Shown here piece by piece: positions 1 to 64,000 of a DNA stretch of 64,000 nucleotides. Every line of letters starts with the position of its first letter. The stretch's first letter is position 1. A program made the position numbers and the translations under genes. The stretch is from Paracoccus sp. (in: a-proteobacteria) (GTDB lineage: Bacteria; Pseudomonadota; Alphaproteobacteria; Rhodobacterales; Rhodobacteraceae): NCBI GenBank assembly GCA_030538425.1, contig JAUNTZ010000008.1:2969-66968 (forward strand), given 5' to 3'. The notes under the pieces are model-generated. The model had not been told where the DNA came from. It did no database searches and was given only the letters and a program-made list of their open reading frames with translations.

Positions 1-1
1 C

Positions 2-277
2 ACGCTTGTCCTGCCCGGCGGCATCGCGACCGAGATCATCGCCAAGGGGACCGGCGACGACCCCAAGGGGCGTCAGCGTTTGCAGGTTTATGAGCAGCAA
101 TTGCTGATGATGCAGCCCCAGACCGCAGCCCGCCAGATCCTTGACGGCGTGGCGCGCGGGCGCAACCGCATTGTGCTGAGCGGCCGCGCCCGCAGGTTGG
201 AGCTGTTGGCGCGGCTCTTGCCCGGGCGCTATCCCGCGCTTGTCGCGCGGGGCACGCGCAAGCTGTTCAAGGGGTGA
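2..277 (+). CDS. Short-chain dehydrogenase/reductase (SDR), C-terminal fragment
   Basis: The frame is open from the window edge to a TGA at 275-277, giving the last 91 residues; the start lies outside the window. The segment LPGGIATEIIAKG near the edge matches the SDR motif with a conserved Pro-Gly after the active site, which in long SDRs is usually PGGIxTNI. The tail contains VLSGRARRLELLARLLPGRY, like the C-terminal helix of SDRs in the SadH/acetoin-reductase-like group. The catalytic Tyr-Lys and the nucleotide-binding Gly motif are not visible because the N-terminus is cut off, so the substrate cannot be inferred. A gap of about 115 bases with no recognisable gene separates it from the convergent moeA/mobB. 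Confidence 0.7.
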   Translation, partial: TLVLPGGIATEIIAKGTGDDPKGRQRLQVYEQQLLMMQPQTAARQILDGVARGRNRIVLSGRARRLELLARLLPGRYPALVARGTRKLFKG

Positions 278-394
278 TGTGAATGCCTTGGCGGCGCTGA
301 GGCTCGGCACACTCGCGGCCATGATGCGTGCCGAGGCCCGGTCGCGCAGCAATCGGGCTGTCGCTGAACAAGGGCCGGATGGGGCTTGAAGCGC

Positions 395-2158
395 TCAGCC
401 CGCGCCAAAGCTCGCATAGGGATAAAAGCGCACCCGGTCGCCGGGATGGATCTCGCGCGCCGGGTCGTCCAGCTCGACCAGACCCTCGGCCCATGAGAGC
501 CCGCTGATCAGGCCCGATCCTTCCGAGGCAAAGACCTCTGCCGCGCCCTCCGCATTCAGGCGGGCGCGCAGATATTCGCGCCGTCCCGGGCCTTTCGATT
601 TGCGGAAGGCGGCGGGGACTTCAAAGCCTTGCGGCAGGCTCCAACCCGCGCCCGACAGCAGGTCGGCGGCGGGGCGGGCAAAGATCAGCGCGCAGACAAG
701 CGCCGCGACCGGGTTGCCGGGCAGCCCGATCACCGGCACCTCGCCCGAGGCTGCGGGCCAGAAGGCAAGCGCCAGCGGGCGGCCCGGCTTCATCGCGATA
801 CGCCATGAGGACAGCCGCCCCTGTTCGGAAAGCAGGCGGGAAACATGGTCCTCATCCCCCGCCGAGGCCCCGCCCGAGGTCAGGATCAGATCCGCCTGAG
901 CCGCGCCCGCATCAAGCGCCGCGCGGATCGCCGCCGGATCATCGGGCGCGCGCCCCAGATCGACCGGAACCGCGCCCCATCGGGCGGCAAGCGCCAGCAG
1001 CATCGGCCGGTTCGCGTCCCAGATCTGATGGGGCAGGGCGGCGCTTGAGGGCTCGGGCAGGATCTCGTCCCCCGTGGACAGCACCCCGATGCGCAGCGCG
1101 GGACGGGCCGCCACCTCAGCCACGCCAAGCGCGGACAAAAGCGCGATGTCAGGCGCGCGCAGCCGATGCCCGGCGGGCAGGGCCACAGCACCTTGCGCCA
1201 TATCTTCACCCGCGGGGCGGGTATTGGCGCCGCGTTTGGGCAGGCGGGCGAAATGCGCGATGCCGTTCTCGATCCGGGTTTCCTCTTGCAGGATGACGGT
1301 ATCGACGCCCTCGGGCAGGATCGCGCCGGTCAGGATGCGCAGGGCGTGACCGGCAGGGACCGCACCCGCGAACGGCCCGCCCGCCGCCGCGCGACCGTCC
1401 GAGAGGGGCGCGCGCGGCTCAGCCACGCTGTCGCGGGCAATGCCGTAGCCGTCCACCGCCGAATTGGCGGCGGGCGGGTTGGCCCGTCGAGCGATGGCAT
1501 CTTCGGCCAGAACCCGGCCTTGCGCATCGGCCACGCGCAGCCGCTCAGCCGCGTGGTTGAGCGGGCGCAGCGCATCGCGCAGCCGCGCCTGCGCCTCGGC
1601 CACCGGTAGCCAGTCCACCCCCGGCGGCATGGATGAGGTTTTGCGGCGCGGGGTAAGGCCCAGTTCAGCCGCGATAAAGCCCGCAATGGCCGGGATATCG
1701 TCCAGATTAAGCAGCCGCGCGCCCTCAAGCGCCGGATCACCCGGCGCATTGGTCGCCACCGCCGCGATGTTCAGCCCGGGCGACAGCGGCGGCTGGCCGG
1801 TTTCGGGCCGCCAGGCCTCGATCTTGGGATGCGGGGCTTGCTTGAAGCCCTCAACCAGAACCAGGTCGCAGGGGGCAAGCTGTTCGATCAGTTCGTCAAG
1901 CGCGGGCTCATCCGTGCCGCGCAGCTCAGTCATTACCGCGACGCGGGCCGGGCTCGACAGGATCACCTGAGCGGCCCCGGCCTCACGCATCCTGTGGCTG
2001 TCGGTGCCGGGATGGTCCGTCTCAGCCGCGTGATGGGCGCGTTTGATCGCCGCGACGCGCATGCCCTGCGCCGCGAAATGCGCAATCAGCCGCGTGGTCA
2101 GCGTGGTCTTGCCGCCATTCTTGCGGCCAGTGATTCCATAGATTTTCGGCATGGTCAC
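395..2158 (-). CDS. MobB-MoeA fusion: MGD adaptor GTPase plus molybdopterin molybdotransferase
   Basis: A 587-residue fusion for molybdenum cofactor synthesis. Residues 1-165 are MobB-like, with a P-loop GRKNGGKTTL at about 11-20. From about 180 onward it is MoeA-like, with SAVDGYGI, TGDEIL, SGGASAGDED and GLPGNPVAAL, the motifs that in MoeA bind adenylylated molybdopterin and insert molybdate. Single E. coli MobB (about 175 aa) plus MoeA (about 411 aa) add up to this length. The first possible start is a GTG at 2158 that overlaps the mobA stop (GTGA); an ATG at 2152 gives a two-residue-shorter protein with the P-loop intact, and I cannot decide between them. It is the last gene of a leftward fdhD-mobA-mobB/moeA run with overlapping ends, so it is probably co-transcribed with them for molybdoenzyme maturation, such as a formate dehydrogenase. 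Confidence 0.93.
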   Translation of the reverse strand: MTMPKIYGITGRKNGGKTTLTTRLIAHFAAQGMRVAAIKRAHHAAETDHPGTDSHRMREAGAAQVILSSPARVAVMTELRGTDEPALDELIEQLAPCDLVLVEGFKQAPHPKIEAWRPETGQPPLSPGLNIAAVATNAPGDPALEGARLLNLDDIPAIAGFIAAELGLTPRRKTSSMPPGVDWLPVAEAQARLRDALRPLNHAAERLRVADAQGRVLAEDAIARRANPPAANSAVDGYGIARDSVAEPRAPLSDGRAAAGGPFAGAVPAGHALRILTGAILPEGVDTVILQEETRIENGIAHFARLPKRGANTRPAGEDMAQGAVALPAGHRLRAPDIALLSALGVAEVAARPALRIGVLSTGDEILPEPSSAALPHQIWDANRPMLLALAARWGAVPVDLGRAPDDPAAIRAALDAGAAQADLILTSGGASAGDEDHVSRLLSEQGRLSSWRIAMKPGRPLALAFWPAASGEVPVIGLPGNPVAALVCALIFARPAADLLSGAGWSLPQGFEVPAAFRKSKGPGRREYLRARLNAEGAAEVFASEGSGLISGLSWAEGLVELDDPAREIHPGDRVRFYPYASFGAG

Positions 2159-2754
2159 AGCATCGCGCCCGCGCGGGCGATGTCCTCAGGCGTGTTGATG
2201 TTGAAAAACGGGTCATGGCCTTGCGCGCCCTGCGGAAAGGGCACCGTGACCGCGCCGTGGCAGTCGGTCCAAAGCACGATCTTGCGTAGCCCGTCTTGCA
2301 AGGCGGCGCGCAGATCGTCGCGCAGCGCGACCGGCCAAAGCCCGAAGGTCGGGTGGCGGCGCAGGATGCCCTCCTCATCATGGCTGGCGGCCAGTGCGAA
2401 ATCGCCCGAGGCGCGCAGCCGCGCGGCCAGATCGGCCGGGAAGAACGGCGTGTCGCCCGCCACGCTGAGGATATGGCTGGCGCCAAGCTCCGCCGCCCAG
2501 TCCATCCCGGCCAGAATACCGGCCAGAGGCCCGGCATAGCCCTCGATCCCGTCGGGCAGAACCGGCAGGGTGTATGCGGCAAACCGCGCGGGATCGCCAT
2601 TGGCGTTCAGCGCAAGCGGCCCGGCTTGCGGACGAAGACGGGCGATGATCCGCGACAAGAGGGTCCGGTCGCCCACCCGCAACAGGCATTTGTCGCCCCC
2701 GCCCATGCGCGTGGCCAGCCCCCCGGCCAGAATAACGGCGGGCGGGTTAGTCAT
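2155..2754 (-). CDS. mobA: Molybdenum cofactor guanylyltransferase MobA
   Basis: MobA transfers GMP from GTP to molybdopterin to make the MGD cofactor of DMSO-reductase-family enzymes. The N-terminus carries the nucleotidyltransferase signature LAGGLATRMGGGDK (about residues 7-20), and VAGDTPFF near residue 95 fits the metal-binding aspartate segment. The 199-residue length is normal. I placed the start at the ATG at 2754 because the signature then begins where MobA normally begins; the upstream 21-codon extension is Arg/Pro-rich and lies inside fdhD. The start overlaps the 3' end of fdhD by 8 bases and the stop overlaps the possible GTG start of the MobB-MoeA gene, which points to translational coupling in one operon. 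Confidence 0.93.
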   Translation of the reverse strand: MTNPPAVILAGGLATRMGGGDKCLLRVGDRTLLSRIIARLRPQAGPLALNANGDPARFAAYTLPVLPDGIEGYAGPLAGILAGMDWAAELGASHILSVAGDTPFFPADLAARLRASGDFALAASHDEEGILRRHPTFGLWPVALRDDLRAALQDGLRKIVLWTDCHGAVTVPFPQGAQGHDPFFNINTPEDIARAGAML

Positions 2755-3661
2755 CGAGCGCCCCCTTGCGGCGGTGGCGGGGCGCCTCATCGGGCGCGGC
2801 CTCGGGGTCGGCATCACGGATCAGCCTCGCGTCGCCCGAGAGGCACAAAAACCGTTGCCCGCGCATCCGCCCGATCAGGGTCAGCCCGACCTCTCGCGCC
2901 AGCTCCACCCCCCAGGCCGTAAAGCCCGAGCGCGAGGCCAGCACCGGCACCCCCATCTGCGCGCATTTGATCACCATTTCCGAGGTCAGCCGCCCGGTCG
3001 TGTAAAGCACCTTATCCGCGCCGCCGATCCCATGGGCCAGCATCATGCCCGCGATTTTATCGACCGCGTTGTGACGGCCCACATCCTCGACATAGGCCAA
3101 AACCTCAGCCCCTCGGCACAGCGCCGTGCCATGGATCGCCCCTGCCGCCAGATAAAGCGAGGGCGCCATGTTGATCTGGCGCGACAGGGCGTAAAGCCAG
3201 CTTGTGCGGATCTGGGCCGGGGGCAGGGTCAGGCCCGCGATGCCCTCCATCATATCGCCAAACACGGTGCCGACCGCACAACCCGAGGTGCGGGTCTTGC
3301 GCGACAGCTTGTCCTCATAACTGGTCTCACTCGCGGTGCGCACGACGACGGTTGCGGTCTCGGCGTCGTGATCAACGCCGGTGACGCGCTCATCTGCGCC
3401 CAGCATCCCCTGATTGCGCAGAAAGCCAAGCGCCAGATATTCGGGATGATCCCCGATGGTCATGGCCGTGACGATCTCACGCCGGTTGAGCCAGATGGTC
3501 AGCGGACGTTCTTCAACCACGCTTGCGGTGACGGTGGCTCCGGTCTGGTCGCGGCCCGAGACGGAGCGGGTCAGCCCCGCCGCCTGCGGGTCGGGCATGA
3601 GGGGCAGGGCAAGGGGCGCAAGGCCCGGGATCAGCGCGGCAAGCTCGGTCATGCCGCGCAT
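2747..3661 (-). CDS. fdhD: Formate dehydrogenase accessory sulfurtransferase FdhD
   Basis: FdhD carries sulfur from IscS to the molybdenum cofactor of formate dehydrogenase. Family features include RPLTIWLNRREI, GDHPEYLALGFL, YVEDVGRHNAVDKI and TTGRLTSEMVIK. The mobile-loop cysteine segment here reads TSGCAVGT, so only one cysteine of the E. coli Cys121-x-x-Cys124 pair is present; the essential first position appears retained. The start is uncertain: ATG at 3661 follows an AAGGCAGG-like ribosome site, ATG at 3652 is also possible, and a TTG at 3688 gives a poorly fitting Arg/Pro-rich leader. It overlaps mobA by 8 bases. With the Mo-cofactor genes it suggests that a formate dehydrogenase is encoded elsewhere in the genome. 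Confidence 0.9.
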   Translation of the reverse strand: MRGMTELAALIPGLAPLALPLMPDPQAAGLTRSVSGRDQTGATVTASVVEERPLTIWLNRREIVTAMTIGDHPEYLALGFLRNQGMLGADERVTGVDHDAETATVVVRTASETSYEDKLSRKTRTSGCAVGTVFGDMMEGIAGLTLPPAQIRTSWLYALSRQINMAPSLYLAAGAIHGTALCRGAEVLAYVEDVGRHNAVDKIAGMMLAHGIGGADKVLYTTGRLTSEMVIKCAQMGVPVLASRSGFTAWGVELAREVGLTLIGRMRGQRFLCLSGDARLIRDADPEAAPDEAPRHRRKGALDD

Positions 3662-3709
3662 CCTGCCTTCTGGGGGGCGGGGGCGCAAGCCGCACCGCGC
3701 CGCTATCCC

Positions 3710-4447
3710 TCACGCCGCGTCAAGCGCCGTGATGATCGCGCCGAAATCGGTGGCCTTGAGGCTTGCGCCGCCGACAAGCGCGCCGTCCACATCGGCAATC
3801 GCGAAGATCTCGGCCGCGTTCGAGGGCTTGACCGAGCCGCCGTAAAGCAGCCGGAAATCCGCGCCATCGGCGAAGCGCGCGCTCAGACGCTCGCGCATCA
3901 GGGCGTGGACCTCGGCGATTTGCGCTTTGGTGGGGGTGCGGCCCGTGCCGATTGCCCAGACGGGCTCATAGGCGATGACGGTGTTCGCCGCCGTCGCGCA
4001 ATCGGGCACCGAATCGGCCAGTTGGCGGGCGATGAGGTCAAGCGTTTCGCCGCCGTCGCGCTGTGCCTCGGTCTCACCCACGCAGATCACCGTGATCAGG
4101 CCCGCCTGATGCGCGGCCACGGCCTTTTCGGCCACCGCGTCGCAGGTTTCGCCGTGATCGGCGCGGCGCTCGGAATGGCCGAGGATCACGAAAGACGCGC
4201 CCGCATCGACCAGCTGCGCGGCTGAAATATCGCCGGTATGCGCGCCCGAGGCCCAGGCGTGGCAATCCTGCCCGCCAATTGCGACCACGCCCGCACCATC
4301 CGCCACAGCGATCAGCGTGGCGGGCGGGCAGATCAGGATCTCACAGGCGGCATCGCTGTGGTCGCGGGCCAATGCCTCGATCTGAGCCAAGGCGGCGCGG
4401 TCGCCGTTCATTTTCCAGTTTCCGGCGGCCAGTTTACGCGGTGCCAT
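3710..4447 (-). CDS. tpiA: Triosephosphate isomerase
   Basis: Interconverts dihydroxyacetone phosphate and glyceraldehyde 3-phosphate in glycolysis and gluconeogenesis. All family landmarks are visible: AGNWKMNG with the substrate-binding Asn and Lys near residue 12, GHSERR with the catalytic His near 95, [10 protein letters not shown] with the catalytic Glu near 165 and the mobile loop, and the phosphate-binding YGGSVKP near 210. The length of about 245 residues is typical. Two tandem ATGs (4450 and 4447) follow a GAGGAGG ribosome site; the second has the more normal spacing and is used here. It is a stand-alone leftward gene between fdhD and hemN. Confidence 0.96.
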
Positions 4448-4507
4448 CATGTCCTCCTCAAGGTTGCTGGCACGGGGATAAGGCGCGGGCGGCGCGGGAT
4501 CAACCGC

Positions 4508-5872
4508 TCAGATGGCTGAGGAATGGGCGCCTTCGGCCATGTCATATTCGTCGAACATCCGCGCAATCATCCGCGTCAGCGGCCGCCCGCGTTCGGGAAT
4601 GAACAGCGAGCCGTCCGCCTCAACCTGGACCATATCGCCAAAACGCAAGGCGACCGGCGCGGTCAGCGCGGACAGGTCGTCCAGCCCGTAGTCACGCGCC
4701 ATCTCGCCCGCGTCGATGCGGAAATCGCACATCAGCGCCTCGATCATCCGCCCGCGCCATTTATCGGCATCGGTGAAGGCATGGCCGCGATGGGCCGAGA
4801 GCCGCCCCTCACGAATCGCCGCCGTATAGGCGCCGGTCGCGGGCGCGTTCTGGGCGTAACCCTGCGGGAAGCGTGAGATCGAGGACGCCCCAAGCCCCAG
4901 CAGGATCTGCGCCCGGTCGTCGGTATAGCCCTGAAAGTTGCGCCGCAACGTGCCTTCGCGGGCGGCGCGGGCCAGACCGTCGCCGGGTCGCGCGAAATGG
5001 TCGATGCCGATCTCATCGTAACCTTCGGCCAGAAACAGTGCCCGCGCGGTCTCGAACAAAGCCAGCCGCTCTTCGGGCGAGGGCAGCGCCTCACCGGGGA
5101 TCATCACCTGACGCTTGGCCATCCATGGCACATGCGCATAGCCATATAGCGCGACCCGATCCGGCGAGAGCGACAGCAGTTTGCGCACCGAATCGGCCAT
5201 GCGCGCATTGTCCTGATAGGGCAGGCCGAACAGGATATCGGCGTTGAGGCTGGCAATGCCGCGCGCGCGGATCATCTGGGCGGCGCGGGCGGTGATCTCA
5301 AGGCTTTGTTCGCGACCGATGGTCTTCTGGATCTCGGGGTCGAAATCCTGCACCCCGATCGAGGCGCGGGTCAGCCCGGCCTCAGCCAGCGCGTCCATCC
5401 GCGCCTCATCAATCTCATTGGGGTCGATCTCGACCGAGAACTCGGCGCCCGGCGCCAGCGGAAAGGCTTCGAACACCGCCGCCGCCAGCTGGCGCATCAG
5501 GTCGGGCGCCAGAAGCGTGGGCGTGCCGCCACCCCAATGGAGCCGCGACAGATGCACCCCGTCGGGCAGGCGGGCGCGCAGCATGGCCAGTTCGGACAGC
5601 AGCGTCTGCGCATAGGCGCGCACCGGCGCATCCGATTGCGTGCCCTGTGTGCGGCAGGCGCAGAACCAGCACAGTCTGCGGCAGAAGGGGACATGAATAT
5701 ACAGCGACACCGCCGCGCCGGGTTCCACCGCCCCCAGCCAATCGGCCATGTGACCTGCGGCAACCTCGCGGGTGAACCGCGTTGCAGGGGGGTAGGACGT
5801 GTAACGCGGCACACGCGCGTCAAATAGTCCCAATCGGGAGAGTTGCGATTCGTCTTTCATACCGTTAGCCAT
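4508..5872 (-). CDS. hemN: Oxygen-independent coproporphyrinogen III oxidase (radical SAM) HemN
   Basis: Catalyses the anaerobic decarboxylation of coproporphyrinogen III to protoporphyrinogen IX. The radical-SAM cluster motif Cys-x3-Cys-x2-Cys is at residues 64, 68 and 71 (CRRLCWFCAC), with the HemN-type extra Cys at 73. GGGTPTLL, the VPRYTSYP segment at about 21-28 and the 454-residue length all match true HemN rather than HemW-like paralogues. The start may be ATG at 5872 or ATG at 5860 (MKDESQL); neither has a strong ribosome site. It is divergent from fnrL and shares with it a very short upstream region containing an FNR box, so induction under low oxygen is likely. Confidence 0.95.
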   Translation of the reverse strand: MANGMKDESQLSRLGLFDARVPRYTSYPPATRFTREVAAGHMADWLGAVEPGAAVSLYIHVPFCRRLCWFCACRTQGTQSDAPVRAYAQTLLSELAMLRARLPDGVHLSRLHWGGGTPTLLAPDLMRQLAAAVFEAFPLAPGAEFSVEIDPNEIDEARMDALAEAGLTRASIGVQDFDPEIQKTIGREQSLEITARAAQMIRARGIASLNADILFGLPYQDNARMADSVRKLLSLSPDRVALYGYAHVPWMAKRQVMIPGEALPSPEERLALFETARALFLAEGYDEIGIDHFARPGDGLARAAREGTLRRNFQGYTDDRAQILLGLGASSISRFPQGYAQNAPATGAYTAAIREGRLSAHRGHAFTDADKWRGRMIEALMCDFRIDAGEMARDYGLDDLSALTAPVALRFGDMVQVEADGSLFIPERGRPLTRMIARMFDEYDMAEGAHSSAI

Positions 5873-5896
5873 AGGTCAGGAAACGCGACACTGACA

Positions 5897-5910
5897 TTGA
5901 CACAAATCAA
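5897..5910. promoter_or_regulatory. FNR/FnrL binding site
   Basis: TTGACacaaATCAA at 5897-5910 differs from the FNR consensus TTGAT-N4-ATCAA by one base. It lies between divergent hemN and fnrL, both of which are FNR targets in related purple bacteria. It overlaps one of the two possible TTG starts of fnrL. Confidence 0.75.
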
Positions 5911-6661
5911 GCGCATAAAGCCCCCCGGTTCCGGGGATGGTCATGGCGGCAATGGCTGCGTGGATTGTCCGATCCGCTATCATGCCGTCTGCGCCAGATG
6001 TGAGCCGGCAGAGCTTGCGACGCTGGACGACACCAAGTTCTATCGCAGCTTTCAGGCCGGGCAGGTGATCGTCTGGGCGGGCGACCGGCTGGATTTCGTG
6101 GCCTCGGTCGTCTCGGGCGTGGCGAGCCTCACCCAGACGCTTGAGGACGGGCGCACGCAGATGGTGGGCCTGTTGCTGCCCTCGGATTTTCTGGGCCGTC
6201 CGGGGCGTGCGCTTGCGCTTCATACCGTGACGGCGGTGACGGATGTGCAACTGTGCTGTTTCCGGCGCAAACCGTTCGAGGCGATGATGCGCGAGATGCC
6301 GCAGATCTCAACGCGGCTGCTGGAAATGACCCTTGATGAGCTGGACGCGGCCCGCGAATGGCTGTTGCTGTTGGGCCGCAAGACCGCGCGGGAAAAGATC
6401 GCCTCGCTTCTGGTCGTTCTGGCGCGGCGTGAGGCGCGAGGGCGCACGCCCGAGGGCCGGATCGAGATGGATCTGGCGCTGACCCGTGAGGCGATGGCCG
6501 ATTATCTGGGCCTGACGCTGGAAACGGTCAGCCGCCAGATCTCGGCCTTCAAGCGTGAGGGGCTGCTGGAACTGGAAGGCAAGCGGCGCATCGCGCTGAC
6601 CGATTATCAGGCGCTGTTGGCCGAAAGCGGCGATGATGGCGATGGCGGCCCGCTTAGCTAG
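5897..6661 (+). CDS. fnrL: Crp/Fnr-family oxygen-sensing regulator FnrL
   Basis: A [4Fe-4S] transcription factor for anaerobic and microaerobic gene expression. An N-terminal cysteine cluster CxxC-x7-CxxC (CVDCPIRYHAVCARC) matches FnrL of Rhodobacter. A cyclic-nucleotide-binding-like beta barrel follows, and a C-terminal HTH holds ETVSR, the E--SR recognition residues for TTGAT half sites. There is no in-frame ATG or GTG start that retains the first cysteine. The only candidates are TTG at 5897, which lies within the FNR box, and TTG at 5843, which lies inside the hemN coding region but follows a GGGAG ribosome-like sequence. From 5897 the protein is 254 residues, close to the usual length of about 248. 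The 3' end overlaps the convergent DUF599 gene by 8 bases. Confidence 0.9.
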   Translation: MTQIKRIKPPGSGDGHGGNGCVDCPIRYHAVCARCEPAELATLDDTKFYRSFQAGQVIVWAGDRLDFVASVVSGVASLTQTLEDGRTQMVGLLLPSDFLGRPGRALALHTVTAVTDVQLCCFRRKPFEAMMREMPQISTRLLEMTLDELDAAREWLLLLGRKTAREKIASLLVVLARREARGRTPEGRIEMDLALTREAMADYLGLTLETVSRQISAFKREGLLELEGKRRIALTDYQALLAESGDDGDGGPLS

Positions 6662-7361
6662 GCGGCAGGCCGCGCAGCATGACCGCGCGCGAATGTGAGG
6701 CGAATTCGCGCCGCCAGGTCACCCAAAGAACAAGCGCAGTGGTGCCGATCAGCACCCATGGCCCGGCCAGCCAGCCAAGCGCGCCAATCGCGAAATAGAC
6801 GCTGCGCATCCCGGCATTGAAGCTGCGCGCGGCGGTGATGTTGATCTCGGCGGCTTGGGCTGCGCGGGGGACGGCATGGGGGTCGCCCGGATCGTTCGGC
6901 ACCGAGGCCATCATAATCGCGCAATAGCCAAACAGCCGGTGCGACCAGACGAATTTCAGGAAGGCGTTGGTGACCAGAACCAACAACACGACGATCTTGA
7001 TCTGCCACAGGATGACCGGGGCCTGGCCGACCTCAAATCCTTCGGCCACGCCGCGCAGCCGGTCCAGATTGCCCAGCAACGCCAGCCCGCCCCCGATGGC
7101 AATCATGCAGGCCGAGGCGAAAAACGTCGTCCCCTCCCGCAATGAGGCCAGAATCGCGCTGTCGAAAATGCGCGGCTGCCGGGTGATGAATTGCCGCATC
7201 CATTCGTGGCGATAGGATTTCATCAGCTTTGAGACCGAGGGTCTGGCTTCGGGCGAATGCTCGATGAACCAGCCGATGCCTAGCCATGCCGCGAAGAGCA
7301 GCGCGACGGCGACCAGATCGGCGCCCGACATGACCGAAAGAATGCCCGACAGGTTGTTCAT
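6654..7361 (-). CDS. DUF599 family integral membrane protein
   Basis: A 235-residue membrane protein of unknown function. Hydrophobic segments lie near residues 14-32, 76-96, 117-140 and 178-215, and a conserved charged stretch (RHEWMRQFITRQPRIFDSAI) sits after the first helix. The pattern REGTTFFASACMIAIGG is typical of DUF599. The start is the ATG at 7361. The last 8 bases overlap the end of convergent fnrL, with no room for a separate terminator, so the two transcripts may overlap. No function can be assigned from context. Confidence 0.8.
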   Translation of the reverse strand: MNNLSGILSVMSGADLVAVALLFAAWLGIGWFIEHSPEARPSVSKLMKSYRHEWMRQFITRQPRIFDSAILASLREGTTFFASACMIAIGGGLALLGNLDRLRGVAEGFEVGQAPVILWQIKIVVLLVLVTNAFLKFVWSHRLFGYCAIMMASVPNDPGDPHAVPRAAQAAEINITAARSFNAGMRSVYFAIGALGWLAGPWVLIGTTALVLWVTWRREFASHSRAVMLRGLPPS

Positions 7362-7480
7362 GGGGTATGATTAGCGGCTCGAAGGGGCGGGCGAAAGCCC
7401 TGTGGTGGTGGTGGGCTCGGCTGAGGGGCAGGGCCGCGCGATGCGGGCAGGGCATCGCGCAGATGGTCCGCCCCGCGCCT

Positions 7481-7867
7481 TGATCCGGGATATTTCGCGC
7501 TTTGTCTTGGGTGACGCGCGGGGCCATGCCAGTTTATCGCTTCAACCATACCGCTCGACGCCTGCCGCAATGTCGCGGCGGCGCAAGGACGATTGGTCCG
7601 GGCGGGCCGTGCCGTCGTTTGTCTCGGGCGTTTCAAAGCACGATGCAAGCCTGTCGCTTCAACGGCATCACAGCACGGGGCCTGCGGCAAACTCGCCAAG
7701 GCGCTGACGGTGCATAGGCCCCTAATCCGGGGCATTTCGCCTTTTTTTAGTGATGCGCCGGGCAAAGCCAGCCTATCCATTCAACCGCAGCACAGCGCGA
7801 CACCTCGCGGCAGCGACGACCCAAGACAGCGCGCCCTGATCCGGCCCACCCGACAAAGCCAGCCCCC
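7481..7867. repeat. Three diverged tandem repeats (117-122 bp period) plus a partial fourth, in a 630-base gap
   Basis: The gap between divergent DUF599 and hsp20 holds no convincing gene. It contains three diverged head-to-tail units beginning with TGATCCGGG-like sequence at about 7481, 7592 and 7722, and a short fourth piece at 7837. The shared core TTCAACC falls at 7541, 7658 and 7780, that is 117 and 122 bases apart, preceded by GCCAGCCTATCGC-like sequence and followed by CTGCGGCAA-like sequence. The open frames across the gap are low-complexity and inconsistent between copies. The unit does not obviously derive from either flanking gene. Confidence 0.65.
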
Positions 7868-7886
7868 CGCACCCTCACACCCCGGT

Positions 7887-7913
7887 CTTGAAAACGCCGC
7901 GTCCGCCCCCAAA
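7887..7913 (+). promoter_or_regulatory. Possible RpoH (sigma-32-like) promoter of hsp20
   Basis: CTTGAAA at 7887-7893 followed after about 16 bases by CCCAAAT-like sequence resembles alphaproteobacterial heat-shock promoters. It sits about 80 bases upstream of the small heat shock gene. The -10 match is weak. Confidence 0.35.
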
Positions 7914-7993
7914 TCAATCTGCGAAGCGCCAGACGGGCTTCGATAGCGGCCGCCCGCAAGGGGGCCAGACACATCGCTTTGAAAGGATGTCAC

Positions 7994-8446
7994 ATGCGTA
8001 ATCTTGACCTGACCCCGCTTTACCGGGCCTCTGTCGGCTTTGACCGTGTTGCCGATCTGATGGACCGGGTTTTGTCCGCCGATGTTTCGGCGCAAAGCTA
8101 TCCCCCCTACAACATTGAGAAAACCGGCGAGGCGAGCTATCGCATCTCAATCGCCGTTGCGGGCTTTACCGCGGACGAACTGGGCGTCGAGCTGCGCGAC
8201 GGCGCGGTCATCGTCACCGCCCGCAAGGCCGAGGATGAGGGCGAGCGCAAGTTTCTGCACCGCGGCATCGCCACCCGCGCGTTTGAGCGCAAGTTCACCC
8301 TGGCCGAGCATATCCGCGTCGAGGCCGCCAGCCATCTGGACGGCATGCTGCATATCGACCTGATCCGCGAACTGCCCGAGGCGCTCAAGCCCCGCAAGAT
8401 CGAGATCGCTCAGGGTCAGGCGCGCGTCACCAAGCTGGACGCCTGA
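7994..8446 (+). CDS. Hsp20/alpha-crystallin small heat shock protein (IbpA-like)
   Basis: A 150-residue ATP-independent holdase that binds unfolding proteins. The alpha-crystallin domain covers about residues 35-130, with PPYNIEKTGE, YRISIAVAGF and HRGIATRAFERKFTL, the class A IbpA pattern (RGIA-R-FER-F-L). I chose ATG at 7994 because GAAAGGA lies 6 bases upstream and MRNLDLTPLYRASVGFDR is the usual IbpA start; a TTG at 7979 is less likely. It is monocistronic, with a strong terminator directly after the stop. Confidence 0.93.
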   Translation: MRNLDLTPLYRASVGFDRVADLMDRVLSADVSAQSYPPYNIEKTGEASYRISIAVAGFTADELGVELRDGAVIVTARKAEDEGERKFLHRGIATRAFERKFTLAEHIRVEAASHLDGMLHIDLIRELPEALKPRKIEIAQGQARVTKLDA

Positions 8447-8464
8447 ACCGCCTGACACGAACAG

Positions 8465-8491
8465 GGGCGCGGCATCATCGCCGCGCCCTTT
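8465..8491 (+). terminator. Rho-independent terminator after hsp20
   Basis: A perfect 9-bp stem GGGCGCGGC / GCCGCGCCC with loop ATCATC is followed by TTT, starting 18 bases after the hsp20 stop. Confidence 0.85.
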
Positions 8492-8585
8492 CATATGACG
8501 CTGCGTCATGCTGCGATGCAGCGGAACTTGACGCATCGCCCCGCATTATGGTCAGGATCTGACACAAGCTGACCGGGGCCGCGCC

Positions 8586-9668
8586 ATGAAAACCAAGCAT
8601 ATCAACCTGGCCCTTCAGGGCGGCGGGGCGCATGGAGCCTTTACCTGGGGCGTGCTTGACCGTCTGCTGGATGAGGACTGGTTGCAGATCGAGGGGATCA
8701 GCGGCACCTCAGCGGGCGCGCTGAACGGGGCCGCGCTGAAAGCCGGGCTCGCTTGCGGCGACGGGGTGCCGGGGCGTCAGGCGGCGCGGCGCAATCTGGA
8801 TCATGTCTGGTCCGAGGTCGGCATGGTCAGCGATAACCGCATGGTCCGCTGGCTCTATTCCATCTTTCCGGCGCCGCGCGCGCTTGAGCGGTTTACCGAG
8901 ATGCTCTCGCCCGTCGCATGGATCGAACAGGCGACGCGGATGTTCAGCCCCTATGATTACGGCGCCTTCTATTCCAACCCGCTGCGGGCGGTGATCGATT
9001 CGATGCCGCATCCGCGCATCTGTTCCAAGAATGGCCCGCAGCTTTTCGTCAACGCGACCAATGTGCGCACCGGGCAGGGGCGGATCTTTGCCAATGGCGA
9101 TGTGACCACCGATGCCGTTCTGGCCTCGGCCTGCCTGCCGACCATCTATCGCGCCGTGGGCATCGACGATCCGGTGACCGGGCGGCGTGAGCATTACTGG
9201 GATGGCGGCTATTCGGGCAACCCCGCACTTTATCCTTTGTTCAACGCGGATCTGCCGCGCGATATCGTGGTGGTGAATATCAACCCGATGCGCCGCGATG
9301 ATCTGCCGCGCAGCCCCAATGCCATTCAGGACCGCATCAATGAGGTCAGCTTCAACGCGGCCCTGCTGTCGGAGCTGCGCGCCATCAACTTTGTGAAGCG
9401 CCTCCATGATGAGGACCGGCTGCAAGGGCGCACGATGAAGAACGTGCTGATGCATATGATCCTTGACGACAAGCTGATGAACGACCTCAACGCGCGCTCA
9501 AAAATCCTGCCCAAGCCGGGTCTTTTGGCGGAGATGAAGGCGGCGGGGCAGCACGCGGCGGATCAGTTCATCGAGAATTGCGCCGATGCGATCAACAAAC
9601 GCGACACGATTGATTTTTCCGCGCTGTTCCCGCGCGCGACGCTGATCAGCGCGCTTGCCCCGACCTGA
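8586..9668 (+). CDS. Patatin-like phospholipase family protein
   Basis: A 360-residue serine acyl hydrolase, probably cytoplasmic because no signal peptide is visible. The oxyanion motif GGGAHG is at about residues 12-17, the nucleophile elbow GTSAG at 40-44 (Ser42) and the catalytic dyad Asp in WDGGYSGNP near 207. This is the full Ser-Asp set of patatins. The N-terminus LALQGGGAHGAFTWGVLDRL is the bacterial RssA/patatin type. It stands alone, convergent with psuG, with only 3 bases between the stop codons. The substrate cannot be told from the sequence. Confidence 0.9.
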   Translation: MKTKHINLALQGGGAHGAFTWGVLDRLLDEDWLQIEGISGTSAGALNGAALKAGLACGDGVPGRQAARRNLDHVWSEVGMVSDNRMVRWLYSIFPAPRALERFTEMLSPVAWIEQATRMFSPYDYGAFYSNPLRAVIDSMPHPRICSKNGPQLFVNATNVRTGQGRIFANGDVTTDAVLASACLPTIYRAVGIDDPVTGRREHYWDGGYSGNPALYPLFNADLPRDIVVVNINPMRRDDLPRSPNAIQDRINEVSFNAALLSELRAINFVKRLHDEDRLQGRTMKNVLMHMILDDKLMNDLNARSKILPKPGLLAEMKAAGQHAADQFIENCADAINKRDTIDFSALFPRATLISALAPT

Positions 9669-9671
9669 GCG

Positions 9672-10583
9672 CTACAGCGCGGCGGCGATGCGCGCGGCCA
9701 GTCGCGCATTGTTCAGCACAAGCGCGATATTGGCCTCAAGCGAGCGGCCCTCGGTCATCTCGAAAATCCGTTGCAGCAGGAAGGGCGTCACCGATTTGGC
9801 GGCGATGCCCTGCGCCTCGGCCTCAGCCAGCGCGGCCTCAACCACCGGCATGATCTCATCGCGGGGGATCTCGGCCTCAAGGGGGATCGGGTTCACCACC
9901 AGTTGACCGCCGGGCAGGCCCAGCCGCGCGCGCATATTCGCCGCCGCGGCAATCTGCGCCGGATCGTCCAGCCGCAAGGGCGCGGCAAGGCCGGAACTGC
10001 GCGACCAGAAGGCGGGCAGTTGGTCCTGACCGACCGCAATGACCGGCACGCCCAGCGTCTCCAGAACCTCAAGCGTCTTGGGCAGGTCCAGAATAGCCTT
10101 GGCCCCGGCCGCGACCACGGTCACCGGGCTTGCCGCCAATTCGTGCAGATCGGCGGAAATGTCGAAGCTGGTTTCCGCGCCGCGATGAACGCCGCCGATC
10201 CCGCCGGTCGCGAACACCCGGATGCCCGCAAGCGCGGCGCAGATCATCGTCGCGGCAACCGTGGTCGCGCCGATCCCGCCCATGGCCACGCAGACCGCCA
10301 GATCGGCGCGGGACAGTTTCATCACCTGCGCTGACGGGGTGCGGGCCAGATCCTCCATCGCGGCATCGTCCAGACCGATGCGGATGCGCCCGCCCATGAT
10401 CGCGATGGTGGCCGGCACCGCGCCCGCCTCGCGCAAGACCGCCTCAACCTGACGGGCGAGTTCCAGATTGCGCGGATAGGGCATCCCATGGGTGATGATG
10501 GTCGATTCAAGCGCGACCACAGGGCGGTTTTCGCGCAGCGCCTCGGCCACTTCGGGGGTGATGTCAAGCGGCAGGTCGGTCAT
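9672..10583 (-). CDS. psuG: Pseudouridine-5'-phosphate glycosidase
   Basis: Reversibly cleaves pseudouridine 5'-phosphate to uracil and ribose 5-phosphate. The family (YeiN/IndA) is recognised from ALESTIITHGMPYP, IAIMGGRIRIGL, GGIGATTVAATM and FATGGIGGVHRGAE, and from NPIPLEAEIP near the C-terminus. The length of 303 residues is normal. It lies 3 bases downstream of the PfkB kinase gene and is most likely co-transcribed with it as a psuK-psuG salvage pair. The upstream penicillin-acylase homologue overlaps psuK and may share the transcript. Confidence 0.93.
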   Translation of the reverse strand: MTDLPLDITPEVAEALRENRPVVALESTIITHGMPYPRNLELARQVEAVLREAGAVPATIAIMGGRIRIGLDDAAMEDLARTPSAQVMKLSRADLAVCVAMGGIGATTVAATMICAALAGIRVFATGGIGGVHRGAETSFDISADLHELAASPVTVVAAGAKAILDLPKTLEVLETLGVPVIAVGQDQLPAFWSRSSGLAAPLRLDDPAQIAAAANMRARLGLPGGQLVVNPIPLEAEIPRDEIMPVVEAALAEAEAQGIAAKSVTPFLLQRIFEMTEGRSLEANIALVLNNARLAARIAAAL

Positions 10584-10586
10584 GGC

Positions 10587-11468
10587 TCAGTCCTTTCCAG
10601 AAACGTGGTGGGAAGCCGCCCGCGCCGCCGCCTCCAGCGCGGCCTGACGGTCCAGCCCGTCGCGTTCGGCACTCATATGGGCGGCCAGAAAACAGTCGCC
10701 CGCCCCGGTAACGCGGGCAATATCGACGGCGGGGGGCGTGGCGCGGATCAGCTCGGCACTCTGCATCCCCTCGGCGCAGGGGGCCGCGCCATCGGTGATC
10801 AGCACGCGGGCCATGCCCAGATCAATCATCGCGCTTGCGGCCTCGGCGGCATCCTCAAGGGCGCGACCCGCGAGGATCTCAGCCTCATAACGGTTGAGAT
10901 AGAAACAGCTTTGCGCCCGCCGCGCCAAGGGCAGAAGCCGCCCCGCCTTGCCGGGGCTGGCGGGCACGATGCGCAGATCGGCCCGCGCGAAAGCCGGATC
11001 ATCGCCCAAAGCGGCCAGCTGATCCTGCGTCAGATTGCCGTCGATCACGGCGATGCCCTGCCACGGCGCGGGCAATCGCCCGTCGCGCAGCGGCGCAAGG
11101 ATCGCCTCACCGGCCTCTTCCAGCGAATGGGCATCGGCAATCGCGGCGATCAGCCCGGCGCGGTCCTCAATCGCCATATAGACATCGGTCGGCCCGCCGG
11201 TATCGCGCGCGAGCCACTCGCAACCGACCCCAAGCGCGGCGGAGGCCGCGATCAGCGCGTCGCCCTCAGCGTCGCGGCCAACCGCCGAGAGAACCGCAGG
11301 TCGCCAGCCGCGCCGGGCGAGCGCCACCGCGACATTCAGCGCGACCCCGCCCGGCACATGCGCGATGCGCCCCGGCACATCGGCGCCCTTGTCCATCAGC
11401 GCGGGGCTGCGGCCGATCACGTCCCAGAGCATCGCGCCGATGCACAGAATATCGGGCCTGCCGCTCAT
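10587..11468 (-). CDS. psuK: PfkB-family kinase, probably pseudouridine kinase
   Basis: A 293-residue ribokinase-fold kinase. The N-terminal GGVALNVAVALARRGW and the C-terminal GAGDCFLAAHM, with the catalytic Asp and anion hole, are the two PfkB signatures. Assignment as PsuK, which phosphorylates pseudouridine, rests on adjacency to psuG, whose substrate it would make; the fold alone does not set the substrate. The start codon at 11468 overlaps the stop of the penicillin-acylase gene by 4 bases (ATGA), suggesting coupling. Confidence 0.85.
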   Translation of the reverse strand: MSGRPDILCIGAMLWDVIGRSPALMDKGADVPGRIAHVPGGVALNVAVALARRGWRPAVLSAVGRDAEGDALIAASAALGVGCEWLARDTGGPTDVYMAIEDRAGLIAAIADAHSLEEAGEAILAPLRDGRLPAPWQGIAVIDGNLTQDQLAALGDDPAFARADLRIVPASPGKAGRLLPLARRAQSCFYLNRYEAEILAGRALEDAAEAASAMIDLGMARVLITDGAAPCAEGMQSAELIRATPPAVDIARVTGAGDCFLAAHMSAERDGLDRQAALEAAARAASHHVSGKD

Positions 11469-13927
11469 CGGGATACCTCTTGCGCGGGGCCTTGCGGGAT
11501 CAGCCGGGTCACGCCCACCGAGGCCGCGCGGGCAAGGTCGGGGTCAAGCGACATGCCGATATATTCGCCCCGCCGCCAGCGGATCGACAGATCGTCATAA
11601 TGGCGCGAGAACGGATGCCCCGACTGCCCGGTCGAGATGATAAAGACCGAGCTGTCGGGATCGGCCAGATCATAGATGCCGCGATAGCCCGCGCCGGTCA
11701 CGCCCCGAAACGGGTTCGGCCCGGTGCCGATGGTCCCCGCGCGCGCCAGCGTGAAATCGCCGCCCGACATGGATTGGCGGATATTCGCCATCCAGCCGAA
11801 CCGGGGCAGCAGGCCGATATAGGGATGGGTCTGGACGGCCTCATGCAGATCCCCCCAACGCCAGCTTGTCACATCCGGCCCGAACCGCGCGGTGAGGTCC
11901 AGAATCGCGGCGTCAAGCGCCTGCCTTGCGATCATCGGGCAGGTCTCGACCGGGGCGGATTGGCGAATATCGCACCATTCAGCCGCGCCGCCACGGTTGC
12001 GGAACACGCGCTCGATAAAGACGGGCGAGACATGGGTGATGTCATCGGCCAGGGGGCCAAGCTCATCGCGGATCAGCCGGTCCTGAAGCGCGGCCATCCA
12101 TGCGGTATAGATCAGCGGCTCAGGCAGATGTTCGTTCATCGCACCGTCCCATTCGGCCAAAAGGGACAGCGCGTCCTGCCGCTGGCGCTCAGTCGTGCCG
12201 GGGGCGGCGGGCTCATCGGTGAACCACAGATCGGCGCCCACGATCGGCAGCAGCGCGCGGGCCGCCGCGCTGACGATATCAAGCTGGTTCTCGATAAAGC
12301 TGTCGCGGGTGTGGATCTCACGGCCCGCCAGCAGGCGGCCCAGCCGCTCACCCCGCAAGGGCTCATCCCCGGAAAAGCCAAGGTTCTGCGCTGCGCGAAC
12401 CGCGCCGGTCGCATGGGCCAGCCCGTCCTCGCTGGGCGGGTTCAGCCCGCGCGGCGCGGGGCCGGTGCCAAGCCAGCGGTTCTCTGCCCGCCAGCCGGGC
12501 GCGGGCATCCGACCCCTTGTCTGGTGGTTCTGCGCACGCTGCGGGATATGGCCGATGATTTCCTGCGCGATGCCGTCGTGATCGGCCAAGGTCAGCGTGA
12601 CCGCAGGCGCAACCATGGCCTCAGCGGCGCGCAAAGCGCTTGCGCGGTCGGGGGCCTGCATGATCCCGATCAGCGCCGACATCGAGCTGTCACGATCCGA
12701 AAGCCCGGTCCAGCTCAGCGCGGCGACATGGCCCGGCGGCGTGATCGAACCCGCGCCCGGATAGGCGCCGATCAGCGGGCCGTTCGCGGTCCGGTGCAGC
12801 GCCAGTGTGCGGCCCGGGGCGTCACGAACCCCAAGGATCTCGCGCCGGGTCTCGAACCCGTCCCAGCCGTTCAGGCCCCGGTAGCGGGTCGCGTCGCCGG
12901 GCTGAACCTCTTCGATCAGAAGATCGGCATCGTCGATCCCCGCAGGCGCAATCCCCCAGGCCAGCCCGGCGCTGCGCCCGGTCAGCATTGCGGGCGTGCC
13001 GGGCAGGGTCGCCCCGATCACATCGCCCGAGCCCAGCGACAGCCGCGCCAGATAAAACAGCCCCGGCGCGGTCAGCGGCATCTGCGGATCAGCCGCCAGC
13101 AGCGCACCACCCGCCGCTGTGCGTTCAGGTGCGGCGGCAAAAAGATTGCCCGCCCCGCCCCGGAACGGCAGCATGAAACCCGCAAGCCCGCTGTCCCAAT
13201 CCGTGCTAGTACTGCGTTCGGGCGCAGGCAGCCGCGCGCCGCCGAACAGCCCGGCATAATCGGGCAGCGCGGGCTCGCCAAGCATCGCGACCAGATCATT
13301 GCCGCGCCGTGGTTCGGCAACTGAGAGCCGCGCGCGCAGGATCTCGGCCTCCAACTGGTCGCTGACCGAAGCCGCATAGAGTTTCCAGATCGCCAGCGAA
13401 TCGGCGGGGCGCCAATAGGCCATCTGGTCGGGCAGCAAAAAGAACTCGGGCGCGCCCCGGCCAAGCGCGTTTTCATTCACGATCTCGATCCAGCGATTGA
13501 CCCCCGCCGCATAGGCAGACAGCGCCGCCGAGGTGGCCGCATCCTGCGCCGCGACCGAGGCATTCGCATTGCGGTAAAGCTCTAGCCTGCGGGCCAGATC
13601 ATCGGCCTCGATGGCGCGCTCGCCATAGATTTCGGCCAGCGTGCCTTGGGCGGCGCGGCGCAGCGTGACCATCTGGAACAGCCGGTCCTGCGCATGGGCC
13701 AGCCCCAGCGCGAAATAGGCATCGGCATCGTTCTGGGCAAAGATATGCGGCACATTCTCGGTGCTGCGCACGATCTCAACCGGCGCTGACAGCGCCTCGG
13801 CGCGATAGGTCGCGTTGTAATCGGGCAGTGAACGCAGCGCGAAATACCACACCAGAGCCGCCGCCAGAACCGACAGCGCAATCAACCCCACGGTGAGCCG
13901 CAAAAGCCAGCGGAACGTTCTCAGCAT
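11465..13927 (-). CDS. Penicillin acylase (Ntn-hydrolase) family protein with Gly in place of the nucleophile Ser
   Basis: An 820-residue homologue of penicillin/acyl-homoserine-lactone acylases. An N-terminal hydrophobic anchor spans about residues 8-30. The alpha-chain pattern SAPVEIVRSTENVPHIFA and AHAQDRLFQM follows, and the beta-chain shows PERTAAGGALLAADPQMP. In active members the beta chain begins with Ser in a (G)SN motif exposed by self-cleavage. Here the position reads GAGN, with Gly260 encoded by GGC at 13150-13148, one base from AGC Ser. Self-processing and catalysis may therefore be lost, unless the alignment register differs. The gene overlaps psuK by 4 bases, so it probably heads the psuK-psuG operon. 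Confidence 0.88.
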   Translation of the reverse strand: MLRTFRWLLRLTVGLIALSVLAAALVWYFALRSLPDYNATYRAEALSAPVEIVRSTENVPHIFAQNDADAYFALGLAHAQDRLFQMVTLRRAAQGTLAEIYGERAIEADDLARRLELYRNANASVAAQDAATSAALSAYAAGVNRWIEIVNENALGRGAPEFFLLPDQMAYWRPADSLAIWKLYAASVSDQLEAEILRARLSVAEPRRGNDLVAMLGEPALPDYAGLFGGARLPAPERSTSTDWDSGLAGFMLPFRGGAGNLFAAAPERTAAGGALLAADPQMPLTAPGLFYLARLSLGSGDVIGATLPGTPAMLTGRSAGLAWGIAPAGIDDADLLIEEVQPGDATRYRGLNGWDGFETRREILGVRDAPGRTLALHRTANGPLIGAYPGAGSITPPGHVAALSWTGLSDRDSSMSALIGIMQAPDRASALRAAEAMVAPAVTLTLADHDGIAQEIIGHIPQRAQNHQTRGRMPAPGWRAENRWLGTGPAPRGLNPPSEDGLAHATGAVRAAQNLGFSGDEPLRGERLGRLLAGREIHTRDSFIENQLDIVSAAARALLPIVGADLWFTDEPAAPGTTERQRQDALSLLAEWDGAMNEHLPEPLIYTAWMAALQDRLIRDELGPLADDITHVSPVFIERVFRNRGGAAEWCDIRQSAPVETCPMIARQALDAAILDLTARFGPDVTSWRWGDLHEAVQTHPYIGLLPRFGWMANIRQSMSGGDFTLARAGTIGTGPNPFRGVTGAGYRGIYDLADPDSSVFIISTGQSGHPFSRHYDDLSIRWRRGEYIGMSLDPDLARAASVGVTRLIPQGPAQEVSR

Positions 13928-14057
13928 CGGGCAGGTGGTCCTTTGTCGTGCCCGCCGCTTGACGCGCGCGGGTTGGGGTGAAAATCTTTGCCCGTCTAGG
14001 ACAAGCGCGCGCTTGTTTCAACGCGGATCGGTCACGCGATGGCCAAAGGGGGGGCAA

Positions 14058-14936
14058 ATGGCAAAAGCGGCGTTTCTGGGGCTTGGGGTGATGGGCTATC
14101 CGATGGCCGGGCATCTGGCGGCGGCGGGCCATGAGCTCAGCGTCTATAACCGCAGCCCGGACAAGGCTCGCGCCTGGGTTGCGCAGCATGGCGCAAGTGC
14201 CGCGCCAACCCCGCGCGAGGCCGCAGAGGGTGCCGATTTCGTCATGGCCTGCGTGGGCAATGACGACGATCTGCGCAGCATCTGTCTGGGCGATGCGGGT
14301 GCTTTTGCGGGGATGAAGCCGGGCGCGGTCTTTGTCGATCACACCACCGTCTCGGCCCGCGTCACGCGTGAGCTGGCGGAACTGGCGCGCGGGGCAGGGA
14401 TCGGTTTTGTCGATGCGCCGGTCTCGGGCGGGCAGGCGGGGGCTGAGAACGGCCAGCTCTCGGTCATGTGCGGGGGCGCGGCTGAGGATTACGACCGCGC
14501 CGAGCCCGTGATTGCCGCCTATGCGCGCGTCTGCCGCCGGATGGGCGATGTCGGCGCGGGCCAGATTACCAAGATGTGCAACCAGATCGCGATTGCCGGT
14601 CTGGTGCAGGCTTTGTCCGAATCGCTGAACTTTGCCCAAAAGGCCGGGCTGGAGCCGAATGCCGTGGCCGAGGTCATCTCGCAAGGCGCGGCGGGAAGCT
14701 GGCAGATGCAGAACCGGCACGCCTCGATGGCTGAGGGCCGCTTTGATTTCGGCTTCGCGGTCGATTGGATGCGCAAGGATCTGGGCATTTGCCTGGCCGC
14801 AGGCGATGAGATTGGTGCCAGCCTGCCGGTCACCGCCCTTGTCGATCAGTTCTACAAGGACGTGCAGGCGATGGGCGGGGGGCGTTGGGACACCTCCTCG
14901 CTGATCGCGCGGCTGCGGGCGCTTGACCGGGGCTGA
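14058..14936 (+). CDS. NAD(P)-dependent beta-hydroxyacid dehydrogenase (3-hydroxyisobutyrate dehydrogenase family)
   Basis: A 292-residue enzyme of the MmsB/GarR group. The Rossmann motif GLGVMGYPMAGHL is at the N-terminus, the substrate-binding DAPVSGGQAGAENG near 122 and the catalytic Lys in ITKMCNQI near 173, so the active-site set is complete. The start ATG at 14058 follows AAAGGGGGGG; the longer open frame reaching back to 13893 runs through the divergent promoter region and is not expected to be translated. It stands alone, divergent from the acylase-psuK-psuG run. Whether the substrate is 3-hydroxyisobutyrate or another hydroxyacid (glyoxylate or tartronate semialdehyde) cannot be decided. 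Confidence 0.9.
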   Translation: MAKAAFLGLGVMGYPMAGHLAAAGHELSVYNRSPDKARAWVAQHGASAAPTPREAAEGADFVMACVGNDDDLRSICLGDAGAFAGMKPGAVFVDHTTVSARVTRELAELARGAGIGFVDAPVSGGQAGAENGQLSVMCGGAAEDYDRAEPVIAAYARVCRRMGDVGAGQITKMCNQIAIAGLVQALSESLNFAQKAGLEPNAVAEVISQGAAGSWQMQNRHASMAEGRFDFGFAVDWMRKDLGICLAAGDEIGASLPVTALVDQFYKDVQAMGGGRWDTSSLIARLRALDRG

Positions 14937-15074
14937 GGCAAATCTGCAACGCCTGAATTGACGATCACAAAACCGTGTGAAGCGGGCTTGTATTTGTCTG
15001 TTTCGTCAGGATAGGCGCACAGGCATTCCCATGACCCAGCCTTGCGCGTGGCCGTTATCCGACAGGAAAATCAT

Positions 15075-16025
15075 ATGTGTCGTTCCCTCTTTGTAACCGC
15101 TTTTTCCGCGACCGCTCTTTTTGCCGTTTCAGCGCAGGCATTCGACTGGCCACAGGCTGAAACAGCGGCTGCGCCCGAGTTCACCGTCGGCCTTGGCTAT
15201 CTGGATACCCGCGCGAATGAGCGGGTCTATGACGCGGCGGGCAACCAGATCAGCCGGCTGATCTGGTCCAGCGATGCGCAGGTCCTGAACCTTGGCGTCC
15301 GCACGCAGACCGAAAGCGGCATGACGGTTCGGGGCCGCGCGCAGATCGGGTTAGGTGGCAATTCGGACATGGTCGATTACGACTGGAGCTTCTGGTCAGA
15401 TGGGTTTGGCGCCGATCAATGGTCGGATCGCTCGATCCACCCGGACACGCGGCTGGAACGCTACATCGATATGGATGTGGCCCTTGGCCGTGACTATCAG
15501 ATGGAAAGCGGTGCGCGTGTGAACCTGCATGGCGGTTTCACCTGGACAAGTGTCAAGTGGTCGGCTCGCGGCGGCAGTTATGTCTATAGCGAGTGGGGCT
15601 TTCGCGATGAAGAGGGCGATTTTCCGGACGGCGTGCGCGGGATCACCTATGCACAAAGCCTGCCCACGCTTTATGCCGGGGCGAGCGTGACACAGACCTA
15701 TGGCGCCTGGACGCTGAACGGCGCCCTGCGCGGCGGTTTCGCGGTCAATGCTCAGTCAACTGACAACCATTGGCAGCGCGACCTTCGTTTCGAAGAACGC
15801 GCGGGCGTGATGCCCTATATCGGCGCCGCGCTGCGCGGTGACTACGCGCTCAACGATGTCAGCGCGATTTATGTCGGTGTCGAATATGCCCAGCATTTCA
15901 ACACCAAGACGGATGTCACAGTGTATGATGAGCCGACAGGGGCGCGCCTTGTTCGGGTGAATGACGGCGGCGGCATGGACCTGCGCCGGATCGGCGTTGA
16001 GGCGGGCGCGGTGCTGCGGTTCTGA
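15075..16025 (+). CDS. Omptin-family outer-membrane aspartyl protease
   Basis: A 316-residue protein with a signal peptide (about residues 1-22, cleavage after SAQA) and a C-terminal aromatic residue (VLRF) typical of beta barrels. It follows the OmpT/Pla pattern throughout: ANERVYD, MVDYDW, a HPDT segment, ARGGSYVYSEWGFRDEEGDF and GITYAQ. The catalytic residues of OmpT (Asp83, Asp85, Asp210, His212) correspond to Asp101, Asp103, Asp230 and His232, with similar spacing between the two pairs, so it should be an active protease. ATG at 15075 follows AGGAAAATC; upstream TTG/GTG starts would disrupt the signal peptide. It is monocistronic. Omptins are best known from gammaproteobacteria. Likely role: cleavage of cationic peptides or surface proteins. 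Confidence 0.88.
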   Translation: MCRSLFVTAFSATALFAVSAQAFDWPQAETAAAPEFTVGLGYLDTRANERVYDAAGNQISRLIWSSDAQVLNLGVRTQTESGMTVRGRAQIGLGGNSDMVDYDWSFWSDGFGADQWSDRSIHPDTRLERYIDMDVALGRDYQMESGARVNLHGGFTWTSVKWSARGGSYVYSEWGFRDEEGDFPDGVRGITYAQSLPTLYAGASVTQTYGAWTLNGALRGGFAVNAQSTDNHWQRDLRFEERAGVMPYIGAALRGDYALNDVSAIYVGVEYAQHFNTKTDVTVYDEPTGARLVRVNDGGGMDLRRIGVEAGAVLRF

Positions 16026-16189
16026 TCTTGCGGAGCGGTCACCAAGGGCGCGCGGCCGAACTTTTCTGCTGCGGTGAAGTCGCCGCCGAGACAGGTCTGC
16101 TGCCGACCGAACCGATTGCGGCCCTTGGCGGCTTATTGTGATGCGGTCCAGGCCGCGTCCCGACCTCAAGCCATCATAAGCGGTGTCGT

Positions 16190-16990
16190 TCACCCGCCAT
16201 CCAGCAATCCGACCAGAGCGAGTTTTCCGCGCGCCAGCACCCATAAAAGTTCGGCGAGATATGCCGGATCGTCCGACCAGCCATCTACGCCAAATCTGTC
16301 CTCCCCGGTGATGAATATTTCGGGCTCAGGCTCTGAAACGGCTATGTCCCTGCCAAAGACCCCGCTATTTTGCAGCGAGAGAAAGCCGTTCTCAACCTCC
16401 TCCTCCAGCGATGTTCCGCTGGGCATGGTGAATAGCTGCAACTGCGCATCCTTTGATGAAATCTCGCCGATCAGCGCGGCCAGATCGGGGCGGGTCAAAG
16501 GCGGGGCGAGGGTGAACTCCTTCGCGCCCTCACCCTCGGCGGTCACGGTCACAGCGTGCGTATCGGCCAGAAAATTCAGCGGGAAATAGGCTTCCTGCGC
16601 CGCCGCCTCATCGCCGTCCACTGCCGCCAGCAGGCGGTCATAGGCACTGAACGGGGTCTGGCCCTCTGCAGCGGCCAGACGCAGCATGATTTGCACCAAC
16701 AATTGCGAATGCACGGCGTCGGCAACGTCGATCATATAGCCATCGGTTTGTGCGCGAAGCGTCAGTTGCACATGCTGGCCAAGGCCAAAGGCGGTCGCGG
16801 CGTAGCCGGCCCGAAACAGCGCGGTGGCATCCCCCAGTCTGGCCCCGATTCCTTCCATGACCTGAGCAGGAACGCCGCGCGCGATAGCCTCGGCCGTAAA
16901 ACTCACCTTGATCCGGGCGCGCGAAATCGAGACTGGCAATTCCGGCATTTGCGGCGAGAGGCGGGTCAGCAGAAGATCGGTCAGTTTCAT
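16190..16990 (-). CDS. Conserved-looking hypothetical protein, 266 residues
   Basis: No family is recognised. The protein lacks cysteine, has no signal peptide and no long hydrophobic helix, and is acidic in its second half (SLEEEVENG, SEPEPEIF, GVDGWSDDP). It looks soluble, with an alternating beta-like N-terminal half (ISRARIKVSFTAEAI, VQLTLRAQTDGYMIDV). Normal codon use and the absence of competing frames support a real gene. It is convergent with the omptin-like gene (164-base gap, nothing seen in it) and lies 64 bases downstream of the ABC ATPase gene in the same direction, so it could be the last cistron of that operon. Confidence 0.6.
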   Translation of the reverse strand: MKLTDLLLTRLSPQMPELPVSISRARIKVSFTAEAIARGVPAQVMEGIGARLGDATALFRAGYAATAFGLGQHVQLTLRAQTDGYMIDVADAVHSQLLVQIMLRLAAAEGQTPFSAYDRLLAAVDGDEAAAQEAYFPLNFLADTHAVTVTAEGEGAKEFTLAPPLTRPDLAALIGEISSKDAQLQLFTMPSGTSLEEEVENGFLSLQNSGVFGRDIAVSEPEPEIFITGEDRFGVDGWSDDPAYLAELLWVLARGKLALVGLLDGG

Positions 16991-17054
16991 ATTCTCACGC
17001 GAAACGGCCCCGCACAGTTTGGCCCAATGATCGAAATCGCAGCCCTTGCCTCAT

Positions 17055-18059
17055 CTATCGCAGGCGCTGACCCTCGGCGTCAAAGCGGAAATAGCGGGCC
17101 GGGTCGGGCGTCACCCAGACCGGCGCATCGACGGCGAAGTGATGTTCACCGAAGAGCCGCACCGTCAACAGCTCATGCGGCGGGGCGTTCACATAGACCA
17201 CCGTTTCGCCGCCCAGACGCTCAACATGCGAGACAGTGCCCTTGATTGCGCCCGCTTGGGGGGTGGGGCTGATGGCCAGATGCTCGGGGCGGATGCCTAT
17301 GGTTGCGACCGTCTCACCCATCGCGGCGCCGTCCAGAAAGTTCATCCGCGGGCTGCCGATAAAGCCCGCGACAAAGGTGTTGGCAGGGTTGTTATAAAGC
17401 TCCATCGGAGGGCCGTGCTGTTCGATCCGGCCCGCGCGCAGCACGACGATGCGGTCGGCCAGCGTCATCGCCTCAACCTGATCGTGGGTCACATAGACCA
17501 TTGTCGGGCCCAGTTCGCGATGGAGGCGCGCGATCTCGATCCGGGTGGCGACGCGCAGCGCGGCGTCAAGGTTCGACAAGGGTTCGTCGAACAAAAACAG
17601 CTTTGGTCGGCGCACGATGGCGCGGCCGATGGCGACACGCTGGCGCTGCCCGCCTGACAGTTCAGCCGGGCGGCGATCCAGCAGCGGCTCAAGCCCCAGC
17701 ATCGCCGCGCCGCGCGCCACGGCGTCACGGATGGCCTCGCGCGCCATGCCCGCCTGTTTCAGCGCCAGACCCATATTGTCGCGCACGCTCAGATGCGGAT
17801 AAAGCGCATAGCTTTGAAACACCATCGCCAGTTCGCGCCTGGCCGGGGGCAGGTCGTTGACCCGCCGCCCGTCCAGCAGGATATCGCCCGCGCTTGCATC
17901 CTCAAGCCCCGCGATGATCCGCAACAGCGTCGATTTCCCGCAGCCCGAGGGTCCGACAAAGACGCAGAACTCCCCCTCGGCGACCTCAAGATCGACGCCT
18001 TTGATCACCTCGGCGGTGCCGAAACTTTTGCCGATGCCTTTGAGTTGCAACGCACCCAT
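17055..18059 (-). CDS. Carbohydrate ABC transporter ATP-binding protein (UgpC/MalK type)
   Basis: A 334-residue ATPase of the CUT1 sugar importer class. Walker A GPSGCGKST is near residue 38, the signature LSGGQRQRVAIGRAI near 133, Walker B LFLFDEPLSNLD near 155 and the switch His in YVTHDQVEAM near 187. The C-terminal TOBE-type regulatory domain (about 235-334, IGIRPEHL) is the MalK/UgpC arrangement. It is the last gene of the run SBP, permease, permease, Gfo/Idh dehydrogenase, ATPase, and abuts the dehydrogenase gene with no gap. Neighbouring broken murQ and an amino-sugar kinase suggest an amino sugar or a related oligosaccharide as cargo. Confidence 0.93.
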   Translation of the reverse strand: MGALQLKGIGKSFGTAEVIKGVDLEVAEGEFCVFVGPSGCGKSTLLRIIAGLEDASAGDILLDGRRVNDLPPARRELAMVFQSYALYPHLSVRDNMGLALKQAGMAREAIRDAVARGAAMLGLEPLLDRRPAELSGGQRQRVAIGRAIVRRPKLFLFDEPLSNLDAALRVATRIEIARLHRELGPTMVYVTHDQVEAMTLADRIVVLRAGRIEQHGPPMELYNNPANTFVAGFIGSPRMNFLDGAAMGETVATIGIRPEHLAISPTPQAGAIKGTVSHVERLGGETVVYVNAPPHELLTVRLFGEHHFAVDAPVWVTPDPARYFRFDAEGQRLR

Positions 18060-19097
18060 TCACAGCCCCCTGTCATTCAGCCGCACCGGCTGGCCCGTCC
18101 GCACGCTTTCATCGGCGGCCAGACAGACCGCGAGCGAGCGGACCGCATCGCGCTGATGGCGGCTCAGGTCCAGATCCTGCCGGATGGCGTGGGCCACAAA
18201 AGCCTGTTCACGGTCGCACAGCGCCTGATGGTCCGGCTCATCGCTCATGTCGATATCGCTGTGGCCGTGACCCGCGCGGTGAAGCCGCAGCCGCGCGGTC
18301 CGGGTATGCGTGTCGTGATCGTCCGAACGCGCGTCATCGGGCATACGGATCGAGACCGCGCCCTTGGGGCTGACCACATCCTTGATGAAAAACGCCGTGT
18401 CCGACATCATCGGCCCCCAACCGGCCTCATACCAGCCGACCGAGCCATCCTCGAAGATCACCTGAAAATGGCCGTAATTATACATATCGGGCGCGATTTC
18501 ATCGGACAGGCGCAGGCCCATACCGCGCACCTCGACCGGCGCGGCATCGGTGATCTGGCACATCACATCCACATAATGCACCCCGCAATCGACGATGGGC
18601 GAAGTGGTCTGCATCAGCGCCTTATGCACCTCCCATGTCGGGCCAGTGGATTGCTGATTGAGGTTGAGCCGGAACACATAAGGCCCGCCCAAGTCTCGCG
18701 CCTCGGCGATCAGGCGCTGCCAGCTTGGGTGGTGGCGCAGGATATAGCCCACGACCAGCTTGCGCCGGGTCGCGCGCGCCGTGTCAATCACCCGGCGGGC
18801 ATCGGCGGCGCTGTCGGCAAGCGGCTTTTCGACAAAGACATGGGCACCTGCCTCCATCGCGGCAATCGCATAGTCCGCATGGCTGGGCGTATAGGTCGCG
18901 ATGCAGACCAGATCGGGGCGCAGCCGCATCAGCGCCTCGTGATAATCCTGCGTGACGGTGTAGCCCGCCAACTCGTCCGGCAGATCGACAGGGGAGCGGT
19001 TCACCAGCCCCACGATCTCAAACTCGGGGCTGTGATGATAGGCAAGCGCATGGCTGCGCCCCATCGTGCCAAGCCCGGCAACCAGAACCCGTATCAT
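18060..19097 (-). CDS. Gfo/Idh/MocA-family NAD(P)-dependent oxidoreductase
   Basis: A 345-residue sugar dehydrogenase-like enzyme. The Rossmann fold begins with VAGLGTMGRSHALAY, and HVFVEKPLADSAADARR near residue 92 contains the family EKP motif with the catalytic Lys. A C-terminal alpha/beta domain starts near 125, with DCGVHYVDVMCQI providing the usual His. It lies inside a sugar ABC operon: the start overlaps the MalG-like permease stop by 4 bases and the stop abuts the ATPase start. It probably oxidises the imported sugar or a derivative. The exact substrate is not readable from the sequence. Confidence 0.9.
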   Translation of the reverse strand: MIRVLVAGLGTMGRSHALAYHHSPEFEIVGLVNRSPVDLPDELAGYTVTQDYHEALMRLRPDLVCIATYTPSHADYAIAAMEAGAHVFVEKPLADSAADARRVIDTARATRRKLVVGYILRHHPSWQRLIAEARDLGGPYVFRLNLNQQSTGPTWEVHKALMQTTSPIVDCGVHYVDVMCQITDAAPVEVRGMGLRLSDEIAPDMYNYGHFQVIFEDGSVGWYEAGWGPMMSDTAFFIKDVVSPKGAVSIRMPDDARSDDHDTHTRTARLRLHRAGHGHSDIDMSDEPDHQALCDREQAFVAHAIRQDLDLSRHQRDAVRSLAVCLAADESVRTGQPVRLNDRGL

Positions 19098-19927
19098 TTC
19101 ACCGCCCCCGCCGTAATGCCGCGGATCAATTGCCGCGAGAAGATCAGATAAAGCACCAGAACCGGCAGGATCGCCAGCGACAGCGCCGCCAGAACCGCGT
19201 TCCAGTTGGTGACGAACTGGCCGATGAACACCTGCGCGCCAAGTGTGACCGTCTTGGTCTGCTCGCCCGGAGCGAGGATCAGCGGGAACCAGAGATCGTT
19301 CCAGATCGGGATCATGGTGAACACCGCCACCGTCGCCATAGCGGGGCGCACAAGCGGCAGGACCAGCCGGAAAAAGATGCGATATTCCGACAGTCCGTCG
19401 ATCCGGCCCGCGTTTTTCAGATCGTCCGAGACGTTGCGCATGAACTCGGACAGGATAAACACCGCCAAAGGCAGCCCTTGCGCCGTATAGACAAGGATCA
19501 GCGCGGTGAGCGTGTTCACCAGCCCGCTTGCCACCATCATTTCCAGAATCGCCACCGTCCCCAACCGGATCGGGATCATGATGCCAAGCGCCAGATAGAG
19601 CCCCATCAGCAGGTTGCCGCGAAAGCGGTATTCCGACAGCGCAAAACCCGCCATCGCCCCGAACAGCAGCACAAAGAACAGCGACACCACCGTGACGATC
19701 ATCGAGTTCTGGAAATAGAGCAGGAAATCGCCCTGTTGCAGCACGGTCTGGAACCCCACCAGATCGAAGGTTTCGCGATTGGGCAGGGCCAGAGGCTCGG
19801 CAAAGATCGCGCGGCGGGATTTGAAAGCGTTGATCAGGATCACAAAGACCGGGAACAGCGCAATGACCGTATAGGTCAGCAGCACGGCATGGGCGGCGAT
19901 GGAGCGGGTCAGGGATGTGCGCGCCAT
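19094..19927 (-). CDS. Carbohydrate ABC transporter permease (MalG type)
   Basis: A 277-residue inner-membrane permease with about six hydrophobic segments. The EAA loop that docks on the ATPase is visible as AGRIDGLSEYRIFFRLVLPL near residue 195. The N-terminal helix followed by INAFKSRRAIFAEPLALP is the MalG hallmark. It lies 9 bases downstream of the MalF-like partner and overlaps the dehydrogenase gene by 4 bases (ATGA), so it is part of one leftward operon. Confidence 0.93.
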   Translation of the reverse strand: MARTSLTRSIAAHAVLLTYTVIALFPVFVILINAFKSRRAIFAEPLALPNRETFDLVGFQTVLQQGDFLLYFQNSMIVTVVSLFFVLLFGAMAGFALSEYRFRGNLLMGLYLALGIMIPIRLGTVAILEMMVASGLVNTLTALILVYTAQGLPLAVFILSEFMRNVSDDLKNAGRIDGLSEYRIFFRLVLPLVRPAMATVAVFTMIPIWNDLWFPLILAPGEQTKTVTLGAQVFIGQFVTNWNAVLAALSLAILPVLVLYLIFSRQLIRGITAGAVK

Positions 19928-19936
19928 GATCGCCCC

Positions 19937-20842
19937 TTAGAACTGATAGCGGCGCAGCCGCGTCTGGATGCCGAACAGATAGATGCAGACCCCGATCAGG
20001 ATGATGACGAACATCGCCGTGGCAATCGTGGCCCCCATATGCGGATCGCCAAGCTGCAACTGAAATCCGAAGAAGGTGCGGTAAAGGAACGTCCCCAGAA
20101 TATCGGTCGCGAAATTTGGCCCGGCAAGCGCGCCTTGCGACACATATATCAGGTCGAACGCATTGAAATTGCCGACGAATGTCAGGACCGAGATAATCCC
20201 GATGGCAGGCAAAATCAGCGGAAGCTGGATCTTCCAGAATCGCGACCAGCCGGTGATGCCGTCCATCTCGGCGGCCTCCAGCACCTCATCGGGGATCGAC
20301 AGCATCGCGGCATAGATCAGCATCATCGGGATGCCGACAAACTGCCAGACCGAGATCAGCGCCAGCGTGGTCAGCGCGTATTCCTCACGCCCGAGCCATG
20401 GCGCGAACAGGGATTTGAGGCCCACCGCGTCCAGCATCCCCGGCGCGATGCCCCAGATCGGGGAAAGAATCAGTTTCCAGACAAAGCCCACAATGACGAA
20501 TGACAGGATCGTCGGGATAAAGATCGCAGTTCGGTAAAACGCCGCCATCCGCAGCCGGGGCGCGGATAACAGCGCGGCCAGCGCGATGCCGATCGGGTTT
20601 TGCACCAGCATATGGATCAGAAAGAACCACGCATTATTGCCAAGCGCATTCCAGAACGACGCCGACCATCGCGGATCGCCGAACAGGGTGCGGAAGTTGT
20701 CGAGACCGACAAAGACCCGCTCACCCCCCACGCGTGAGAACAGCGAGAGGTTCAACGTGGAAAACAGCGGAATGACCATGATCGCGGTGTAAACGATCAC
20801 GGCGGGGGCCAGAAACACGGCGATATGCGGGCGAAACTTCAT
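19937..20842 (-). CDS. Carbohydrate ABC transporter permease (MalF/UgpA type)
   Basis: A 301-residue inner-membrane permease with six predicted helices beginning at about residue 10 and an EAA loop AAEMDGITGWSRFWKIQLPL near 215. It pairs with the MalG-like permease immediately downstream to form the heterodimeric channel of a CUT1 importer. It lies about 100 bases downstream of the solute-binding protein gene, as is common in these operons, where that gap often differentiates expression of the binding protein; I see no clear hairpin there. Confidence 0.93.
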   Translation of the reverse strand: MKFRPHIAVFLAPAVIVYTAIMVIPLFSTLNLSLFSRVGGERVFVGLDNFRTLFGDPRWSASFWNALGNNAWFFLIHMLVQNPIGIALAALLSAPRLRMAAFYRTAIFIPTILSFVIVGFVWKLILSPIWGIAPGMLDAVGLKSLFAPWLGREEYALTTLALISVWQFVGIPMMLIYAAMLSIPDEVLEAAEMDGITGWSRFWKIQLPLILPAIGIISVLTFVGNFNAFDLIYVSQGALAGPNFATDILGTFLYRTFFGFQLQLGDPHMGATIATAMFVIILIGVCIYLFGIQTRLRRYQF

Positions 20843-20942
20843 TCCGGGTCCAGTTGTCGATGCGCCCTTATGGCACAGTGCGGCTTAAGATTTCGCTAAA
20901 ATCCGGCGAAATGGCGCGGGCCGTCACAGCCCGCGCCAAAGG

Positions 20943-22202
20943 TCAGTTCTGCTGCGGCGCATACCAGCTTGCCAGACCCTCTTGCAGGCGCGCGGCGGCA
21001 TCCTCGGGCGTCTCTGAGCCGCGGATCACGTTGGCGCTTGCCGTCCAGGTCTCGTTTTCAAGATTCGGCGTACCGCGCGACAGGATCTGATAGGTCGAGC
21101 GGATCGTGCTTTCGCAATCATCGCGCCACGACACGAATTCCTGCGCCAAGGGGTCTTCCATCTCAACCGGCGCATCGCTCAGCGCAAAGAAACCGGGCAG
21201 GGCATTGGCGTAAAGGCTGGCAAATTCGGGCCCGCCGACCCATTCAAGGAAGGTCCGCGCTGCCTCGGCATTGGGCGAATTGGCGTTCATGCCGATGCCG
21301 ATATCGGTGTGGTCCGAGATATAGCAGGCATCGCCCTCATCCACGACCGGCGGGCGGAAAGCGCCCATGGTGAAGGCCCCGTCGATCTGGGGCGTGAACA
21401 CGCCGATCTCCCACGACCCGGCGGGATAAATCGCCGCGCGGCCAAGCGTGAACAGGTTCTGGCTGTCGGGATAGGTCTGCGCCTCGAACCCGTCGCCCAG
21501 ATAGTCCTTCCAGCGGGCAATCTGGCGGAACGGCTCGACCCAGCCTTCGTCGGTCAGCTTCTGACTGCCATCGATCAGCGCCTGACGGCCTTCTTCGCCA
21601 TGCCAGTAATTCGGGCCGATATTCTGGTAAGCCATGGTCGCGGCTTCCCATTGGTCATTCGTTCCCATCGCCATGGGAATATAGCTGCCCTCTTCCTTGA
21701 TGGCGTCAAGCAGGGCAAAGAACTCGGCCTCGGTCGCGGGCGGCTCAAGGCCAAGCTCTTCGAAAATATCGGCATTATAGATAAAGCCGTGGATCACCGA
21801 GGCCATCGGCACGCAGAATGTCGCGCTGCCATCATCGGTCTGCCACGCCGCCTTAGCCACGTCCGAGAAATTGCCCATCGCCGCCAGATCGGTCAGATCG
21901 GCCAGATGGCCCTGCTGGAACAGCTCCAGCGAGGCGTCAAAGGGGCGGCAGGTGATCAGATCGCCCGCCGAGCCCGCCGCCAGTTTCGAGTTCAGCACCG
22001 CGTTATATTCAGGCGGCGCCGAGGGCGAAAAGTTGATCTTGATGTCGGGATGGGCGGCCTCAAAGGCCGGGATGATCTCATTCTGCCAGATCGGCAGATC
22101 GTCATTGCGCCAGCTTTCGATGGTCAGCGTGACCTGCTGCGCATGGGCCGCGCCCGCGACCATTGTCGAGCTCAGCAGCAGAATTTTCAGCTTGGTTTTC
22201 AT
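20943..22202 (-). CDS. Extracellular sugar-binding protein of a CUT1 ABC transporter
   Basis: A 419-residue periplasmic binding protein with a signal peptide (MKTKLKILLLSSTMVAGAAHA, cleavage after AHA). The mature sequence opens VTLTIESWRNDDLPIWQNEI, typical of family 1 sugar-binding proteins, and contains AAIYPAGSWEIGVFTP and the C-terminal half pattern GIGMNANSPNAEAARTFLEWV. ATG at 22202 has GGGAGA upstream; the upstream 25-codon extension reads through the murQ remnant in another frame and is rejected. It is the second cistron after broken murQ. The ligand is probably a disaccharide or amino sugar given the surrounding genes. Confidence 0.93.
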   Translation of the reverse strand: MKTKLKILLLSSTMVAGAAHAQQVTLTIESWRNDDLPIWQNEIIPAFEAAHPDIKINFSPSAPPEYNAVLNSKLAAGSAGDLITCRPFDASLELFQQGHLADLTDLAAMGNFSDVAKAAWQTDDGSATFCVPMASVIHGFIYNADIFEELGLEPPATEAEFFALLDAIKEEGSYIPMAMGTNDQWEAATMAYQNIGPNYWHGEEGRQALIDGSQKLTDEGWVEPFRQIARWKDYLGDGFEAQTYPDSQNLFTLGRAAIYPAGSWEIGVFTPQIDGAFTMGAFRPPVVDEGDACYISDHTDIGIGMNANSPNAEAARTFLEWVGGPEFASLYANALPGFFALSDAPVEMEDPLAQEFVSWRDDCESTIRSTYQILSRGTPNLENETWTASANVIRGSETPEDAAARLQEGLASWYAPQQN

Positions 22203-22215
22203 CGGTTTCTCCCTG

Positions 22216-22553
22216 TTATCCGGCATGGTGGCCGGGTTTTGCAATCTGTTCCAAAGCCGGGCCAAGATGCCCGCCACTGGCCCGCAGCGCCTTATCTGCC
22301 GCGTCCGGCACCATGCCGCGCGCGACCAGAATCGCCGGTTTCACCTGACCGCCCCGGCATAGACCACCCGACCGCCCGCAACCATCACCCGCGCCGCCGC
22401 CTCCGCCGCCGGGATCAGCGCGTCCAGCGCCCCGCGCAGCCGCTCCACCGCGCCCATCTGCGCGGCCAGCGCCAGACCCAGCACATCGGCCACGGGCCGC
22501 GCATGCAGGCCCGGCGCGTCGGGATGGGTCCGTTCAGTCGGAGGGGATGTCAT
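22216..22553 (-). pseudogene. murQ: murQ remnant (N-acetylmuramic acid 6-phosphate etherase) with internal deletion and frameshift
   Basis: The first 70 codons read TERTHPDAPGLH, then a helical stretch and GGRVVYAGA, which match the MurQ N-terminus up to the start of the SIS domain (GGRLIYVGAGTSG in intact MurQ). The frame then stops at 22341. In another frame the sequence continues KPAILVARGMVPDAADKA and RASGGHLGPALEQ, the extreme C-terminus of MurQ, ending with TAA at 22216-22218. About 180 residues, including the whole catalytic SIS core, are missing. The start ATG at 22553 has AGGA 6 bases upstream. It heads the sugar ABC operon and is divergent from the amino-sugar kinase gene, the position murQ has in MurNAc/GlcNAc recycling loci. 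Confidence 0.75.
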
Positions 22554-22663
22554 CGGATTCCTCGCTTGCAAATCATCATTGCATGACCATAGCTGTTGTA
22601 AAGCAATGTTTGCGCGGGCACGGTTTTCCCTGCCTTTTCAGATGGGTATGAGAGGTTGTCCAG

Positions 22664-23518
22664 ATGCAGGCGGAGGGTTGCGGGCTTTATCTTGGCGTCG
22701 ATGGCGGGGGGACCGGCTGTCGCGCCGCTGTGGCCGACGGGTTGGGGCGGATCATCGGGCAGGCCGAGGGGGGCCCTGCGAATGTGAACTCGGACCCGGA
22801 GCGCGCATTCGCCAATATCGCGGAGGCGGTGGGCCGCGCGATGGAGGCCGCCGGTGTCGCGCGGGTGGCGCAAGCCGGGCTGGGGCTGGCGGGCGCGAAT
22901 GCGGCGAATGTGCATGACCGGCTGGCCGCGATCATGCCCGCCGGGCGTGTGCGGGTTGAGACCGATGCTCTGACCGCGACCATGGGCGCTTTGGGCGGGC
23001 GTGACGGGGTGGTGGCGGCGATTGGCACCGGCTCGGTCTTTGGCAGGCTGGTGGGGGACAGGTTTCGCCAGATCGGCGGGCGCGGGCTGGTTCTGGGCGA
23101 TGAGGGCTCGGGCGCCTGGATGGGCCGGGCCGCTTTGTCCGATGCGCTGCGGGCGGAAGATGGCCATGCAGAGCTCACCCCTTATCTGGCCGGATTGCTG
23201 GCGCGGCATGGCGGCGGGGCAGGCGTTATCGGCTTTGCGCAAACCGCGCGCCCGGCTGATTTTGCCGCGCTCATGCCCGAGATGATCGCGGCGGCCTCTG
23301 GCCCCGAGCCCGATCCCGCCGCGCAAAGCGTCCTGAGCCGCGCCAAGGCCGAGATTCGCGAGGCCATCGCCATCCTGCGCGGCGCAGACGATCTGCCGGT
23401 CGTGTTTCTGGGCGGTCTGGGGCCGTATTTCCGTGCCGCTCTGGCGGCGGAATTCCCGGTTGCCGATGCGGTGGGAAACTCGCTTGACGGCGCATTGCGG
23501 CTGGCCCGGCAGGCGTGA
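22664..23518 (+). CDS. BadF/BadG/BcrA/BcrD-type ATPase, probably N-acetylglucosamine kinase
   Basis: A 284-residue ASKHA-fold kinase. The phosphate-1 motif LGVDGGGTGCRAAV is at about residues 8-21, VRVETDALTATMGAL near 96 carries the catalytic Asp region, AAIGTGSVFG near 118 is the phosphate-2 loop, and VFLGGLGPYF near 257 the adenosine loop. This short form is the NagK/GspK/MurK-like amino-sugar kinase group. It is divergent from the murQ remnant; the 110-base gap contains a small inverted repeat CATTGC (22577) / GCAATG (22603) that could be an operator. A ROK regulator follows. Substrate is probably GlcNAc, glucosamine or MurNAc. Confidence 0.85.
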   Translation: MQAEGCGLYLGVDGGGTGCRAAVADGLGRIIGQAEGGPANVNSDPERAFANIAEAVGRAMEAAGVARVAQAGLGLAGANAANVHDRLAAIMPAGRVRVETDALTATMGALGGRDGVVAAIGTGSVFGRLVGDRFRQIGGRGLVLGDEGSGAWMGRAALSDALRAEDGHAELTPYLAGLLARHGGGAGVIGFAQTARPADFAALMPEMIAAASGPEPDPAAQSVLSRAKAEIREAIAILRGADDLPVVFLGGLGPYFRAALAAEFPVADAVGNSLDGALRLARQA

Positions 23519-23589
23519 CCTGCGCCCCGTGCGCCCTGATCCTTGATATGCTGATCTCCGCCCCATGCGATAAAGCTTGACCGATCTGA

Positions 23590-23616
23590 ATTATTTTCTC
23601 AACATTAAAAAATAAT
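23590..23616. promoter_or_regulatory. Candidate ROK-regulator operator
   Basis: Inverted repeat ATTATTTT (23590-23597) and AAAATAAT (23609-23616), centred at 23603, lies 15 bases upstream of the ROK gene start. AT-rich palindromes of this TTATTTT type are typical NagC/Mlc/XylR operators, so autoregulation is plausible. It stands out against the high-GC surroundings. Confidence 0.6.
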
Positions 23617-23631
23617 CAGGGGGAGAGGCGT

Positions 23632-24735
23632 TTGGGCATCCATCACGGCATCATTCTGCGCATCCTGCGCGACAAGGGCCCGCAATCGCGCTCGGCTCTG
23701 GCGCGCAGCGCGGGGCTGTCGCCCACCACGCTGACCCATATCGCGGCGCAGCTTTTGCGCGACGGGACCATCGCCGAGGTGGACCCAAAGGGCGTGACCA
23801 CGCCGGGCCGTCCGGCGACGCTGATGCGGATCATCCCCGGCGCGCGCCATGTGGCGGGGGTGCATATCGGTGCGGGCTCGGTTCAGGTGGCGATCTGTGA
23901 TCTGGCGGCGAATGTGCTGGGATTTGAACGCTTTGACTATGCCGACGGGACCGCGCCGCTGGCCTTGGTCGCGCCCGCCTGCGATGCGCTGCGCCGTCTG
24001 GCCCATGCGCGGGGCATCCGACCCGAAGCACTGGCGGGGCTGGGTGTTGCGGTGCTGGGTCCGGTCGATGCGGCGCGGCGGGTCAACCTGCTGGCCTTTA
24101 CGATGGGCTGGCGCGATGTGGGTTTCGCCGATGCGTTCGAGGCCGAACTGGGCGTCCCCACCGTGCTGGAGCATAATATCAGCGCGATGGCGCTGGCCGA
24201 ACGCTTTTACGGTCTGGGCCGCCACCCCGTGCTGACCGACGGGCGTGAGGGGGTCAAGCCCGCGCTGCTTTATGTCAGCCTGGGGCGCGGGCTGGGCGCG
24301 GGTCTGGTGGTCGATGACCGCGTGTTTCGTCCCGGCGGTCATGGCGCGGTCGAGATCGGCCATGTCAGCATCGACCCGCAGGGCCGGCTTTGCCGCTGCG
24401 GCAACCGGGGCTGTCTTGAGACGCTGTTTGCGGACCTGCCGCCCGAGGGGCTGGCCGCAGAGGCCGCGCGCGACCGGATCACGCCGGGTTTCGTGACCGC
24501 GCTTGCGGGGACGGTGAATATCCTCTCACCCGATCTGATCGTTCTGGGCGGCAGGCTGGCGGACGCGCCCGATGCGTTTCTGGACAGGCTGCGGGCAGAG
24601 ATCCCGCCGCGTGTGCTGCCTCATATCCGCGAAGGGCTACGCTTTGGCCGTGGCTCGTTCGGGATACAGGCGGGCGCGGTCGGGGGCGCGGCGGTCGCAT
24701 TGGATCACTTTATCTATGCAGGGGGGCCGCGATGA
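23632..24735 (+). CDS. ROK-family transcriptional regulator (NagC/Mlc/XylR-like)
   Basis: A 367-residue regulator. An N-terminal winged helix (about residues 5-60) contains [22 protein letters not shown]. The ROK sugar-binding domain follows, with [13 protein letters not shown], the catalytic-like segment [13 protein letters not shown], the Zn motif [14 protein letters not shown] near 260 and the GHVSID region. The start is TTG at 23632 after a GGGGGAGAG ribosome site; no ATG is available. It overlaps the downstream ABC permease by 4 bases (ATGA), so the regulator is in the transporter operon it probably controls. A sugar or sugar phosphate is the expected inducer. Confidence 0.92.
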
Positions 24736-25484
24736 ACAGCCGGTTTGGCGGGCTTGGGCTGAATATCCTGTCCTTTGCGCTTGGCCTTGGCCTGTGGTGG
24801 GCCGTGACCGAGGCGCGTCTGGTCGTGCTGCCCGGTCCGGTCGCGGTGTTCGACCGCGCCCTGACCCTGATCGGCAATGGCCAGCTTTGGCGCGACCTGA
24901 GCGCATCGCTCACCCGTGTGCTGTCCGGCTTTATCCTTGGCGTGGGGCTGGCCATTCCGGTGGGCTTTCTGATGGGCTGGTATCGCACCGCCCGCGCCCT
25001 GATCGAGCCATGGGTGCAGTTCTTTCGTATGATCCCGCCGCTTGCGGTGATCCCGCTTGCCATCGTGACCCTTGGCATCGACGAAAAACCCAAGATATTC
25101 GTGATCTTTCTGGCGGCCTTTCTATCCTCGGTGGTGGCGACTTATCAGGGCGTCATCTCAACCGACCGGACGCTGATTAACGCGGCGCGGGTCCTGGGAG
25201 CGCGTGATGCGACGATCTTTGCGCGGGTCGTGGTGCCTGCCTCGGTGCCGTTCATCCTTGTCGGGCTGCGCATCGGGCTTGGCGCTTCATGGGCCACGCT
25301 TGTCGCCGCCGAGTTGATCGCCGCGCAGTCGGGGCTTGGCTTCAGGATGCAGCAGGCGCAGCTTTTCTATGATCTGCCCACGATCTTTGTCAGCCTGATT
25401 ACAATTGGCATTGTGGGCCTTGCGATGGACCGGCTGTTGCAATGGGCCGACAAGCGCCTGACCAACTGGCAGGAGCGTGCCTGA
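24732..25484 (+). CDS. ABC transporter permease (SsuC/TauC type)
   Basis: A 250-residue inner-membrane permease with five to six hydrophobic segments and the EAA loop [20 protein letters not shown] near residue 155. [20 protein letters not shown] is the typical SsuC/TauC core. It overlaps the upstream ROK gene and the downstream ATPase gene by short ATGA/TGATG junctions. The class normally imports sulfonates, taurine, nitrate or thiamine precursors; the sulfatase downstream favours an organosulfur ligand. Confidence 0.92.
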
Positions 25485-26257
25485 TGCCCGAGATTTCATT
25501 TCGCGATGTAACAATGCGTTTCGGTGATCTGCTGGCGCTTGACCGGCTGAACCTTGAGATCGCGGATGGTGAGTTCGTGACCGTGGTCGGCCCCTCGGGC
25601 TGTGGCAAATCCACCGCGATGAATATCGCCGCGGGGCTGTTGCAACCGACATCGGGCGATATCCGCGTGGGTGGCAGGCCGGTCGCAGGGCCGGGGCCGG
25701 AACGGGGCGTCATCTTTCAGCAATACGCCCTGTTCCCATGGCTCACCGTGCGCCAGAATGTCGAGTTCGGGCTGCGCATCGCGGGCAAATCGCGGACGGA
25801 ACGGCGCAAGGTTTCGGATCATTACCTGTCGCTTGTGGGGCTACAGGATTTTGCCGATGCGCTGCCGAAAACGCTGTCGGGCGGGATGAAGCAACGCTGC
25901 GCCATCGCCCGCGCCTATGCCGCGGCGCCTGAGATCCTGCTGATGGATGAGCCCTTCGGCGCCCTGGACGCGCTGACCCGCGTGCATATGCAGGACCAGC
26001 TTTTGGATACATGGTCGCGTGAGCGCCGCACGGTCATGTTCATCACCCATGACGTGGATGAGGCCGTCTATCTGGCCAATCGTGTGATCGTCATGGCCGC
26101 GCGGCCGGGCCGTCTGGATCAGATCATTCCGGTCGATCTGCCCTATCCGCGCAATGAAACGCTCCGCCTGTCGCCCGCATTTGCGGAGATCCGCAACCGG
26201 GTCTGGCACGCGGTCTATCACCAGACGCCACAATCCGGCGCAAACAGGGAGACCTAA
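25484..26257 (+). CDS. ABC transporter ATP-binding protein (SsuB/TauB type)
   Basis: A 257-residue ATPase. Walker A GPSGCGKST is near residue 37, the Q-loop FQQYALFPW near 81, the signature LSGGMKQRCAIARA near 132, Walker B ILLMDEPFGALDALTR near 152 and the switch His in FITHDVDEAVYLANRV near 187. The start is placed at ATG 25484 (MPEISFRDV), which overlaps the permease stop; the earlier in-frame start is inside the permease. Together with the permease and the binding protein it forms a complete three-gene SsuABC-type importer. Confidence 0.93.
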   Translation: MPEISFRDVTMRFGDLLALDRLNLEIADGEFVTVVGPSGCGKSTAMNIAAGLLQPTSGDIRVGGRPVAGPGPERGVIFQQYALFPWLTVRQNVEFGLRIAGKSRTERRKVSDHYLSLVGLQDFADALPKTLSGGMKQRCAIARAYAAAPEILLMDEPFGALDALTRVHMQDQLLDTWSRERRTVMFITHDVDEAVYLANRVIVMAARPGRLDQIIPVDLPYPRNETLRLSPAFAEIRNRVWHAVYHQTPQSGANRET

Positions 26258-26258
26258 G

Positions 26259-27215
26259 ATGCAAAGACGCGTATTTCTGGCCGCAACCACCGCATTGATG
26301 ATGCTGGGCGCGCCCGCCATGGCCGAGAATATCCCGGTCCGTGTGGGCTATATCGCGGATTTCTGGGGCACCAGCATCACCGCCATTGCCTCGGATCAGG
26401 GGCTTTGGGAAAAGCACGGGCTGGATGCGCAGCTCAGCGTGTTCACCAACGGCCCGATTCAGGTGCAGGCGCTTGGCGCGGGGAGCCTCGATTTCGGTTA
26501 TGTGGGTCCGGGCGCGCTGTGGCTGCCGGCCTCGGGTCAGGCGAAGATCGTGGCGGTCAATGGCGTGGGCTTTTCCGACCGCGTGATCGCGCAAGAGGGC
26601 ATCGACAGCATCGAGGATCTGCGCGGCAAGCGCGTCGCGGTCCCCGAAGGCACCTCGGGCGATATGCTGCTGAGGCTGGCCTTGGAGCGCGCCGATATGA
26701 CGGTTGATGATGTGGAGCTGATCCGCATGGACCCCTCGACCGTGGTGTCGGCCTTTGCCTCGGGGCAGGTCGATGCGGCGGGGATCTGGTATCCGCTTGT
26801 CGGCACGATCAAGGAACATCGCCCCGCTCTGGTCGAGCTGGCCTCGAACTCGGATTTCTTCCCCGAGCGCACCTTCCCCTCGGCTTTTGTCGCGCGAAAT
26901 GAGGTCGCGGATGAGCACCCCGAACTGGTCTCGCGCATGGTCGCGGTCATCAAGGAGGCGCAGGATTTCCGCACCGAGAATATGGATGAGGCCGTGGCCA
27001 TCACCGCCCGCTTCCTGAATGTCGAGGAATCGCATCTGGCGACCGAGGCCGAGAATGGCCGCTCGCTGTCCTCTGCCGAACTGGTCGAGTTGACCCGTGA
27101 CGGGAATGTGGACGGCTGGCTGGACGGTATGGCCGAGATGTATGTGACCTTTGGTCGCCTCGAAGATCCGATCCCCGCATCGGAATATTATCTTGGCGCG
27201 CAATACGCCGAGTAA
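26259..27215 (+). CDS. ABC transporter substrate-binding protein (SsuA/TauA/NMT1-like)
   Basis: A 318-residue periplasmic protein with signal peptide MQRRVFLAATTALMMLG and cleavage after PAMA. The mature part begins IPVRVGYIADFWGTSITAIA and contains VQALGAGSLDFGYVG and RGKRVAVPEGTSGDML, the usual sulfonate/nitrate/taurine-binding pattern. ATG at 26259 lies one base after the ATPase stop; the longer open frame starting inside the ATPase is rejected because it would bury the signal peptide. The ligand is unknown. Given the sulfatase gene downstream, a sulfate ester or sulfonate is likely. Confidence 0.9.
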   Translation: MQRRVFLAATTALMMLGAPAMAENIPVRVGYIADFWGTSITAIASDQGLWEKHGLDAQLSVFTNGPIQVQALGAGSLDFGYVGPGALWLPASGQAKIVAVNGVGFSDRVIAQEGIDSIEDLRGKRVAVPEGTSGDMLLRLALERADMTVDDVELIRMDPSTVVSAFASGQVDAAGIWYPLVGTIKEHRPALVELASNSDFFPERTFPSAFVARNEVADEHPELVSRMVAVIKEAQDFRTENMDEAVAITARFLNVEESHLATEAENGRSLSSAELVELTRDGNVDGWLDGMAEMYVTFGRLEDPIPASEYYLGAQYAE

Positions 27216-27714
27216 GCGTAACGGCGCGTGATGCGGACTGCCCCATGGTGGCCCGCGCACCAGACGCCGCGTGGGGGCGCAGCGGCCCTTATGGCGCGGC
27301 CAGCGGCACCGCCTGAGGGCGCCTCGCAGATGCATCCGACGCGGGGTCGCGCATCGCAAAGCGCCGCGCCGTGGCACACCGGACTGCGTGGTGGGGTCAG
27401 CGGCGGCAGCTGGCACGGGGCCGCGCGGCGTAAAAGTGCTGCGCTCGGGCGTCCCCGCTTGCGCCTCGCCTCGGCGCAGCCCGATCACAGGCGCGGCTCT
27501 GACGGTGAGCTTTTGCGCCACGCGCCCGGAGCTGCTGGATGTGGCACGGGGCCGCGCCGCGCCCCGGCGCACCCGCCGGTGCCCTCGTGGCGCCGCTCAA
27601 TCAAGGCGCGGCCTGACCGCGCGCCCGCCATCGCCGTCAGAGGCCACGCCTCTGGCGCCCCTTTTCCCGGACCGGTTCCGCCGGTCCTTCACCGACCCCG
27701 CAGCGGAGCCTGCC
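27216..27714. other. 499-base GC-rich gap between the binding protein and the sulfatase
   Basis: An open frame runs through part of this gap into the sulfatase but is Arg/Ala/Pro-rich and has no recognisable domain. The direct repeat GGCACGGGGCCGCGC occurs at about 27415 and 27543, suggesting another decayed duplication. I see no promoter or terminator with confidence. Confidence 0.45.
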
Positions 27715-29181
27715 ATGAACGTTCTTTATATCGACATTGACAGCCTGCGCCGGGACCATCTGGGTTGCTATGGCTATCACCGCAACACCTCTCCGGTCAT
27801 CGACGCGCTTGCCGCCGAGGGGATGCGCTATGAGAACGTCTATGTCTCGGATGTGCCCTGCCACCCCTCGCGCACCGCCCTGTGGTCGGGGCGGCACGGG
27901 TTTCGCACCGGCGTCGTGAACCATGGCGGCACCGCCTGCGAGCCGTTCCGCGAAGGCCCAAGCCGTGCATGGGCCGGGACGTTCTTTGAGGACGGCTGGA
28001 TGAAGGCCCTGCGCGATCTGGGTTATTATACGACCACGATTTCCAGCTTTGGTGAGCGGCATGGCTGCTGGCACTGGTATGCCGGCTTCAACGAGGTGAT
28101 GAACTGCGGCAAGGGCGGCATGGAAAACGCCGATGAGATCGTGCCGATGGCGATCGACTGGCTGCGCCGCAACCGTGACCGGCAGTTCTTTCTGCATGTC
28201 AACCTCTGGGACCCGCATACGCCTTACCGGGTGCCGGACGCCTGGGGGAACCCGTTCAAGGATGATCCGCTGCCCGAATGGATGACGGCAGATGTTCTGG
28301 CGCGCGGCTGGGCGGGTTACGGCCCACATTCGCCGCAGGAGCCCACCGGCTTCACTGGCGCCCATGACCATGCCCGCTTCGCCGACCGGATGCCGTTCCC
28401 GATCCGCGACATGGCTGATGCGCGGGGCTGGTTTGACGGCTATGACGCAGGCGTGCGCTATGCGGATGAACATATCGGGCATCTGCTGGAGGCGCTGCGC
28501 GAACTCGACCTGTTCGAGAACACGATCATCGTCATCGGTGCCGATCACGGCGAGAATATGGGTGAGCTGAACGTCTGGGGCGACCACCAGACCGCGGATG
28601 AATACACGTGCAACGTGCCGCTGATCATCCGCTGGCCGGGCCGCGCGGCGGGGGTTGATACCGGCCTGCATTATCATTTCGACTGGCCCGCCAGCCTGAT
28701 TTCCGGGCTTGGCGGCCAGGTGCCTGCGGTCTGGGATGGCCGCCCGCTGGAGCGCCCGCGCGATTATCTGGTGCTGTCGCAGGGCGCCTGGGCGGTGCAG
28801 CGCGGGGTGCGTTTCGCGCATGAGGGGGCCGATTGGCTGATGCTGCGGACATGGCATGACGGTTACAAGGATTTCGGCCCGGTCACGCTGTTCAACCTGA
28901 CCGACGACCCGCACGAGACCACCGACCTGACCGACACCCGCCCCGATATGGTCGCCCATGCCAGCCGCTTGCTGGACGACTGGATGGGCCGCATGGCGGC
29001 CCTGTCCGATACCGATGTGGACCCTCTGATGACCGTCCTGCGCGAGGGCGGCCCCTATCACACCAAGGGCGAACTCCCCGCCTATCTCGACCGCCTGCGG
29101 GCGACGGGCCGGACCGAGGCCGCGGCGGCGCTTGAGGCCCGCCATCCCGATAAGGCGCAATCGGGGGCGACTTTGCGCTGA
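27715..29181 (+). CDS. Sulfatase (formylglycine-dependent, Cys type)
   Basis: A 488-residue alkaline-phosphatase-fold hydrolase of sulfate esters. YIDIDSLRRDHLGCYGY gives the N-terminal metal-binding Asp residues. The modification motif C-H-P-S-R is at residues 49-53, so Cys49 would be converted to formylglycine by a separate enzyme not seen here. GADHGENMGEL near 277 gives the second Asp-His metal set. No signal peptide is visible, so it is probably cytoplasmic and acts after import. ATG at 27715 is used; the longer frame would add 148 low-complexity residues. It follows the ROK-SsuCBA-type importer genes in the same direction, suggesting uptake of a sulfated compound followed by desulfation. 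Confidence 0.92.
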   Translation: MNVLYIDIDSLRRDHLGCYGYHRNTSPVIDALAAEGMRYENVYVSDVPCHPSRTALWSGRHGFRTGVVNHGGTACEPFREGPSRAWAGTFFEDGWMKALRDLGYYTTTISSFGERHGCWHWYAGFNEVMNCGKGGMENADEIVPMAIDWLRRNRDRQFFLHVNLWDPHTPYRVPDAWGNPFKDDPLPEWMTADVLARGWAGYGPHSPQEPTGFTGAHDHARFADRMPFPIRDMADARGWFDGYDAGVRYADEHIGHLLEALRELDLFENTIIVIGADHGENMGELNVWGDHQTADEYTCNVPLIIRWPGRAAGVDTGLHYHFDWPASLISGLGGQVPAVWDGRPLERPRDYLVLSQGAWAVQRGVRFAHEGADWLMLRTWHDGYKDFGPVTLFNLTDDPHETTDLTDTRPDMVAHASRLLDDWMGRMAALSDTDVDPLMTVLREGGPYHTKGELPAYLDRLRATGRTEAAAALEARHPDKAQSGATLR

Positions 29182-29189
29182 GGCTTCGG

Positions 29190-29214
29190 CCCCGGCTGAC
29201 GGATCAGGCCGGGG
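29190..29214 (+). terminator. Possible terminator hairpin after the sulfatase gene
   Basis: CCCCGGC (29190-29196) pairs with GCCGGGG (29208-29214), starting 9 bases after the stop codon. No real U-tract follows, so a Rho-independent role is uncertain. Confidence 0.4.
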
Positions 29215-29610
29215 TCTCGCGTCTGCCAAGCGCGCCTGTCAGCGGGGCACCATCATCAAGCCCGGATTTTGCGAGCGAGGTTCTGCCGCCTCGAAAAAGG
29301 CCATCATCGGCTGCGACCCGCTCTGAACCAAGATGCGGTTGAACAATGTTAAATCTCGCAGCCGATCCGGGCGCTCCGCGCCGTAGCGATGGGGCGGACT
29401 GCCATAAAACTCATTATATCAATGCGAGGGCGGGCGCAGGGACAACATGCGCCTGCCGGGCTGCTGAGATCATCGAGCCGAGCGCCGCCGCCCGGTCTCA
29501 AGCACATGCAAATCCCTGTCTCGACCCACGCTGAAGGCGCTTGGGCTTGCGGTCAAGCACGGAACAGGACCGCACCACCATGCGAAACAAAGATCAGCGC
29601 GCGCTGCGGA

Positions 29611-29643
29611 CGTCTTTTGTCCCTAAATATCCCCGCCGGAGGC
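29611..29643 (-). repeat. Dispersed post-gene motif, copy 1
   Basis: Read on the minus strand this is GCCTCCGGCGGGGATATTT followed by AGGGACAAAAGACG. It matches the copy at 39913-39944 at 31 of 32 positions. It lies downstream of the leftward SPOR-domain gene and its tail repeats, so the orientation follows transcription. Similar sequences are a common sight downstream of Rhodobacteraceae genes. Confidence 0.75.
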
Positions 29644-29698
29644 AAGCCCGCTCGCGGCCCAAGCGAGGGGCTACGACAGGGCGGCACGGGTCCGCAAG

Positions 29699-29975
29699 CT
29701 CAGGGTGAGGCAGGCGCGTCGGTGTCCTGCATGCGCCTCACTCACCGCGACCTCTGCGTCGTCCGAACCCCGAACCTGCGCGGCCCGTTGCTCGTCCGCA
29801 GCGCAATTCCACGACAGCGCGATGCAGTCCCACAGTATCAGGGTGCGGCAGGCGCGTTGGTGTCCTGCGTGCGCATCTCTCACCGCGACCTCTGCGTCGT
29901 CCGACGCCCGAACCTGCGCGGCACGTTGCTCGTCGGCAGCGCGGTTTCACGACAGCGCGATGCAGGCCCGCAGGA
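29699..29975 (-). repeat. Two diverged 138-bp copies of the SPOR gene tail
   Basis: Two units at about 29699-29837 and 29838-29975 repeat the last part of the neighbouring leftward gene. Landmarks CAGGCGCGT-like at 29711, 29849 and 29987 are exactly 138 bases apart, and the TGA stop recurs at 29699-29701, 29838-29840 and 29976-29978. Shared segments include ACCGCGACCTCTGCGTCGTC and AACCTGCGCGGC. The rest of the 800-base gap (29182-29698) holds no convincing gene apart from the dispersed motif; open frames through it are shadows of the repeat. Confidence 0.8.
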
Positions 29976-31427
29976 TCAGGGCGCGGCGGGCGTGTCGGTA
30001 TCGGCCTGTGCCTCATTCACCGCACCTTCTTCGGCATCCGGCTGATCCTGCGCGGCACGTTCCGCTTCCGCAGCGCGGTCAGCCTCAGCCGCCGCATCCA
30101 GTTCCGCCCGCGTCGGCGCGTGGCGGCTGAACGAATCGCGGATCTCACCCGCCAACCGCTCGGCGTTGAGCGCGTCGCTGGCGGGCCAGATCAGCACCCA
30201 GCCCTCGACCAGATCGCCCTCGACCCGCGCCTCGGCATGGCCGCTATGCGCATCATCGGCGCCCGCCAGAGTGACCCGCCCGCGCGAGACGCGCCGTTCG
30301 GGCTGTGGCACCCAGCCAAGCGCGGTCACCAGCCCGGCCATGTCCAGCATCTCTTGCTGGCCGCCTGGCTGCGCGAACAGGATCAGCGCCGCGCCCGAGC
30401 CGTCGCGCGGGCCGTAAATCGACATGCCGCGCTCGGTGCGGTCATGCTCCAGCCGCTCCATCGGGGCGGTCAGCGACAGGCCGGTATGCGCATCCTCGAG
30501 CGTCTCAAGCCCCATATCGGAACGCCACGCGATGCGGCGTTCGGCCAGATCGGCAAGGGCCGTGCCGGGATCGGTCGAGGCGCGATAGGTCGAGATCATC
30601 CGGGCGATGGCGGCGCGGGTCTGGGGGCCGTCCTGACCGTCGATCTCACCCTCATAGAACCCCTCCCAGGCGAGCGCCTCTTGCGCCTCATCCAAGGGCG
30701 GCATGGCGGCGGGCTCAGTCGGGGGCGCGGGCAGATCTGGGGCTGAGCCCGGCTCGATGGCGCGGCCAAGGGTGGCGGCCTCGACCGTTTCGGTGTCGTC
30801 GGGCAAGGCCTCGCCGTTGGCAAGCGCGTCGCGCCAGGCGCGCGCGCTGGCCTCGGGCAGGGGGCCGAGGGCTATGGCATAGCCCGCCTCGGATTGCCAC
30901 AAACCGGTCTCGGGGAAGGTCTCACGCAGGCGGGTCAGCTCGGCGCGGGCCTCGGCCTCATCCTCGATGGGGGCGAGGCGGAGATAATAGTCGGGCGGGG
31001 GAGGCGGCGCCTCGGGTTCGGCTGGGGGCGCGGCATCCGTCGCGGTGGCCTCATCGGCGGCACCACCCGACGCCACCTCAATCGGCGCGCCGCCGCCTGC
31101 CGGGGTGGCGCTGATGCCCTCGGCGGGGGTCAGGAAGGCGTCCTGCGGCACCTGCCGCGCGGCCTTCATTGCATCAAGCCGCGCCTGCGCCTCATCCCGG
31201 GGCAGGGGGCCGACCGCAATCGCGTGCCATGTGCCGCCGGGCAGAGCGTAACTCACCACATTGTCGAATTGCGCGGCAAGCGCCTGCGCCCCTTCGGCTG
31301 CATCGGCGGCACCGCGCCGCGCCTCGATGCGGATGAACACCTCTTCTGCGGCGGCAACCGATGGCAGCACCATCCCCGCCACGCCAAGCATCAGCCCTGC
31401 AATCCGACCCATTGAGTTTCTGCGCAT
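29976..31427 (-). CDS. Exported SPOR and peptidoglycan-binding domain protein
   Basis: A 483-residue protein with an N-terminal signal (MRRNSMGRIAGLMLGVAGMV, cleavage after AAA). Two SPOR-like segments, each with an IA(V/L)GPLP motif, lie near residues 30-85 and 165-210. They are separated by an Ala/Pro-rich linker. A peptidoglycan-binding-1-like segment LAWEGFYEGEIDGQDGPQTR lies near 255-285, and a beta-rich domain of unknown type spans about 300-440. The C-terminus is a low-complexity Ala/Glu/Asp tail. ATG at 31427 follows a GGGGACGG ribosome site; the very long frame reaching to 32639 runs antisense through glyQ and is rejected. It is divergent from glyQ. It probably acts at the cell envelope, binding glycan strands. 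The last 35 codons belong to the 138-bp repeat. Confidence 0.78.
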   Translation of the reverse strand: MRRNSMGRIAGLMLGVAGMVLPSVAAAEEVFIRIEARRGAADAAEGAQALAAQFDNVVSYALPGGTWHAIAVGPLPRDEAQARLDAMKAARQVPQDAFLTPAEGISATPAGGGAPIEVASGGAADEATATDAAPPAEPEAPPPPPDYYLRLAPIEDEAEARAELTRLRETFPETGLWQSEAGYAIALGPLPEASARAWRDALANGEALPDDTETVEAATLGRAIEPGSAPDLPAPPTEPAAMPPLDEAQEALAWEGFYEGEIDGQDGPQTRAAIARMISTYRASTDPGTALADLAERRIAWRSDMGLETLEDAHTGLSLTAPMERLEHDRTERGMSIYGPRDGSGAALILFAQPGGQQEMLDMAGLVTALGWVPQPERRVSRGRVTLAGADDAHSGHAEARVEGDLVEGWVLIWPASDALNAERLAGEIRDSFSRHAPTRAELDAAAEADRAAEAERAAQDQPDAEEGAVNEAQADTDTPAAP

Positions 31428-31511
31428 ACCGTCCCCGTGATTGACCATGACCCGCGCCGGTCCTAGAAGGCGCAGGCATATTCGTGCAGACATACGAAAA
31501 AGGATGCCCCC

Positions 31512-32438
31512 ATGACCAGCCCTAACGGCGCAGCAAAGCCGCGCAGTTTTCAAGAAGTGATCTTGCGGCTGCAAAATTACTGGGCCGGGACGGGCTGTGC
31601 GATCCTTCAGCCCTATGATATGGAGGTCGGCGCAGGCACCTTTCACCCCGCGACCACGCTGCGCAGCCTTGGTTCGCGCGCGTGGGCTGCGGCTTATGTC
31701 CAGCCCTCGCGCCGCCCGACCGATGGGCGCTATGGCGAGAACCCGAACCGTTTGCAGCATTATTATCAATATCAGGTGATCATCAAACCCAGCCCGCCCG
31801 ATCTGCAGGATCTGTATCTGGGCAGCCTGTGGGCCATCGGGCTGGACCCGATGGTCCATGATGTCCGCTTTGTCGAGGATGACTGGGAAAGCCCGACCCT
31901 TGGCGCATGGGGTCTTGGCTGGGAAGTCTGGTGTGACGGGATGGAGGTCAGCCAGTTCACCTATTTCCAGCAGGTCGCGGGCTATGACTGCGCGCCGGTC
32001 TCGGGTGAGCTGACCTACGGGCTCGAGCGGCTGGCCATGTATGTTCTGGGCGTTGAGCATGTGATGGACATGCCCTTCAACGACCCGGACAGCCCGATCC
32101 CGCTGAGCTATGGCGATATCTTCCGCCAGACCGAGCAGGAATATTCCCGCTGGAACTTCGATCAGGCCGATACCGACATGCTGTTCCAGCATTTCCGCGA
32201 TGCCGAGGCCGAATGCGCCCGCATCATCGCCGCCGCCGAGAGTGACGCGGCGGGGCGGCGCATCCCCATGGCGCATCCGGCCTATGATCAGGCGATCAAG
32301 GCCAGCCATCTGTTCAACCTGCTGGACGCGCGCGGCGTGATTTCCGTGACCGAGCGGCAGGCCTATATCGGGCGCGTGCGGGCGCTGACCAAGGCCTGCG
32401 CCGATCTGTTCGTCACCACAGAGGCGGGCGCGGCATGA
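31512..32438 (+). CDS. glyQ: Glycyl-tRNA synthetase alpha subunit
   Basis: The catalytic subunit of the bacterial alpha2-beta2 GlyRS. The N-terminus [20 protein letters not shown] and [15 protein letters not shown] match the family, followed by [19 protein letters not shown] (class II motif 2), [15 protein letters not shown] and [15 protein letters not shown] (motif 3). The 308-residue length is normal. ATG at 31512 is preceded by AAAAGGATG. It is the first gene of a three-gene run glyQ, a small membrane-anchored protein and glyS, each overlapping the next by 1 to 4 bases. Confidence 0.97.
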
Positions 32439-32911
32439 ACTGGGGCAAGATTGCGATTGTGATGCTGCTTGGCACGGCGGCGCTTGCCGGTGTGTCGATG
32501 TATTACCTTCAGGTCTACGGCTATTATGATGAGATTGATGAGATCTCGGGCGCGCAATCGCTTGTCCTGACCGCCCCGGACGGCCAGCAGATCCCACTTG
32601 AGGCGCGCGATTTTCGCGGTATTGACAAGACCAGCTCACCTCTTGGCTGGCGGGCCTGCTTTACGGTCGATCAGCCACCCGAGGCGCAGATTTATGAGAA
32701 CCCGACCCCGCTTGTCGGGCCGAACTGGTTTCGTTGTTACTCGGCGCGGGGGATTGCGGGCGACCTGGACAGCGGCGCGGTCCAAGCGGTGCTGTCGCAG
32801 CGCAATATCCGCACGGGCGTTGACCGCGTGATCGCGATTTACCCTGACGGGCGGGCATTTGGCTGGCATCAGCTGAACGACGAAGCCGAAGAAACAAGGA
32901 CCATCGAATAA
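32435..32911 (+). CDS. Membrane-anchored protein between glyQ and glyS (DUF6446-like)
   Basis: A 158-residue protein with one N-terminal hydrophobic segment (about residues 7-27) and a mostly soluble remainder. GWRACFTV and [10 protein letters not shown] give two cysteines that could form a periplasmic disulfide, and the C-terminus ([17 protein letters not shown]) is well formed. Proteins of this kind between glyQ and glyS occur across Rhodobacteraceae, and I believe they correspond to DUF6446; the function is unknown. Both ends overlap the neighbours (ATGA with glyQ, 1 base with glyS), so it must be co-translated with the synthetase. Confidence 0.85.
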
Positions 32912-35373
32912 TGCCGGACCTGCTGATCGAGCTGTTTTCCGAAGAAATTCCCGCCCGGATGCAGGCCCGCGCGCGCGAGGATCTGCGGCGTCTTGTGACC
33001 GACGCTCTGGTGGGGGCCGGTCTGACCTATCGCAGCGCGGGCGCATTTTCGACGCCGCGCCGTCTGGTTCTGTCCATCGAGGGGCTGGACGCGGCGTCAA
33101 AACCCGTGCGTGAGGAACGCAAGGGTCCGCGCGTGGATGCGCCTGAGCAGGCGCTTGAGGGGTTTTTGCGCTCGACCGGGCTGACCCGTGATCAGCTTGA
33201 GGCCCGCGACGACAAAAAGGGTCAGGTCTGGTTCGCGGTGATCGAACAGCCGGGGCGCGAGGCTGAGGCCATCGTGGCCGAGGTTCTGGACGCCACCATC
33301 CGCAATTTCCCATGGCCCAAGTCGATGCGTTGGGGCGCGGGGCGGCTGCGTTGGGTGCGCCCGCTGCACTCGATCATCGCGTTGCTGAGCGATGAGGCGG
33401 GCGCGCGGGTCGTGCCGTTTGAGATCGAGGGGATCACCGCAGGCGACAGCACGCGCGGGCATCGCTTCATGGCGCCCGATGCGTTCAGCGTCACGGGTTT
33501 TGACGATTACGCCGCCAAACTGCGCCGCGCCCGCGTGATGCTGGATCAGGCCGAACGCGAATCTGCCATCGCGCAAGAGGCCGCGAACCTTGCCTTTGCG
33601 CGCGGCTTTGAGGTGGTCGAGGATCAGGGCCTGCTGACGGAAATTGCCGGTCTGGTCGAATGGCCGGTGCCGCTGATGGGCGTGATCGAGGACCGTTTCC
33701 TGTCGCTGCCGCCCGAGGTGCTGCAAACCTCGATGAAGGAACACCAGAAGTTCTTCTCCGCCCGCAACCCGAAAACCGGGCGGATCGAGGGCTTTGTCAC
33801 CGTCGCCAATATCGAGACGCCCGATGATGGCGCGACGATCCTGGCCGGGAATCAACGCGTTCTGGCCGCGCGCCTGTCGGATGCGGCGTTTTTCTGGGAG
33901 AACGATCTGCGCGTGGCCAAGGCGGGGATGGCGGACTGGGCCAAGGGTCTGGAAGCCGTGACCTTCCACAACAAGCTCGGCTCACAGGCCGACCGCGTGG
34001 CCCGCATCGCCGCCCTTGCGCGCGAGATCGCCCCGGCGGTCGGCGCCGACCCCGATCAGGCCGAGCGCGCCGCGCGTCTGGCCAAGCTGGACCTGCGTTC
34101 CGCGATGGTGGGCGAGTTCCCCGAATTGCAAGGCGTGATGGGCCGCTATTACGCGCTCGCGGCGGGCGAGGATCAAGCCGTTGCCGACGCCGCCCGCGAC
34201 CATTACTCGCCGCTTGGCCCGTCCGACGCGGTGCCGTCCGCGCCTGTCTCGGTCGCGGTGGCTCTGGCGGATAAGATCGACACGCTGACCGGGTTCTGGG
34301 CGATTGATGAGAAGCCGACGGGGTCGAAAGATCCCTTCGCGCTGCGAAGGGCGGCGCTTGGGGTTATTCGGTTGGTGTTGGGGAATGGGGTGCGGTTGGG
34401 GTTGCGCGCGCCTCTCTCAGTTAGTTCGCTTCTACTCCAGCTCGCTCAACTTGAAATGCTAGAACATCCCGCGGTTCTTAAAGGTAATTTCGATCCCACC
34501 GAGGCGGAGTCATGGGACCATCTCATCTGGCAACGCCAGCCCTACAAACGAATGCTTAATTGGGACGAATTCTGCGATACACGCTCACAAGAATTAACCG
34601 TAGCGTTATCCGGTTATTTCGAACTCGATCCCGAGCACGATGAACAGGATCGCAAAAAGTGTGAGGCAGCGAGTGTCGCGTACACTGAGTTCAGTCGCCG
34701 CGTTGATGACCTTTCCGGTTTGGTAGACGTAGCTGATTTCTTCAAGGCCGATATTATCGAAGGGGCCGTGGGTTCTAGCTGGCCTCAGAGGATATTAAAC
34801 CACGATCGTTGGGGCGAGGTTTGGCGCCGACCCCATGAGTCACTGGTGACCGACCTCCTCGCCTTCCTCCACGACCGCCTCAAGGTCCACCTGCGCGACC
34901 AAGGCATCCGCCATGACATCATCGACTCGGTCCTGGCGATGGACGGCTCGGATGATCTCGTGCTTCTGGTCAAGCGGGCCGAGGCTCTGGCGGGCTATCT
35001 CGCGACCGAGGATGGGGCCAACCTGTTGCAGGGCCTCAAACGGGCCAGCAACATTCTGGCGCAGGCCGAGGCTAAGGACGGCGTGGAATATTCCTTCGGC
35101 GCCGACCCGAAATTCGCGGAAACCGACGCGGAACGCGCCTTGTTTGCCGCTTTGGACAGCGCCGAGCCCGCCATGCGCGAGGCCGTCCGCGCTGAGGATT
35201 TCTCCGCCGCCATGGGTGCCATGGCCGGGCTGCGCGCGCCGATTGACGCGTTTTTCGAGGCGGTGCAGATCAACACCGACAACCAGATCATCCGCCGCAA
35301 CCGGCTGAATCTGCTCTCGCGCATCCGCGCTGCGGGCGCGCTGATTGCCGATTTCAGCAAGATCGAGGGCTGA
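32911..35373 (+). CDS. glyS: Glycyl-tRNA synthetase beta subunit with a large in-frame insert
   Basis: The tRNA-binding and editing-like subunit of GlyRS. The start [49 protein letters not shown]-like ALADKIDTLTGFW and GSKDPFALRRAALGVIRL are canonical. The usual length is about 690-700 residues, but this one has 820. The excess lies between about residues 497 and 647 (34400-34850), before DLLAFLHDRLKVHLRDQG, where the family normally has a short linker. The insert has A/T-rich codons (TTA, AAT, CGA, GTA); I counted 27-28 G+C in two of its 60-base lines against 38 of 60 shortly after it. The frame remains open, so the protein may still work. It is the last cistron of the glyQ operon. Confidence 0.95.
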   Translation: MPDLLIELFSEEIPARMQARAREDLRRLVTDALVGAGLTYRSAGAFSTPRRLVLSIEGLDAASKPVREERKGPRVDAPEQALEGFLRSTGLTRDQLEARDDKKGQVWFAVIEQPGREAEAIVAEVLDATIRNFPWPKSMRWGAGRLRWVRPLHSIIALLSDEAGARVVPFEIEGITAGDSTRGHRFMAPDAFSVTGFDDYAAKLRRARVMLDQAERESAIAQEAANLAFARGFEVVEDQGLLTEIAGLVEWPVPLMGVIEDRFLSLPPEVLQTSMKEHQKFFSARNPKTGRIEGFVTVANIETPDDGATILAGNQRVLAARLSDAAFFWENDLRVAKAGMADWAKGLEAVTFHNKLGSQADRVARIAALAREIAPAVGADPDQAERAARLAKLDLRSAMVGEFPELQGVMGRYYALAAGEDQAVADAARDHYSPLGPSDAVPSAPVSVAVALADKIDTLTGFWAIDEKPTGSKDPFALRRAALGVIRLVLGNGVRLGLRAPLSVSSLLLQLAQLEMLEHPAVLKGNFDPTEAESWDHLIWQRQPYKRMLNWDEFCDTRSQELTVALSGYFELDPEHDEQDRKKCEAASVAYTEFSRRVDDLSGLVDVADFFKADIIEGAVGSSWPQRILNHDRWGEVWRRPHESLVTDLLAFLHDRLKVHLRDQGIRHDIIDSVLAMDGSDDLVLLVKRAEALAGYLATEDGANLLQGLKRASNILAQAEAKDGVEYSFGADPKFAETDAERALFAALDSAEPAMREAVRAEDFSAAMGAMAGLRAPIDAFFEAVQINTDNQIIRRNRLNLLSRIRAAGALIADFSKIEG

Positions 35374-35393
35374 GGGGGCGAGACGCGCCCCGC

Positions 35394-36416
35394 TCACTCA
35401 AAGATGATCCCCGAGCCCTCAACCGCGCGCCCGATGATCGCGGCGGCGGGATGGGCCGCGCGGATCTGCGACAGCACGCGCGGGGCCTGATCGGCCTCGA
35501 CCGCGACCAAGAGCCCGCCCGAGGTCTGCGGGTCGCCGACAATCGCATGTTGCCACGGCGCCAGACCGGCGGCGCTGACCAAATCCCCGACCGCGTCCCA
35601 ATTGCGCCCGCTGGCCCCGGTCACATGACCCGCCTGCGCCAACTCGCGCGCCCGGCTCAGCAGGGGCAGCGCGTCCAGATCGACCGATAGCGCAAGCCCC
35701 GAGCCGCGCGCCATCTCCAAACCATGCCCGATCAGCCCGAACCCGGTCACATCGGTGATTGCGTGAACCGACGGATCGGCCCCCAGTTCCGCGCCGATCC
35801 GGTTGAGCGTGGTGCAGGAGGCCACCATCTCGGCCACGCCCGCCGCGTCCAGAACGCCCTTGCGAATCGCGTTGGAATAGATGCCGACGCCAAGCGGCTT
35901 GGTCAGGATCAGCGCATCGCCCGCACGCGCGCCGCCATTTCGGCGCAGCGCCTCGGGCGCGCAAAGCCCGATCACGGCCAGCCCGTAAATCGGCTCGGGC
36001 GCGTCGATGGAATGGCCGCCCGCGACGGGAATGCCTGCCTCGGCGCAGATCTCGGCACCGCCTGCAAGGATCGCGCCGATCACTTCGGGCGCGAGTTTCG
36101 CCACCGGCATGCCCAAAATCGCAAGCGCCATGATTGGCCGCCCGCCCATCGCGTAAATGTCGGAAATCGCGTTGGCGGCGGCGATGCGCCCGAAATCGCG
36201 CGGATCATCGACCATCGGCATGAAGAAATCCGTGGTCGCAATCACGCAGGTCTTGTCGTCGATCTGCCAGACCGCCGCATCATCCGAGGTGGCGTTGCCG
36301 ACCAGAAGCTGCGGAAAAGCCTGCGCGGCTGGCACCTGTTCCAGCAATTCGCGCAGCACGGCAGGCCCGATCTTGCAGCCGCAGCCGCCGCCATGGGCAA
36401 GTTCGGTCAGTCGCAT
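35394..36416 (-). CDS. selD: Selenide, water dikinase (selenophosphate synthase)
   Basis: Makes selenophosphate from selenide and ATP. The N-terminal active-site segment [10 protein letters not shown] contains Cys12 and Lys15, equivalent to E. coli Cys17 and Lys20; the catalytic position is Cys, not selenocysteine. [38 protein letters not shown] and [15 protein letters not shown] are conserved AIRS-domain segments. The 340-residue length is typical. The start ATG at 36416 has GAGGAC upstream. No selA, selB or selenouridine synthase is present in the window, so its downstream use (selenoprotein such as formate dehydrogenase, or tRNA selenouridine) is unresolved. It is convergent with glyS, with a small GC hairpin at 35375-35391 between them. 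Confidence 0.95.
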
Positions 36417-36481
36417 AAGAATTCTGTCCTCACGAAAATGTCATGGTGCCGCTATCTCGCACTTGCAGCATTGTTCAACTC

Positions 36482-39049
36482 ATGGATAATCGCGCCTTGA
36501 TGAATATTTCGCCAGACCTTTTCGAGATTCTCGACATCACCCCCTCGGCGGGGGTGCATACCTCGCTGCATGGCTGGCGGGCGAAATGCCTGCAACGGCT
36601 GGTGCGCATGGATCTGCCGGTGCCGCGCAGCCATGCGATCCCGGCGGCGATGGTGCGGGCGATGGCGGACGGTGCGGCGCCCGACCCAAACGTGCTGCGC
36701 AAGATGTTCGACGGGGCTTACGGGCTGGTGGGCGTGCGGCCCTCGGCGGTTAACCCGGAATGGGGCGGGCCGGGCACGGTGCTGAATGTCGGCGCCAATC
36801 GCGACAGCCATCGCCGGTTATGTGAGACGCGCGGGCAGGATGCGGCGGACGCGATTTATCTGGGCTTTGTGCAATCCTATGCGATCCATGTCGCGCGGCT
36901 GGACCCCGATATGTTCGCGCAAGAGGGTGAGGGCGCGCTGGAGGATGCGCTGCGGGCTTACCGTGATGAAATGGATGAGGATTTTCCCCAGGACCCCGCC
37001 CGTCAGCTGGCTGAGGTGCTGCGGTCCATGGCCCGCGCATGGGAGGGCCCGACCGCGCGCCTGCTGCGTCAGGCCAAGGGCGCGCCCGAGGATGCACCGC
37101 TGGGGCTGGTGGTGCAGGATATGGCCGTGGCGCTCGGGCCGGGCGTGACCGGCTCGGGCAGCATCCAGTTCATCGACAGCGTGACCGGAGAGCCGCGCAT
37201 CACGGGCCGTTTCAAGGGCCAGACGCAGGGCCGCGCGAAAGGGCAGGGGGCCGAGACGCTCTATCTGACCCGCGACACGCGCGGGCCCTCGCTGGAAGAG
37301 GCCGCGCCGGAGGTGTTTGCCGATCTGGTGCGCTTTGGCGTGGCCGCGCGGGAACGGCTGCGTGAGGAAATGCAGATCGAGTTCGTGCTCTCCGATGGTG
37401 AGATCTCGATCATCGACGCGCTGCGGGTCAAGCGATCCTCGCGCGCGGCGGTGCGCATTGCGGTGGCTTTGGCCCGCGACGGGATCATCCCCCCCGATGA
37501 GGCGGTGATGCGGGTTGAGCCGCGCGCCCTGTCGGAGCTGATGCACCATCAGGTCGATCCGCGCGGGCCGCGTCAGGTCATTACACGGGGCATCAATGCC
37601 AGCCCCGGCGCGGCAACGGGTCGCATCGTGTTCAATGCCGCCGCAGCCCAAGCTTGCCGCGCCCGCGACGAAAGCTGCGTTCTGGTGCGCCGCGAGACCG
37701 GGCCCGAAGACATCCGCGGGATGCATGCCGCCGTGGCCGTGCTGACCGAACGGGGCGGTGTGACCAGCCATGCCGCCGTCATCGCGCGCGGCATGGGCCT
37801 GCCCTGTATCGTGGGCGCGGGTGAGATCGGCATCGACTTTCGCGCCCGCAGCCTGCGCGTGGGGCCCCTGACCCTGCGTGAGGGCGATGAGATCACCATC
37901 GACGGCACCACGGGCGAGGTTCTGCTGGGCGCCGCCGAGATGCTGGAGCCCGCGCTGGACGACAGCTTCACCCAGCTTCTCGACTGGGCCGACCAGTTCC
38001 GCGATCTGGGCGTGCGGGCCAATGCCGACACGCCGGGCGACGCCCGCACCGCGCGCCGCTTCAAGGCCGAAGGGATCGGGCTGTGCCGCACCGAACATAT
38101 GTTCTTTGACGAGCGCCGCCTGCCGATCATGCGCGAGATGATCTTTGCCAAGGGCGCCGAGGACCGCCGCGTCGCGCTGGACCGTCTGCTGCCCATTCAG
38201 CGCGAGGATTTCGCCGAGCTGTTCCGCATCATGGCCGGATTGCCGGTCACGATTCGCCTCTTCGACCCGCCCTTGCACGAATTTCTGCCCCATGACCGCG
38301 AGGGCAAGCGCGAACTGGCCGAGGCGCTTGATCTGCCGCTCTCGGATGTGGTGCGCCGGGTTGAGGCGCTGACCGAGTTCAACCCGATGCTGGGGATGCG
38401 CGGGGTGCGGCTGGGCATCACCGTGCCCGAGATCTACGAAATGCAGGCCCGCGCCATCTTTGAGGCGACCGTGGATGCGGCCCGCGACGGGGCGCCGGTG
38501 GTGCCCGAAATCATGATCCCGCTGGTCAGCGCCCGGCGCGAGGTTGAGCTGGTCAAGAAAAGCGTCGATTCGGTGGCCGCCGCCGTGCGCACTGAGACGG
38601 GCGCCGAGTTCACCTATCGGCTGGGCGTGATGGTCGAAACCCCGCGCGCCGCGCTGCGGGCCGGGGATATTGCCCGCCACTCGGCGTTTTTGTCCTTCGG
38701 CACCAATGACTTGACGCAGATGACCTATGGGCTTTCGCGCGACGATGCGGGGCGTTTTATGGGCGCCTATGTCCAGCAGGCGGTCTATGACGAGGACCCG
38801 TTTCACATTCTGGATGTGGACGGGGTGGGTGAGCTTCTGTTGATCGGCGCCTCCCGCGCGCGAGAGATTGCGCCCGAGATCACGATCTCGGTCTGCGGCG
38901 AACATGGCGGCAACCCCGAATCAATCGCCTTTTGCCATCGCGCGGGGCTCGATTACGTCTCCTGCTCACCGTTTCGCGTGCCGGTCGCGCGTTTGTCCGC
39001 CGCTCAGGAAAGCCTGCGCAGCCGGGGAAAGACGGCGGCGCAGAACTAG
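36482..39049 (+). CDS. Pyruvate phosphate dikinase-like protein with a divergent nucleotide-binding half
   Basis: An 855-residue PEP-utilising family protein. The C-terminal half is well conserved: the swivelling phosphohistidine domain LTERGGVTSHAAVIARGMG near residue 420 and the PEP-binding barrel with EGIGLCRTEHMFF, NPMLGMRGVRLG and SFGTNDLTQMTYG. The N-terminal ATP-grasp half is divergent. The GGKGxNL and MPGMMDTVLN motifs of PPDK are replaced (GGPGTVLNVGANRDS remains), and the LQTRxGKRT ATP-site strand reads IIDALRVKRSS. It may still bind a nucleotide differently or have lost dikinase activity. Starts at 36443, 36482 and 36500 are possible; none has a clear ribosome site. It is divergent from selD and is followed by a cell-wall hydrolase gene. 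Confidence 0.85.
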   Translation: MDNRALMNISPDLFEILDITPSAGVHTSLHGWRAKCLQRLVRMDLPVPRSHAIPAAMVRAMADGAAPDPNVLRKMFDGAYGLVGVRPSAVNPEWGGPGTVLNVGANRDSHRRLCETRGQDAADAIYLGFVQSYAIHVARLDPDMFAQEGEGALEDALRAYRDEMDEDFPQDPARQLAEVLRSMARAWEGPTARLLRQAKGAPEDAPLGLVVQDMAVALGPGVTGSGSIQFIDSVTGEPRITGRFKGQTQGRAKGQGAETLYLTRDTRGPSLEEAAPEVFADLVRFGVAARERLREEMQIEFVLSDGEISIIDALRVKRSSRAAVRIAVALARDGIIPPDEAVMRVEPRALSELMHHQVDPRGPRQVITRGINASPGAATGRIVFNAAAAQACRARDESCVLVRRETGPEDIRGMHAAVAVLTERGGVTSHAAVIARGMGLPCIVGAGEIGIDFRARSLRVGPLTLREGDEITIDGTTGEVLLGAAEMLEPALDDSFTQLLDWADQFRDLGVRANADTPGDARTARRFKAEGIGLCRTEHMFFDERRLPIMREMIFAKGAEDRRVALDRLLPIQREDFAELFRIMAGLPVTIRLFDPPLHEFLPHDREGKRELAEALDLPLSDVVRRVEALTEFNPMLGMRGVRLGITVPEIYEMQARAIFEATVDAARDGAPVVPEIMIPLVSARREVELVKKSVDSVAAAVRTETGAEFTYRLGVMVETPRAALRAGDIARHSAFLSFGTNDLTQMTYGLSRDDAGRFMGAYVQQAVYDEDPFHILDVDGVGELLLIGASRAREIAPEITISVCGEHGGNPESIAFCHRAGLDYVSCSPFRVPVARLSAAQESLRSRGKTAAQN

Positions 39050-39353
39050 GCGCCCGATTCGGATCATGACAGCGTTGCGATGCCACGTTGCGATGCCGAA
39101 TATTATACAACCATAGCGCGAAACTGGCGGGAACCTGCCGATCGCCTGCACGGGACCGCGCGGGTTCCTGCCCAAATTGCACCAATTCAGCCGGTTTCGG
39201 GAACGTGAGGCGCCGCAGGCTTTCGCCTCTGACCACCCTTTGCCTATGAACTTGTCGATCCGGCTGGGCCTGCGCCCTCCGCCATGCTGCCCCATGGGCG
39301 GACAGGCCGGATGCAAGATTTTTATGTATCGAACGACCTGAAAGACGAAGAAG
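39050..39353. other. 304-base non-coding gap
   Basis: No gene is seen. It begins with a small direct repeat, CGTTGCGATGCC at 39073 and again at 39086, and contains an AT-rich TATTATACAA stretch at 39101 that may be a promoter element. A hairpin-like pair GAGGCG / CGCCTC lies near 39210-39230. None of these is strong enough to call as a specific site. Confidence 0.4.
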
Positions 39354-39824
39354 ATGCAAAAGCTGACCAAAAAACTGGCAACGCTGAGCCTCTGCGCCCT
39401 TATGGCTCTGCCGGTTATCTCTGCGCCGCAGCGCGCCGAAGCCTCGAACGCGCAAGCCTGCCTTGCCGAAGCCCTGTATTTCGAAGCCCGCGGCGAAGGC
39501 GCGCGTGGCCAGCGTGCGGTCGGTGAGGTGATCCTGAACCGCGTTGACAGCCGCCAATTCCCCTCGACCGTGTGCGGGGTTGTCAATCAGCGCGGCCAGT
39601 TCACCTATCGCCGGGGCCGCCCGATGTCGAATGCCGCCGCCCGCGCGCGCTCGCATCAGATCGCGGCTGAGCTGCTGGCCGGTGCGCCGCGCGAACTGAC
39701 CGGCGGGGCGACCTATTTCCACGCCACCAGCGTGCGCCCGTCCTGGTCGCGCCGCTTCGTGCGCACCACCCAGATCGGCGCGCATGTGTTCTACCGGCCC
39801 GGTCAGCGCGTCGCGTCGAACTGA
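39354..39824 (+). CDS. Cell-wall hydrolase, SleB/CwlJ family
   Basis: A 156-residue exported protein with signal peptide MQKLTKKLATLSLCALMALP and cleavage near SAPQRAEA. The Hydrolase_2 domain is complete: CLAEALYFEARGEGARGQRAVGEVILNRV with the conserved Glu residues, FPSTVCGVVNQRGQFTYRR, and ATYFHATSVRPSW near the C-terminus. The family includes spore cortex-lytic lytic transglycosylases; in alphaproteobacteria it acts on septal or general peptidoglycan. The start ATG follows AAGAAGATG-type purine-rich sequence. The last codons (RVASN-stop) are repeated twice more just downstream, and a terminator follows. Confidence 0.92.
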   Translation: MQKLTKKLATLSLCALMALPVISAPQRAEASNAQACLAEALYFEARGEGARGQRAVGEVILNRVDSRQFPSTVCGVVNQRGQFTYRRGRPMSNAAARARSHQIAAELLAGAPRELTGGATYFHATSVRPSWSRRFVRTTQIGAHVFYRPGQRVASN

Positions 39825-39877
39825 TGCGCAGCTAGGGTCGCGTCGAATTGACGCGCCGTGGTGGCGCGTCGAACTGA
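39811..39877 (+). repeat. Three copies of the cell-wall hydrolase 3' end (26-27 bp period)
   Basis: TCGCGTCGAACTGA at 39811-39824 contains the real stop codon. TCGCGTCGAATTGA recurs at 39838-39851 and GCGCGTCGAACTGA at 39864-39877. The spacings are 27 and 26 bases, and each copy retains the TGA. Confidence 0.85.
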
Positions 39878-39912
39878 CCCGGTCTCCTCTCCTTTTCGGT
39901 TGTCTGCCGAAA

Positions 39913-39944
39913 GCCTCCGGCGGGGATATTTGGGGACAAAAGAC
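39913..39944 (+). repeat. Dispersed post-gene motif, copy 2
   Basis: GCCTCCGGCGGGGATATTT followed by GGGGACAAAAGAC lies downstream of the cell-wall hydrolase. A small hairpin TTTCGG...CCGAAA ends immediately upstream (about 39895-39912). It is near-identical to the inverted-orientation copy at 29611-29643. Confidence 0.75.
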
Positions 39945-39978
39945 AAAGCGCGGCTGATACGGGCCGCACCACCCATCA

Positions 39979-40009
39979 CGCCCCGTCCGACTTGCGGCGG
40001 GGCGTTTTT
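39979..40009 (+). terminator. Rho-independent terminator upstream of folB
   Basis: CGCCCCG (39979-39985) pairs with CGGGGCG (39998-40004) and is followed by TTTTT. It probably ends the cell-wall hydrolase transcript; folB begins 18 bases further on. Confidence 0.75.
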
Positions 40010-40026
40010 CGTGGATAACCGATGGC

Positions 40027-40815
40027 ATGGACCTTCCTGATCGTATCCACCTGCGCGACCATGTGATCGAGGCCGAGATCGGCGCCTTCCAGTCCGAGCG
40101 CGGCCAGACCCAGCGTCTGCGCTTTCACATCACCGTCGATCTGGCCGCGCCGGTGGTCGGGGCGGGCGATGATGTGGATCGCATCCTGTCTTACGACGTG
40201 CTGACCGATGCGATTGCGGCGGGGCTTGCGGATGAGCGGTTCAACCTGCTTGAAACGCTGGCCGAGCGCATCGCGGCTGAGATCCTGACCCATGCCGCCG
40301 CAGGCCGGGTCGAGGTCACCATCGAAAAGCTGGACCGGGTGCCCGGTGCGCTTGGCGTGACCATTTCGCGCAGGCGCGGGCGTGTCCAGACCGGCGCTGA
40401 GGCCGCAGCCCCGGTGGTGCTGTTCTACGCCGCGCCGGTCGCGCTGCCCGGCGGGCCGGTGATCCTTGTCCCGGACGCGCCGGACCTGCCCTTGCCTCAG
40501 GGCGGCGATGCCCGCCGCGTCGCGCTGCTGGCGCTTGATCAGGCGGCCTGGGTGTTGGGTGGCAAATTGGGGCTTGATGTGGTGGACAGCCGGACCGAGC
40601 TGGATTGGGCCGCGAAAGAGGGCCGCGCGGTGGTCTGGGCGCCCGCGCGCATGGCCGGCGACGCCCCCGAGGCCGGCGAGGCGCCCGATGCGCTTGCGCT
40701 CTGGCTTGCCTTGCGGCTTGGCGCGGCGCGGCTGGATCTGGCCTTGCCTGCGGGGCGCGGCATGGCCGAGGGGCTGCGCGGCGCGGGCGTGCCTGTGCGA
40801 CAGGTCGCGCCATGA
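40027..40815 (+). CDS. folB: Dihydroneopterin aldolase FolB with a C-terminal extension
   Basis: Residues 1-120 form the dihydroneopterin aldolase of folate synthesis: HVIEAEIGAFQSERGQTQRL carries the substrate Glu, NLLETLAERIAAEIL is the second conserved helix and IEKLDRVPGALGVTI provides the catalytic Lys. The remaining 140 residues form an Ala/Leu-rich extension unrelated to the classical 120-residue FolB; longer FolB proteins of this sort occur in Rhodobacteraceae and the extension has no known function. The last 40 codons (from ALALW to VRQVAP) are repeated twice in the downstream tandem copies. The stop overlaps the first chimeric frame by an ATGA. Confidence 0.9.
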   Translation: MDLPDRIHLRDHVIEAEIGAFQSERGQTQRLRFHITVDLAAPVVGAGDDVDRILSYDVLTDAIAAGLADERFNLLETLAERIAAEILTHAAAGRVEVTIEKLDRVPGALGVTISRRRGRVQTGAEAAAPVVLFYAAPVALPGGPVILVPDAPDLPLPQGGDARRVALLALDQAAWVLGGKLGLDVVDSRTELDWAAKEGRAVVWAPARMAGDAPEAGEAPDALALWLALRLGAARLDLALPAGRGMAEGLRGAGVPVRQVAP

Positions 40816-40973
40816 GCCGCGACTATTTGCAGAAGGGCGGGGCGATGCCCATTGCGCGCAGGGCGCTTGCGCTGTGGCGGGTGGCACGGCTTGATCTGAC
40901 CTTCTCCGCCGGGCGCGGCATGGCCGAGGGGCTGCGCGGCGCGGGCGTGCCTGTGCGGCAGGTTGCGCCATGA
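40812..40973 (+). CDS. Chimeric junction ORF 1 (folP start fused to folB end), 53 codons
   Basis: A short frame created by tandem duplication. Its first 15 residues, MSRDYLQKGGAMPIA, resemble the FolP N-terminus ([19 protein letters not shown]), and the rest, from ALALWRVARLDL to VRQVAP, copies the FolB C-terminus. It starts in an ATGA overlap with the folB stop and ends in an ATGA overlap with the second chimeric frame, so the operon remains translationally coupled. Whether the peptide is stable or useful is unknown. Confidence 0.55.
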   Translation: MSRDYLQKGGAMPIARRALALWRVARLDLTFSAGRGMAEGLRGAGVPVRQVAP

Positions 40974-41131
40974 GCCGAAACTATCTGCAAAAAGGCGGAA
41001 CGGTTCCCATCGCGGGCGAGGCGCTTGCGCTGTGGCGGGTGGCGCGGCCTGATCTGGCTTTGCCTTCGGGGCGCGGCATGGCCGAGGGGCTGCGCGGCGC
41101 GGGCGTGGCTGTGCGGCAGGTTGCGCCATGA
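40970..41131 (+). CDS. Chimeric junction ORF 2 (folP start fused to folB end), 53 codons
   Basis: The second tandem unit, exactly 158 bases after the first. It begins MSRNYLQKGGTVPIAGEA and ends with the FolB-like [20 protein letters not shown]. The final ATGA overlaps the true folP start at 41128. Its preserved frame, length and overlaps are notable for a duplicated fragment, but no function is implied. Confidence 0.55.
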   Translation: MSRNYLQKGGTVPIAGEALALWRVARPDLALPSGRGMAEGLRGAGVAVRQVAP

Positions 41132-42126
41132 GTCGCGACTATTTTCGCCCGATCCCGCAAGAGGGCGGCGCGCTGCCGATTGCGGGCGGATGGGTGCGGT
41201 TTTCGAGCGTCGAGGTTCTGGCGCGCGGGGCTGCGCCGCGTGTGATTGATGCCGCCGATGCGCCGCGCGAATGGCGCGACCGGGTCTGCGCGCGGCGTGC
41301 CGATCTGGCCGGGCTGGCGATGGATCGGGCGCAGATCATGGGCATCGTCAATGCCACGCCCGACAGCTTTTCGGATGGCGGGCGATGGGGCGATGGGGCG
41401 GCGCATGGGCGCGCGCTGTTTGCGCAAGGCGCTGCGATCGTTGATGTGGGTGGCGAATCGACGCGGCCCGGCGCGGCTGAGGTTCCCATCAGTGATGAAA
41501 TTGAGCGCGTCCTGCCTGCGGTGCGGGCGCTGTCGGCGCTTGGGCCGGTCTCAATCGATACGCGCAAGGCGGGCGTGGCGCGGGCCGCCTTGGAGGCCGG
41601 GGCGGGGTTGGTGAATGATGTCTCGGGGCTGGATTTCGACGCCGATATGGCGGGCGTGGTGGCCCGCTCCGGCGCGGCCTTGTGCCTGATGCATGCGCAG
41701 GGCCTGCCCGCCGATATGCAGGACGACCCGCAATATGGTGACGTGCTGCTGGACGTTTATGACGCGCTTGAGGCGCGTATCGCGCGCGCCTGCGCCGCCG
41801 GTATATCGCGCGACCGCATTGCGATTGACCCCGGCATCGGCTTTGGCAAGACGCTGGCGCATAATCTGGCGATCCTGCGGCGGATCTCGCTCTTTCACGG
41901 GCTGGGTTGCCCGATCCTGCTGGGCGTCTCGCGCAAGCGGTTTATCGGGGCGATCTCGGGCGCGGAGCAGGCGGATGCGCGCGATCCGGGCAGTTTGGCC
42001 GTGACCCTGGCGGCGGTGGCCCAGGGCGTGCAGATCCACCGCGTCCATGAGGTCGCGGGCGCGGCGCAGGGACTCGCGCTATGGCATGCGGTGAGAGACG
42101 GAATTAACCAAGAGGCAAGAACATGA
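41128..42126 (+). CDS. folP: Dihydropteroate synthase
   Basis: Condenses 6-hydroxymethyl-dihydropterin pyrophosphate with p-aminobenzoate. The DHPS signatures [17 protein letters not shown] near residue 72 and [11 protein letters not shown] near 108 are intact, as are [20 protein letters not shown] and GVSRKRFIG. The protein has 332 residues, about 60 longer than the E. coli enzyme owing to an N-terminal extension before the first strand, which other Rhodobacteraceae also have. It is coupled upstream to the chimeric frame (ATGA) and downstream to glmM (ATGA at 42123). Confidence 0.96.
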
Positions 42127-43469
42127 GCAGGAAACTTTTCGGCACCGATGGCGTGCGCGGGCGGGCCAATACGGCGCCGATGACCGCTGACATGGCGCTG
42201 CGTCTGGGGGCGGCGGCGGGGCGCTATTTCCGCCGCGACGGACGCAACGGGCATCGCGTGGTGATCGGCAAGGATACGCGGCTCTCGGGCTATATGCTGG
42301 AAAACGCGCTGACCGCGGGGCTCGCCTCGACCGGGATGAACGTGCTGTTGCTGGGGCCGGTGCCGACGCCTGCGGTGGGGTTTCTGACCCGCTCGATGCG
42401 GGCGGATCTGGGGATTATGATCTCGGCCAGTCACAACCCGGCTGAGGATAACGGCATCAAGTTCTTTGGTCCCGACGGCTTCAAGCTGTCCGATGAGGCC
42501 GAGGCCGAGATCGAGGCCATCGTCGCGGGCACGATCCGCCCGTCCGAGCCGCAGAACATTGGCCGGGTCAAGCGCATTGACGACGGGCGCGGGCGCTATG
42601 TTGAATATGCCAAGACCACCTTCCCGGCGGGGCAGCGGCTGGACGGGGTCAAGGTGGTGATCGACTGCGCCCATGGCGCGGCCTATCGCGCCGCGCCCGA
42701 TGTGCTTTATGAGCTGGGCGCGGATGTGGTGCGCATCGGGGTCGCGCCCGATGGCACCAATATCAACAAGGGCGTGGGCTCGACTTACCCTGAGACGGCG
42801 GCGCAGGCGGTTCTGGATCATCAGGCCGATCTGGGCATTGCTCTGGACGGCGACGCGGACCGCATCATCCTGATCGACGAAAAGGGCCGTGTGGCCGATG
42901 GCGATCAGCTGATGGCTTTGTTCGGGGCGCGGATGGCTGAGCAGGGCCGGCTGCGCGGTGATGCGGTCGTGGCCACGGTCATGTCCAATCTGGGGCTGGA
43001 GCGGTTCTTGCAGGCCCGTGGTCTGGGGCTGGAGCGCACCAAGGTCGGCGACCGCTATGTCGTGGAACGGATGCGCTCGGGCGGGTTCAATCTGGGCGGT
43101 GAACAGTCGGGCCATATCGTGATGACCGATTATGCGACCACCGGCGACGGGCTGATTGCCGGGCTGCAATTTCTGGCCGCGATGGTTGAGACGGGCCAAA
43201 GCGCGTCCGAGCTTGTCCGCCAGTTCGACCCTGTGCCGCAATTGTTGCAGAACGTGCGCTATGCCGAGGGGGCGGACCCGCTCTCTGCCGCAAGCGTGGG
43301 TGCCGCGATTGCCGAGGGTGAGGCGCGGCTGGCGGCGACGGGCCGGGTGCTGATCCGCAAATCGGGGACCGAGCCGCTGATCCGCGTCATGGCCGAGGCC
43401 GAGGATGAGAACCTGCTGCGCGAAGTGGTCGAATCCATCGCGGCGGCGGTGGAAAAGGCGGCAAGTTAG
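42123..43469 (+). CDS. glmM: Phosphoglucosamine mutase
   Basis: Converts glucosamine 6-phosphate to glucosamine 1-phosphate for UDP-GlcNAc synthesis. The phosphoserine loop [17 protein letters not shown] is near residue 100, the metal loop [13 protein letters not shown] near 240, the sugar-binding GGEQSGHIV near 325 and the phosphate-binding [12 protein letters not shown] near 413. The 448-residue length is standard. It overlaps folP by 4 bases; the folP-glmM pairing is widespread in bacteria. Confidence 0.97.
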
Positions 43470-43484
43470 GCGCGGCGGGCAAAG

Positions 43485-43526
43485 CCGGGGCGCGGCCCCG
43501 GACCCCGGAGTATTTCGGCACAAGAG
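43485..43526 (+). repeat. Hairpin plus dispersed post-gene motif after glmM
   Basis: CCGGGGC (43485-43491) pairs with GCCCCGG (43495-43501) and is followed by CCCCGGAGTATTTCGGCACA and AGAGA, a looser relative of the motif at 39913. It starts 16 bases after the glmM stop and probably marks the transcript end, although there is no U-tract. Confidence 0.5.
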
Positions 43527-43529
43527 AGA

Positions 43530-44657
43530 TCAGGGCGCGGATTTGATCGGGTCGTAATCATAGATCCAGTCAAAGCGGCTCATCAGTGCCGTGGGGGCAA
43601 AGCGGCTGATGGTGCGAAGGCCCGCATGGCCGATGATCCGGCGCGGGCCTGACAGGTGATAGTTGCGGGCATTGGCATTGGCGGCGGCCACGATCCGGGT
43701 GCAGCGGTCGCGGCGCAGTGTTTCATATCGGGCCAGTGCCGCGGCTTGATCGGGCAGGGCATCAAGGCAGGCGGCCAAGGTCCATGCATCCTCGATGGCC
43801 ATGACCGCGCCTTGGGCCATGAAGGGCAGGGTCGGGTGGGCCGCATCGCCCAGAATGGCGCGTTGTCCGTCCTGCCAGCGGCGCGCGACCTCATGGCGGA
43901 ACAGCCCCCAGATCGAGACCTGATCGACCCGCGCCAGCCAGTCGGGGACCGGGCCGCCGAAACCGGCAAAAGCATCGCGCAGGTTCTGCGGATCGTCCTC
44001 ATGCGACCAGCCTTCGGCCTGCCATTCGGCGCGTTCCACCACCGCGACGATATTGCGCAAGCCGTGCGCCAGCGGATAGCTGACCAGATGCCGCCCCGCG
44101 CCCATGAACACAAGCACCAGATCGTCGGGCCTCTCATCGGCAATCACCGCCCGCCATGCGGTTTGGCCGGTGAAAAACGGCTGCGCGGCCCCGTTGAGCG
44201 CGATGCGCGTGGGTGAGCGCAGCCCCTCGGCCCCGATCACAAGCCCCGGCGGCGGATCGGTGAGTTCGGTGTTCAGCGTGATGCTGACCCCCGCTTCCTC
44301 AGCCGCGCGGGCGAGAACCTCAATCAGCCGGGCGCGATGGATCACGCGAAACGCATCGCCGGGCCGGTGGCGCGCCAGAGGCAGATGGGCGACCGGGCGG
44401 GCGCGGTGGTCATGCAGCACCACCCCCGCCATGCGCAGCGAGACCGCATCAAGCGCCGGGCCAAGCCCCAGATGTTCCAGAACCCGCCCCGCATTGGGCG
44501 AGATCTGAAGCCCCGCACCCACCTCGCGCAGCGCCTCGGCGCGTTCAAACAGCGAGACCTCCGCCCCGCGCCGCGCCATGGCAAGCCCCGCCGAAAGCCC
44601 CGCGACACCGCCGCCGATGATGGTGACAGGTTTGTTATCAAGAGAGGATCGGCTCAT
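43530..44657 (-). CDS. FAD-dependent aromatic monooxygenase family protein (salicylate hydroxylase-like)
   Basis: A 375-residue group A flavoprotein hydroxylase. The N-terminal dinucleotide motif IIGGGVAGLSAGLAMARRG is at about residues 13-31, the FAD/NAD motif region GLVIGAEGLRSPTRIAL near 138 and the GD motif LGDAAHPTLPFMAQGA near 278. It resembles salicylate or 3-hydroxybenzoate hydroxylases, but substrate prediction in this family is unreliable. It is monocistronic and leftward, convergent with glmM. The start ATG at 44657 is supported by the motif position. Confidence 0.88.
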   Translation of the reverse strand: MSRSSLDNKPVTIIGGGVAGLSAGLAMARRGAEVSLFERAEALREVGAGLQISPNAGRVLEHLGLGPALDAVSLRMAGVVLHDHRARPVAHLPLARHRPGDAFRVIHRARLIEVLARAAEEAGVSITLNTELTDPPPGLVIGAEGLRSPTRIALNGAAQPFFTGQTAWRAVIADERPDDLVLVFMGAGRHLVSYPLAHGLRNIVAVVERAEWQAEGWSHEDDPQNLRDAFAGFGGPVPDWLARVDQVSIWGLFRHEVARRWQDGQRAILGDAAHPTLPFMAQGAVMAIEDAWTLAACLDALPDQAAALARYETLRRDRCTRIVAAANANARNYHLSGPRRIIGHAGLRTISRFAPTALMSRFDWIYDYDPIKSAP

Positions 44658-44788
44658 CTGCTGGGTTCCGCTGATTGGGGTGCGGTCCAGCCATAACCGG
44701 CGGTCAGGCGGATTGAAACCGGGGCGGGGTTGCGGCCTTTGCGCGCAGCCCGCTAGGGGCGCGCCAGACAGCGGCCCTGCATATCGCC

Positions 44789-45211
44789 TCAGTCGTCGCG
44801 GTGAACCCGCTCTTTGCGTTCATGCTTTTCCTGCGCGGCGACGGTCATTGTCGCGATCGGGCGGGCGTCAAGCCGTTTCAGGCTGATCTGTTCCCCGGTC
44901 ACTTCGCAATAGCCGTATTCGCCGTTCTGGATCCGGCGCAGCGCCGCGTCGATCTTGCCGACCAGCTTGCGCTGCCGGTCGCGGGTGCGCAACTCGATGG
45001 CGCGGTCGGTCTCCTCAGAGGCGCGGTCGGCAATATCGGGGACGTTGCGCGCGCTGTCCTTCATGCCCTCAAGCGTTTCCGCCGACTGTTCCAGCAATTC
45101 GTTTTTCCATGTTTCGAGCTTGCGGCGGAAATATTCCAGCTGACGCTCGTTCATGAACGGCTCGTCCTCGGCGGGACTGTAATCCTCGGGCAAAAAACTT
45201 TGCGGCTTCAT
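44789..45211 (-). CDS. dksA: DksA-type RNA polymerase-binding factor with a reduced zinc site
   Basis: A 140-residue secondary-channel factor that works with ppGpp in the stringent response. The coiled-coil region (about 30-100) contains NVPDIADRASEETDRAIELR, which carries the Asp-x-x-Asp-x-Ala tip. The zinc-finger region reads YGYCEVTGEQISLKRLDARP followed by IATMTVAA. Only the first of the four E. coli cysteines is kept; the others are Thr, Thr and Ala, so it is a zinc-independent type as in Rhodobacter. ATG at 45211 with a GGAGGA ribosome site is chosen over the upstream in-frame start. It is divergent from the MoxR gene. Confidence 0.92.
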   Translation of the reverse strand: MKPQSFLPEDYSPAEDEPFMNERQLEYFRRKLETWKNELLEQSAETLEGMKDSARNVPDIADRASEETDRAIELRTRDRQRKLVGKIDAALRRIQNGEYGYCEVTGEQISLKRLDARPIATMTVAAQEKHERKERVHRDD

Positions 45212-45379
45212 GTATCCTCCGGCCGGCCGGGCGCCTGTTCCCATGCCTTCGGCGTCCCCTTAAAGTATGGGGAAACCCTTGTCACTAGGCCAATCGCCTT
45301 GATCTTGCCGCATCGCGGCGCTTTGGCTAGGGTCACGGCGGCGATGGACGCCGCACAACCGCACGCAGAAAGGCCGCGC

Positions 45380-46219
45380 ATGCAATTCACCTCGACCGAC
45401 AGCTATATCGCGCCGCCCGATCTCTCGGTCGCGGTGAACGCGGCGGTGACGCTGGAGCGCCCGCTTCTGGTCAAGGGTGAGCCGGGGACCGGCAAGACCG
45501 AACTGGCCCGGCAGGTCGCCGCCAGCCTTGGTCTGTCGATGGTCGAATGGCACATCAAATCAACGACCAAGGCGCAACAGGGCCTGTATGAATACGATGC
45601 CGTCAGCCGGTTGCGCGACAGCCAGCTGGGCGATGCGCGGGTGCATGACGTGGCGAACTATATCCGGCGGGGCAAGCTGTGGCAGGCTTTTGCCGCGCCG
45701 CAAAAGGTCGTGCTGCTGATTGATGAGATCGACAAGGCCGATATCGAGTTCCCGAATGATCTGTTGCAGGAGCTCGACCGGATGGAGTTTCACGTTTATG
45801 AGACCGGCGAGACGGTCCGCGCCATCCATCGCCCGGTGGTCATCATCACCTCGAATAATGAAAAGGAACTGCCGGATGCGTTTTTGCGGCGCTGTTTCTT
45901 TCACTATATCCGCTTTCCCGATGCTGAGACGCTGCGCCGGATCGTGGCGGTGCATTACCCCGATCTGAAACCGCGCCTTCTGGATGAGGCGCTGAGCCAG
46001 TTTCTGGAACTGCGTGAGACGCCCGCGCTGAAGAAAAAGCCCTCGACCAGTGAGCTGCTCGACTGGATCAAGCTGCTTCTGGCTGAGGATCTGGCGCCCG
46101 AAGACCTCAAGCGCCCGGCGGGTGAGGTTCTGCCTCGGCTGCATGGCGCGCTGATCAAGAATGAACAGGATGTCGCCCTGTTCGAGCGGCTGGCCTTTAT
46201 GTCGCGCAGACAGCGGTAA
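45380..46219 (+). CDS. MoxR-family AAA+ ATPase
   Basis: A 279-residue ATPase of the MoxR/CoxD type. Walker A GEPGTGKTE is near residue 33, Walker B VLLIDEIDKAD near 112, sensor 1 ITSNNEKELPDAFLRRC near 158, and a C-terminal helical lid carries the second sensor region. These proteins usually act with a von Willebrand factor A (CoxE-like) partner to insert metals or remodel complexes. No such partner follows here; the next gene is a small protein on the other strand. ATG at 45380 is used because the domain starts at once (MQFTSTDSYIAPPDLS); the longer frame would run antisense through dksA. Confidence 0.9.
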   Translation: MQFTSTDSYIAPPDLSVAVNAAVTLERPLLVKGEPGTGKTELARQVAASLGLSMVEWHIKSTTKAQQGLYEYDAVSRLRDSQLGDARVHDVANYIRRGKLWQAFAAPQKVVLLIDEIDKADIEFPNDLLQELDRMEFHVYETGETVRAIHRPVVIITSNNEKELPDAFLRRCFFHYIRFPDAETLRRIVAVHYPDLKPRLLDEALSQFLELRETPALKKKPSTSELLDWIKLLLAEDLAPEDLKRPAGEVLPRLHGALIKNEQDVALFERLAFMSRRQR

Positions 46220-46222
46220 TTT

Positions 46223-46414
46223 TTAACGTGGCAGCGGGCCGCGATAGCCGCGCCCATGTTCCATCTGCATCCAGTCCGGCACCAGATCGAAATATTCAAG
46301 CGTCCCAAGGATCACGGCAATCGCGATGATCGAGGCGACCAGAATCACCATGCGCATCGAGGGCGGGTTGCGCACCCAACGCGAAGCACGAATAAGCCAG
46401 ATCCAGTTGTTCAT
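46223..46414 (-). CDS. Small single-span membrane protein, 63 residues
   Basis: MNNWIWLIRASRWVRNPPSM is followed by a hydrophobic helix (about residues 22-42, MVILVASIIAIAVILG) and a polar tail ending GYRGPLPR. The Trp/Arg-rich start and the acidic-aromatic segment after the helix look designed rather than random, and short proteins of this pattern occur in relatives. It is convergent with the MoxR gene, with 3 bases between stops. Function unknown. Confidence 0.65.
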   Translation of the reverse strand: MNNWIWLIRASRWVRNPPSMRMVILVASIIAIAVILGTLEYFDLVPDWMQMEHGRGYRGPLPR

Positions 46415-46461
46415 TCCTCGCCCCTGCGTTAAGCGCGCGTGACAGAATTGATGAGCCTATC

Positions 46462-46911
46462 TTGCCCCACCGTTCCGAGACCCGCAAACTGCCTTATTCC
46501 GCGCGCCAGATGTATGATCTGGTCGCCGATGTCGAGAGCTATCCGCAATTCCTGCCATGGAACTCGGCCGCGCGCATCCGCTCACGCGAGGCGGGTGAGG
46601 CGGGCTCCGAGGTCATCAAGGCCGATCTGGTCATCTCGTTCAAGGTGTTTCGCGAACGCTTTGGCAGCCGCGTGGTGCTGTGGCCCGATGATCTGAAGAT
46701 CGACACCGAATATCTGGACGGGCCATTTCGCTATCTGCGCTCGGGCTGGGCGTTTCGAGACCTGCCCGAAGGCGGCTCTGAGGTCGATTTCTTCGTCGAT
46801 TTTGAGTTTCGCAACGCATTGCTGGCCCGGCTGATCGGGGTGGTCTTCGATGAGGCCATGGCCCGCATCGTCCGCGCCTTTGAGGATCGCGCCCGCGCGC
46901 TTTACGGCTAG
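46462..46911 (+). CDS. COQ10/RatA-like START-domain protein
   Basis: A 149-residue SRPBCC-fold protein of the ubiquinone-binding COQ10 group, often labelled RatA toxin. The pattern SETRKLPYSARQMYDLVADV is followed by ESYPQFLPWNSAARI near residue 27, LDGPFRYLRSGWAF near 90 and VDFFVDFEFRNALLARLIG near 111. It probably chaperones coenzyme Q to respiratory complexes. The start is TTG at 46462, which gives the canonical N-terminus; there is no suitable ATG. The stop overlaps the end of the convergent DAO-family oxidase gene by 4 bases. Confidence 0.87.
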   Translation: MPHRSETRKLPYSARQMYDLVADVESYPQFLPWNSAARIRSREAGEAGSEVIKADLVISFKVFRERFGSRVVLWPDDLKIDTEYLDGPFRYLRSGWAFRDLPEGGSEVDFFVDFEFRNALLARLIGVVFDEAMARIVRAFEDRARALYG

Positions 46912-48014
46912 GAAAACCGCGCCGGATCAAGCGCCGCGACCGCCTGCGCCGAAAGCGCCGGTGCGCGGCCCGCAATCAGGTCGGCGGCCAGCTGCGCCAT
47001 GGCGGGCGCGGTCTGGATGCCGTAACCGCCCTGACCGGCCAGCCACAAAAACCCCTTCGCGCCGGGCGCAAAGCCCGCCACTGGCGTGCGGTCGGGCGCA
47101 AAGCTGCGCAGCCCCGCCCATGAATGCTCCAGCCGCGTGACCTCATAGCCGGTATCCTGCGAAAACCGGTCCAACCCCTCGGCCAGAACCATATCATCGG
47201 GCCATGCGTCATGCGCATCGGCGGGGTCTTCGTCGCAGGGGCTGACCATCAGCTTGCCCGACATGGGCTTCATATACCAACGATCCGCGGCGGAGGCGAC
47301 CATCGGCCAGCTGTCCATGTCATGGCCTTCGGGCTCAGGCAGAATCGCGGCACTTCGCCGCATCGGGATCAGGCCAACGGGCGCGATGCCCGCCAGCCGC
47401 GCGACCTGATCGGCCCAGGCCCCCGCCGCATTAACCAGAACCGGGGCCGTGAAAACACCCTGCGGCGTGGTCACATGCCAGCCCTCATCACGCCATTCAA
47501 TCGCAGTGGCGGGCGCGCCGGTCACGATCTGCCCGCCAAGCGATTTCAGCAGCCGCGCAAAGCCCTGCAACATGAGGTCCACGTCGATCTCCTGCGCATT
47601 GCGCTCAATCGCGGCGCCGCCCGCCACCGCCTCAGGCCGCAGCATCGGGCAAAGCGCAAGGGCCTGATCGGGGGTCAGCCGCTCCATATCGTCGGATGCG
47701 GCAAGGTAGTCCTCCAACGCCTGCTCCTCGCCCGCCCGCGCGATCACCATCTCACCGCGCGGCGCCAGCAGCGGCAGGTCCGAGACGCCCTGCGGGTCCG
47801 CGAAAAACGGCGCCGAGGCCGCGTTGAGCGCGCGCAGCGCCCGCCCGCCATAATTCAGGATGAACATCGCCGCCGAGCGGCCCGTGGCGTGATGGCCGAT
47901 CTGGCTTTCGGCCTCCAGCACGATCACCTTGCGGTCGGCGGCGATCCGCGCCGCCGCAGAGATCCCCGCCATGCCGCCACCGATCACGATCACATCTGTT
48001 GCCGTCTCGTCCAT
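46908..48014 (-). CDS. DAO-family FAD-dependent oxidoreductase (glycine/D-amino acid oxidase-like)
   Basis: A 368-residue flavoprotein. The Rossmann motif VIVIGGGMAGISAAARIA is at about residues 8-25, GHHATGRSAAMFILNYGG near 42 binds the FAD ring region, VLVNAAGAWADQVARLAGI lies near 207, and the C-terminal FLWLAGQGGYGIQTAPAMA near 325 completes the FAD site. The substrate is probably an amino acid or amine, but it could also be a dehydrogenase using another acceptor. ATG at 48014 is preferred over 48062 because the FAD motif then sits at the usual distance. It is convergent with the COQ10-like gene. Confidence 0.88.
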   Translation of the reverse strand: MDETATDVIVIGGGMAGISAAARIAADRKVIVLEAESQIGHHATGRSAAMFILNYGGRALRALNAASAPFFADPQGVSDLPLLAPRGEMVIARAGEEQALEDYLAASDDMERLTPDQALALCPMLRPEAVAGGAAIERNAQEIDVDLMLQGFARLLKSLGGQIVTGAPATAIEWRDEGWHVTTPQGVFTAPVLVNAAGAWADQVARLAGIAPVGLIPMRRSAAILPEPEGHDMDSWPMVASAADRWYMKPMSGKLMVSPCDEDPADAHDAWPDDMVLAEGLDRFSQDTGYEVTRLEHSWAGLRSFAPDRTPVAGFAPGAKGFLWLAGQGGYGIQTAPAMAQLAADLIAGRAPALSAQAVAALDPARFS

Positions 48015-48074
48015 GGTGCCGCCTTTCGCGCCTGTCATCCGGATTTGAGCGCAGCCTAGCACGGCTTTCAGGAC

Positions 48075-48518
48075 TTACAAATCGGTCGTTTCGCCGGGGC
48101 TCTCGGTCGCAGGCGCGCGGCGCGGAAAGCCGAACAGAAAGCCGCCGGACCGGTCGCGATCCGGCAGCGCATCCAAAGCGGGCGGCGGCGGCGCGTCGGG
48201 ATTGCGGCGGATGATGATATCGCCATTGGGCAGGCGCTCGGGCATCGCATAATTCCCGATATCGTCCATCAGCGCCGAGAGATTCTCAAGCGCGGGCGCA
48301 TAATCGTTGAAGCTGCGCTGTGCCTCTTCGGCCATGCCGCGCATATAGGGCTCAAACCGGCCAAAAAGATCGAGCGCAAAGGATTCAAGCGCCTGTTCCA
48401 TCGCCGAGGGCGGCTCACTGGCGTCACGCTCGGGCGTCTGGACTTGCGAGATGGCAGGCGCCGCCCCAAGCAGCAAAGCCAAAGCCGAGGCGGTCAGGAT
48501 GCGGGGATTGGGTGTCAT
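48075..48518 (-). CDS. Exported hypothetical protein, 147 residues
   Basis: A signal peptide covers residues 1-24 (MTPNPRILTASALALLLGAA, cleavage after AIS). The mature part is acidic and Pro-rich, with a helical stretch MEQALESFALDLFGRFEPYM and a region ERLPNGDIIIRRNPDAPPPP. Small secreted proteins with this layout recur in Rhodobacteraceae, but no function is known. The start region (CATGCGCTATCC on the plus strand) is also part of the upstream tandem repeat. It lies about 60 bases downstream of nothing but repeat copies, and 60 bases upstream of the oxidase gene in the same direction. Confidence 0.7.
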   Translation of the reverse strand: MTPNPRILTASALALLLGAAPAISQVQTPERDASEPPSAMEQALESFALDLFGRFEPYMRGMAEEAQRSFNDYAPALENLSALMDDIGNYAMPERLPNGDIIIRRNPDAPPPPALDALPDRDRSGGFLFGFPRRAPATESPGETTDL

Positions 48519-49565
48519 GCGCTATCCTTCTTTGAGGGGTTTTTACCCGGGCTCATGGCCGAAGGCCCGGCGGTTACCGGCACAACCCTAGGCAGCCGCC
48601 CAAGGTTCCGCCCCTCACGCAAGGGTGACCCTCACGCGCCGCGAAGCAGATGGCTGCGTCGGTTGATATCGCAGGCGTCGTTGATAGCGCGGGTGCGGGC
48701 CGTGCCGAGCAGCACCGCAAATATAACTGTGGTAGCGACGCCGGGATCAGGTGCAACGCGCTACCCTTTGTCGAGGGATTTCTCGGACGGGCATGGCTGG
48801 GGCCCGGCAATTGCCGCGTCAAACCCTCGTGCTCCCAAGGTTCTGCCTGTCACGTAAGGGTGAGGCTCAGGCGCCGCGCGGCAAGCGGCTTCGCCGGTGG
48901 ATATCGCAAGCGTCGTCGACGCCACGTCTGCGGGCCGGGACAAGCATCACCGCACATATCGCTGCGGTTACGCCGCCGGAATTGGGTGCAATGCGCTATC
49001 CTTTATCGAGCGATTTTTCGGCCGGCGCATTGCCAAAGGCCCGGCGATCACAGCATCAACCCTGCGCAGGGGGCAACGCTCCCCATCTCACGCAAGGGCG
49101 AGTTTCAGGCGCAGCGCGGCAAGTGGCTGCGCCGATAGATATCCCATGCACCGTTGATGGCACGGATGCGCGCCGGGCGGCGCCGCAAATATCGCGGCGA
49201 TAGCCGCGCCCGGATCGGGCATCATGCACTACCCTTTATTCAAGGATTTTTCAGCCGGGGCATGGTCGAGGCCCGGCAGGCAAAGCATCAACCCCCGCAT
49301 ACCCAAGGCTCCACCCCTCACGCAAGGGTGAGCCTCACGCGCCGCGCGGTAGATGGCTGCGCGGGTCGATATCGCCGACGTCGTTGATGGCGCGGGTGCG
49401 GACCGGGCCAAGCCGCGCCCCACATATCGCGGCGGTAACAATGCCGGGACCAGGTGCAATGCGCCATCATTGGGCGCTTTACAGCCGGTGCATGGCCAAC
49501 ACCCCGCAACCACCGCATCGGCCCCGCGTGCACCCAACGTTCCGCCCCTCACGCAAGGGTGACTC
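48519..49565 (-). repeat. Four diverged tandem copies (230-238 bp) of the DjlA-gene 3' end and spacer
   Basis: The 1-kb gap between the DjlA-like gene and the exported-protein gene is made of head-to-tail units. The landmark CTCACGCAAGGGTGA recurs with its T at 48615, 48850, 49088, 49318 and 49549, giving periods of 235, 238, 230 and 231. Each unit repeats the last 28 or so codons of the DjlA-like gene (AGATGGCTGCG, GATATC, GTCGTTGATGGCGCGGGTGCG), the stop region and a spacer ending in an ATGCGCTATCC-like sequence that resembles the start of the next gene. Divergence between copies is high and no shared reading frame survives. Confidence 0.85.
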
Positions 49566-50303
49566 TCACGCCCCACGTGGCAGATGGCTGCGCCGGTAGA
49601 TATCCCATGCGTCGTTGATGGCGCGAGTGCGGGCCTCGGCCAGCCGGATCGCCTCGCGGGGCAGACCCGCCGCGATGGCGCGGTCGGGGTGGTTCTCGCG
49701 GATCAGCTCGCGCCAGCGAAGCCGCGCCTCATCGACCGGGGTGCCGGGCGAGATGCCCAGAACCTCGCAGGGGATGCATTCTGCCGAGGGGTCGTGGCGG
49801 GCGAGGATGGTTGCGATTCGACCCTCAGGGATGGCGAAGATCCGCGCGACCTCGCGGATCACATAGATCTCGGCCTCATGCAGCACCGCGTCGGCACTGG
49901 CGATCATCACCAGCCCCTCGACCACGTTCTCCAGAACCGGATCGGCGGGCGGAAACATCCGCGCGATGCGCTGCGCCCACAGATCGAACCCGGCCACATC
50001 CTGCCGCGCCAGATCAAAAACGCGGGCGGCGTTACGCTCCTCGGCGCGGGGGATCTTGAAGATCCGCCGAAAGGCCGCGACCTCGGATCGGTCCACCCGC
50101 CCATCCGCCTTGGCGACCTTGGCCCCAAGCGCGATGATGGCAATCGTGAAGGCCACCGATTTCTCAGCCGGATCAACGGGTTTCGCCGCGCCGATAAAGG
50201 CCGCCAGCCGATCCGCGATTCGCTGCCAGAAACTGCGCGGCGGCGGCAGTTCCGGAGTGGCCTGGGCGCTGATCGTCCGGTCAGGGGGCGGCATCTGGTT
50301 CAT
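49566..50303 (-). CDS. DjlA-like protein: TerB-like domain plus C-terminal J domain
   Basis: A 245-residue protein. A helical TerB/tellurite-resistance-like domain spans about residues 50-160 (VAKADGRVDRSEVAAFRRIF and SADAVLHEAEIYVIREVARI, with the Asp/Glu metal-type residues). A J domain follows (about 180-245), with RWRELIRENHPDRAIA containing the HPD that stimulates DnaK. Unlike E. coli DjlA there is no N-terminal membrane anchor. ATG at 50303 is chosen; longer frames run into the upstream repeat. The last 28 codons are the source, or one end, of the downstream 230-238 bp repeats. Confidence 0.85.
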   Translation of the reverse strand: MNQMPPPDRTISAQATPELPPPRSFWQRIADRLAAFIGAAKPVDPAEKSVAFTIAIIALGAKVAKADGRVDRSEVAAFRRIFKIPRAEERNAARVFDLARQDVAGFDLWAQRIARMFPPADPVLENVVEGLVMIASADAVLHEAEIYVIREVARIFAIPEGRIATILARHDPSAECIPCEVLGISPGTPVDEARLRWRELIRENHPDRAIAAGLPREAIRLAEARTRAINDAWDIYRRSHLPRGA

Positions 50304-50354
50304 GCCCCGGAGTGTAGCGCAATGCGCACCCCGCCGCCATGCGTGATCTGGCGG

Positions 50355-51060
50355 GTGGCGGTTTGTTGGGCAGATTTGTCCGCCTAGGGGCCCTCGGCCC
50401 GCGCAGCGCCGTGCAGTCTGGGCTGAGGGCCAGCTGCGCCTCTGGCGCCCTGCGTGGTTTGCTAGTCGCCTTCTGTCGGTCAAAGATTTCGGCGAGCGGC
50501 ACCCTGCGCAGGCCGCCCATTAGCCCAATGCGCACCCTTTGCGGTGCTTGATGTCGACGGTCGTTTTTCTGTCTCTCAAATAGCGCCGTCAGACGTCACC
50601 ACCGCGCGCCCCGTCCTTGCGCAGACCGGGCTTCAGCGCCTAGGCGCCCTGCCGCCATGCGCGATTTTCTGTTCGTCTTCTGGCCGTCAAGTATCCCCGC
50701 CGGAGGCATCCAAAGCCTGAGCCGCCCCGTGCAGACAGGGTATCAGTCCCGATGCGCACCCGCTGCGCTGCGTGATTTCAACGGTCGTCTTCCGTCGGTC
50801 AAATAGGCTCGTCAGAGGCCACCGCAGCCCGGCCTCTCTTCGACGCCGGGGCGTCACCCCCGATATGCGTCCCTGTGCGACGCGTGATCTGGCGGGTCGT
50901 GTTTTGTCGGTCAACTATGCCCACCAGAGGCGCCCACAGCCCGCGCGACCCTGCGCAGACAGGATATAAGTCCCGATGCGCATCCGCTGCACGCGTAATC
51001 TTGACGGTCGCCGTGGGTCCGTCAAACACCCGGCACTCGCCACCCCCCGTCGACCGCGTA
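50355..51060 (-). repeat. About seven diverged tandem units (near 111 bp) between the DjlA-like gene and trpA
   Basis: The 757-base gap has no gene. The landmark TCAAA in GTCGGTCAAATA-like sequence falls at 50480, 50576, 50687, 50799, 50911 and 51022 (spacings 96, 111, 112, 112, 111), with a weaker member near 50368. Between landmarks GATGCGCACCCGCTGCG and TGCGTGAT recur. The same GATGCGC block is the plus-strand image of the last codons and stop of trpA (51061-51075), so the units extend the trpA tail. Confidence 0.8.
50674..50707 (-). repeat. Dispersed post-gene motif, copy 3 (diverged)
   Basis: On the minus strand this reads GCCTCCGGCGGGGATACTTG followed by ACGGCCAGAAGACGAAC. The first 20 bases nearly match the copies at 29.6 and 39.9 kb. 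It lies within the 111-bp repeat array downstream of trpA and follows the direction of trpA transcription. Confidence 0.6.
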
Positions 51061-51858
51061 TCACCCCCGATGCGCGCCCGCAGCGAGTTCGCTGACAAAG
51101 CGCAGCACCTCGTCCACGCTGTCGCCCGCGCCGATGCGCTTTACGATGGCTGAGCCCACCACGCAGCCATCGGCGACTTGCGCCACCGCCTCCGCCGCCT
51201 CAGGCGTAGAGATGCCAAAGCCCACCACGACCGGCAGGCCCGCCGCGCTTCTGATGCGGGCGACCTCGGGGGCCACCTCGGCCGCATCGGCGGCGGCCCC
51301 GCCGGTGATCCCGGTGACTGAGACATAATAGACAAACCCCGAGGTATTCTTCACCACCGCAGGCAAGCGCCGGTCATCGGTGGTCGGCGTCGCGAGCCGG
51401 ATAAAATCCAGCCCCGCCGCCTGAGCGGGCAGGCACAGCTCAGCATCTTCCTCGGGTGGAAGGTCGACGATGATCAGCCCGTCGATCCCCGCCGCCACCG
51501 CGTCTTGCAGGAACTGCTCGACCCCGCCCTTGCGGGCATAGATCGGGTTATAATAGCCCATCAGCACGATCGGGGTGCGGTTGTCGGATTTGCGGAACTC
51601 GGCGGCGAGCCCGAGCGTCTGGGTCAGGCTGCCCCCGGCGGCAAGCGAGCGCTGACCCGCGGCCTGAATGACCGCGCCATCGGCCATCGGATCGGTGAAG
51701 GGCATGCCGAGCTCGATGATATCGACGCCCGCCTCGGGCAGGCCGCGCATGATCGCAAGTGAGGTGTCGCGGTCGGGGTCCGAGGCCATGATATAGGACA
51801 CGAACGCCTTGCGGCCCTCGGCCTTCAGCCTTGCGAAACACTCGTCGATTCTGCTCAT
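51061..51858 (-). CDS. trpA: Tryptophan synthase alpha subunit
   Basis: Splits indole-3-glycerol phosphate to indole and glyceraldehyde 3-phosphate. The catalytic residues are exactly at the expected numbers: Glu49 in IIELGMPF and Asp60 in [54 protein letters not shown] and the phosphate-binding [11 protein letters not shown] are all present. The 265-residue length is normal. It is not next to trpB in this window; upstream there is only non-coding sequence and IS debris. The 3' end is involved in the 111-bp tandem array. Confidence 0.97.
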
Positions 51859-52079
51859 GGCGGTTCCCCTTGCTATGCGATCTTCGGGTTAGCGCGGCGC
51901 GGGGGCGAAGATCAATGTGAAACCGTCTGAAGGGGGGGCGAGTGAGGCGGTGCGCGATGGGCGGGGGACGGCGGCGCGCCGGAGGTTCGGGCGGTTTTGG
52001 ATGGTGGCGGCGATTCACGCCCGAACTGTCGGAGGGGCGGGAGGCGACCCCACAAGACCGGCGCGGCCTGCGGACAACC
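51859..52079. other. Non-coding stretch upstream of trpA
   Basis: No gene or clear promoter is seen. AAGACCGGCGCGGCCTGCGG at about 52042 recurs in related form (AAGACCTACGCGGCCTGCGG) near 52619 and again near 52880, so this stretch shares sequence with the degenerate region further right. Confidence 0.4.
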
Positions 52080-52465
52080 TGGTTCGGCTGCGGGGCTCAC
52101 CTGGCATTCAATGTTCCGGGCGCCCGGTGGCCTTCGGCGTCAGCCCTGGAAACCACGCCGATATCTAGGAGGTGCCGGCCCTTCTGGACAAGTGCATTCC
52201 CCGCCTTCTGGCTGACAATGGTTATGATGCCAACAGCCTGTTCGACCGCCTCTCTGCTACGAAAACCGCGGCTGTCATCCCCTCCACCCGTTCCCGCAAG
52301 ACGCCCATCCTCTGCGATGAAACGGAGTATCGCACCATAACCCTGACCGAGCGGGCCTTCTGCCGCCTCAAGGACTGACGACGCATTGCCACCCGCTGCG
52401 ACAAGCCGGCCATCAACTTCGCCGACGCCGTCGCAATTGCAGCAATCATGATATGGAGAAATTGA
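52080..52465 (+). pseudogene. IS5-family transposase remnant (C-terminal part, two in-frame stops)
   Basis: One frame reads GRPVAFGVSPGNHADI, a stop (52166-52168), EVPALLDKCIPRLLADNGYD, SLFDRLSATKTAAVIP, then TLTERAFCRLKD, a stop (52376-52378), RRIATRCDKPAINFADAVAI and a final stop at 52463-52465. This follows the C-terminal half of IS5-group transposases, with the second catalytic Asp (LADNGYD), the ERxFCRLK Glu segment and RRIATRYDK. The N-terminal half and clear inverted repeats are missing. It is dead. Confidence 0.8.
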
Positions 52466-52482
52466 TTGAATCTCTACAGTCG

Positions 52483-53560
52483 CTCATGTCGTCGTGGTCG
52501 TGCGATCCGGCAGCCGACGGCGGCAAGCGGCAAGCTCATGTCGCCGGACCTGCGCTTTTGGATAGGGAGATGCCAGAGCCCTCATCCCCGACCGTCCGGG
52601 ATGCGGTGGGGCCTTCACAAGACCTACGCGGCCTGCGGGCAGAATGGTTCGCAGGCGCGGCATGCTTGAGCCTCGATGATCGGCGCGTGGTCGGTTGCGA
52701 CGGGTGGGCAAACCAGTCTCGCCGATGTCGTCACCCCTGCGCGGGCGGAAAGCGCGCCGTGTCGGTGCAATGGGCAGGCAGTCAGGGGAATACTCACGTC
52801 GTCGCGCCCGCGCTGGTGGATGGGTGGATGGCAAGGGCCACTGATCTTCGGCTGTCTGGGATGCAACAGGCGCCCTCAAGAGACCGGCGCGGCCTGCAAG
52901 CTTCGGGCAATATGGCTTTGCCGCGCGCTCTGTCAGAGCCTCGATGATCAGCGCGACGTGGTGGACGCGAAGGGAGGCGGTGAGGGGGTGACTTGGCGGA
53001 TGTCGCGGACTTGCGCACTGGCCTGGCTCATTTCGTCACGCTCGGAAATTTGGAAAGCGCGCCGGGATGGGCAAGCTTTGACGGGGCGCCTCGGCGGTGG
53101 TCACGCGTAGGCTCGCCAGCCTCACGATGTCGGCCAGCGTGTGCTGTCGGTCAGCGCGCCTTGGCGGGCGCGATGGGAAGGCGGTGGGAAGGCGGTGACC
53201 GGGCGCCTTGGCGGTCGGTGACGGGCAGGGGAAGGGTAGCCTCGACGGTCTTTGCGGACGGAACGCTGGCTTGGCTCATGTGGCCGTGGTCGTGCGGCCT
53301 GGCAGTCAGCGGCGAAGATGGGCACACTCGTAGCGTCGGGCCTGCACCGTCGGACGGCGTGCCGGGGCGGTGAGGACGGGCAGGCTGTGGGGGCCGCCAC
53401 GGTGGTCATTGCGGGCTTGCGCGCGAGATTTGTTCATATTGGCCAGTCTGTGCTGTCGATCAGCGCGCCGTGGTGGGCGTGATGAGAAGGCGGTAAGGAG
53501 GCCAGATTGCTGGGCATCGGGGCTTGCGCACTAACAGCGCTTATGTCGCCTTAGGCCGTG
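52483..53560. repeat. Degenerate tandem repeats (234-310 bp spacing) between the IS remnant and the M20 hydrolase gene
   Basis: CTCATGTCGTCGTGGTCGTG-like landmarks occur at 52483, 52793, 53027, 53275 and 53540, spaced 310, 234, 248 and 265 bases. Several are preceded by TTGCGCACTGGCCTGG-like sequence. A second shared block, CTGTCGGTCAGCGCGCC, is found near 53143 and 53452. Open frames here are short, overlapping and unlike the coding genes nearby, so I regard the 1.1 kb as non-coding decayed sequence. Confidence 0.6.
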
Positions 53561-53658
53561 CTCTTGTTCAGTCGGCGGAGAGGCGGCGCAGTCATGTCGC
53601 CAGAAGCGTGCCGCCCGATGTGCGCCATGACCCGCCCCAACAACCCTTCCGCAATCAG

Positions 53659-54798
53659 CTACCCCGTCAGCCCGCGCCGCAGCTGGTCGAACATCTCCAC
53701 CCCTTGCCCGATCAGCGCATCGGGAAAATCGTAATCCCCGGCGTGAAGGGCTGGGTGGTCCTCACCCGCGCCAAGCAGGATCATCGCGCTGCGCATCACG
53801 CTGCCGAAGCGTCCGAAATCCTCGGATGCGCGCATGGGCAGGCCGGTCTCGGTGGTCTCAATCCCAGCCGTCTGCGCGGCCACCGCCAGAAGCCGCGCCG
53901 CTTCGAGGTCGTTCACCGTGGCCGCAAAGCCGTCATGCCAGTCAAAGCCTATCTCCAGCCGCTCTGCCGCGGCCTCGGCCCGGCACAGGGCGACGGCCTC
54001 GGCGCGCAGGCTGGCCAGACCCTCGTCGGTGGTGCTGCGCAGCGTGGCGCAGATCTCGGCCGCGCCGGGGGTGATGCCAAAGGCGGGCTCACCCATGCGC
54101 AGATGGGTCAGGGTCAGCAGGCGGAAATCATCCCGCGCCACGTCGCCCGATGACAAAGCGCCCAGAGCCGGGATGAGCCGCGACAGGGCAAGGGCCGGGC
54201 TGCGGGCCTTTTCCGGCTCGGAGGCGTGAGAGGTCGCGCCGGTCAGGCGCACCGCCATGCCGATGCTGGCGCAGCTCATCACGCCCGCGCGGATCAGCGC
54301 GCGACCCTGCGCCACGCCCGGCATGTTGTGGAGCGCGAAGCCATAGTCAAAGCCATGCGCCTGCATCCTCGCGTCCGCCAGCATCGCCGCCGCGCCCGCG
54401 CCGGTTTCCTCGGCAGGCTGGAATAACAACGCGACCGAGCCTTGCCGGGGAGGCCGCGCCCGCAAGCGGCGGCCCAGACCGACCAGCACAGCCATATGCC
54501 CGTCATGCCCGCAGAGATGCCCGCGCCCCGAGATGGTTGAGCGATGGGCGGGACTGCCGGTCTCCTCAATGGGCAAGGCGTCCAGCTCAGCGCGGAACAT
54601 GACGCGCGGGCCCGCTGCGCCCGAATGGAAAGTCGCAATCACCCCGGTGCCGCCGATGCCGGTCGCAATCTCATCGGCGCCAAGCGCGGCCATTTCCGCC
54701 GCGATACGCTGCGCGGTGCGGGTCTCCGCGCCCGACAGCTCAGGCATGCGGTGCAGATCGTGACGCAGCGCGATCAGGCTGGCAATCTCGTCGCTCAT
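53659..54798 (-). CDS. M20-family amidohydrolase (hippurate hydrolase-like)
   Basis: A 379-residue zinc-dependent aminoacyl amidohydrolase. The N-terminal LIALRHDLHRMPELSGAETRT and RAELDALPIEE are typical; the metal ligands lie in GHLCGHDGHMAVLVGL near residue 95 and LLFQPAEETGAGAAAM near 128 (catalytic Glu), with ALHNMPG near 160 and MRASEDFGRFG near 330. A dimerisation insert covers about 175-290. The start is ATG 54798 (MSDEIASL) with GAGG upstream; ATG at 54810 is an alternative. Substrates could be N-acyl amino acids or auxin-like conjugates. It is divergent from the DUF4202 gene. Confidence 0.92.
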   Translation of the reverse strand: MSDEIASLIALRHDLHRMPELSGAETRTAQRIAAEMAALGADEIATGIGGTGVIATFHSGAAGPRVMFRAELDALPIEETGSPAHRSTISGRGHLCGHDGHMAVLVGLGRRLRARPPRQGSVALLFQPAEETGAGAAAMLADARMQAHGFDYGFALHNMPGVAQGRALIRAGVMSCASIGMAVRLTGATSHASEPEKARSPALALSRLIPALGALSSGDVARDDFRLLTLTHLRMGEPAFGITPGAAEICATLRSTTDEGLASLRAEAVALCRAEAAAERLEIGFDWHDGFAATVNDLEAARLLAVAAQTAGIETTETGLPMRASEDFGRFGSVMRSAMILLGAGEDHPALHAGDYDFPDALIGQGVEMFDQLRRGLTG

Positions 54799-54867
54799 GT
54801 CTCGCCTCATTCCCTCACCTGTCGTTTTGCGCATGACAGCATCGGCCCGACAAGGCACAATAGCGCC

Positions 54868-55440
54868 ATGAGTGAGAAACTGATACGCGCCTTTACGGCC
54901 ATAGATGCCGCCAATGCGGCCGACCCGAACCGGACCGGCGATGTCCCTGATGAGCTGCTTTACGGTCAGCGGATGACAGCCGAACAGGAACGCCTTTACC
55001 CCGACGCGTCCGAGCCTTTGCAAATCGCCTGCCGTGGCCAGCATATCGAACGCTGGCTGCTGCCGCGTAGCGATTTTCCGATGGGCCGGGCGGGCTATCT
55101 GGCCTGGCGCATCGAACAGGGCGCGCGCCATGCCGATCGTGTGGCGGGGATCATGGCTGAGGCCGGATATGGCGGCGAAGAGACCGCCCGCGCCGTGCGG
55201 ATGCTGCGAAAAGAGGGGATCAAGCGCGATGCCGAGGTGCAGGCCTTGGAAGATGTCGCCTGCTTCACCTTCATGCGCCATTACATGACGCCCTTTGCGG
55301 CGGGCCGCGACCCCGATGAGATGATGCGCATCGTCGAGCGCACCGCCCGCAAGATGTCGCTGCGCGCGCGCGGGCTGGCGCTGAGCGAATTCTCGATTCC
55401 GGAACCTTTCGCCACGGCGTTCCGTTCCTCTGTGCCTTAA
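54868..55440 (+). CDS. DUF4202 family protein
   Basis: A 190-residue soluble protein with the DUF4202 pattern: FTAIDAANAADPN at the start, GQRMTAEQERLYP, ACRGQHIERWLLPRSDFPMG and RAGYLAWR near residue 65, and ALEDVACFTFMRHYM near 128. Conserved His, Glu and Asp residues suggest a metal site, and the family has been seen with glutamate/glutamine and amidohydrolase genes, but no reaction is established. ATG at 54868 follows ACAATAGCGCC without a strong ribosome site; the longer upstream frame overlaps the divergent hydrolase gene. Confidence 0.85.
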   Translation: MSEKLIRAFTAIDAANAADPNRTGDVPDELLYGQRMTAEQERLYPDASEPLQIACRGQHIERWLLPRSDFPMGRAGYLAWRIEQGARHADRVAGIMAEAGYGGEETARAVRMLRKEGIKRDAEVQALEDVACFTFMRHYMTPFAAGRDPDEMMRIVERTARKMSLRARGLALSEFSIPEPFATAFRSSVP

Positions 55441-55505
55441 CGGCTTCTTGACGGTAGGGCGAGGCCGCGCCACGCTGAGGCTCACGCAAGACGAGGTAAG
55501 ACGGA

Positions 55506-56432
55506 ATGGATGATCCCTATAAGGCGCTTGGCCTCGACAAATCGGCCTCGCAGGATGAGATCAAGCGGGCCTATCGCCGCATCGCCAAGACCGATCACCC
55601 CGACCTCAACAGCGACCCCGCCGCGACCGAGCGATTCAAGGCCGCCTCAAACGCCTATGACTTCCTGAAAGACCCCGAACAACGCGCGCGCTTCGACCGG
55701 GGTGAGATCGACGCGCAGGGTCGCGAACGTGCTGAACAGCGGTTTTACCGCGATTATGCCGAACGCGCCGACAACCCCTATCGCAGCCATGGCAGCGGCG
55801 GTTTTGGCGATGCCTCGGATATTTTCGAGGATCTGTTCGGCGCCCGTGCCGGGGCGCGGCAGCGGGCGCGGGCCGGGCAAGGCGCGGCGCAGGGGGCGCA
55901 GGGCTTCGCCTTCGACATGCGCGGGCAGGACCACCGCTTCGATCTGGAGATCGACTTCATGACCGCGGCCAAAGGCGGCGCGCGGCGGATCACCCTTCCG
56001 GGCGGCGATTCGCTTGAGGTCAAGATCCCCGAAGGCGCGCGTGACGGCCAGACCATCCGCCTGCGCGGCAAGGGCGGCGCGGGTTACGGAGAGGGTGAGC
56101 CGGGCGATGCTTTGTTGACCCTGCATGTCGCGCCGGACCCCGATTGGCGGCGCGAGGGTGACGATGTCTATGTGATCCTGCCGGTGACGATTGATCAGGC
56201 CGTTCTGGGCGGCAAGGTTGAGGCTGCGACGCTGGGCGGCCCGGTCGCGCTGAACGTTCCGCGCGGGGCGACCACCGGCCAAAAGCTGCGCCTGCGCGGG
56301 CGCGGCATCCGGGGCGGCGATCACTACGCAGAGATCAAGGTGGTCATGCCGCCGGTGATTGACGACGAGCTCGCCGCGTTTTTTGAGACCTGGCGCAAGA
56401 CCCACGCCTATTCTCCGGGGGGTGCCGCATGA
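55506..56432 (+). CDS. cbpA: CbpA-like DnaJ-family co-chaperone
   Basis: A 308-residue type II J-protein. The J domain is residues 1-70 with HPD in KTDHPDLNSD, a Gly/Phe-rich linker spans about 85-130 (YRSHGSGGFGDASDIFEDLF), and two C-terminal substrate-binding beta domains follow (FDLEIDFMTAAKGGARRITL and QAVLGGKVEAATLGGPVALN). There is no zinc finger, which separates it from DnaJ. It overlaps the cbpM gene by 4 bases (ATGA), the standard cbpA-cbpM arrangement. It works with DnaK. Confidence 0.93.
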   Translation: MDDPYKALGLDKSASQDEIKRAYRRIAKTDHPDLNSDPAATERFKAASNAYDFLKDPEQRARFDRGEIDAQGRERAEQRFYRDYAERADNPYRSHGSGGFGDASDIFEDLFGARAGARQRARAGQGAAQGAQGFAFDMRGQDHRFDLEIDFMTAAKGGARRITLPGGDSLEVKIPEGARDGQTIRLRGKGGAGYGEGEPGDALLTLHVAPDPDWRREGDDVYVILPVTIDQAVLGGKVEAATLGGPVALNVPRGATTGQKLRLRGRGIRGGDHYAEIKVVMPPVIDDELAAFFETWRKTHAYSPGGAA

Positions 56433-56761
56433 CCCGTTACAATGACCGTGAGTTGATTGAGCTGATCGAGCATCTGACCGAATCGCGCCTGCAAACCTAT
56501 CTGCGCCTTGAGATCGTCCGCCCGGTCATGGGTGAGGGTGCGGCGCGATATCGTGAGGTCGATCTGGCCCGCGCCCGCCTCGCCTGTGATCTGGAGCAGG
56601 ATTATGCGCTTGGCGATGACGGTTTGCGCCTTGTGCTGTCGCTTCTGGATGAGATGCACGGGCTGCGCGGAGACCTGCATTCGCTGTTATCCGCCGTGGC
56701 CGAGCAGCCCGATGAGGTGCGCGAACGGCTCAGCCTCACGGTGGCGCGGCTGCGCGGTTAG
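56429..56761 (+). CDS. cbpM: CbpM-like modulator of the CbpA co-chaperone
   Basis: A 110-residue helical MerR-like protein. RYNDRELIELIEHLTESRLQ at the N-terminus, IVRPVMGEGAARYREVDLAR in the middle (the Arg-Tyr-x-x-x-Asp pattern of CbpM) and a C-terminal coiled coil DEMHGLRGDLHSLLSAV fit the family, which binds the J domain of CbpA and blocks its action. It overlaps cbpA by 4 bases and ends 155 bases before the flagellin start. Confidence 0.88.
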   Translation: MTRYNDRELIELIEHLTESRLQTYLRLEIVRPVMGEGAARYREVDLARARLACDLEQDYALGDDGLRLVLSLLDEMHGLRGDLHSLLSAVAEQPDEVRERLSLTVARLRG

Positions 56762-56801
56762 ATAAAATTGTATGCAATTCCCGTTTGGGTGAGCGCGGCA
56801 T

Positions 56802-56816
56802 TTAACGCTATGTAAA
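56802..56816. promoter_or_regulatory. Possible CtrA binding site upstream of flagellin
   Basis: TTAACGCTATGTAAA at 56802-56816 matches the CtrA consensus TTAA-N7-TTAA except for one base in the second half. CtrA controls flagellar genes in Rhodobacteraceae. It lies 100 bases upstream of the flagellin start codon. Confidence 0.4.
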
Positions 56817-56837
56817 GGAGTGCGGGTTATACCTGCC

Positions 56838-56860
56838 TTCATGCGGAAGAAACGCATGAA
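56838..56860 (+). other. Hairpin in the flagellin 5' leader
   Basis: TTCATGCG (56838-56845) and CGCATGAA (56853-56860) form a perfect 8-bp stem with loop GAAGAAA, in the likely untranslated leader of flagellin. FlbT binds flagellin leader RNA in Caulobacter, and flbT is two genes downstream here, so this is a candidate target. Confidence 0.5.
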
Positions 56861-56915
56861 CCTTCGGCCAGAATGGCCTTTCCAGCGTAATGCAAAACTC
56901 ACGAAAGGGGACAAC

Positions 56916-57746
56916 ATGTCCAGCATTCTGACCAATAATGGCGCGATGGTCGCGCTTCAGACCCTCAAGGGCATCAACGCCAATATGGCGCGCACCCAGA
57001 ACGAAATCTCGACCGGCAAATCGGTCGCGACCGCGAAGGATAACGCGGCAGTCTGGGCCATCGCCAAGACGATGGAAGCCGACGTGGCCAGCTTCAAGGG
57101 TATCCGCGATTCGCTGGCCATGGGCAGTGCAACCGTCGGTGTCGCCCGCGAAGCGACGGAATCGATTGCCGACCTGCTTAAGGAAATCAAGGTCAAGATC
57201 GTGGCCGCGCAGGAAGACAATGTCGATAAAGGCAAGATCCAGACGGATATCGAGGCGCTGCGCGACCAGATCGCAACCGTTGTCGGCTCGGCCCAGTTCA
57301 ACGGGCTGAACATGCTCAACGGTGAGGCGGAAAACCCCGTCAGCGTGCTGGCCTCGCTGGATCGTGCCAATGACGGCACGGTGGCAGCCAGCCATATTGA
57401 GGTCGCGACCGTCGATCTGACCCTTGATGGCGAATTGTCGGATCTGGCTGATATCGACGTGACCGACGATGCCAAGGCCGCTCTGGGGGCGATTGACGCG
57501 CTGATCGCGACCGCAATCGACACTGCGGCTGCCTTCGGCTCGGCGCAGAAACGCATCGACATTCAGGCCAGCTTTGTCGGCAAGATGTCGGACGCCATGA
57601 CCACCGGCATCGGTGCGATGGTTGACGCCGATATGGAAGAAGTCTCGGCGCGCCTGCAGGCGCTTCAGGTTCAGCAGCAGCTGGCGACGCAATCGCTGTC
57701 GATTGCAAACCAGGCGCCGCAGAACATCCTGCAGCTGTTCCGCTGA
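56916..57746 (+). CDS. fliC: Flagellin
   Basis: A 276-residue short flagellin. The conserved N-terminal D0/D1 helix MSSILTNNGAMVALQTLKGI and MARTQNEISTGKSVATAKDN, and the C-terminal LQALQVQQQLATQSLSIANQ with NILQLFR, are intact. The central variable region is small (about residues 145-185), as in alphaproteobacterial flagellins. ATG at 56916 follows CGAAAGGGG; the longer frame from 56820 would translate the leader hairpin and is rejected. A strong terminator follows, then flaF and flbT in the same direction. Confidence 0.95.
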   Translation: MSSILTNNGAMVALQTLKGINANMARTQNEISTGKSVATAKDNAAVWAIAKTMEADVASFKGIRDSLAMGSATVGVAREATESIADLLKEIKVKIVAAQEDNVDKGKIQTDIEALRDQIATVVGSAQFNGLNMLNGEAENPVSVLASLDRANDGTVAASHIEVATVDLTLDGELSDLADIDVTDDAKAALGAIDALIATAIDTAAAFGSAQKRIDIQASFVGKMSDAMTTGIGAMVDADMEEVSARLQALQVQQQLATQSLSIANQAPQNILQLFR

Positions 57747-57760
57747 TCAACAGCAGATGG

Positions 57761-57785
57761 CGGGGGCGCTTTGGCGCCCCCGTTT
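57761..57785 (+). terminator. Rho-independent terminator after flagellin
   Basis: GGGGGCGC (57762-57769) pairs with GCGCCCCC (57774-57781) across a TTTG loop and is followed by GTTTCCC, 15 bases after the flagellin stop. Confidence 0.85.
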
Positions 57786-57842
57786 CCCATAACGTCCCGC
57801 TGATGCGGGGCGCTGAACAGTCACGCTTTCAAGGAAAACGAC

Positions 57843-58199
57843 GTGAACGCTTTTGCGCAGAATGCCTATCGCGACGCCGCCCGCGTCTCAAAAACCCCCA
57901 AGGAAACCGAAGCCGCGCTTCTGGCGCGCATGAACCTCGCCCTGCAAACTGCCGCGGGCGCCGATTATCGCACCCTGGCCCGGGCGGTGACCGATAATAT
58001 GCGGCTGTGGAACGCGCTCTCCGATGATGTGGTGCAGCCCGAAAACGGCCTGCCCGATGCGCTGAAAGCCCAGATCGTCTGGCTGGCCGAGTTTGCCCGT
58101 GTCCAGGGCGGGCGCGTGCTGCATCAGGGCGGCGATGTGACGCCGCTGATCGACGTGAACAATGCCGTCATGCGCGGTCTCAACGGAAAGAGCGATTGA
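57843..58199 (+). CDS. flaF: Flagellar biosynthesis regulator FlaF
   Basis: A 118-residue alphaproteobacterial FlaF. NAYRDAARVSKTPKETEAAL and DNMRLWNALSDDVVQPENGL are the family segments. FlaF promotes flagellin synthesis or secretion, opposing FlbT. The start is GTG at 57843, preceded by AAGGAAAACGAC. It is separated from flagellin by the terminator, so it has its own promoter or relies on read-through. flbT follows after a single base. Confidence 0.93.
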   Translation: MNAFAQNAYRDAARVSKTPKETEAALLARMNLALQTAAGADYRTLARAVTDNMRLWNALSDDVVQPENGLPDALKAQIVWLAEFARVQGGRVLHQGGDVTPLIDVNNAVMRGLNGKSD

Positions 58200-58200
58200 C

Positions 58201-58605
58201 ATGGCCGGACTGGTTCTGAAACTTGCCCCGAAAGAGCGGCTGATGATCAATGGCACGGTCATTGAAAACGGCGACAGCCGCGCGCGCATTCTGGTGAAAA
58301 CCCCCGATGCCCGGATCTTGCGCCTGCGCGACGCGATCCATCCCGATCAGGCCAATACCCCGGTCTCGCGCCTGTGTTATCAGGTGCAACTGATCGTCTC
58401 GGGCGATGCTGAGGGTGAGGACAGCCGCCGCGCCGCCCTGCGCGGCATCGAACAGCTCAGCCAGGTCTTCGACGACCGTGACAGCCGCCGCATCCTTTCG
58501 GACGCGACCGAGGCACTTGTTGACGGGCGCGCCCATCGCGCGCTTCGCTGCCTGCGCGACCTGCTCCCGCGTGAGGCGCGCCTGATGGCGGCGCATGGTC
58601 AATGA
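58201..58605 (+). CDS. flbT: Flagellin expression regulator FlbT
   Basis: A 134-residue RNA-binding regulator that in Caulobacter destabilises flagellin mRNA. LVLKLAPKERLMINGTVIEN, LVKTPDARILRLRDAIHPDQ and ALRCLRDLLPREA are typical. The start ATG at 58201 lies one base after the flaF stop; the in-frame upstream extension is inside flaF. The stop overlaps the DUF1217 gene by 4 bases (ATGA). Confidence 0.94.
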   Translation: MAGLVLKLAPKERLMINGTVIENGDSRARILVKTPDARILRLRDAIHPDQANTPVSRLCYQVQLIVSGDAEGEDSRRAALRGIEQLSQVFDDRDSRRILSDATEALVDGRAHRALRCLRDLLPREARLMAAHGQ

Positions 58606-59408
58606 CCGCGCCGGTCCTGATCGGCAATGGCGGTTTGTCAGGCTGGCAGGTCCTTGCCCGCACCGCCAGCCGCCAGAAGCAGATCCTAGCCGCCTCCGGT
58701 CAGGTCCGCATGGCCTCGGATCATTTCCGCGCCAATATCGGCAAGGTAAAGACTGCGGCCGATCTGGTCGGTAATTACCGCCTGCTTGACGTCGCGCTCA
58801 AGGCGCATGGGCTTGAGGCCGACCAGAATAACCGGTTCTTCATTCGCAAACTTCTCGAAGGGGGTGTCGCGGATGACAAAAGCCTGGCCAACCGTCTGGG
58901 CAACAAGGCCTATGCGCAACTGGCCAGAACCTTTGGCCTTTCGCTGGACGGCACGGGCGCTGTCGCCTTCGACAACGGTTTCAGCGACCGGATTCTGGCG
59001 CAATATGTCGAACGTGAGTTCGAGATCCGCGTGGGCGAGGGGGACCAGAACCTGCGCATGGCGCTGAACGCCAATCGTGAGTTGGACCGTCTGGCCCAAA
59101 GCGGCGCGAGCGCGCGCACCAAATGGTTTGAGATCCTTGGCTCTCCGCCCTTGCGCAAGGTTTTCGAAGGCGCTTTCGGCTTTGATGCAACAGCCTATGG
59201 CAAACTCCCGATTGACCGACAGGTGGATGAGTTTTCGCGCGGTCTGAGGCGATTGACCGGCAGCGACGATCCCAAAAGTCTCGCCGATCCGGCCCAACGC
59301 GACCAGTTGATCCGACGGTTCCTTGTCCGCGCCGAGGTCGCGCAGATGGGCGCCAGCAACCGCTTTTCAACCGCGCTTCATCTGCTTCAGGCGGCGCGGC
59401 GCAGGTAG
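58602..59408 (+). CDS. DUF1217 flagellar-locus protein
   Basis: A 268-residue soluble helical protein of DUF1217, found in flagellar loci of Rhodobacteraceae. GWQVLARTASRQKQILAAS near the start, KTAADLVGNYRLLDVALKAH, NRFFIRKLLEGGVAD and SDRILAQYVEREFEIRVGE are the recurring segments. It may belong to the flagellar export or rod-hook structure, but no role is established. It is coupled to flbT by ATGA overlap and ends the fliC-flaF-flbT run in this window; no further flagellar genes follow. Confidence 0.85.
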   Translation: MTAPVLIGNGGLSGWQVLARTASRQKQILAASGQVRMASDHFRANIGKVKTAADLVGNYRLLDVALKAHGLEADQNNRFFIRKLLEGGVADDKSLANRLGNKAYAQLARTFGLSLDGTGAVAFDNGFSDRILAQYVEREFEIRVGEGDQNLRMALNANRELDRLAQSGASARTKWFEILGSPPLRKVFEGAFGFDATAYGKLPIDRQVDEFSRGLRRLTGSDDPKSLADPAQRDQLIRRFLVRAEVAQMGASNRFSTALHLLQAARRR

Positions 59409-59892
59409 TGCCTTGGGGCGCGCAGGTCTGATAGCGGCGCGTGCCATCGCATCTCGGCGAAACTCTCCTGCGAGCAGCTGGCACGGATGCGCCTTCTGCC
59501 CGAGATCAGGCGCGATTCCACAACCGTCTGAGCGAACGGTCACCGATCCAACCGGTGTTTGACGTCAAGAACCTAAAGAGTCGCGTGAGATACGCTGCGG
59601 GGCCTGCGCAACCCGTCACGGATCGGGTCACGGTTTGACGATAAAATCTTGCATCATCACCAGAGACACGGCACAGGCAACGCAGCCCGGCAGACGGGAA
59701 CATTGGTCATCGCGAAAACGCGCCGCCGGATCGCCGCATTTCGTCGGCTGATCTCAAGAACCACGTTGGCAAGCGTCTCTTTGAAGCCGCCTTCGCGCCT
59801 CACGATAACCGCCATGCATTGCAGGGCTTTTCATCGCAGCGACTTCGGCGTATGCGCCAGACTTGGCGGATGACCCGCCCAGAAAGCACAGA
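59409..59892. other. 484-base non-coding gap
   Basis: No gene is recognised. Short open frames do not resemble known proteins. A fragment reading KLSCEQLARMRLLPEIRRDS near 59458-59520 faintly recalls the start of IS5-group transposases (a Leu-x-x-x-Gln-x-x-Arg pattern), but it is too short to call. The composition is slightly lower in GC than the flanks. Confidence 0.35.
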
Positions 59893-61071
59893 ATGACAAA
59901 TATCACCACGATCTCGACCACCGACGCCCTTGCGGGTTTTTGCGATCAGGCCCGCAATCAGGCTTACATGACGGTGGACACGGAATTCCTGCGGGAGCGG
60001 ACCTATTATTCCAAGCTCTGCCTGATCCAATTGGCGCTGCCGCCCGCCTCGGATGCGGGCGCTAAGGATGGCCCGGCGGTTCTGGTTGACCCGCTGGCCC
60101 CCGGCATCTCGCTTGCGCCGCTATACGAGATTTTTGCCGATCAGAATGTCGTCAAGGTGTTCCATGCCGCGCGACAGGACCTTGAAATTTTCTTCCACGA
60201 CGCAGGATTTTTCCCGCAACCGCTTTTTGACACGCAGGTGGCGGCGATGGTCTGCGGTTTTGGCGAACAGGTCGGCTATGAGACCCTGGTGCGCAAAATC
60301 GCCCGCGCCAATCTGGATAAATCCTCACGCTTCACCGACTGGTCGCAGCGTCCCCTGTCGCAGGCGCAGCGTGAATATGCGCTTGCCGATGTGACCCATT
60401 TGCGCGCGATATACGAATTTCTGGCCGCGCAGATCGAAAAGACCGGGCGCGGCGCCTGGGTCGATGAGGAAATCGCAGTTCTGACCGACCCCGAAACCTA
60501 TATCACCCGCCCCGATGAGGCATGGCAGCGCGTGCGGACCCGGTCCGGCTCGCCGCGGTTTCTGGCGATTGTGCGCGAACTGGCCCGCTTTCGCGAAAAC
60601 TATGCGCAAAGCCGCAATATTCCGCGTTCTCGCGTGTTCAAGGACGACGCTTTGATTGAGCTTGCATCGACCAAACCCGGCAGCGAGGCCGAACTGGGGC
60701 GCTCGCGCCTGTTGCTGCGCGAGGGCCGCAAGCCCGAGATTGCGGCGGGGATTCTGGCGGCGGTGAAGGCCGGGCTTGAGCATCCCGACCCGCCCCGCGT
60801 CCCCAAAGAGGTGCCGGGCCAGCCGGGCAACGCGGCGCTGTCGGATCTGTTGCGGGTTTTGCTGAAAGCCAAGGCGGATGCGGCGGGGGTGGCGCCCAAG
60901 CTGATTGCGAGCAGCGCCGAACTGGATGCGATTGCGACCGGCGCGCGCGATGTCCCCTCGCTTGCGGGCTGGCGCGCGGACGTTTTCGGCAAGGATGCGC
61001 TGCGGCTGGCCGAGGGCAAGATTGCGCTTTCTGCAGTGGGTGGCGCGGTGCGGATCGTCGAGACCGGCTGA
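59893..61071 (+). CDS. rnd: Ribonuclease D
   Basis: A 392-residue 3'-5' exoribonuclease of the DEDD family that trims tRNA and other RNA 3' ends. Exo I MTVDTEFLRERTYY carries the Asp-x-Glu pair, Exo II is VFHAARQDLEIF, and Exo III is YALADVTHLRAIYEFL with the Tyr-x3-Asp of the DEDDy type. Two HRDC-like helical regions follow (about 210-290 and 300-392). ATG at 59893 (MTNITTIST) is used; the in-frame extension from 59863 lacks support. It stands alone and is convergent with fabH. Confidence 0.94.
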   Translation: MTNITTISTTDALAGFCDQARNQAYMTVDTEFLRERTYYSKLCLIQLALPPASDAGAKDGPAVLVDPLAPGISLAPLYEIFADQNVVKVFHAARQDLEIFFHDAGFFPQPLFDTQVAAMVCGFGEQVGYETLVRKIARANLDKSSRFTDWSQRPLSQAQREYALADVTHLRAIYEFLAAQIEKTGRGAWVDEEIAVLTDPETYITRPDEAWQRVRTRSGSPRFLAIVRELARFRENYAQSRNIPRSRVFKDDALIELASTKPGSEAELGRSRLLLREGRKPEIAAGILAAVKAGLEHPDPPRVPKEVPGQPGNAALSDLLRVLLKAKADAAGVAPKLIASSAELDAIATGARDVPSLAGWRADVFGKDALRLAEGKIALSAVGGAVRIVETG

Positions 61072-61547
61072 GGCGCCGGATCGGCTTGTCGGTCTGTTCC
61101 TTGGACCAGATCGGCGCGGTTTCATCGATGCGGGCGGTGATTCGGGCTGGCGCAGATCGTCGGTTATGCGCCGACGGCCTTCGGGTTGGTGGTCGAGATG
61201 CGTCGGCGCGCAAGACAGACTGCCACCGCATGAGTTCAAGCTGGCAGGCGCATGCGCTCTTCATTCAAGCAAATGTCGCGAGCGAGGCGAAGCGTAATTG
61301 CGCGCACATCGCGCTGGGCGTGGTGGTCTTGGCCGATAGTCACGACCCGGCCGGCAGGTCAACAGCTCGGGCGGGGTTGTTAGGATCGTCTGGCAAAACC
61401 GCGTGATCCGACGCGGGGCGCGCAGGCGCGCAGAATCTCAAAGCGGGGCAACCACCAGAACACGGGCTCGGGATCATCGCATCCGCTGCGAGGCGGAGGC
61501 GGGAAAATCGGCAAAGCCGTAACAAAAACCCAGATCGCGCCTGCCGT
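61072..61547. other. 476-base non-coding gap
   Basis: Between convergent rnd and fabH. No gene, terminator or RNA is recognised with confidence. Open frames are short and lack family features. It could hold decayed sequence like the other gaps, but I could not see a clear period. Confidence 0.35.
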
Positions 61548-62519
61548 TTACCAGCGCAACAGAACGCTGCCCCAGCTCAGCCCGCCGCCGATCGCTTCGG
61601 TCAGGATCAGGTCGCCCTCCCGGAACCGGCCCTCGCGGTCGGCGACCGACAGCGCCAGCGGGATGGAGGCGGCGGAGGTGTTGCCGTGATCGGCGACGGT
61701 CAGCACGACCCGCTCCATCGGAAGGCCCATCTTTTGCGCGGTCGAGGTGATGATGCGGGCATTGGCCTGATGGGGCACCAGCCAGTCGATATCGCCCGCT
61801 TCAAGCCCCGCCTTTTCCAACGTAGCCCGGGCGGTTTTCGCAAGTTTTTCAACAGCATGGCGGAAAACCAGATTGCCCTGCATCCGCAGGCTCCCGGCGG
61901 TTCCGGTCGATGAGACGCCGCCATCGACGTAAAGCAGCTCACGGAAATTGCCGTCGCTGTTGAGGTCCGAGGCCAGAATGCCGCGGTCAGCCGAATGGCC
62001 CTCACCCTTTGCGGCCTCAAGCACGACCGCGCCCGCGCCGTCCCCGAACAGAACGCAGGTGCTGCGGTCGCTCCAGTCCATGATGCGCGAAAAGGTCTCC
62101 GCGCCGATCACCAGCACACGCTGCGCCTGACCCGACCGGATCAGCGCATCGGCATTGGCCAGTGCGAACACGAAACCCGCGCACACCGCCTGCACATCGA
62201 AGGCAAAGCCGCGCGCCATGCCCAGCCGGGCCTGCACCATGGTTGCGACCGCCGGGAAGGTCAGGTCGGGGGTCGAGGTGGCCAGAACAATCGCGTCGAT
62301 ATCATCGGCGCCAAGCCCGGCATTCTCAAGCGCGGCGCGCGCGGCATGAAGGCCCAGATCCGAGGTCATCTCACCCTCGGCGGCGAAATGGCGCCGCTCG
62401 ATCCCGGTGCGTTCACGGATCCAGGCGTCGCTTGTCTCAAGCCGTTCCTCGAACCAGCTATTCTCAACCACCCGTTCGGGCAGGTAATGGCCGGTTGCGC
62501 GGATCACTGAACGAATCAT
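61548..62519 (-). CDS. fabH: 3-oxoacyl-ACP synthase III (KAS III)
   Basis: Starts type II fatty acid synthesis by condensing acetyl-CoA with malonyl-ACP. The catalytic triad is visible: Cys in [11 protein letters not shown] near residue 113, His in [10 protein letters not shown] near 249 and Asn in [10 protein letters not shown] near 279. [10 protein letters not shown] near the start is the CoA-binding Trp/Arg region. The 323-residue length is standard. It overlaps plsX by 4 bases (ATGA) and is the last gene of the rpmF-plsX-fabH run. Confidence 0.97.
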
Positions 62520-63631
62520 GCCGCACCTTCTTCGGCAGAGGGGGCATCGCTCGGCATTTCAGGCGTGCCTGCCGCAGCCAGCCGCGCCGCCAGACGCTCG
62601 TGAAAGCCCGAACGCGCCAGCTCAAAGGCCAGCTTGATCGCGGCTGAGACGCCGGTCTCATCCGCCGAGCCGTGGGATTTGACCACCGTGCCGTTCAGGC
62701 CCAAAAACACGCCGCCATTCACCCGGCGCGGGTCGATCCGCTTTTGCAGACGCCGCAATGAGGTCATCGCCAGCAGCGCGGCGAATTTTGACATGATCGA
62801 GTTGTTGAACGCCTCACGCAGGAAATCCGCGACCAGTTTCGCGGTGCCCTCGCCGGTTTTCAGCGCGATATTGCCGGTGAATCCGTCGGTCACGATCACA
62901 TCGGCGCGCTTTGACGGAAGGTCGCTGCCCTCAACGAAACCGACAAAATCATATTTGCCGCGATCCTGACCATCGGTGATCAGCTCATGGGCCAGCTTGA
63001 GCTCGGCCCGGCCCTTATGTTCCTCAGTCCCGACATTCAGCAGGCCGACGCGCGGACGCTCCAGCCCCAGACCGTTGCGGGCATAGGCCGCGCCCATCAT
63101 CGCATATTGCAGAAGATCGGGCGCATCGGCGCGGATATCGGCGCCGACATCCAGCATGACGTTGAAGCCCTGAGGATTGCGCGAGGGCCACAGGCAGGCG
63201 ATGGCCGGACGGTTCACGCCGGGCAGCTTGCGCAGCCGGATCATCGACAAAGCCATCAGCGCGCCGGTATTGCCGCAAGACACGGCGACGGTCGCCTCAC
63301 CCGCGCGCACCGATTCGACGGCAGACCACATCGAGGTGCCCTGCGCGTTGCGGATCACCTGGCTGGGCTTGTCATGCATGGTCACGACCGCATCGGCGTG
63401 ACGGATCACGCAGCGTTCGGCCAGACCGCGCCTTTTGGCGATCAGCCGGGTCAGCTCAGCCTCAGGGCCGTGGACGATAAACCGGATCTGGGGGTTCTTC
63501 TCGGCGCTGCGGGCAATGCCCGCCACCACGGCGGCGGGGCCGTGGTCGCCGCCCATCGCGTCAACCGAAATGACCACATCCGCAGCGGGTGCCGCTGCGG
63601 GGATCTGATTCTGTTCCGCTTGACCGGACAT
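62516..63631 (-). CDS. plsX: Phosphate acyltransferase PlsX
   Basis: Makes acyl phosphate from acyl-ACP for phosphatidic acid synthesis. [20 protein letters not shown] at about residues 20-39, [37 protein letters not shown] and [20 protein letters not shown] are the family segments. The protein has 371 residues, with an Ala-rich N-terminal extension of about 18 residues. It lies 20 bases downstream of rpmF and is coupled to fabH, linking phospholipid, fatty acid and ribosome gene expression as in many bacteria. Confidence 0.97.
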
Positions 63632-63651
63632 GACCTGCGCCGCCGACCCGA

Positions 63652-63858
63652 TCAGGCCGCGTCGTCGTCCAGGTCGATCTCATTCGCCTTGGCCACGACC
63701 TCACGGTCGGCATAATGGCCGCAGGACGGGCAGACGTGATGCGGGCGCTTGAGTTCGCCGCAATTGGTGCATTCGTTCGGGTTTCCCGCAACCAGAGCAT
63801 CATGTGCGCGGCGCATGTTGCGCTTGGAACGGGTCACGCGATTCTGAGGGACAGCCAT
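63652..63858 (-). CDS. rpmF: Ribosomal protein L32
   Basis: A 68-residue large-subunit protein. [20 protein letters not shown] is the canonical start, and the zinc ribbon has Cys-x2-Cys in ECTNCGE and Cys-x2-Cys in VCPSCGHY, so it is the zinc-binding form. The C-terminus is a short acidic tail (EIDLDDDAA). It heads the plsX-fabH run. A 7-bp hairpin GGCCGCA/TGCGGCC lies at 63880-63899, just upstream of the start. Confidence 0.97.
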
Positions 63859-63879
63859 GTCACAACCTCGGATTGGATG

Positions 63880-63899
63880 GGCCGCAAAGGGCTGCGGCC
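63880..63899 (-). other. Hairpin in the rpmF upstream region
   Basis: GGCCGCA and TGCGGCC form a 7-bp stem 22 bases upstream of the rpmF start. It could be leader structure or the terminator of an upstream gene outside the window; there is no U-tract on either strand. No gene is seen from here to the window edge. Confidence 0.35.
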
Positions 63900-64000
63900 A
63901 GTGTCATAAAAAAGTCAGAGCCGCGCAGATAAGCCACAAATGCACCATGCGCAAGTCAAATCGCACATGATGGGCCAATTCGCGCGGACCCTGTTCGTCC

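Follow-up and report, generated by a model that had tools for sequence, protein, structure and literature searches.

Tandem Arrays in the Window

The window, by which we mean the whole 64,000-nucleotide stretch of DNA, holds genes with Pfam matches to SPOR and PG_binding_1, Hydrolase_2, FolB, FolP, a TerB-domain protein, and TrpA. The TerB-domain protein is encoded by the gene originally described as DjlA-like (djlA below); a J-domain was not found in it at E 0.001. Rfam gave no match in the window at the gathering score, so the arrays described here do not qualify as known structured RNA, and no tRNA was found in the window.

At the SPOR/PG-binding gene, an array on the minus strand (29673..30079) consists of ∼3 copies with a period of ∼137 bp. 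Its unit includes the final 104 bp of the gene and its stop codon (29976, minus strand), and the array occupies a convergent gap of 794 bp. A short array on the plus strand (39810..39878; 2.6 copies of 27 bp) covers the stop of the cell-wall hydrolase gene (39354-39824). At the folB/folP junction (40686..41142, plus strand), ∼3 copies of 157/158 bp each contain the end of folB (130 bp) and the start of folP (15 bp). The djlA array (48490..49646, minus strand) has five copies of ∼235 bp, in which the end of djlA (81 bp) is joined to a 29-bp start of the next gene (48075-48518). Since the folB and djlA units include the start of the next gene, the repeated item at these two loci is the gene junction. 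The five djlA copies are 69%-74% alike in every pair, a uniform divergence that is as expected if they originated almost simultaneously and then decayed apart.

These four arrays are well recovered by Tandem Repeats Finder and self-BLAST. The trpA array (50397..51085, minus strand) appears in self-BLAST only. Its strongest offset is 216 bp (E 3e-41), with a sub-period of 111 bp (E 1e-17); both alignments end at 51025-51026, 35 bp before the trpA stop (51061), which is reached solely by a weaker alignment at an offset of 318 bp, extending to 51085 (E 9e-7). The original prediction had placed the gene's stop inside the array at all five of these loci. This is clear for the SPOR, hydrolase, folB, and djlA arrays, and for trpA it holds only weakly. 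A sixth array, absent from that prediction, is intergenic and without assigned strand (52535..52977; offset 258-264 bp, 69% alike).

Array Abundance in the Genome and in Relatives

The window belongs to a metagenome-assembled genome (G000) of 2.69 Mb in 92 contigs, with a completeness of 86.6%. Among the best 80 of 585 FolP matches, the closest ones with names come from Sinirhodobacter and Paracoccus, at 60%-65%, which makes Paracoccus the probable genus. Our sample of it comprises 660 kb, including the window, and a hold-out of 308 kb chosen after the hypothesis was formed. Arrays were detected by a 20-kb self-search (E <= 1e-6, offset 30-700 bp, an alignment spanning no less than 0.6 of the offset), and genes were called with a purpose-built codon model, which fixes the stop of every called frame exactly and its start approximately. 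The first set contains 35 arrays, 31 of which are at junctions or intergenic, and the hold-out contains nine, eight of which are; the expected rarity of repeats in gene interiors is borne out, with five of the 44 gene-internal. One tandem paralogous gene pair (L119:14847-15575) was removed before any class was counted, leaving 38 junction/intergenic arrays in 968 kb, or 36% of the genome. The repeats at gene ends are thus real and genome-wide, and at the window loci the head-to-tail copies keep a constant register by Tandem Repeats Finder, self-BLAST, and this stricter detector. The window had been selected for its repeats; without it, there are 33 arrays in 904 kb. Arrays take up 15% of noncoding bases in the first set, and two locally shuffled versions of our sample (1.94 Mb) yielded none.

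The junction/intergenic arrays have units of ∼70-280 bp and identities of 66%-96%; one array, at L183, has ∼8.5 copies. Among 29 arrays we find only four short cross-matches, the best with E 2e-4, so that one locus shares essentially no sequence with another, as had been predicted. They do not form one mobile repeat family, and the djlA array matches only itself in the genome. The range of copy identities fits an ongoing birth and decay of copies. The predicted recurrence of local duplication, with decay of the copies, is supported.

Partial samples of five same-genus genomes contain only four arrays in 838 kb (G122, one in 154 kb; G125, none in 179 kb; G121, two in 106 kb; G013, one in 200 kb; G011, none in 200 kb). 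Compared with the 38 arrays of our genome this is an approximately eightfold difference (P = 4e-7, Fisher's test). As a partial control, 138 further loci (747 kb) surrounding two conserved genes, from relatives some of which are shared with the five-genome sample, gave a single array, in G121.

A metagenome assembly could in principle create such arrays. The contig number and completeness given above would allow for this, as would the N bases that make up 12.5 kb of the first sample, and a 55-bp perfect repeat adjoining an N run in G122 does resemble a scaffolding artefact. The copies in our genome are, however, only 66%-96% alike, and the window arrays lie inside the contig with gene order conserved on both sides, which makes an assembly origin extremely improbable.

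The Same Junctions in Relatives

Usable flanks exist for 34 arrays, and for eight of these the junction was recovered in a relative. The relative gap is clearly shorter at six of the eight (folB/folP, djlA, 52535, L131, L196, and L255), and there the array is absent from the relatives. The gap between djlA and the next gene is 1047 bp here compared with 46-223 bp between called genes at 29 relative loci, 27 of which have the same next gene. The spacing of folB and folP is 312 bp here, while the two genes overlap by 4 bp at 11 of 21 relative loci; the called gaps at the others range from -1 to 203 bp. The genes flanking the array at 52535-52977 are 1800 bp apart here and 83 bp apart at the one relative locus found (L217, in G122). 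Of the two remaining comparable junctions, L251 rests on weak matches, and the trpA-djlA gap is not shorter in relatives: at five of six relative loci a gene separates trpA from djlA, and in G122 a long gap takes its place.

Nine young two-copy arrays allow the ends of the copies to be inspected. Overlaps of 13 (L255), 11 (L114), 8 (L183), 3 (L197), and 1 bp (L195) are seen, some of them inexact; the other four (L182, L188:18506, L243, and L251) have none.

Bias toward Stop Codons

We classified the 38 arrays by whether they contain a stop, a start, or both. Stop-only arrays number 17, and those with both codons eight; 13 have neither, and there is no start-only array. Two assignments are soft: the stop class of the trpA array depends on the weak alignment described above, and L182:520-880 is counted as stop plus start on the strength of a doubtful 61-codon ORF. 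Without the five window arrays, the counts are 15, six, 12, and zero. In the hold-out alone, six arrays contain a stop and three a start, and those three also contain a stop. Random placement of units of the same lengths, rejected only if wholly intragenic, gives 8.6 stop-only, 9.9 double-ended, 8.7 neither, and 10.8 start-only arrays, and none of 300 runs attained as large a surplus of stops relative to starts as the real arrays show. The predicted 3′ bias is therefore present.

The types of gap are also uneven, with four arrays at the edges of sampled stretches assigned to no type. Convergent gaps hold 10 of the 38 arrays, compared with 4.9 expected without a filter, and divergent gaps hold two, compared with 7.5. 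Three arrays lie at zero gaps, where 10-12 are expected, although the two numbers are not fairly comparable because an array itself opens the gap.

These distributions are what a mutational process specific to gene ends would leave if replication-transcription conflict, termination-linked repair, or slippage at terminator hairpins duplicated the 3′ ends of genes: 17 stop-only arrays face no start-only ones, and convergent gaps hold about twice the unfiltered number. Against this, 13 of the 38 arrays contain no gene end, and three lie at overlapping junctions inside operons, where a terminator hardly fits. These three are the folB/folP array, an nqrA/nqrB-like array (L250:4669-5125), and L255:12416-12693, where the second gene encodes an ATP-dependent DNA ligase and the first is weakly beta-lactamase-fold-like, below the cut-off. 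A dispersed 3′-end motif, TCCCCGCCGGAGGC, is likewise not clearly tied to the arrays. In the window, it falls within the trpA array and lies at distances of 30 bp and 35 bp from the SPOR and short hydrolase arrays, respectively; over our whole sample, only four of its 16 sites lie within 100 bp of the 38 arrays, a distance that takes in 16% of intergenic bases, and we rejected it as a cause.

A Proposed Selective Filter on Random Duplications

A tandem duplication spares a gene unless its unit lies wholly inside that gene, so a unit covering a stop or an entire operon junction is harmless. A unit duplicated over a start disturbs the upstream region of that gene. We modeled random tandem duplication in which a zone upstream of each start preceded by a gap of 40 bp or more was protected. 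A frame rule, added after mini-ORFs had been noticed at overlapping junctions (see below), accepts units over overlapping starts one-third of the time. Ten settings were tried, one of them unprotected, with zone length, minimum gap, and frame rule as free choices.

With the frame rule and a 40-bp zone, the model gives 14.5 stop-only, 8.8 double-ended, 14.0 neither, and 0.8 start-only arrays (χ2 = 1.4, 3 df), and the observed excess is attained in 60 of 300 runs; an 80-bp zone gives 13.2, 9.3, 14.7, and 0.8, with the excess attained in 30 of 300. Dropping the frame rule worsens the fit (χ2 = 5.9; bias attained in eight of 300 runs). Across five protected settings lacking the rule, χ2 ranges from 4.3 to 7.1 and the bias is attained in 12, 8, 0, 5, and 5 of 200 runs; stop-only arrays are too few (11-12 vs. 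17) and double-ended arrays too many (13-14 vs. 8). An earlier version of the filter (14.7 stop-only; 73 of 300 runs) was replaced, as its fit came from giving overlapping starts a free upstream gap. The filter predicts 8-10 convergent arrays and 2.0-2.5 divergent ones.

The filter accounts for most of the 3′ bias and perhaps for all of it. The shortfall of stop-only arrays without the frame rule is the point at which duplication specific to gene ends would still explain more, but the filter alone yields the convergent excess, and random duplication under it gives a distribution of classes close to the observed one, although just eight of 300 runs attain the bias when the post hoc rule is left out. 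The arrays probably require no process peculiar to gene ends, and the predicted driver, for example transcription termination, finds no support in the arrays at overlapping junctions; we regard such a process as rather unlikely.

The reading that we consider probable is a lineage-specific illegitimate tandem duplication of junction stretches, followed by brief amplification and decay, with copies kept where they do no harm. Short stretches of ∼70-280 bp with variable end points would be duplicated head to tail, by illegitimate recombination or replication slippage requiring little or no homology, and some would be amplified to 3-8 copies. A duplication would be retained only where both neighbors stay intact and the region upstream of a start is untouched, as is the case past a stop codon, in gaps between convergent genes, and at operon junctions, and most copies would subsequently decay. 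Because retention would occur mostly where an extra copy is harmless, the arrays come to resemble repeats of gene ends. Their number in this lineage may reflect a raised duplication rate or, just as possibly, a less efficient removal of slightly harmful DNA.

Mini-ORFs at Overlapping Junctions

We searched overlapping junctions for open frames within the arrays. The inner copies at the three junctions, five in total, are all open from the start of the second gene to the stop of the first. In the folB/folP array these are two plus-strand ORFs of 53 aa in which the folP start is joined to the folB tail: The first (40812..40973) shares an ATGA overlap with the folB stop, and the second (40970..41131) shares ATGA overlaps with the first and with folP. 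The mini-ORFs are linked in a chain by the same overlap. Overlaps of the ATGA or TGATG type reportedly couple translation (PMC6728339, PMC10666635). Four mini-ORFs were scanned against Pfam, with no family match.

The copies might be retained for a function, as spacers, as structure at mRNA 3′ ends, or as translated mini-ORFs that carry ribosomes from one gene to the next. That all five inner copies are open to the copied stop would agree with this, and so would the differences between sister mini-ORFs, which avoid codon position 2 (two of 41; folB/folP 2/23, L250 0/18) when compared with copies of the djlA tail (33 of 113; P = 0.0009, Fisher's test), a comparison that involves two arrays and nonindependent control pairs. 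The mini-ORF tails compared with the real folB tail show no such depletion (8/33 and 10/32 differences at position 2), and the djlA copies are star-like, contain indels, and are not depleted at position 2 either. Retention for function therefore seems very unlikely to us, and the depletion in the mini-ORFs may serve as a lead only.

A bolder version of the preferred reading joins two claims, namely that a heritable change makes this lineage a natural tandem duplicator with about eightfold more duplications of 70-300 bp, and that the chains at overlapping operon junctions are translated, constrained chimeric mini-genes that keep the coupling. We think this combination unlikely; if true, it would offer a route to new small genes.

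Candidate Genetic Causes

Tandem repeats in Escherichia coli are stabilized by single-strand exonucleases, which makes the apparent absence of xseA an attractive lead: The gene has no match in G000 and is matched in all six relatives searched. Its neighbors in G122, labeled by eye as PurD-like and ParA-like, were sought in G000, the first giving no match and the second weak matches only, in a search without a positive control. Since these neighbors are likewise unmatched or only weakly matched, xseA probably falls in an assembly hole, and we rejected its loss as a cause. Of the other genes considered, xseB is present in G000, recJ and mutS have matches above their curated cut-offs, and recG has a match below the cut-off, as it does in all seven genomes. 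Ku was not found in G000, G122, G121, G125, or G124; its absence fails to explain the rate, as it is also missing from G122, G121, and G125, whose samples are poor in arrays. Should a genetic cause of a raised rate be found, this lineage would count as a natural mutator with respect to such duplications.

Relation to Known Repeats

Short tandem duplications presumably arise often and are rapidly lost, so that their footprint is seldom visible; this one genome displays dozens of them, of many ages. Close direct repeats in prokaryotes reportedly originate by local tandem duplication and decay (work of Achaz and Rocha). In the tandem duplication-random loss of mitochondrial genomes, a duplication that spans gene boundaries leaves decaying gene remnants; it involves whole genes and alters their order, whereas here the units are 70-280 bp and gene order is unchanged.

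Among the open-access papers listed by our literature searches, we found no title or start of an abstract that describes such a stop-biased junction pattern. The nearest parallels are in Borgs and in freshwater Planctomycetota. Borg tandem repeats are described as arising independently and as genome-specific, and roughly half of them lie between genes or have their first unit in, or partly inside, a gene end (PMC9879509). The arrays here are likewise independent and genome-specific. The Borg repeats, in the same account, are perfect and A-rich, with example units of 18-21 nt and 43%-65% in ORFs (PMC9879509), unlike our longer, diverged, and seldom gene-internal units. Prokaryotic close direct repeats are also local, and some kinds are over-represented between genes; the relevant passages treat 4-10-mers and are silent on stops, starts, and junction units (PMC4060949). 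In the freshwater Planctomycetota, noncoding variants are frequently associated with tandem repeats between genes, with slippage named as a cause (PMC9426551); those are structural variants within populations, and the passage concerned makes no mention of gene ends.

The positions of the arrays map where extra DNA is tolerated, with gene interiors and starts avoided and stops and operon junctions not. They also show how bacterial intergenic gaps may grow and how chimeric mini-ORFs may arise.

Contents of the trpA-djlA gap

The gap between trpA and the DjlA-like gene (window 50304-51060) was compared with six loci from relatives (L133, L134, L135, L139, L146, and L160). Five of these six contain a small gene within the gap, one per locus, and two different genes are involved: one GNAT-like, the other encoding ~195 aa (labels assigned by eye). 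In the window the gap is occupied by the tandem array instead of a small gene, and in the relative G122 it carries a weak 208-bp repeat of its own. Since its contents differ in these ways, the gap is a site of turnover. G122 also has a stretch of N bordered by a perfect 55-bp repeat (L133:694-903), which is probably a scaffolding artefact.

A dispersed 14-bp motif

The window contains three copies of a 14-bp motif, TCCCCGCCGGAGGC, at 29630-29643, 39913-39926, and 50694-50707 (0.39 expected). Allowing at most one mismatch, we find 16 sites in the 968 kb sampled from the same genome, compared with ~6 expected by scaling; 14 are intergenic, and for 13 the nearest gene end is a stop codon. The 838 kb sampled from relatives contain three matches. 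The motif looks like a dispersed 3′-end element.

Other observations

Under permissive scoring only, a weak intergenic repeat is detected at window 7457-7812 (offsets 117 and 244 bp; copies 62%-68% alike). A further array lies inside a 3.6-kb gene (L116:15618-17601); most of its offsets are multiples of 54 bp, and it resembles a protein repeat domain. In the relative G013, mutS may be interrupted, because the MutS profile match is split in two (G013:C1:985493-988101; profile positions 2-270 and 266-838).
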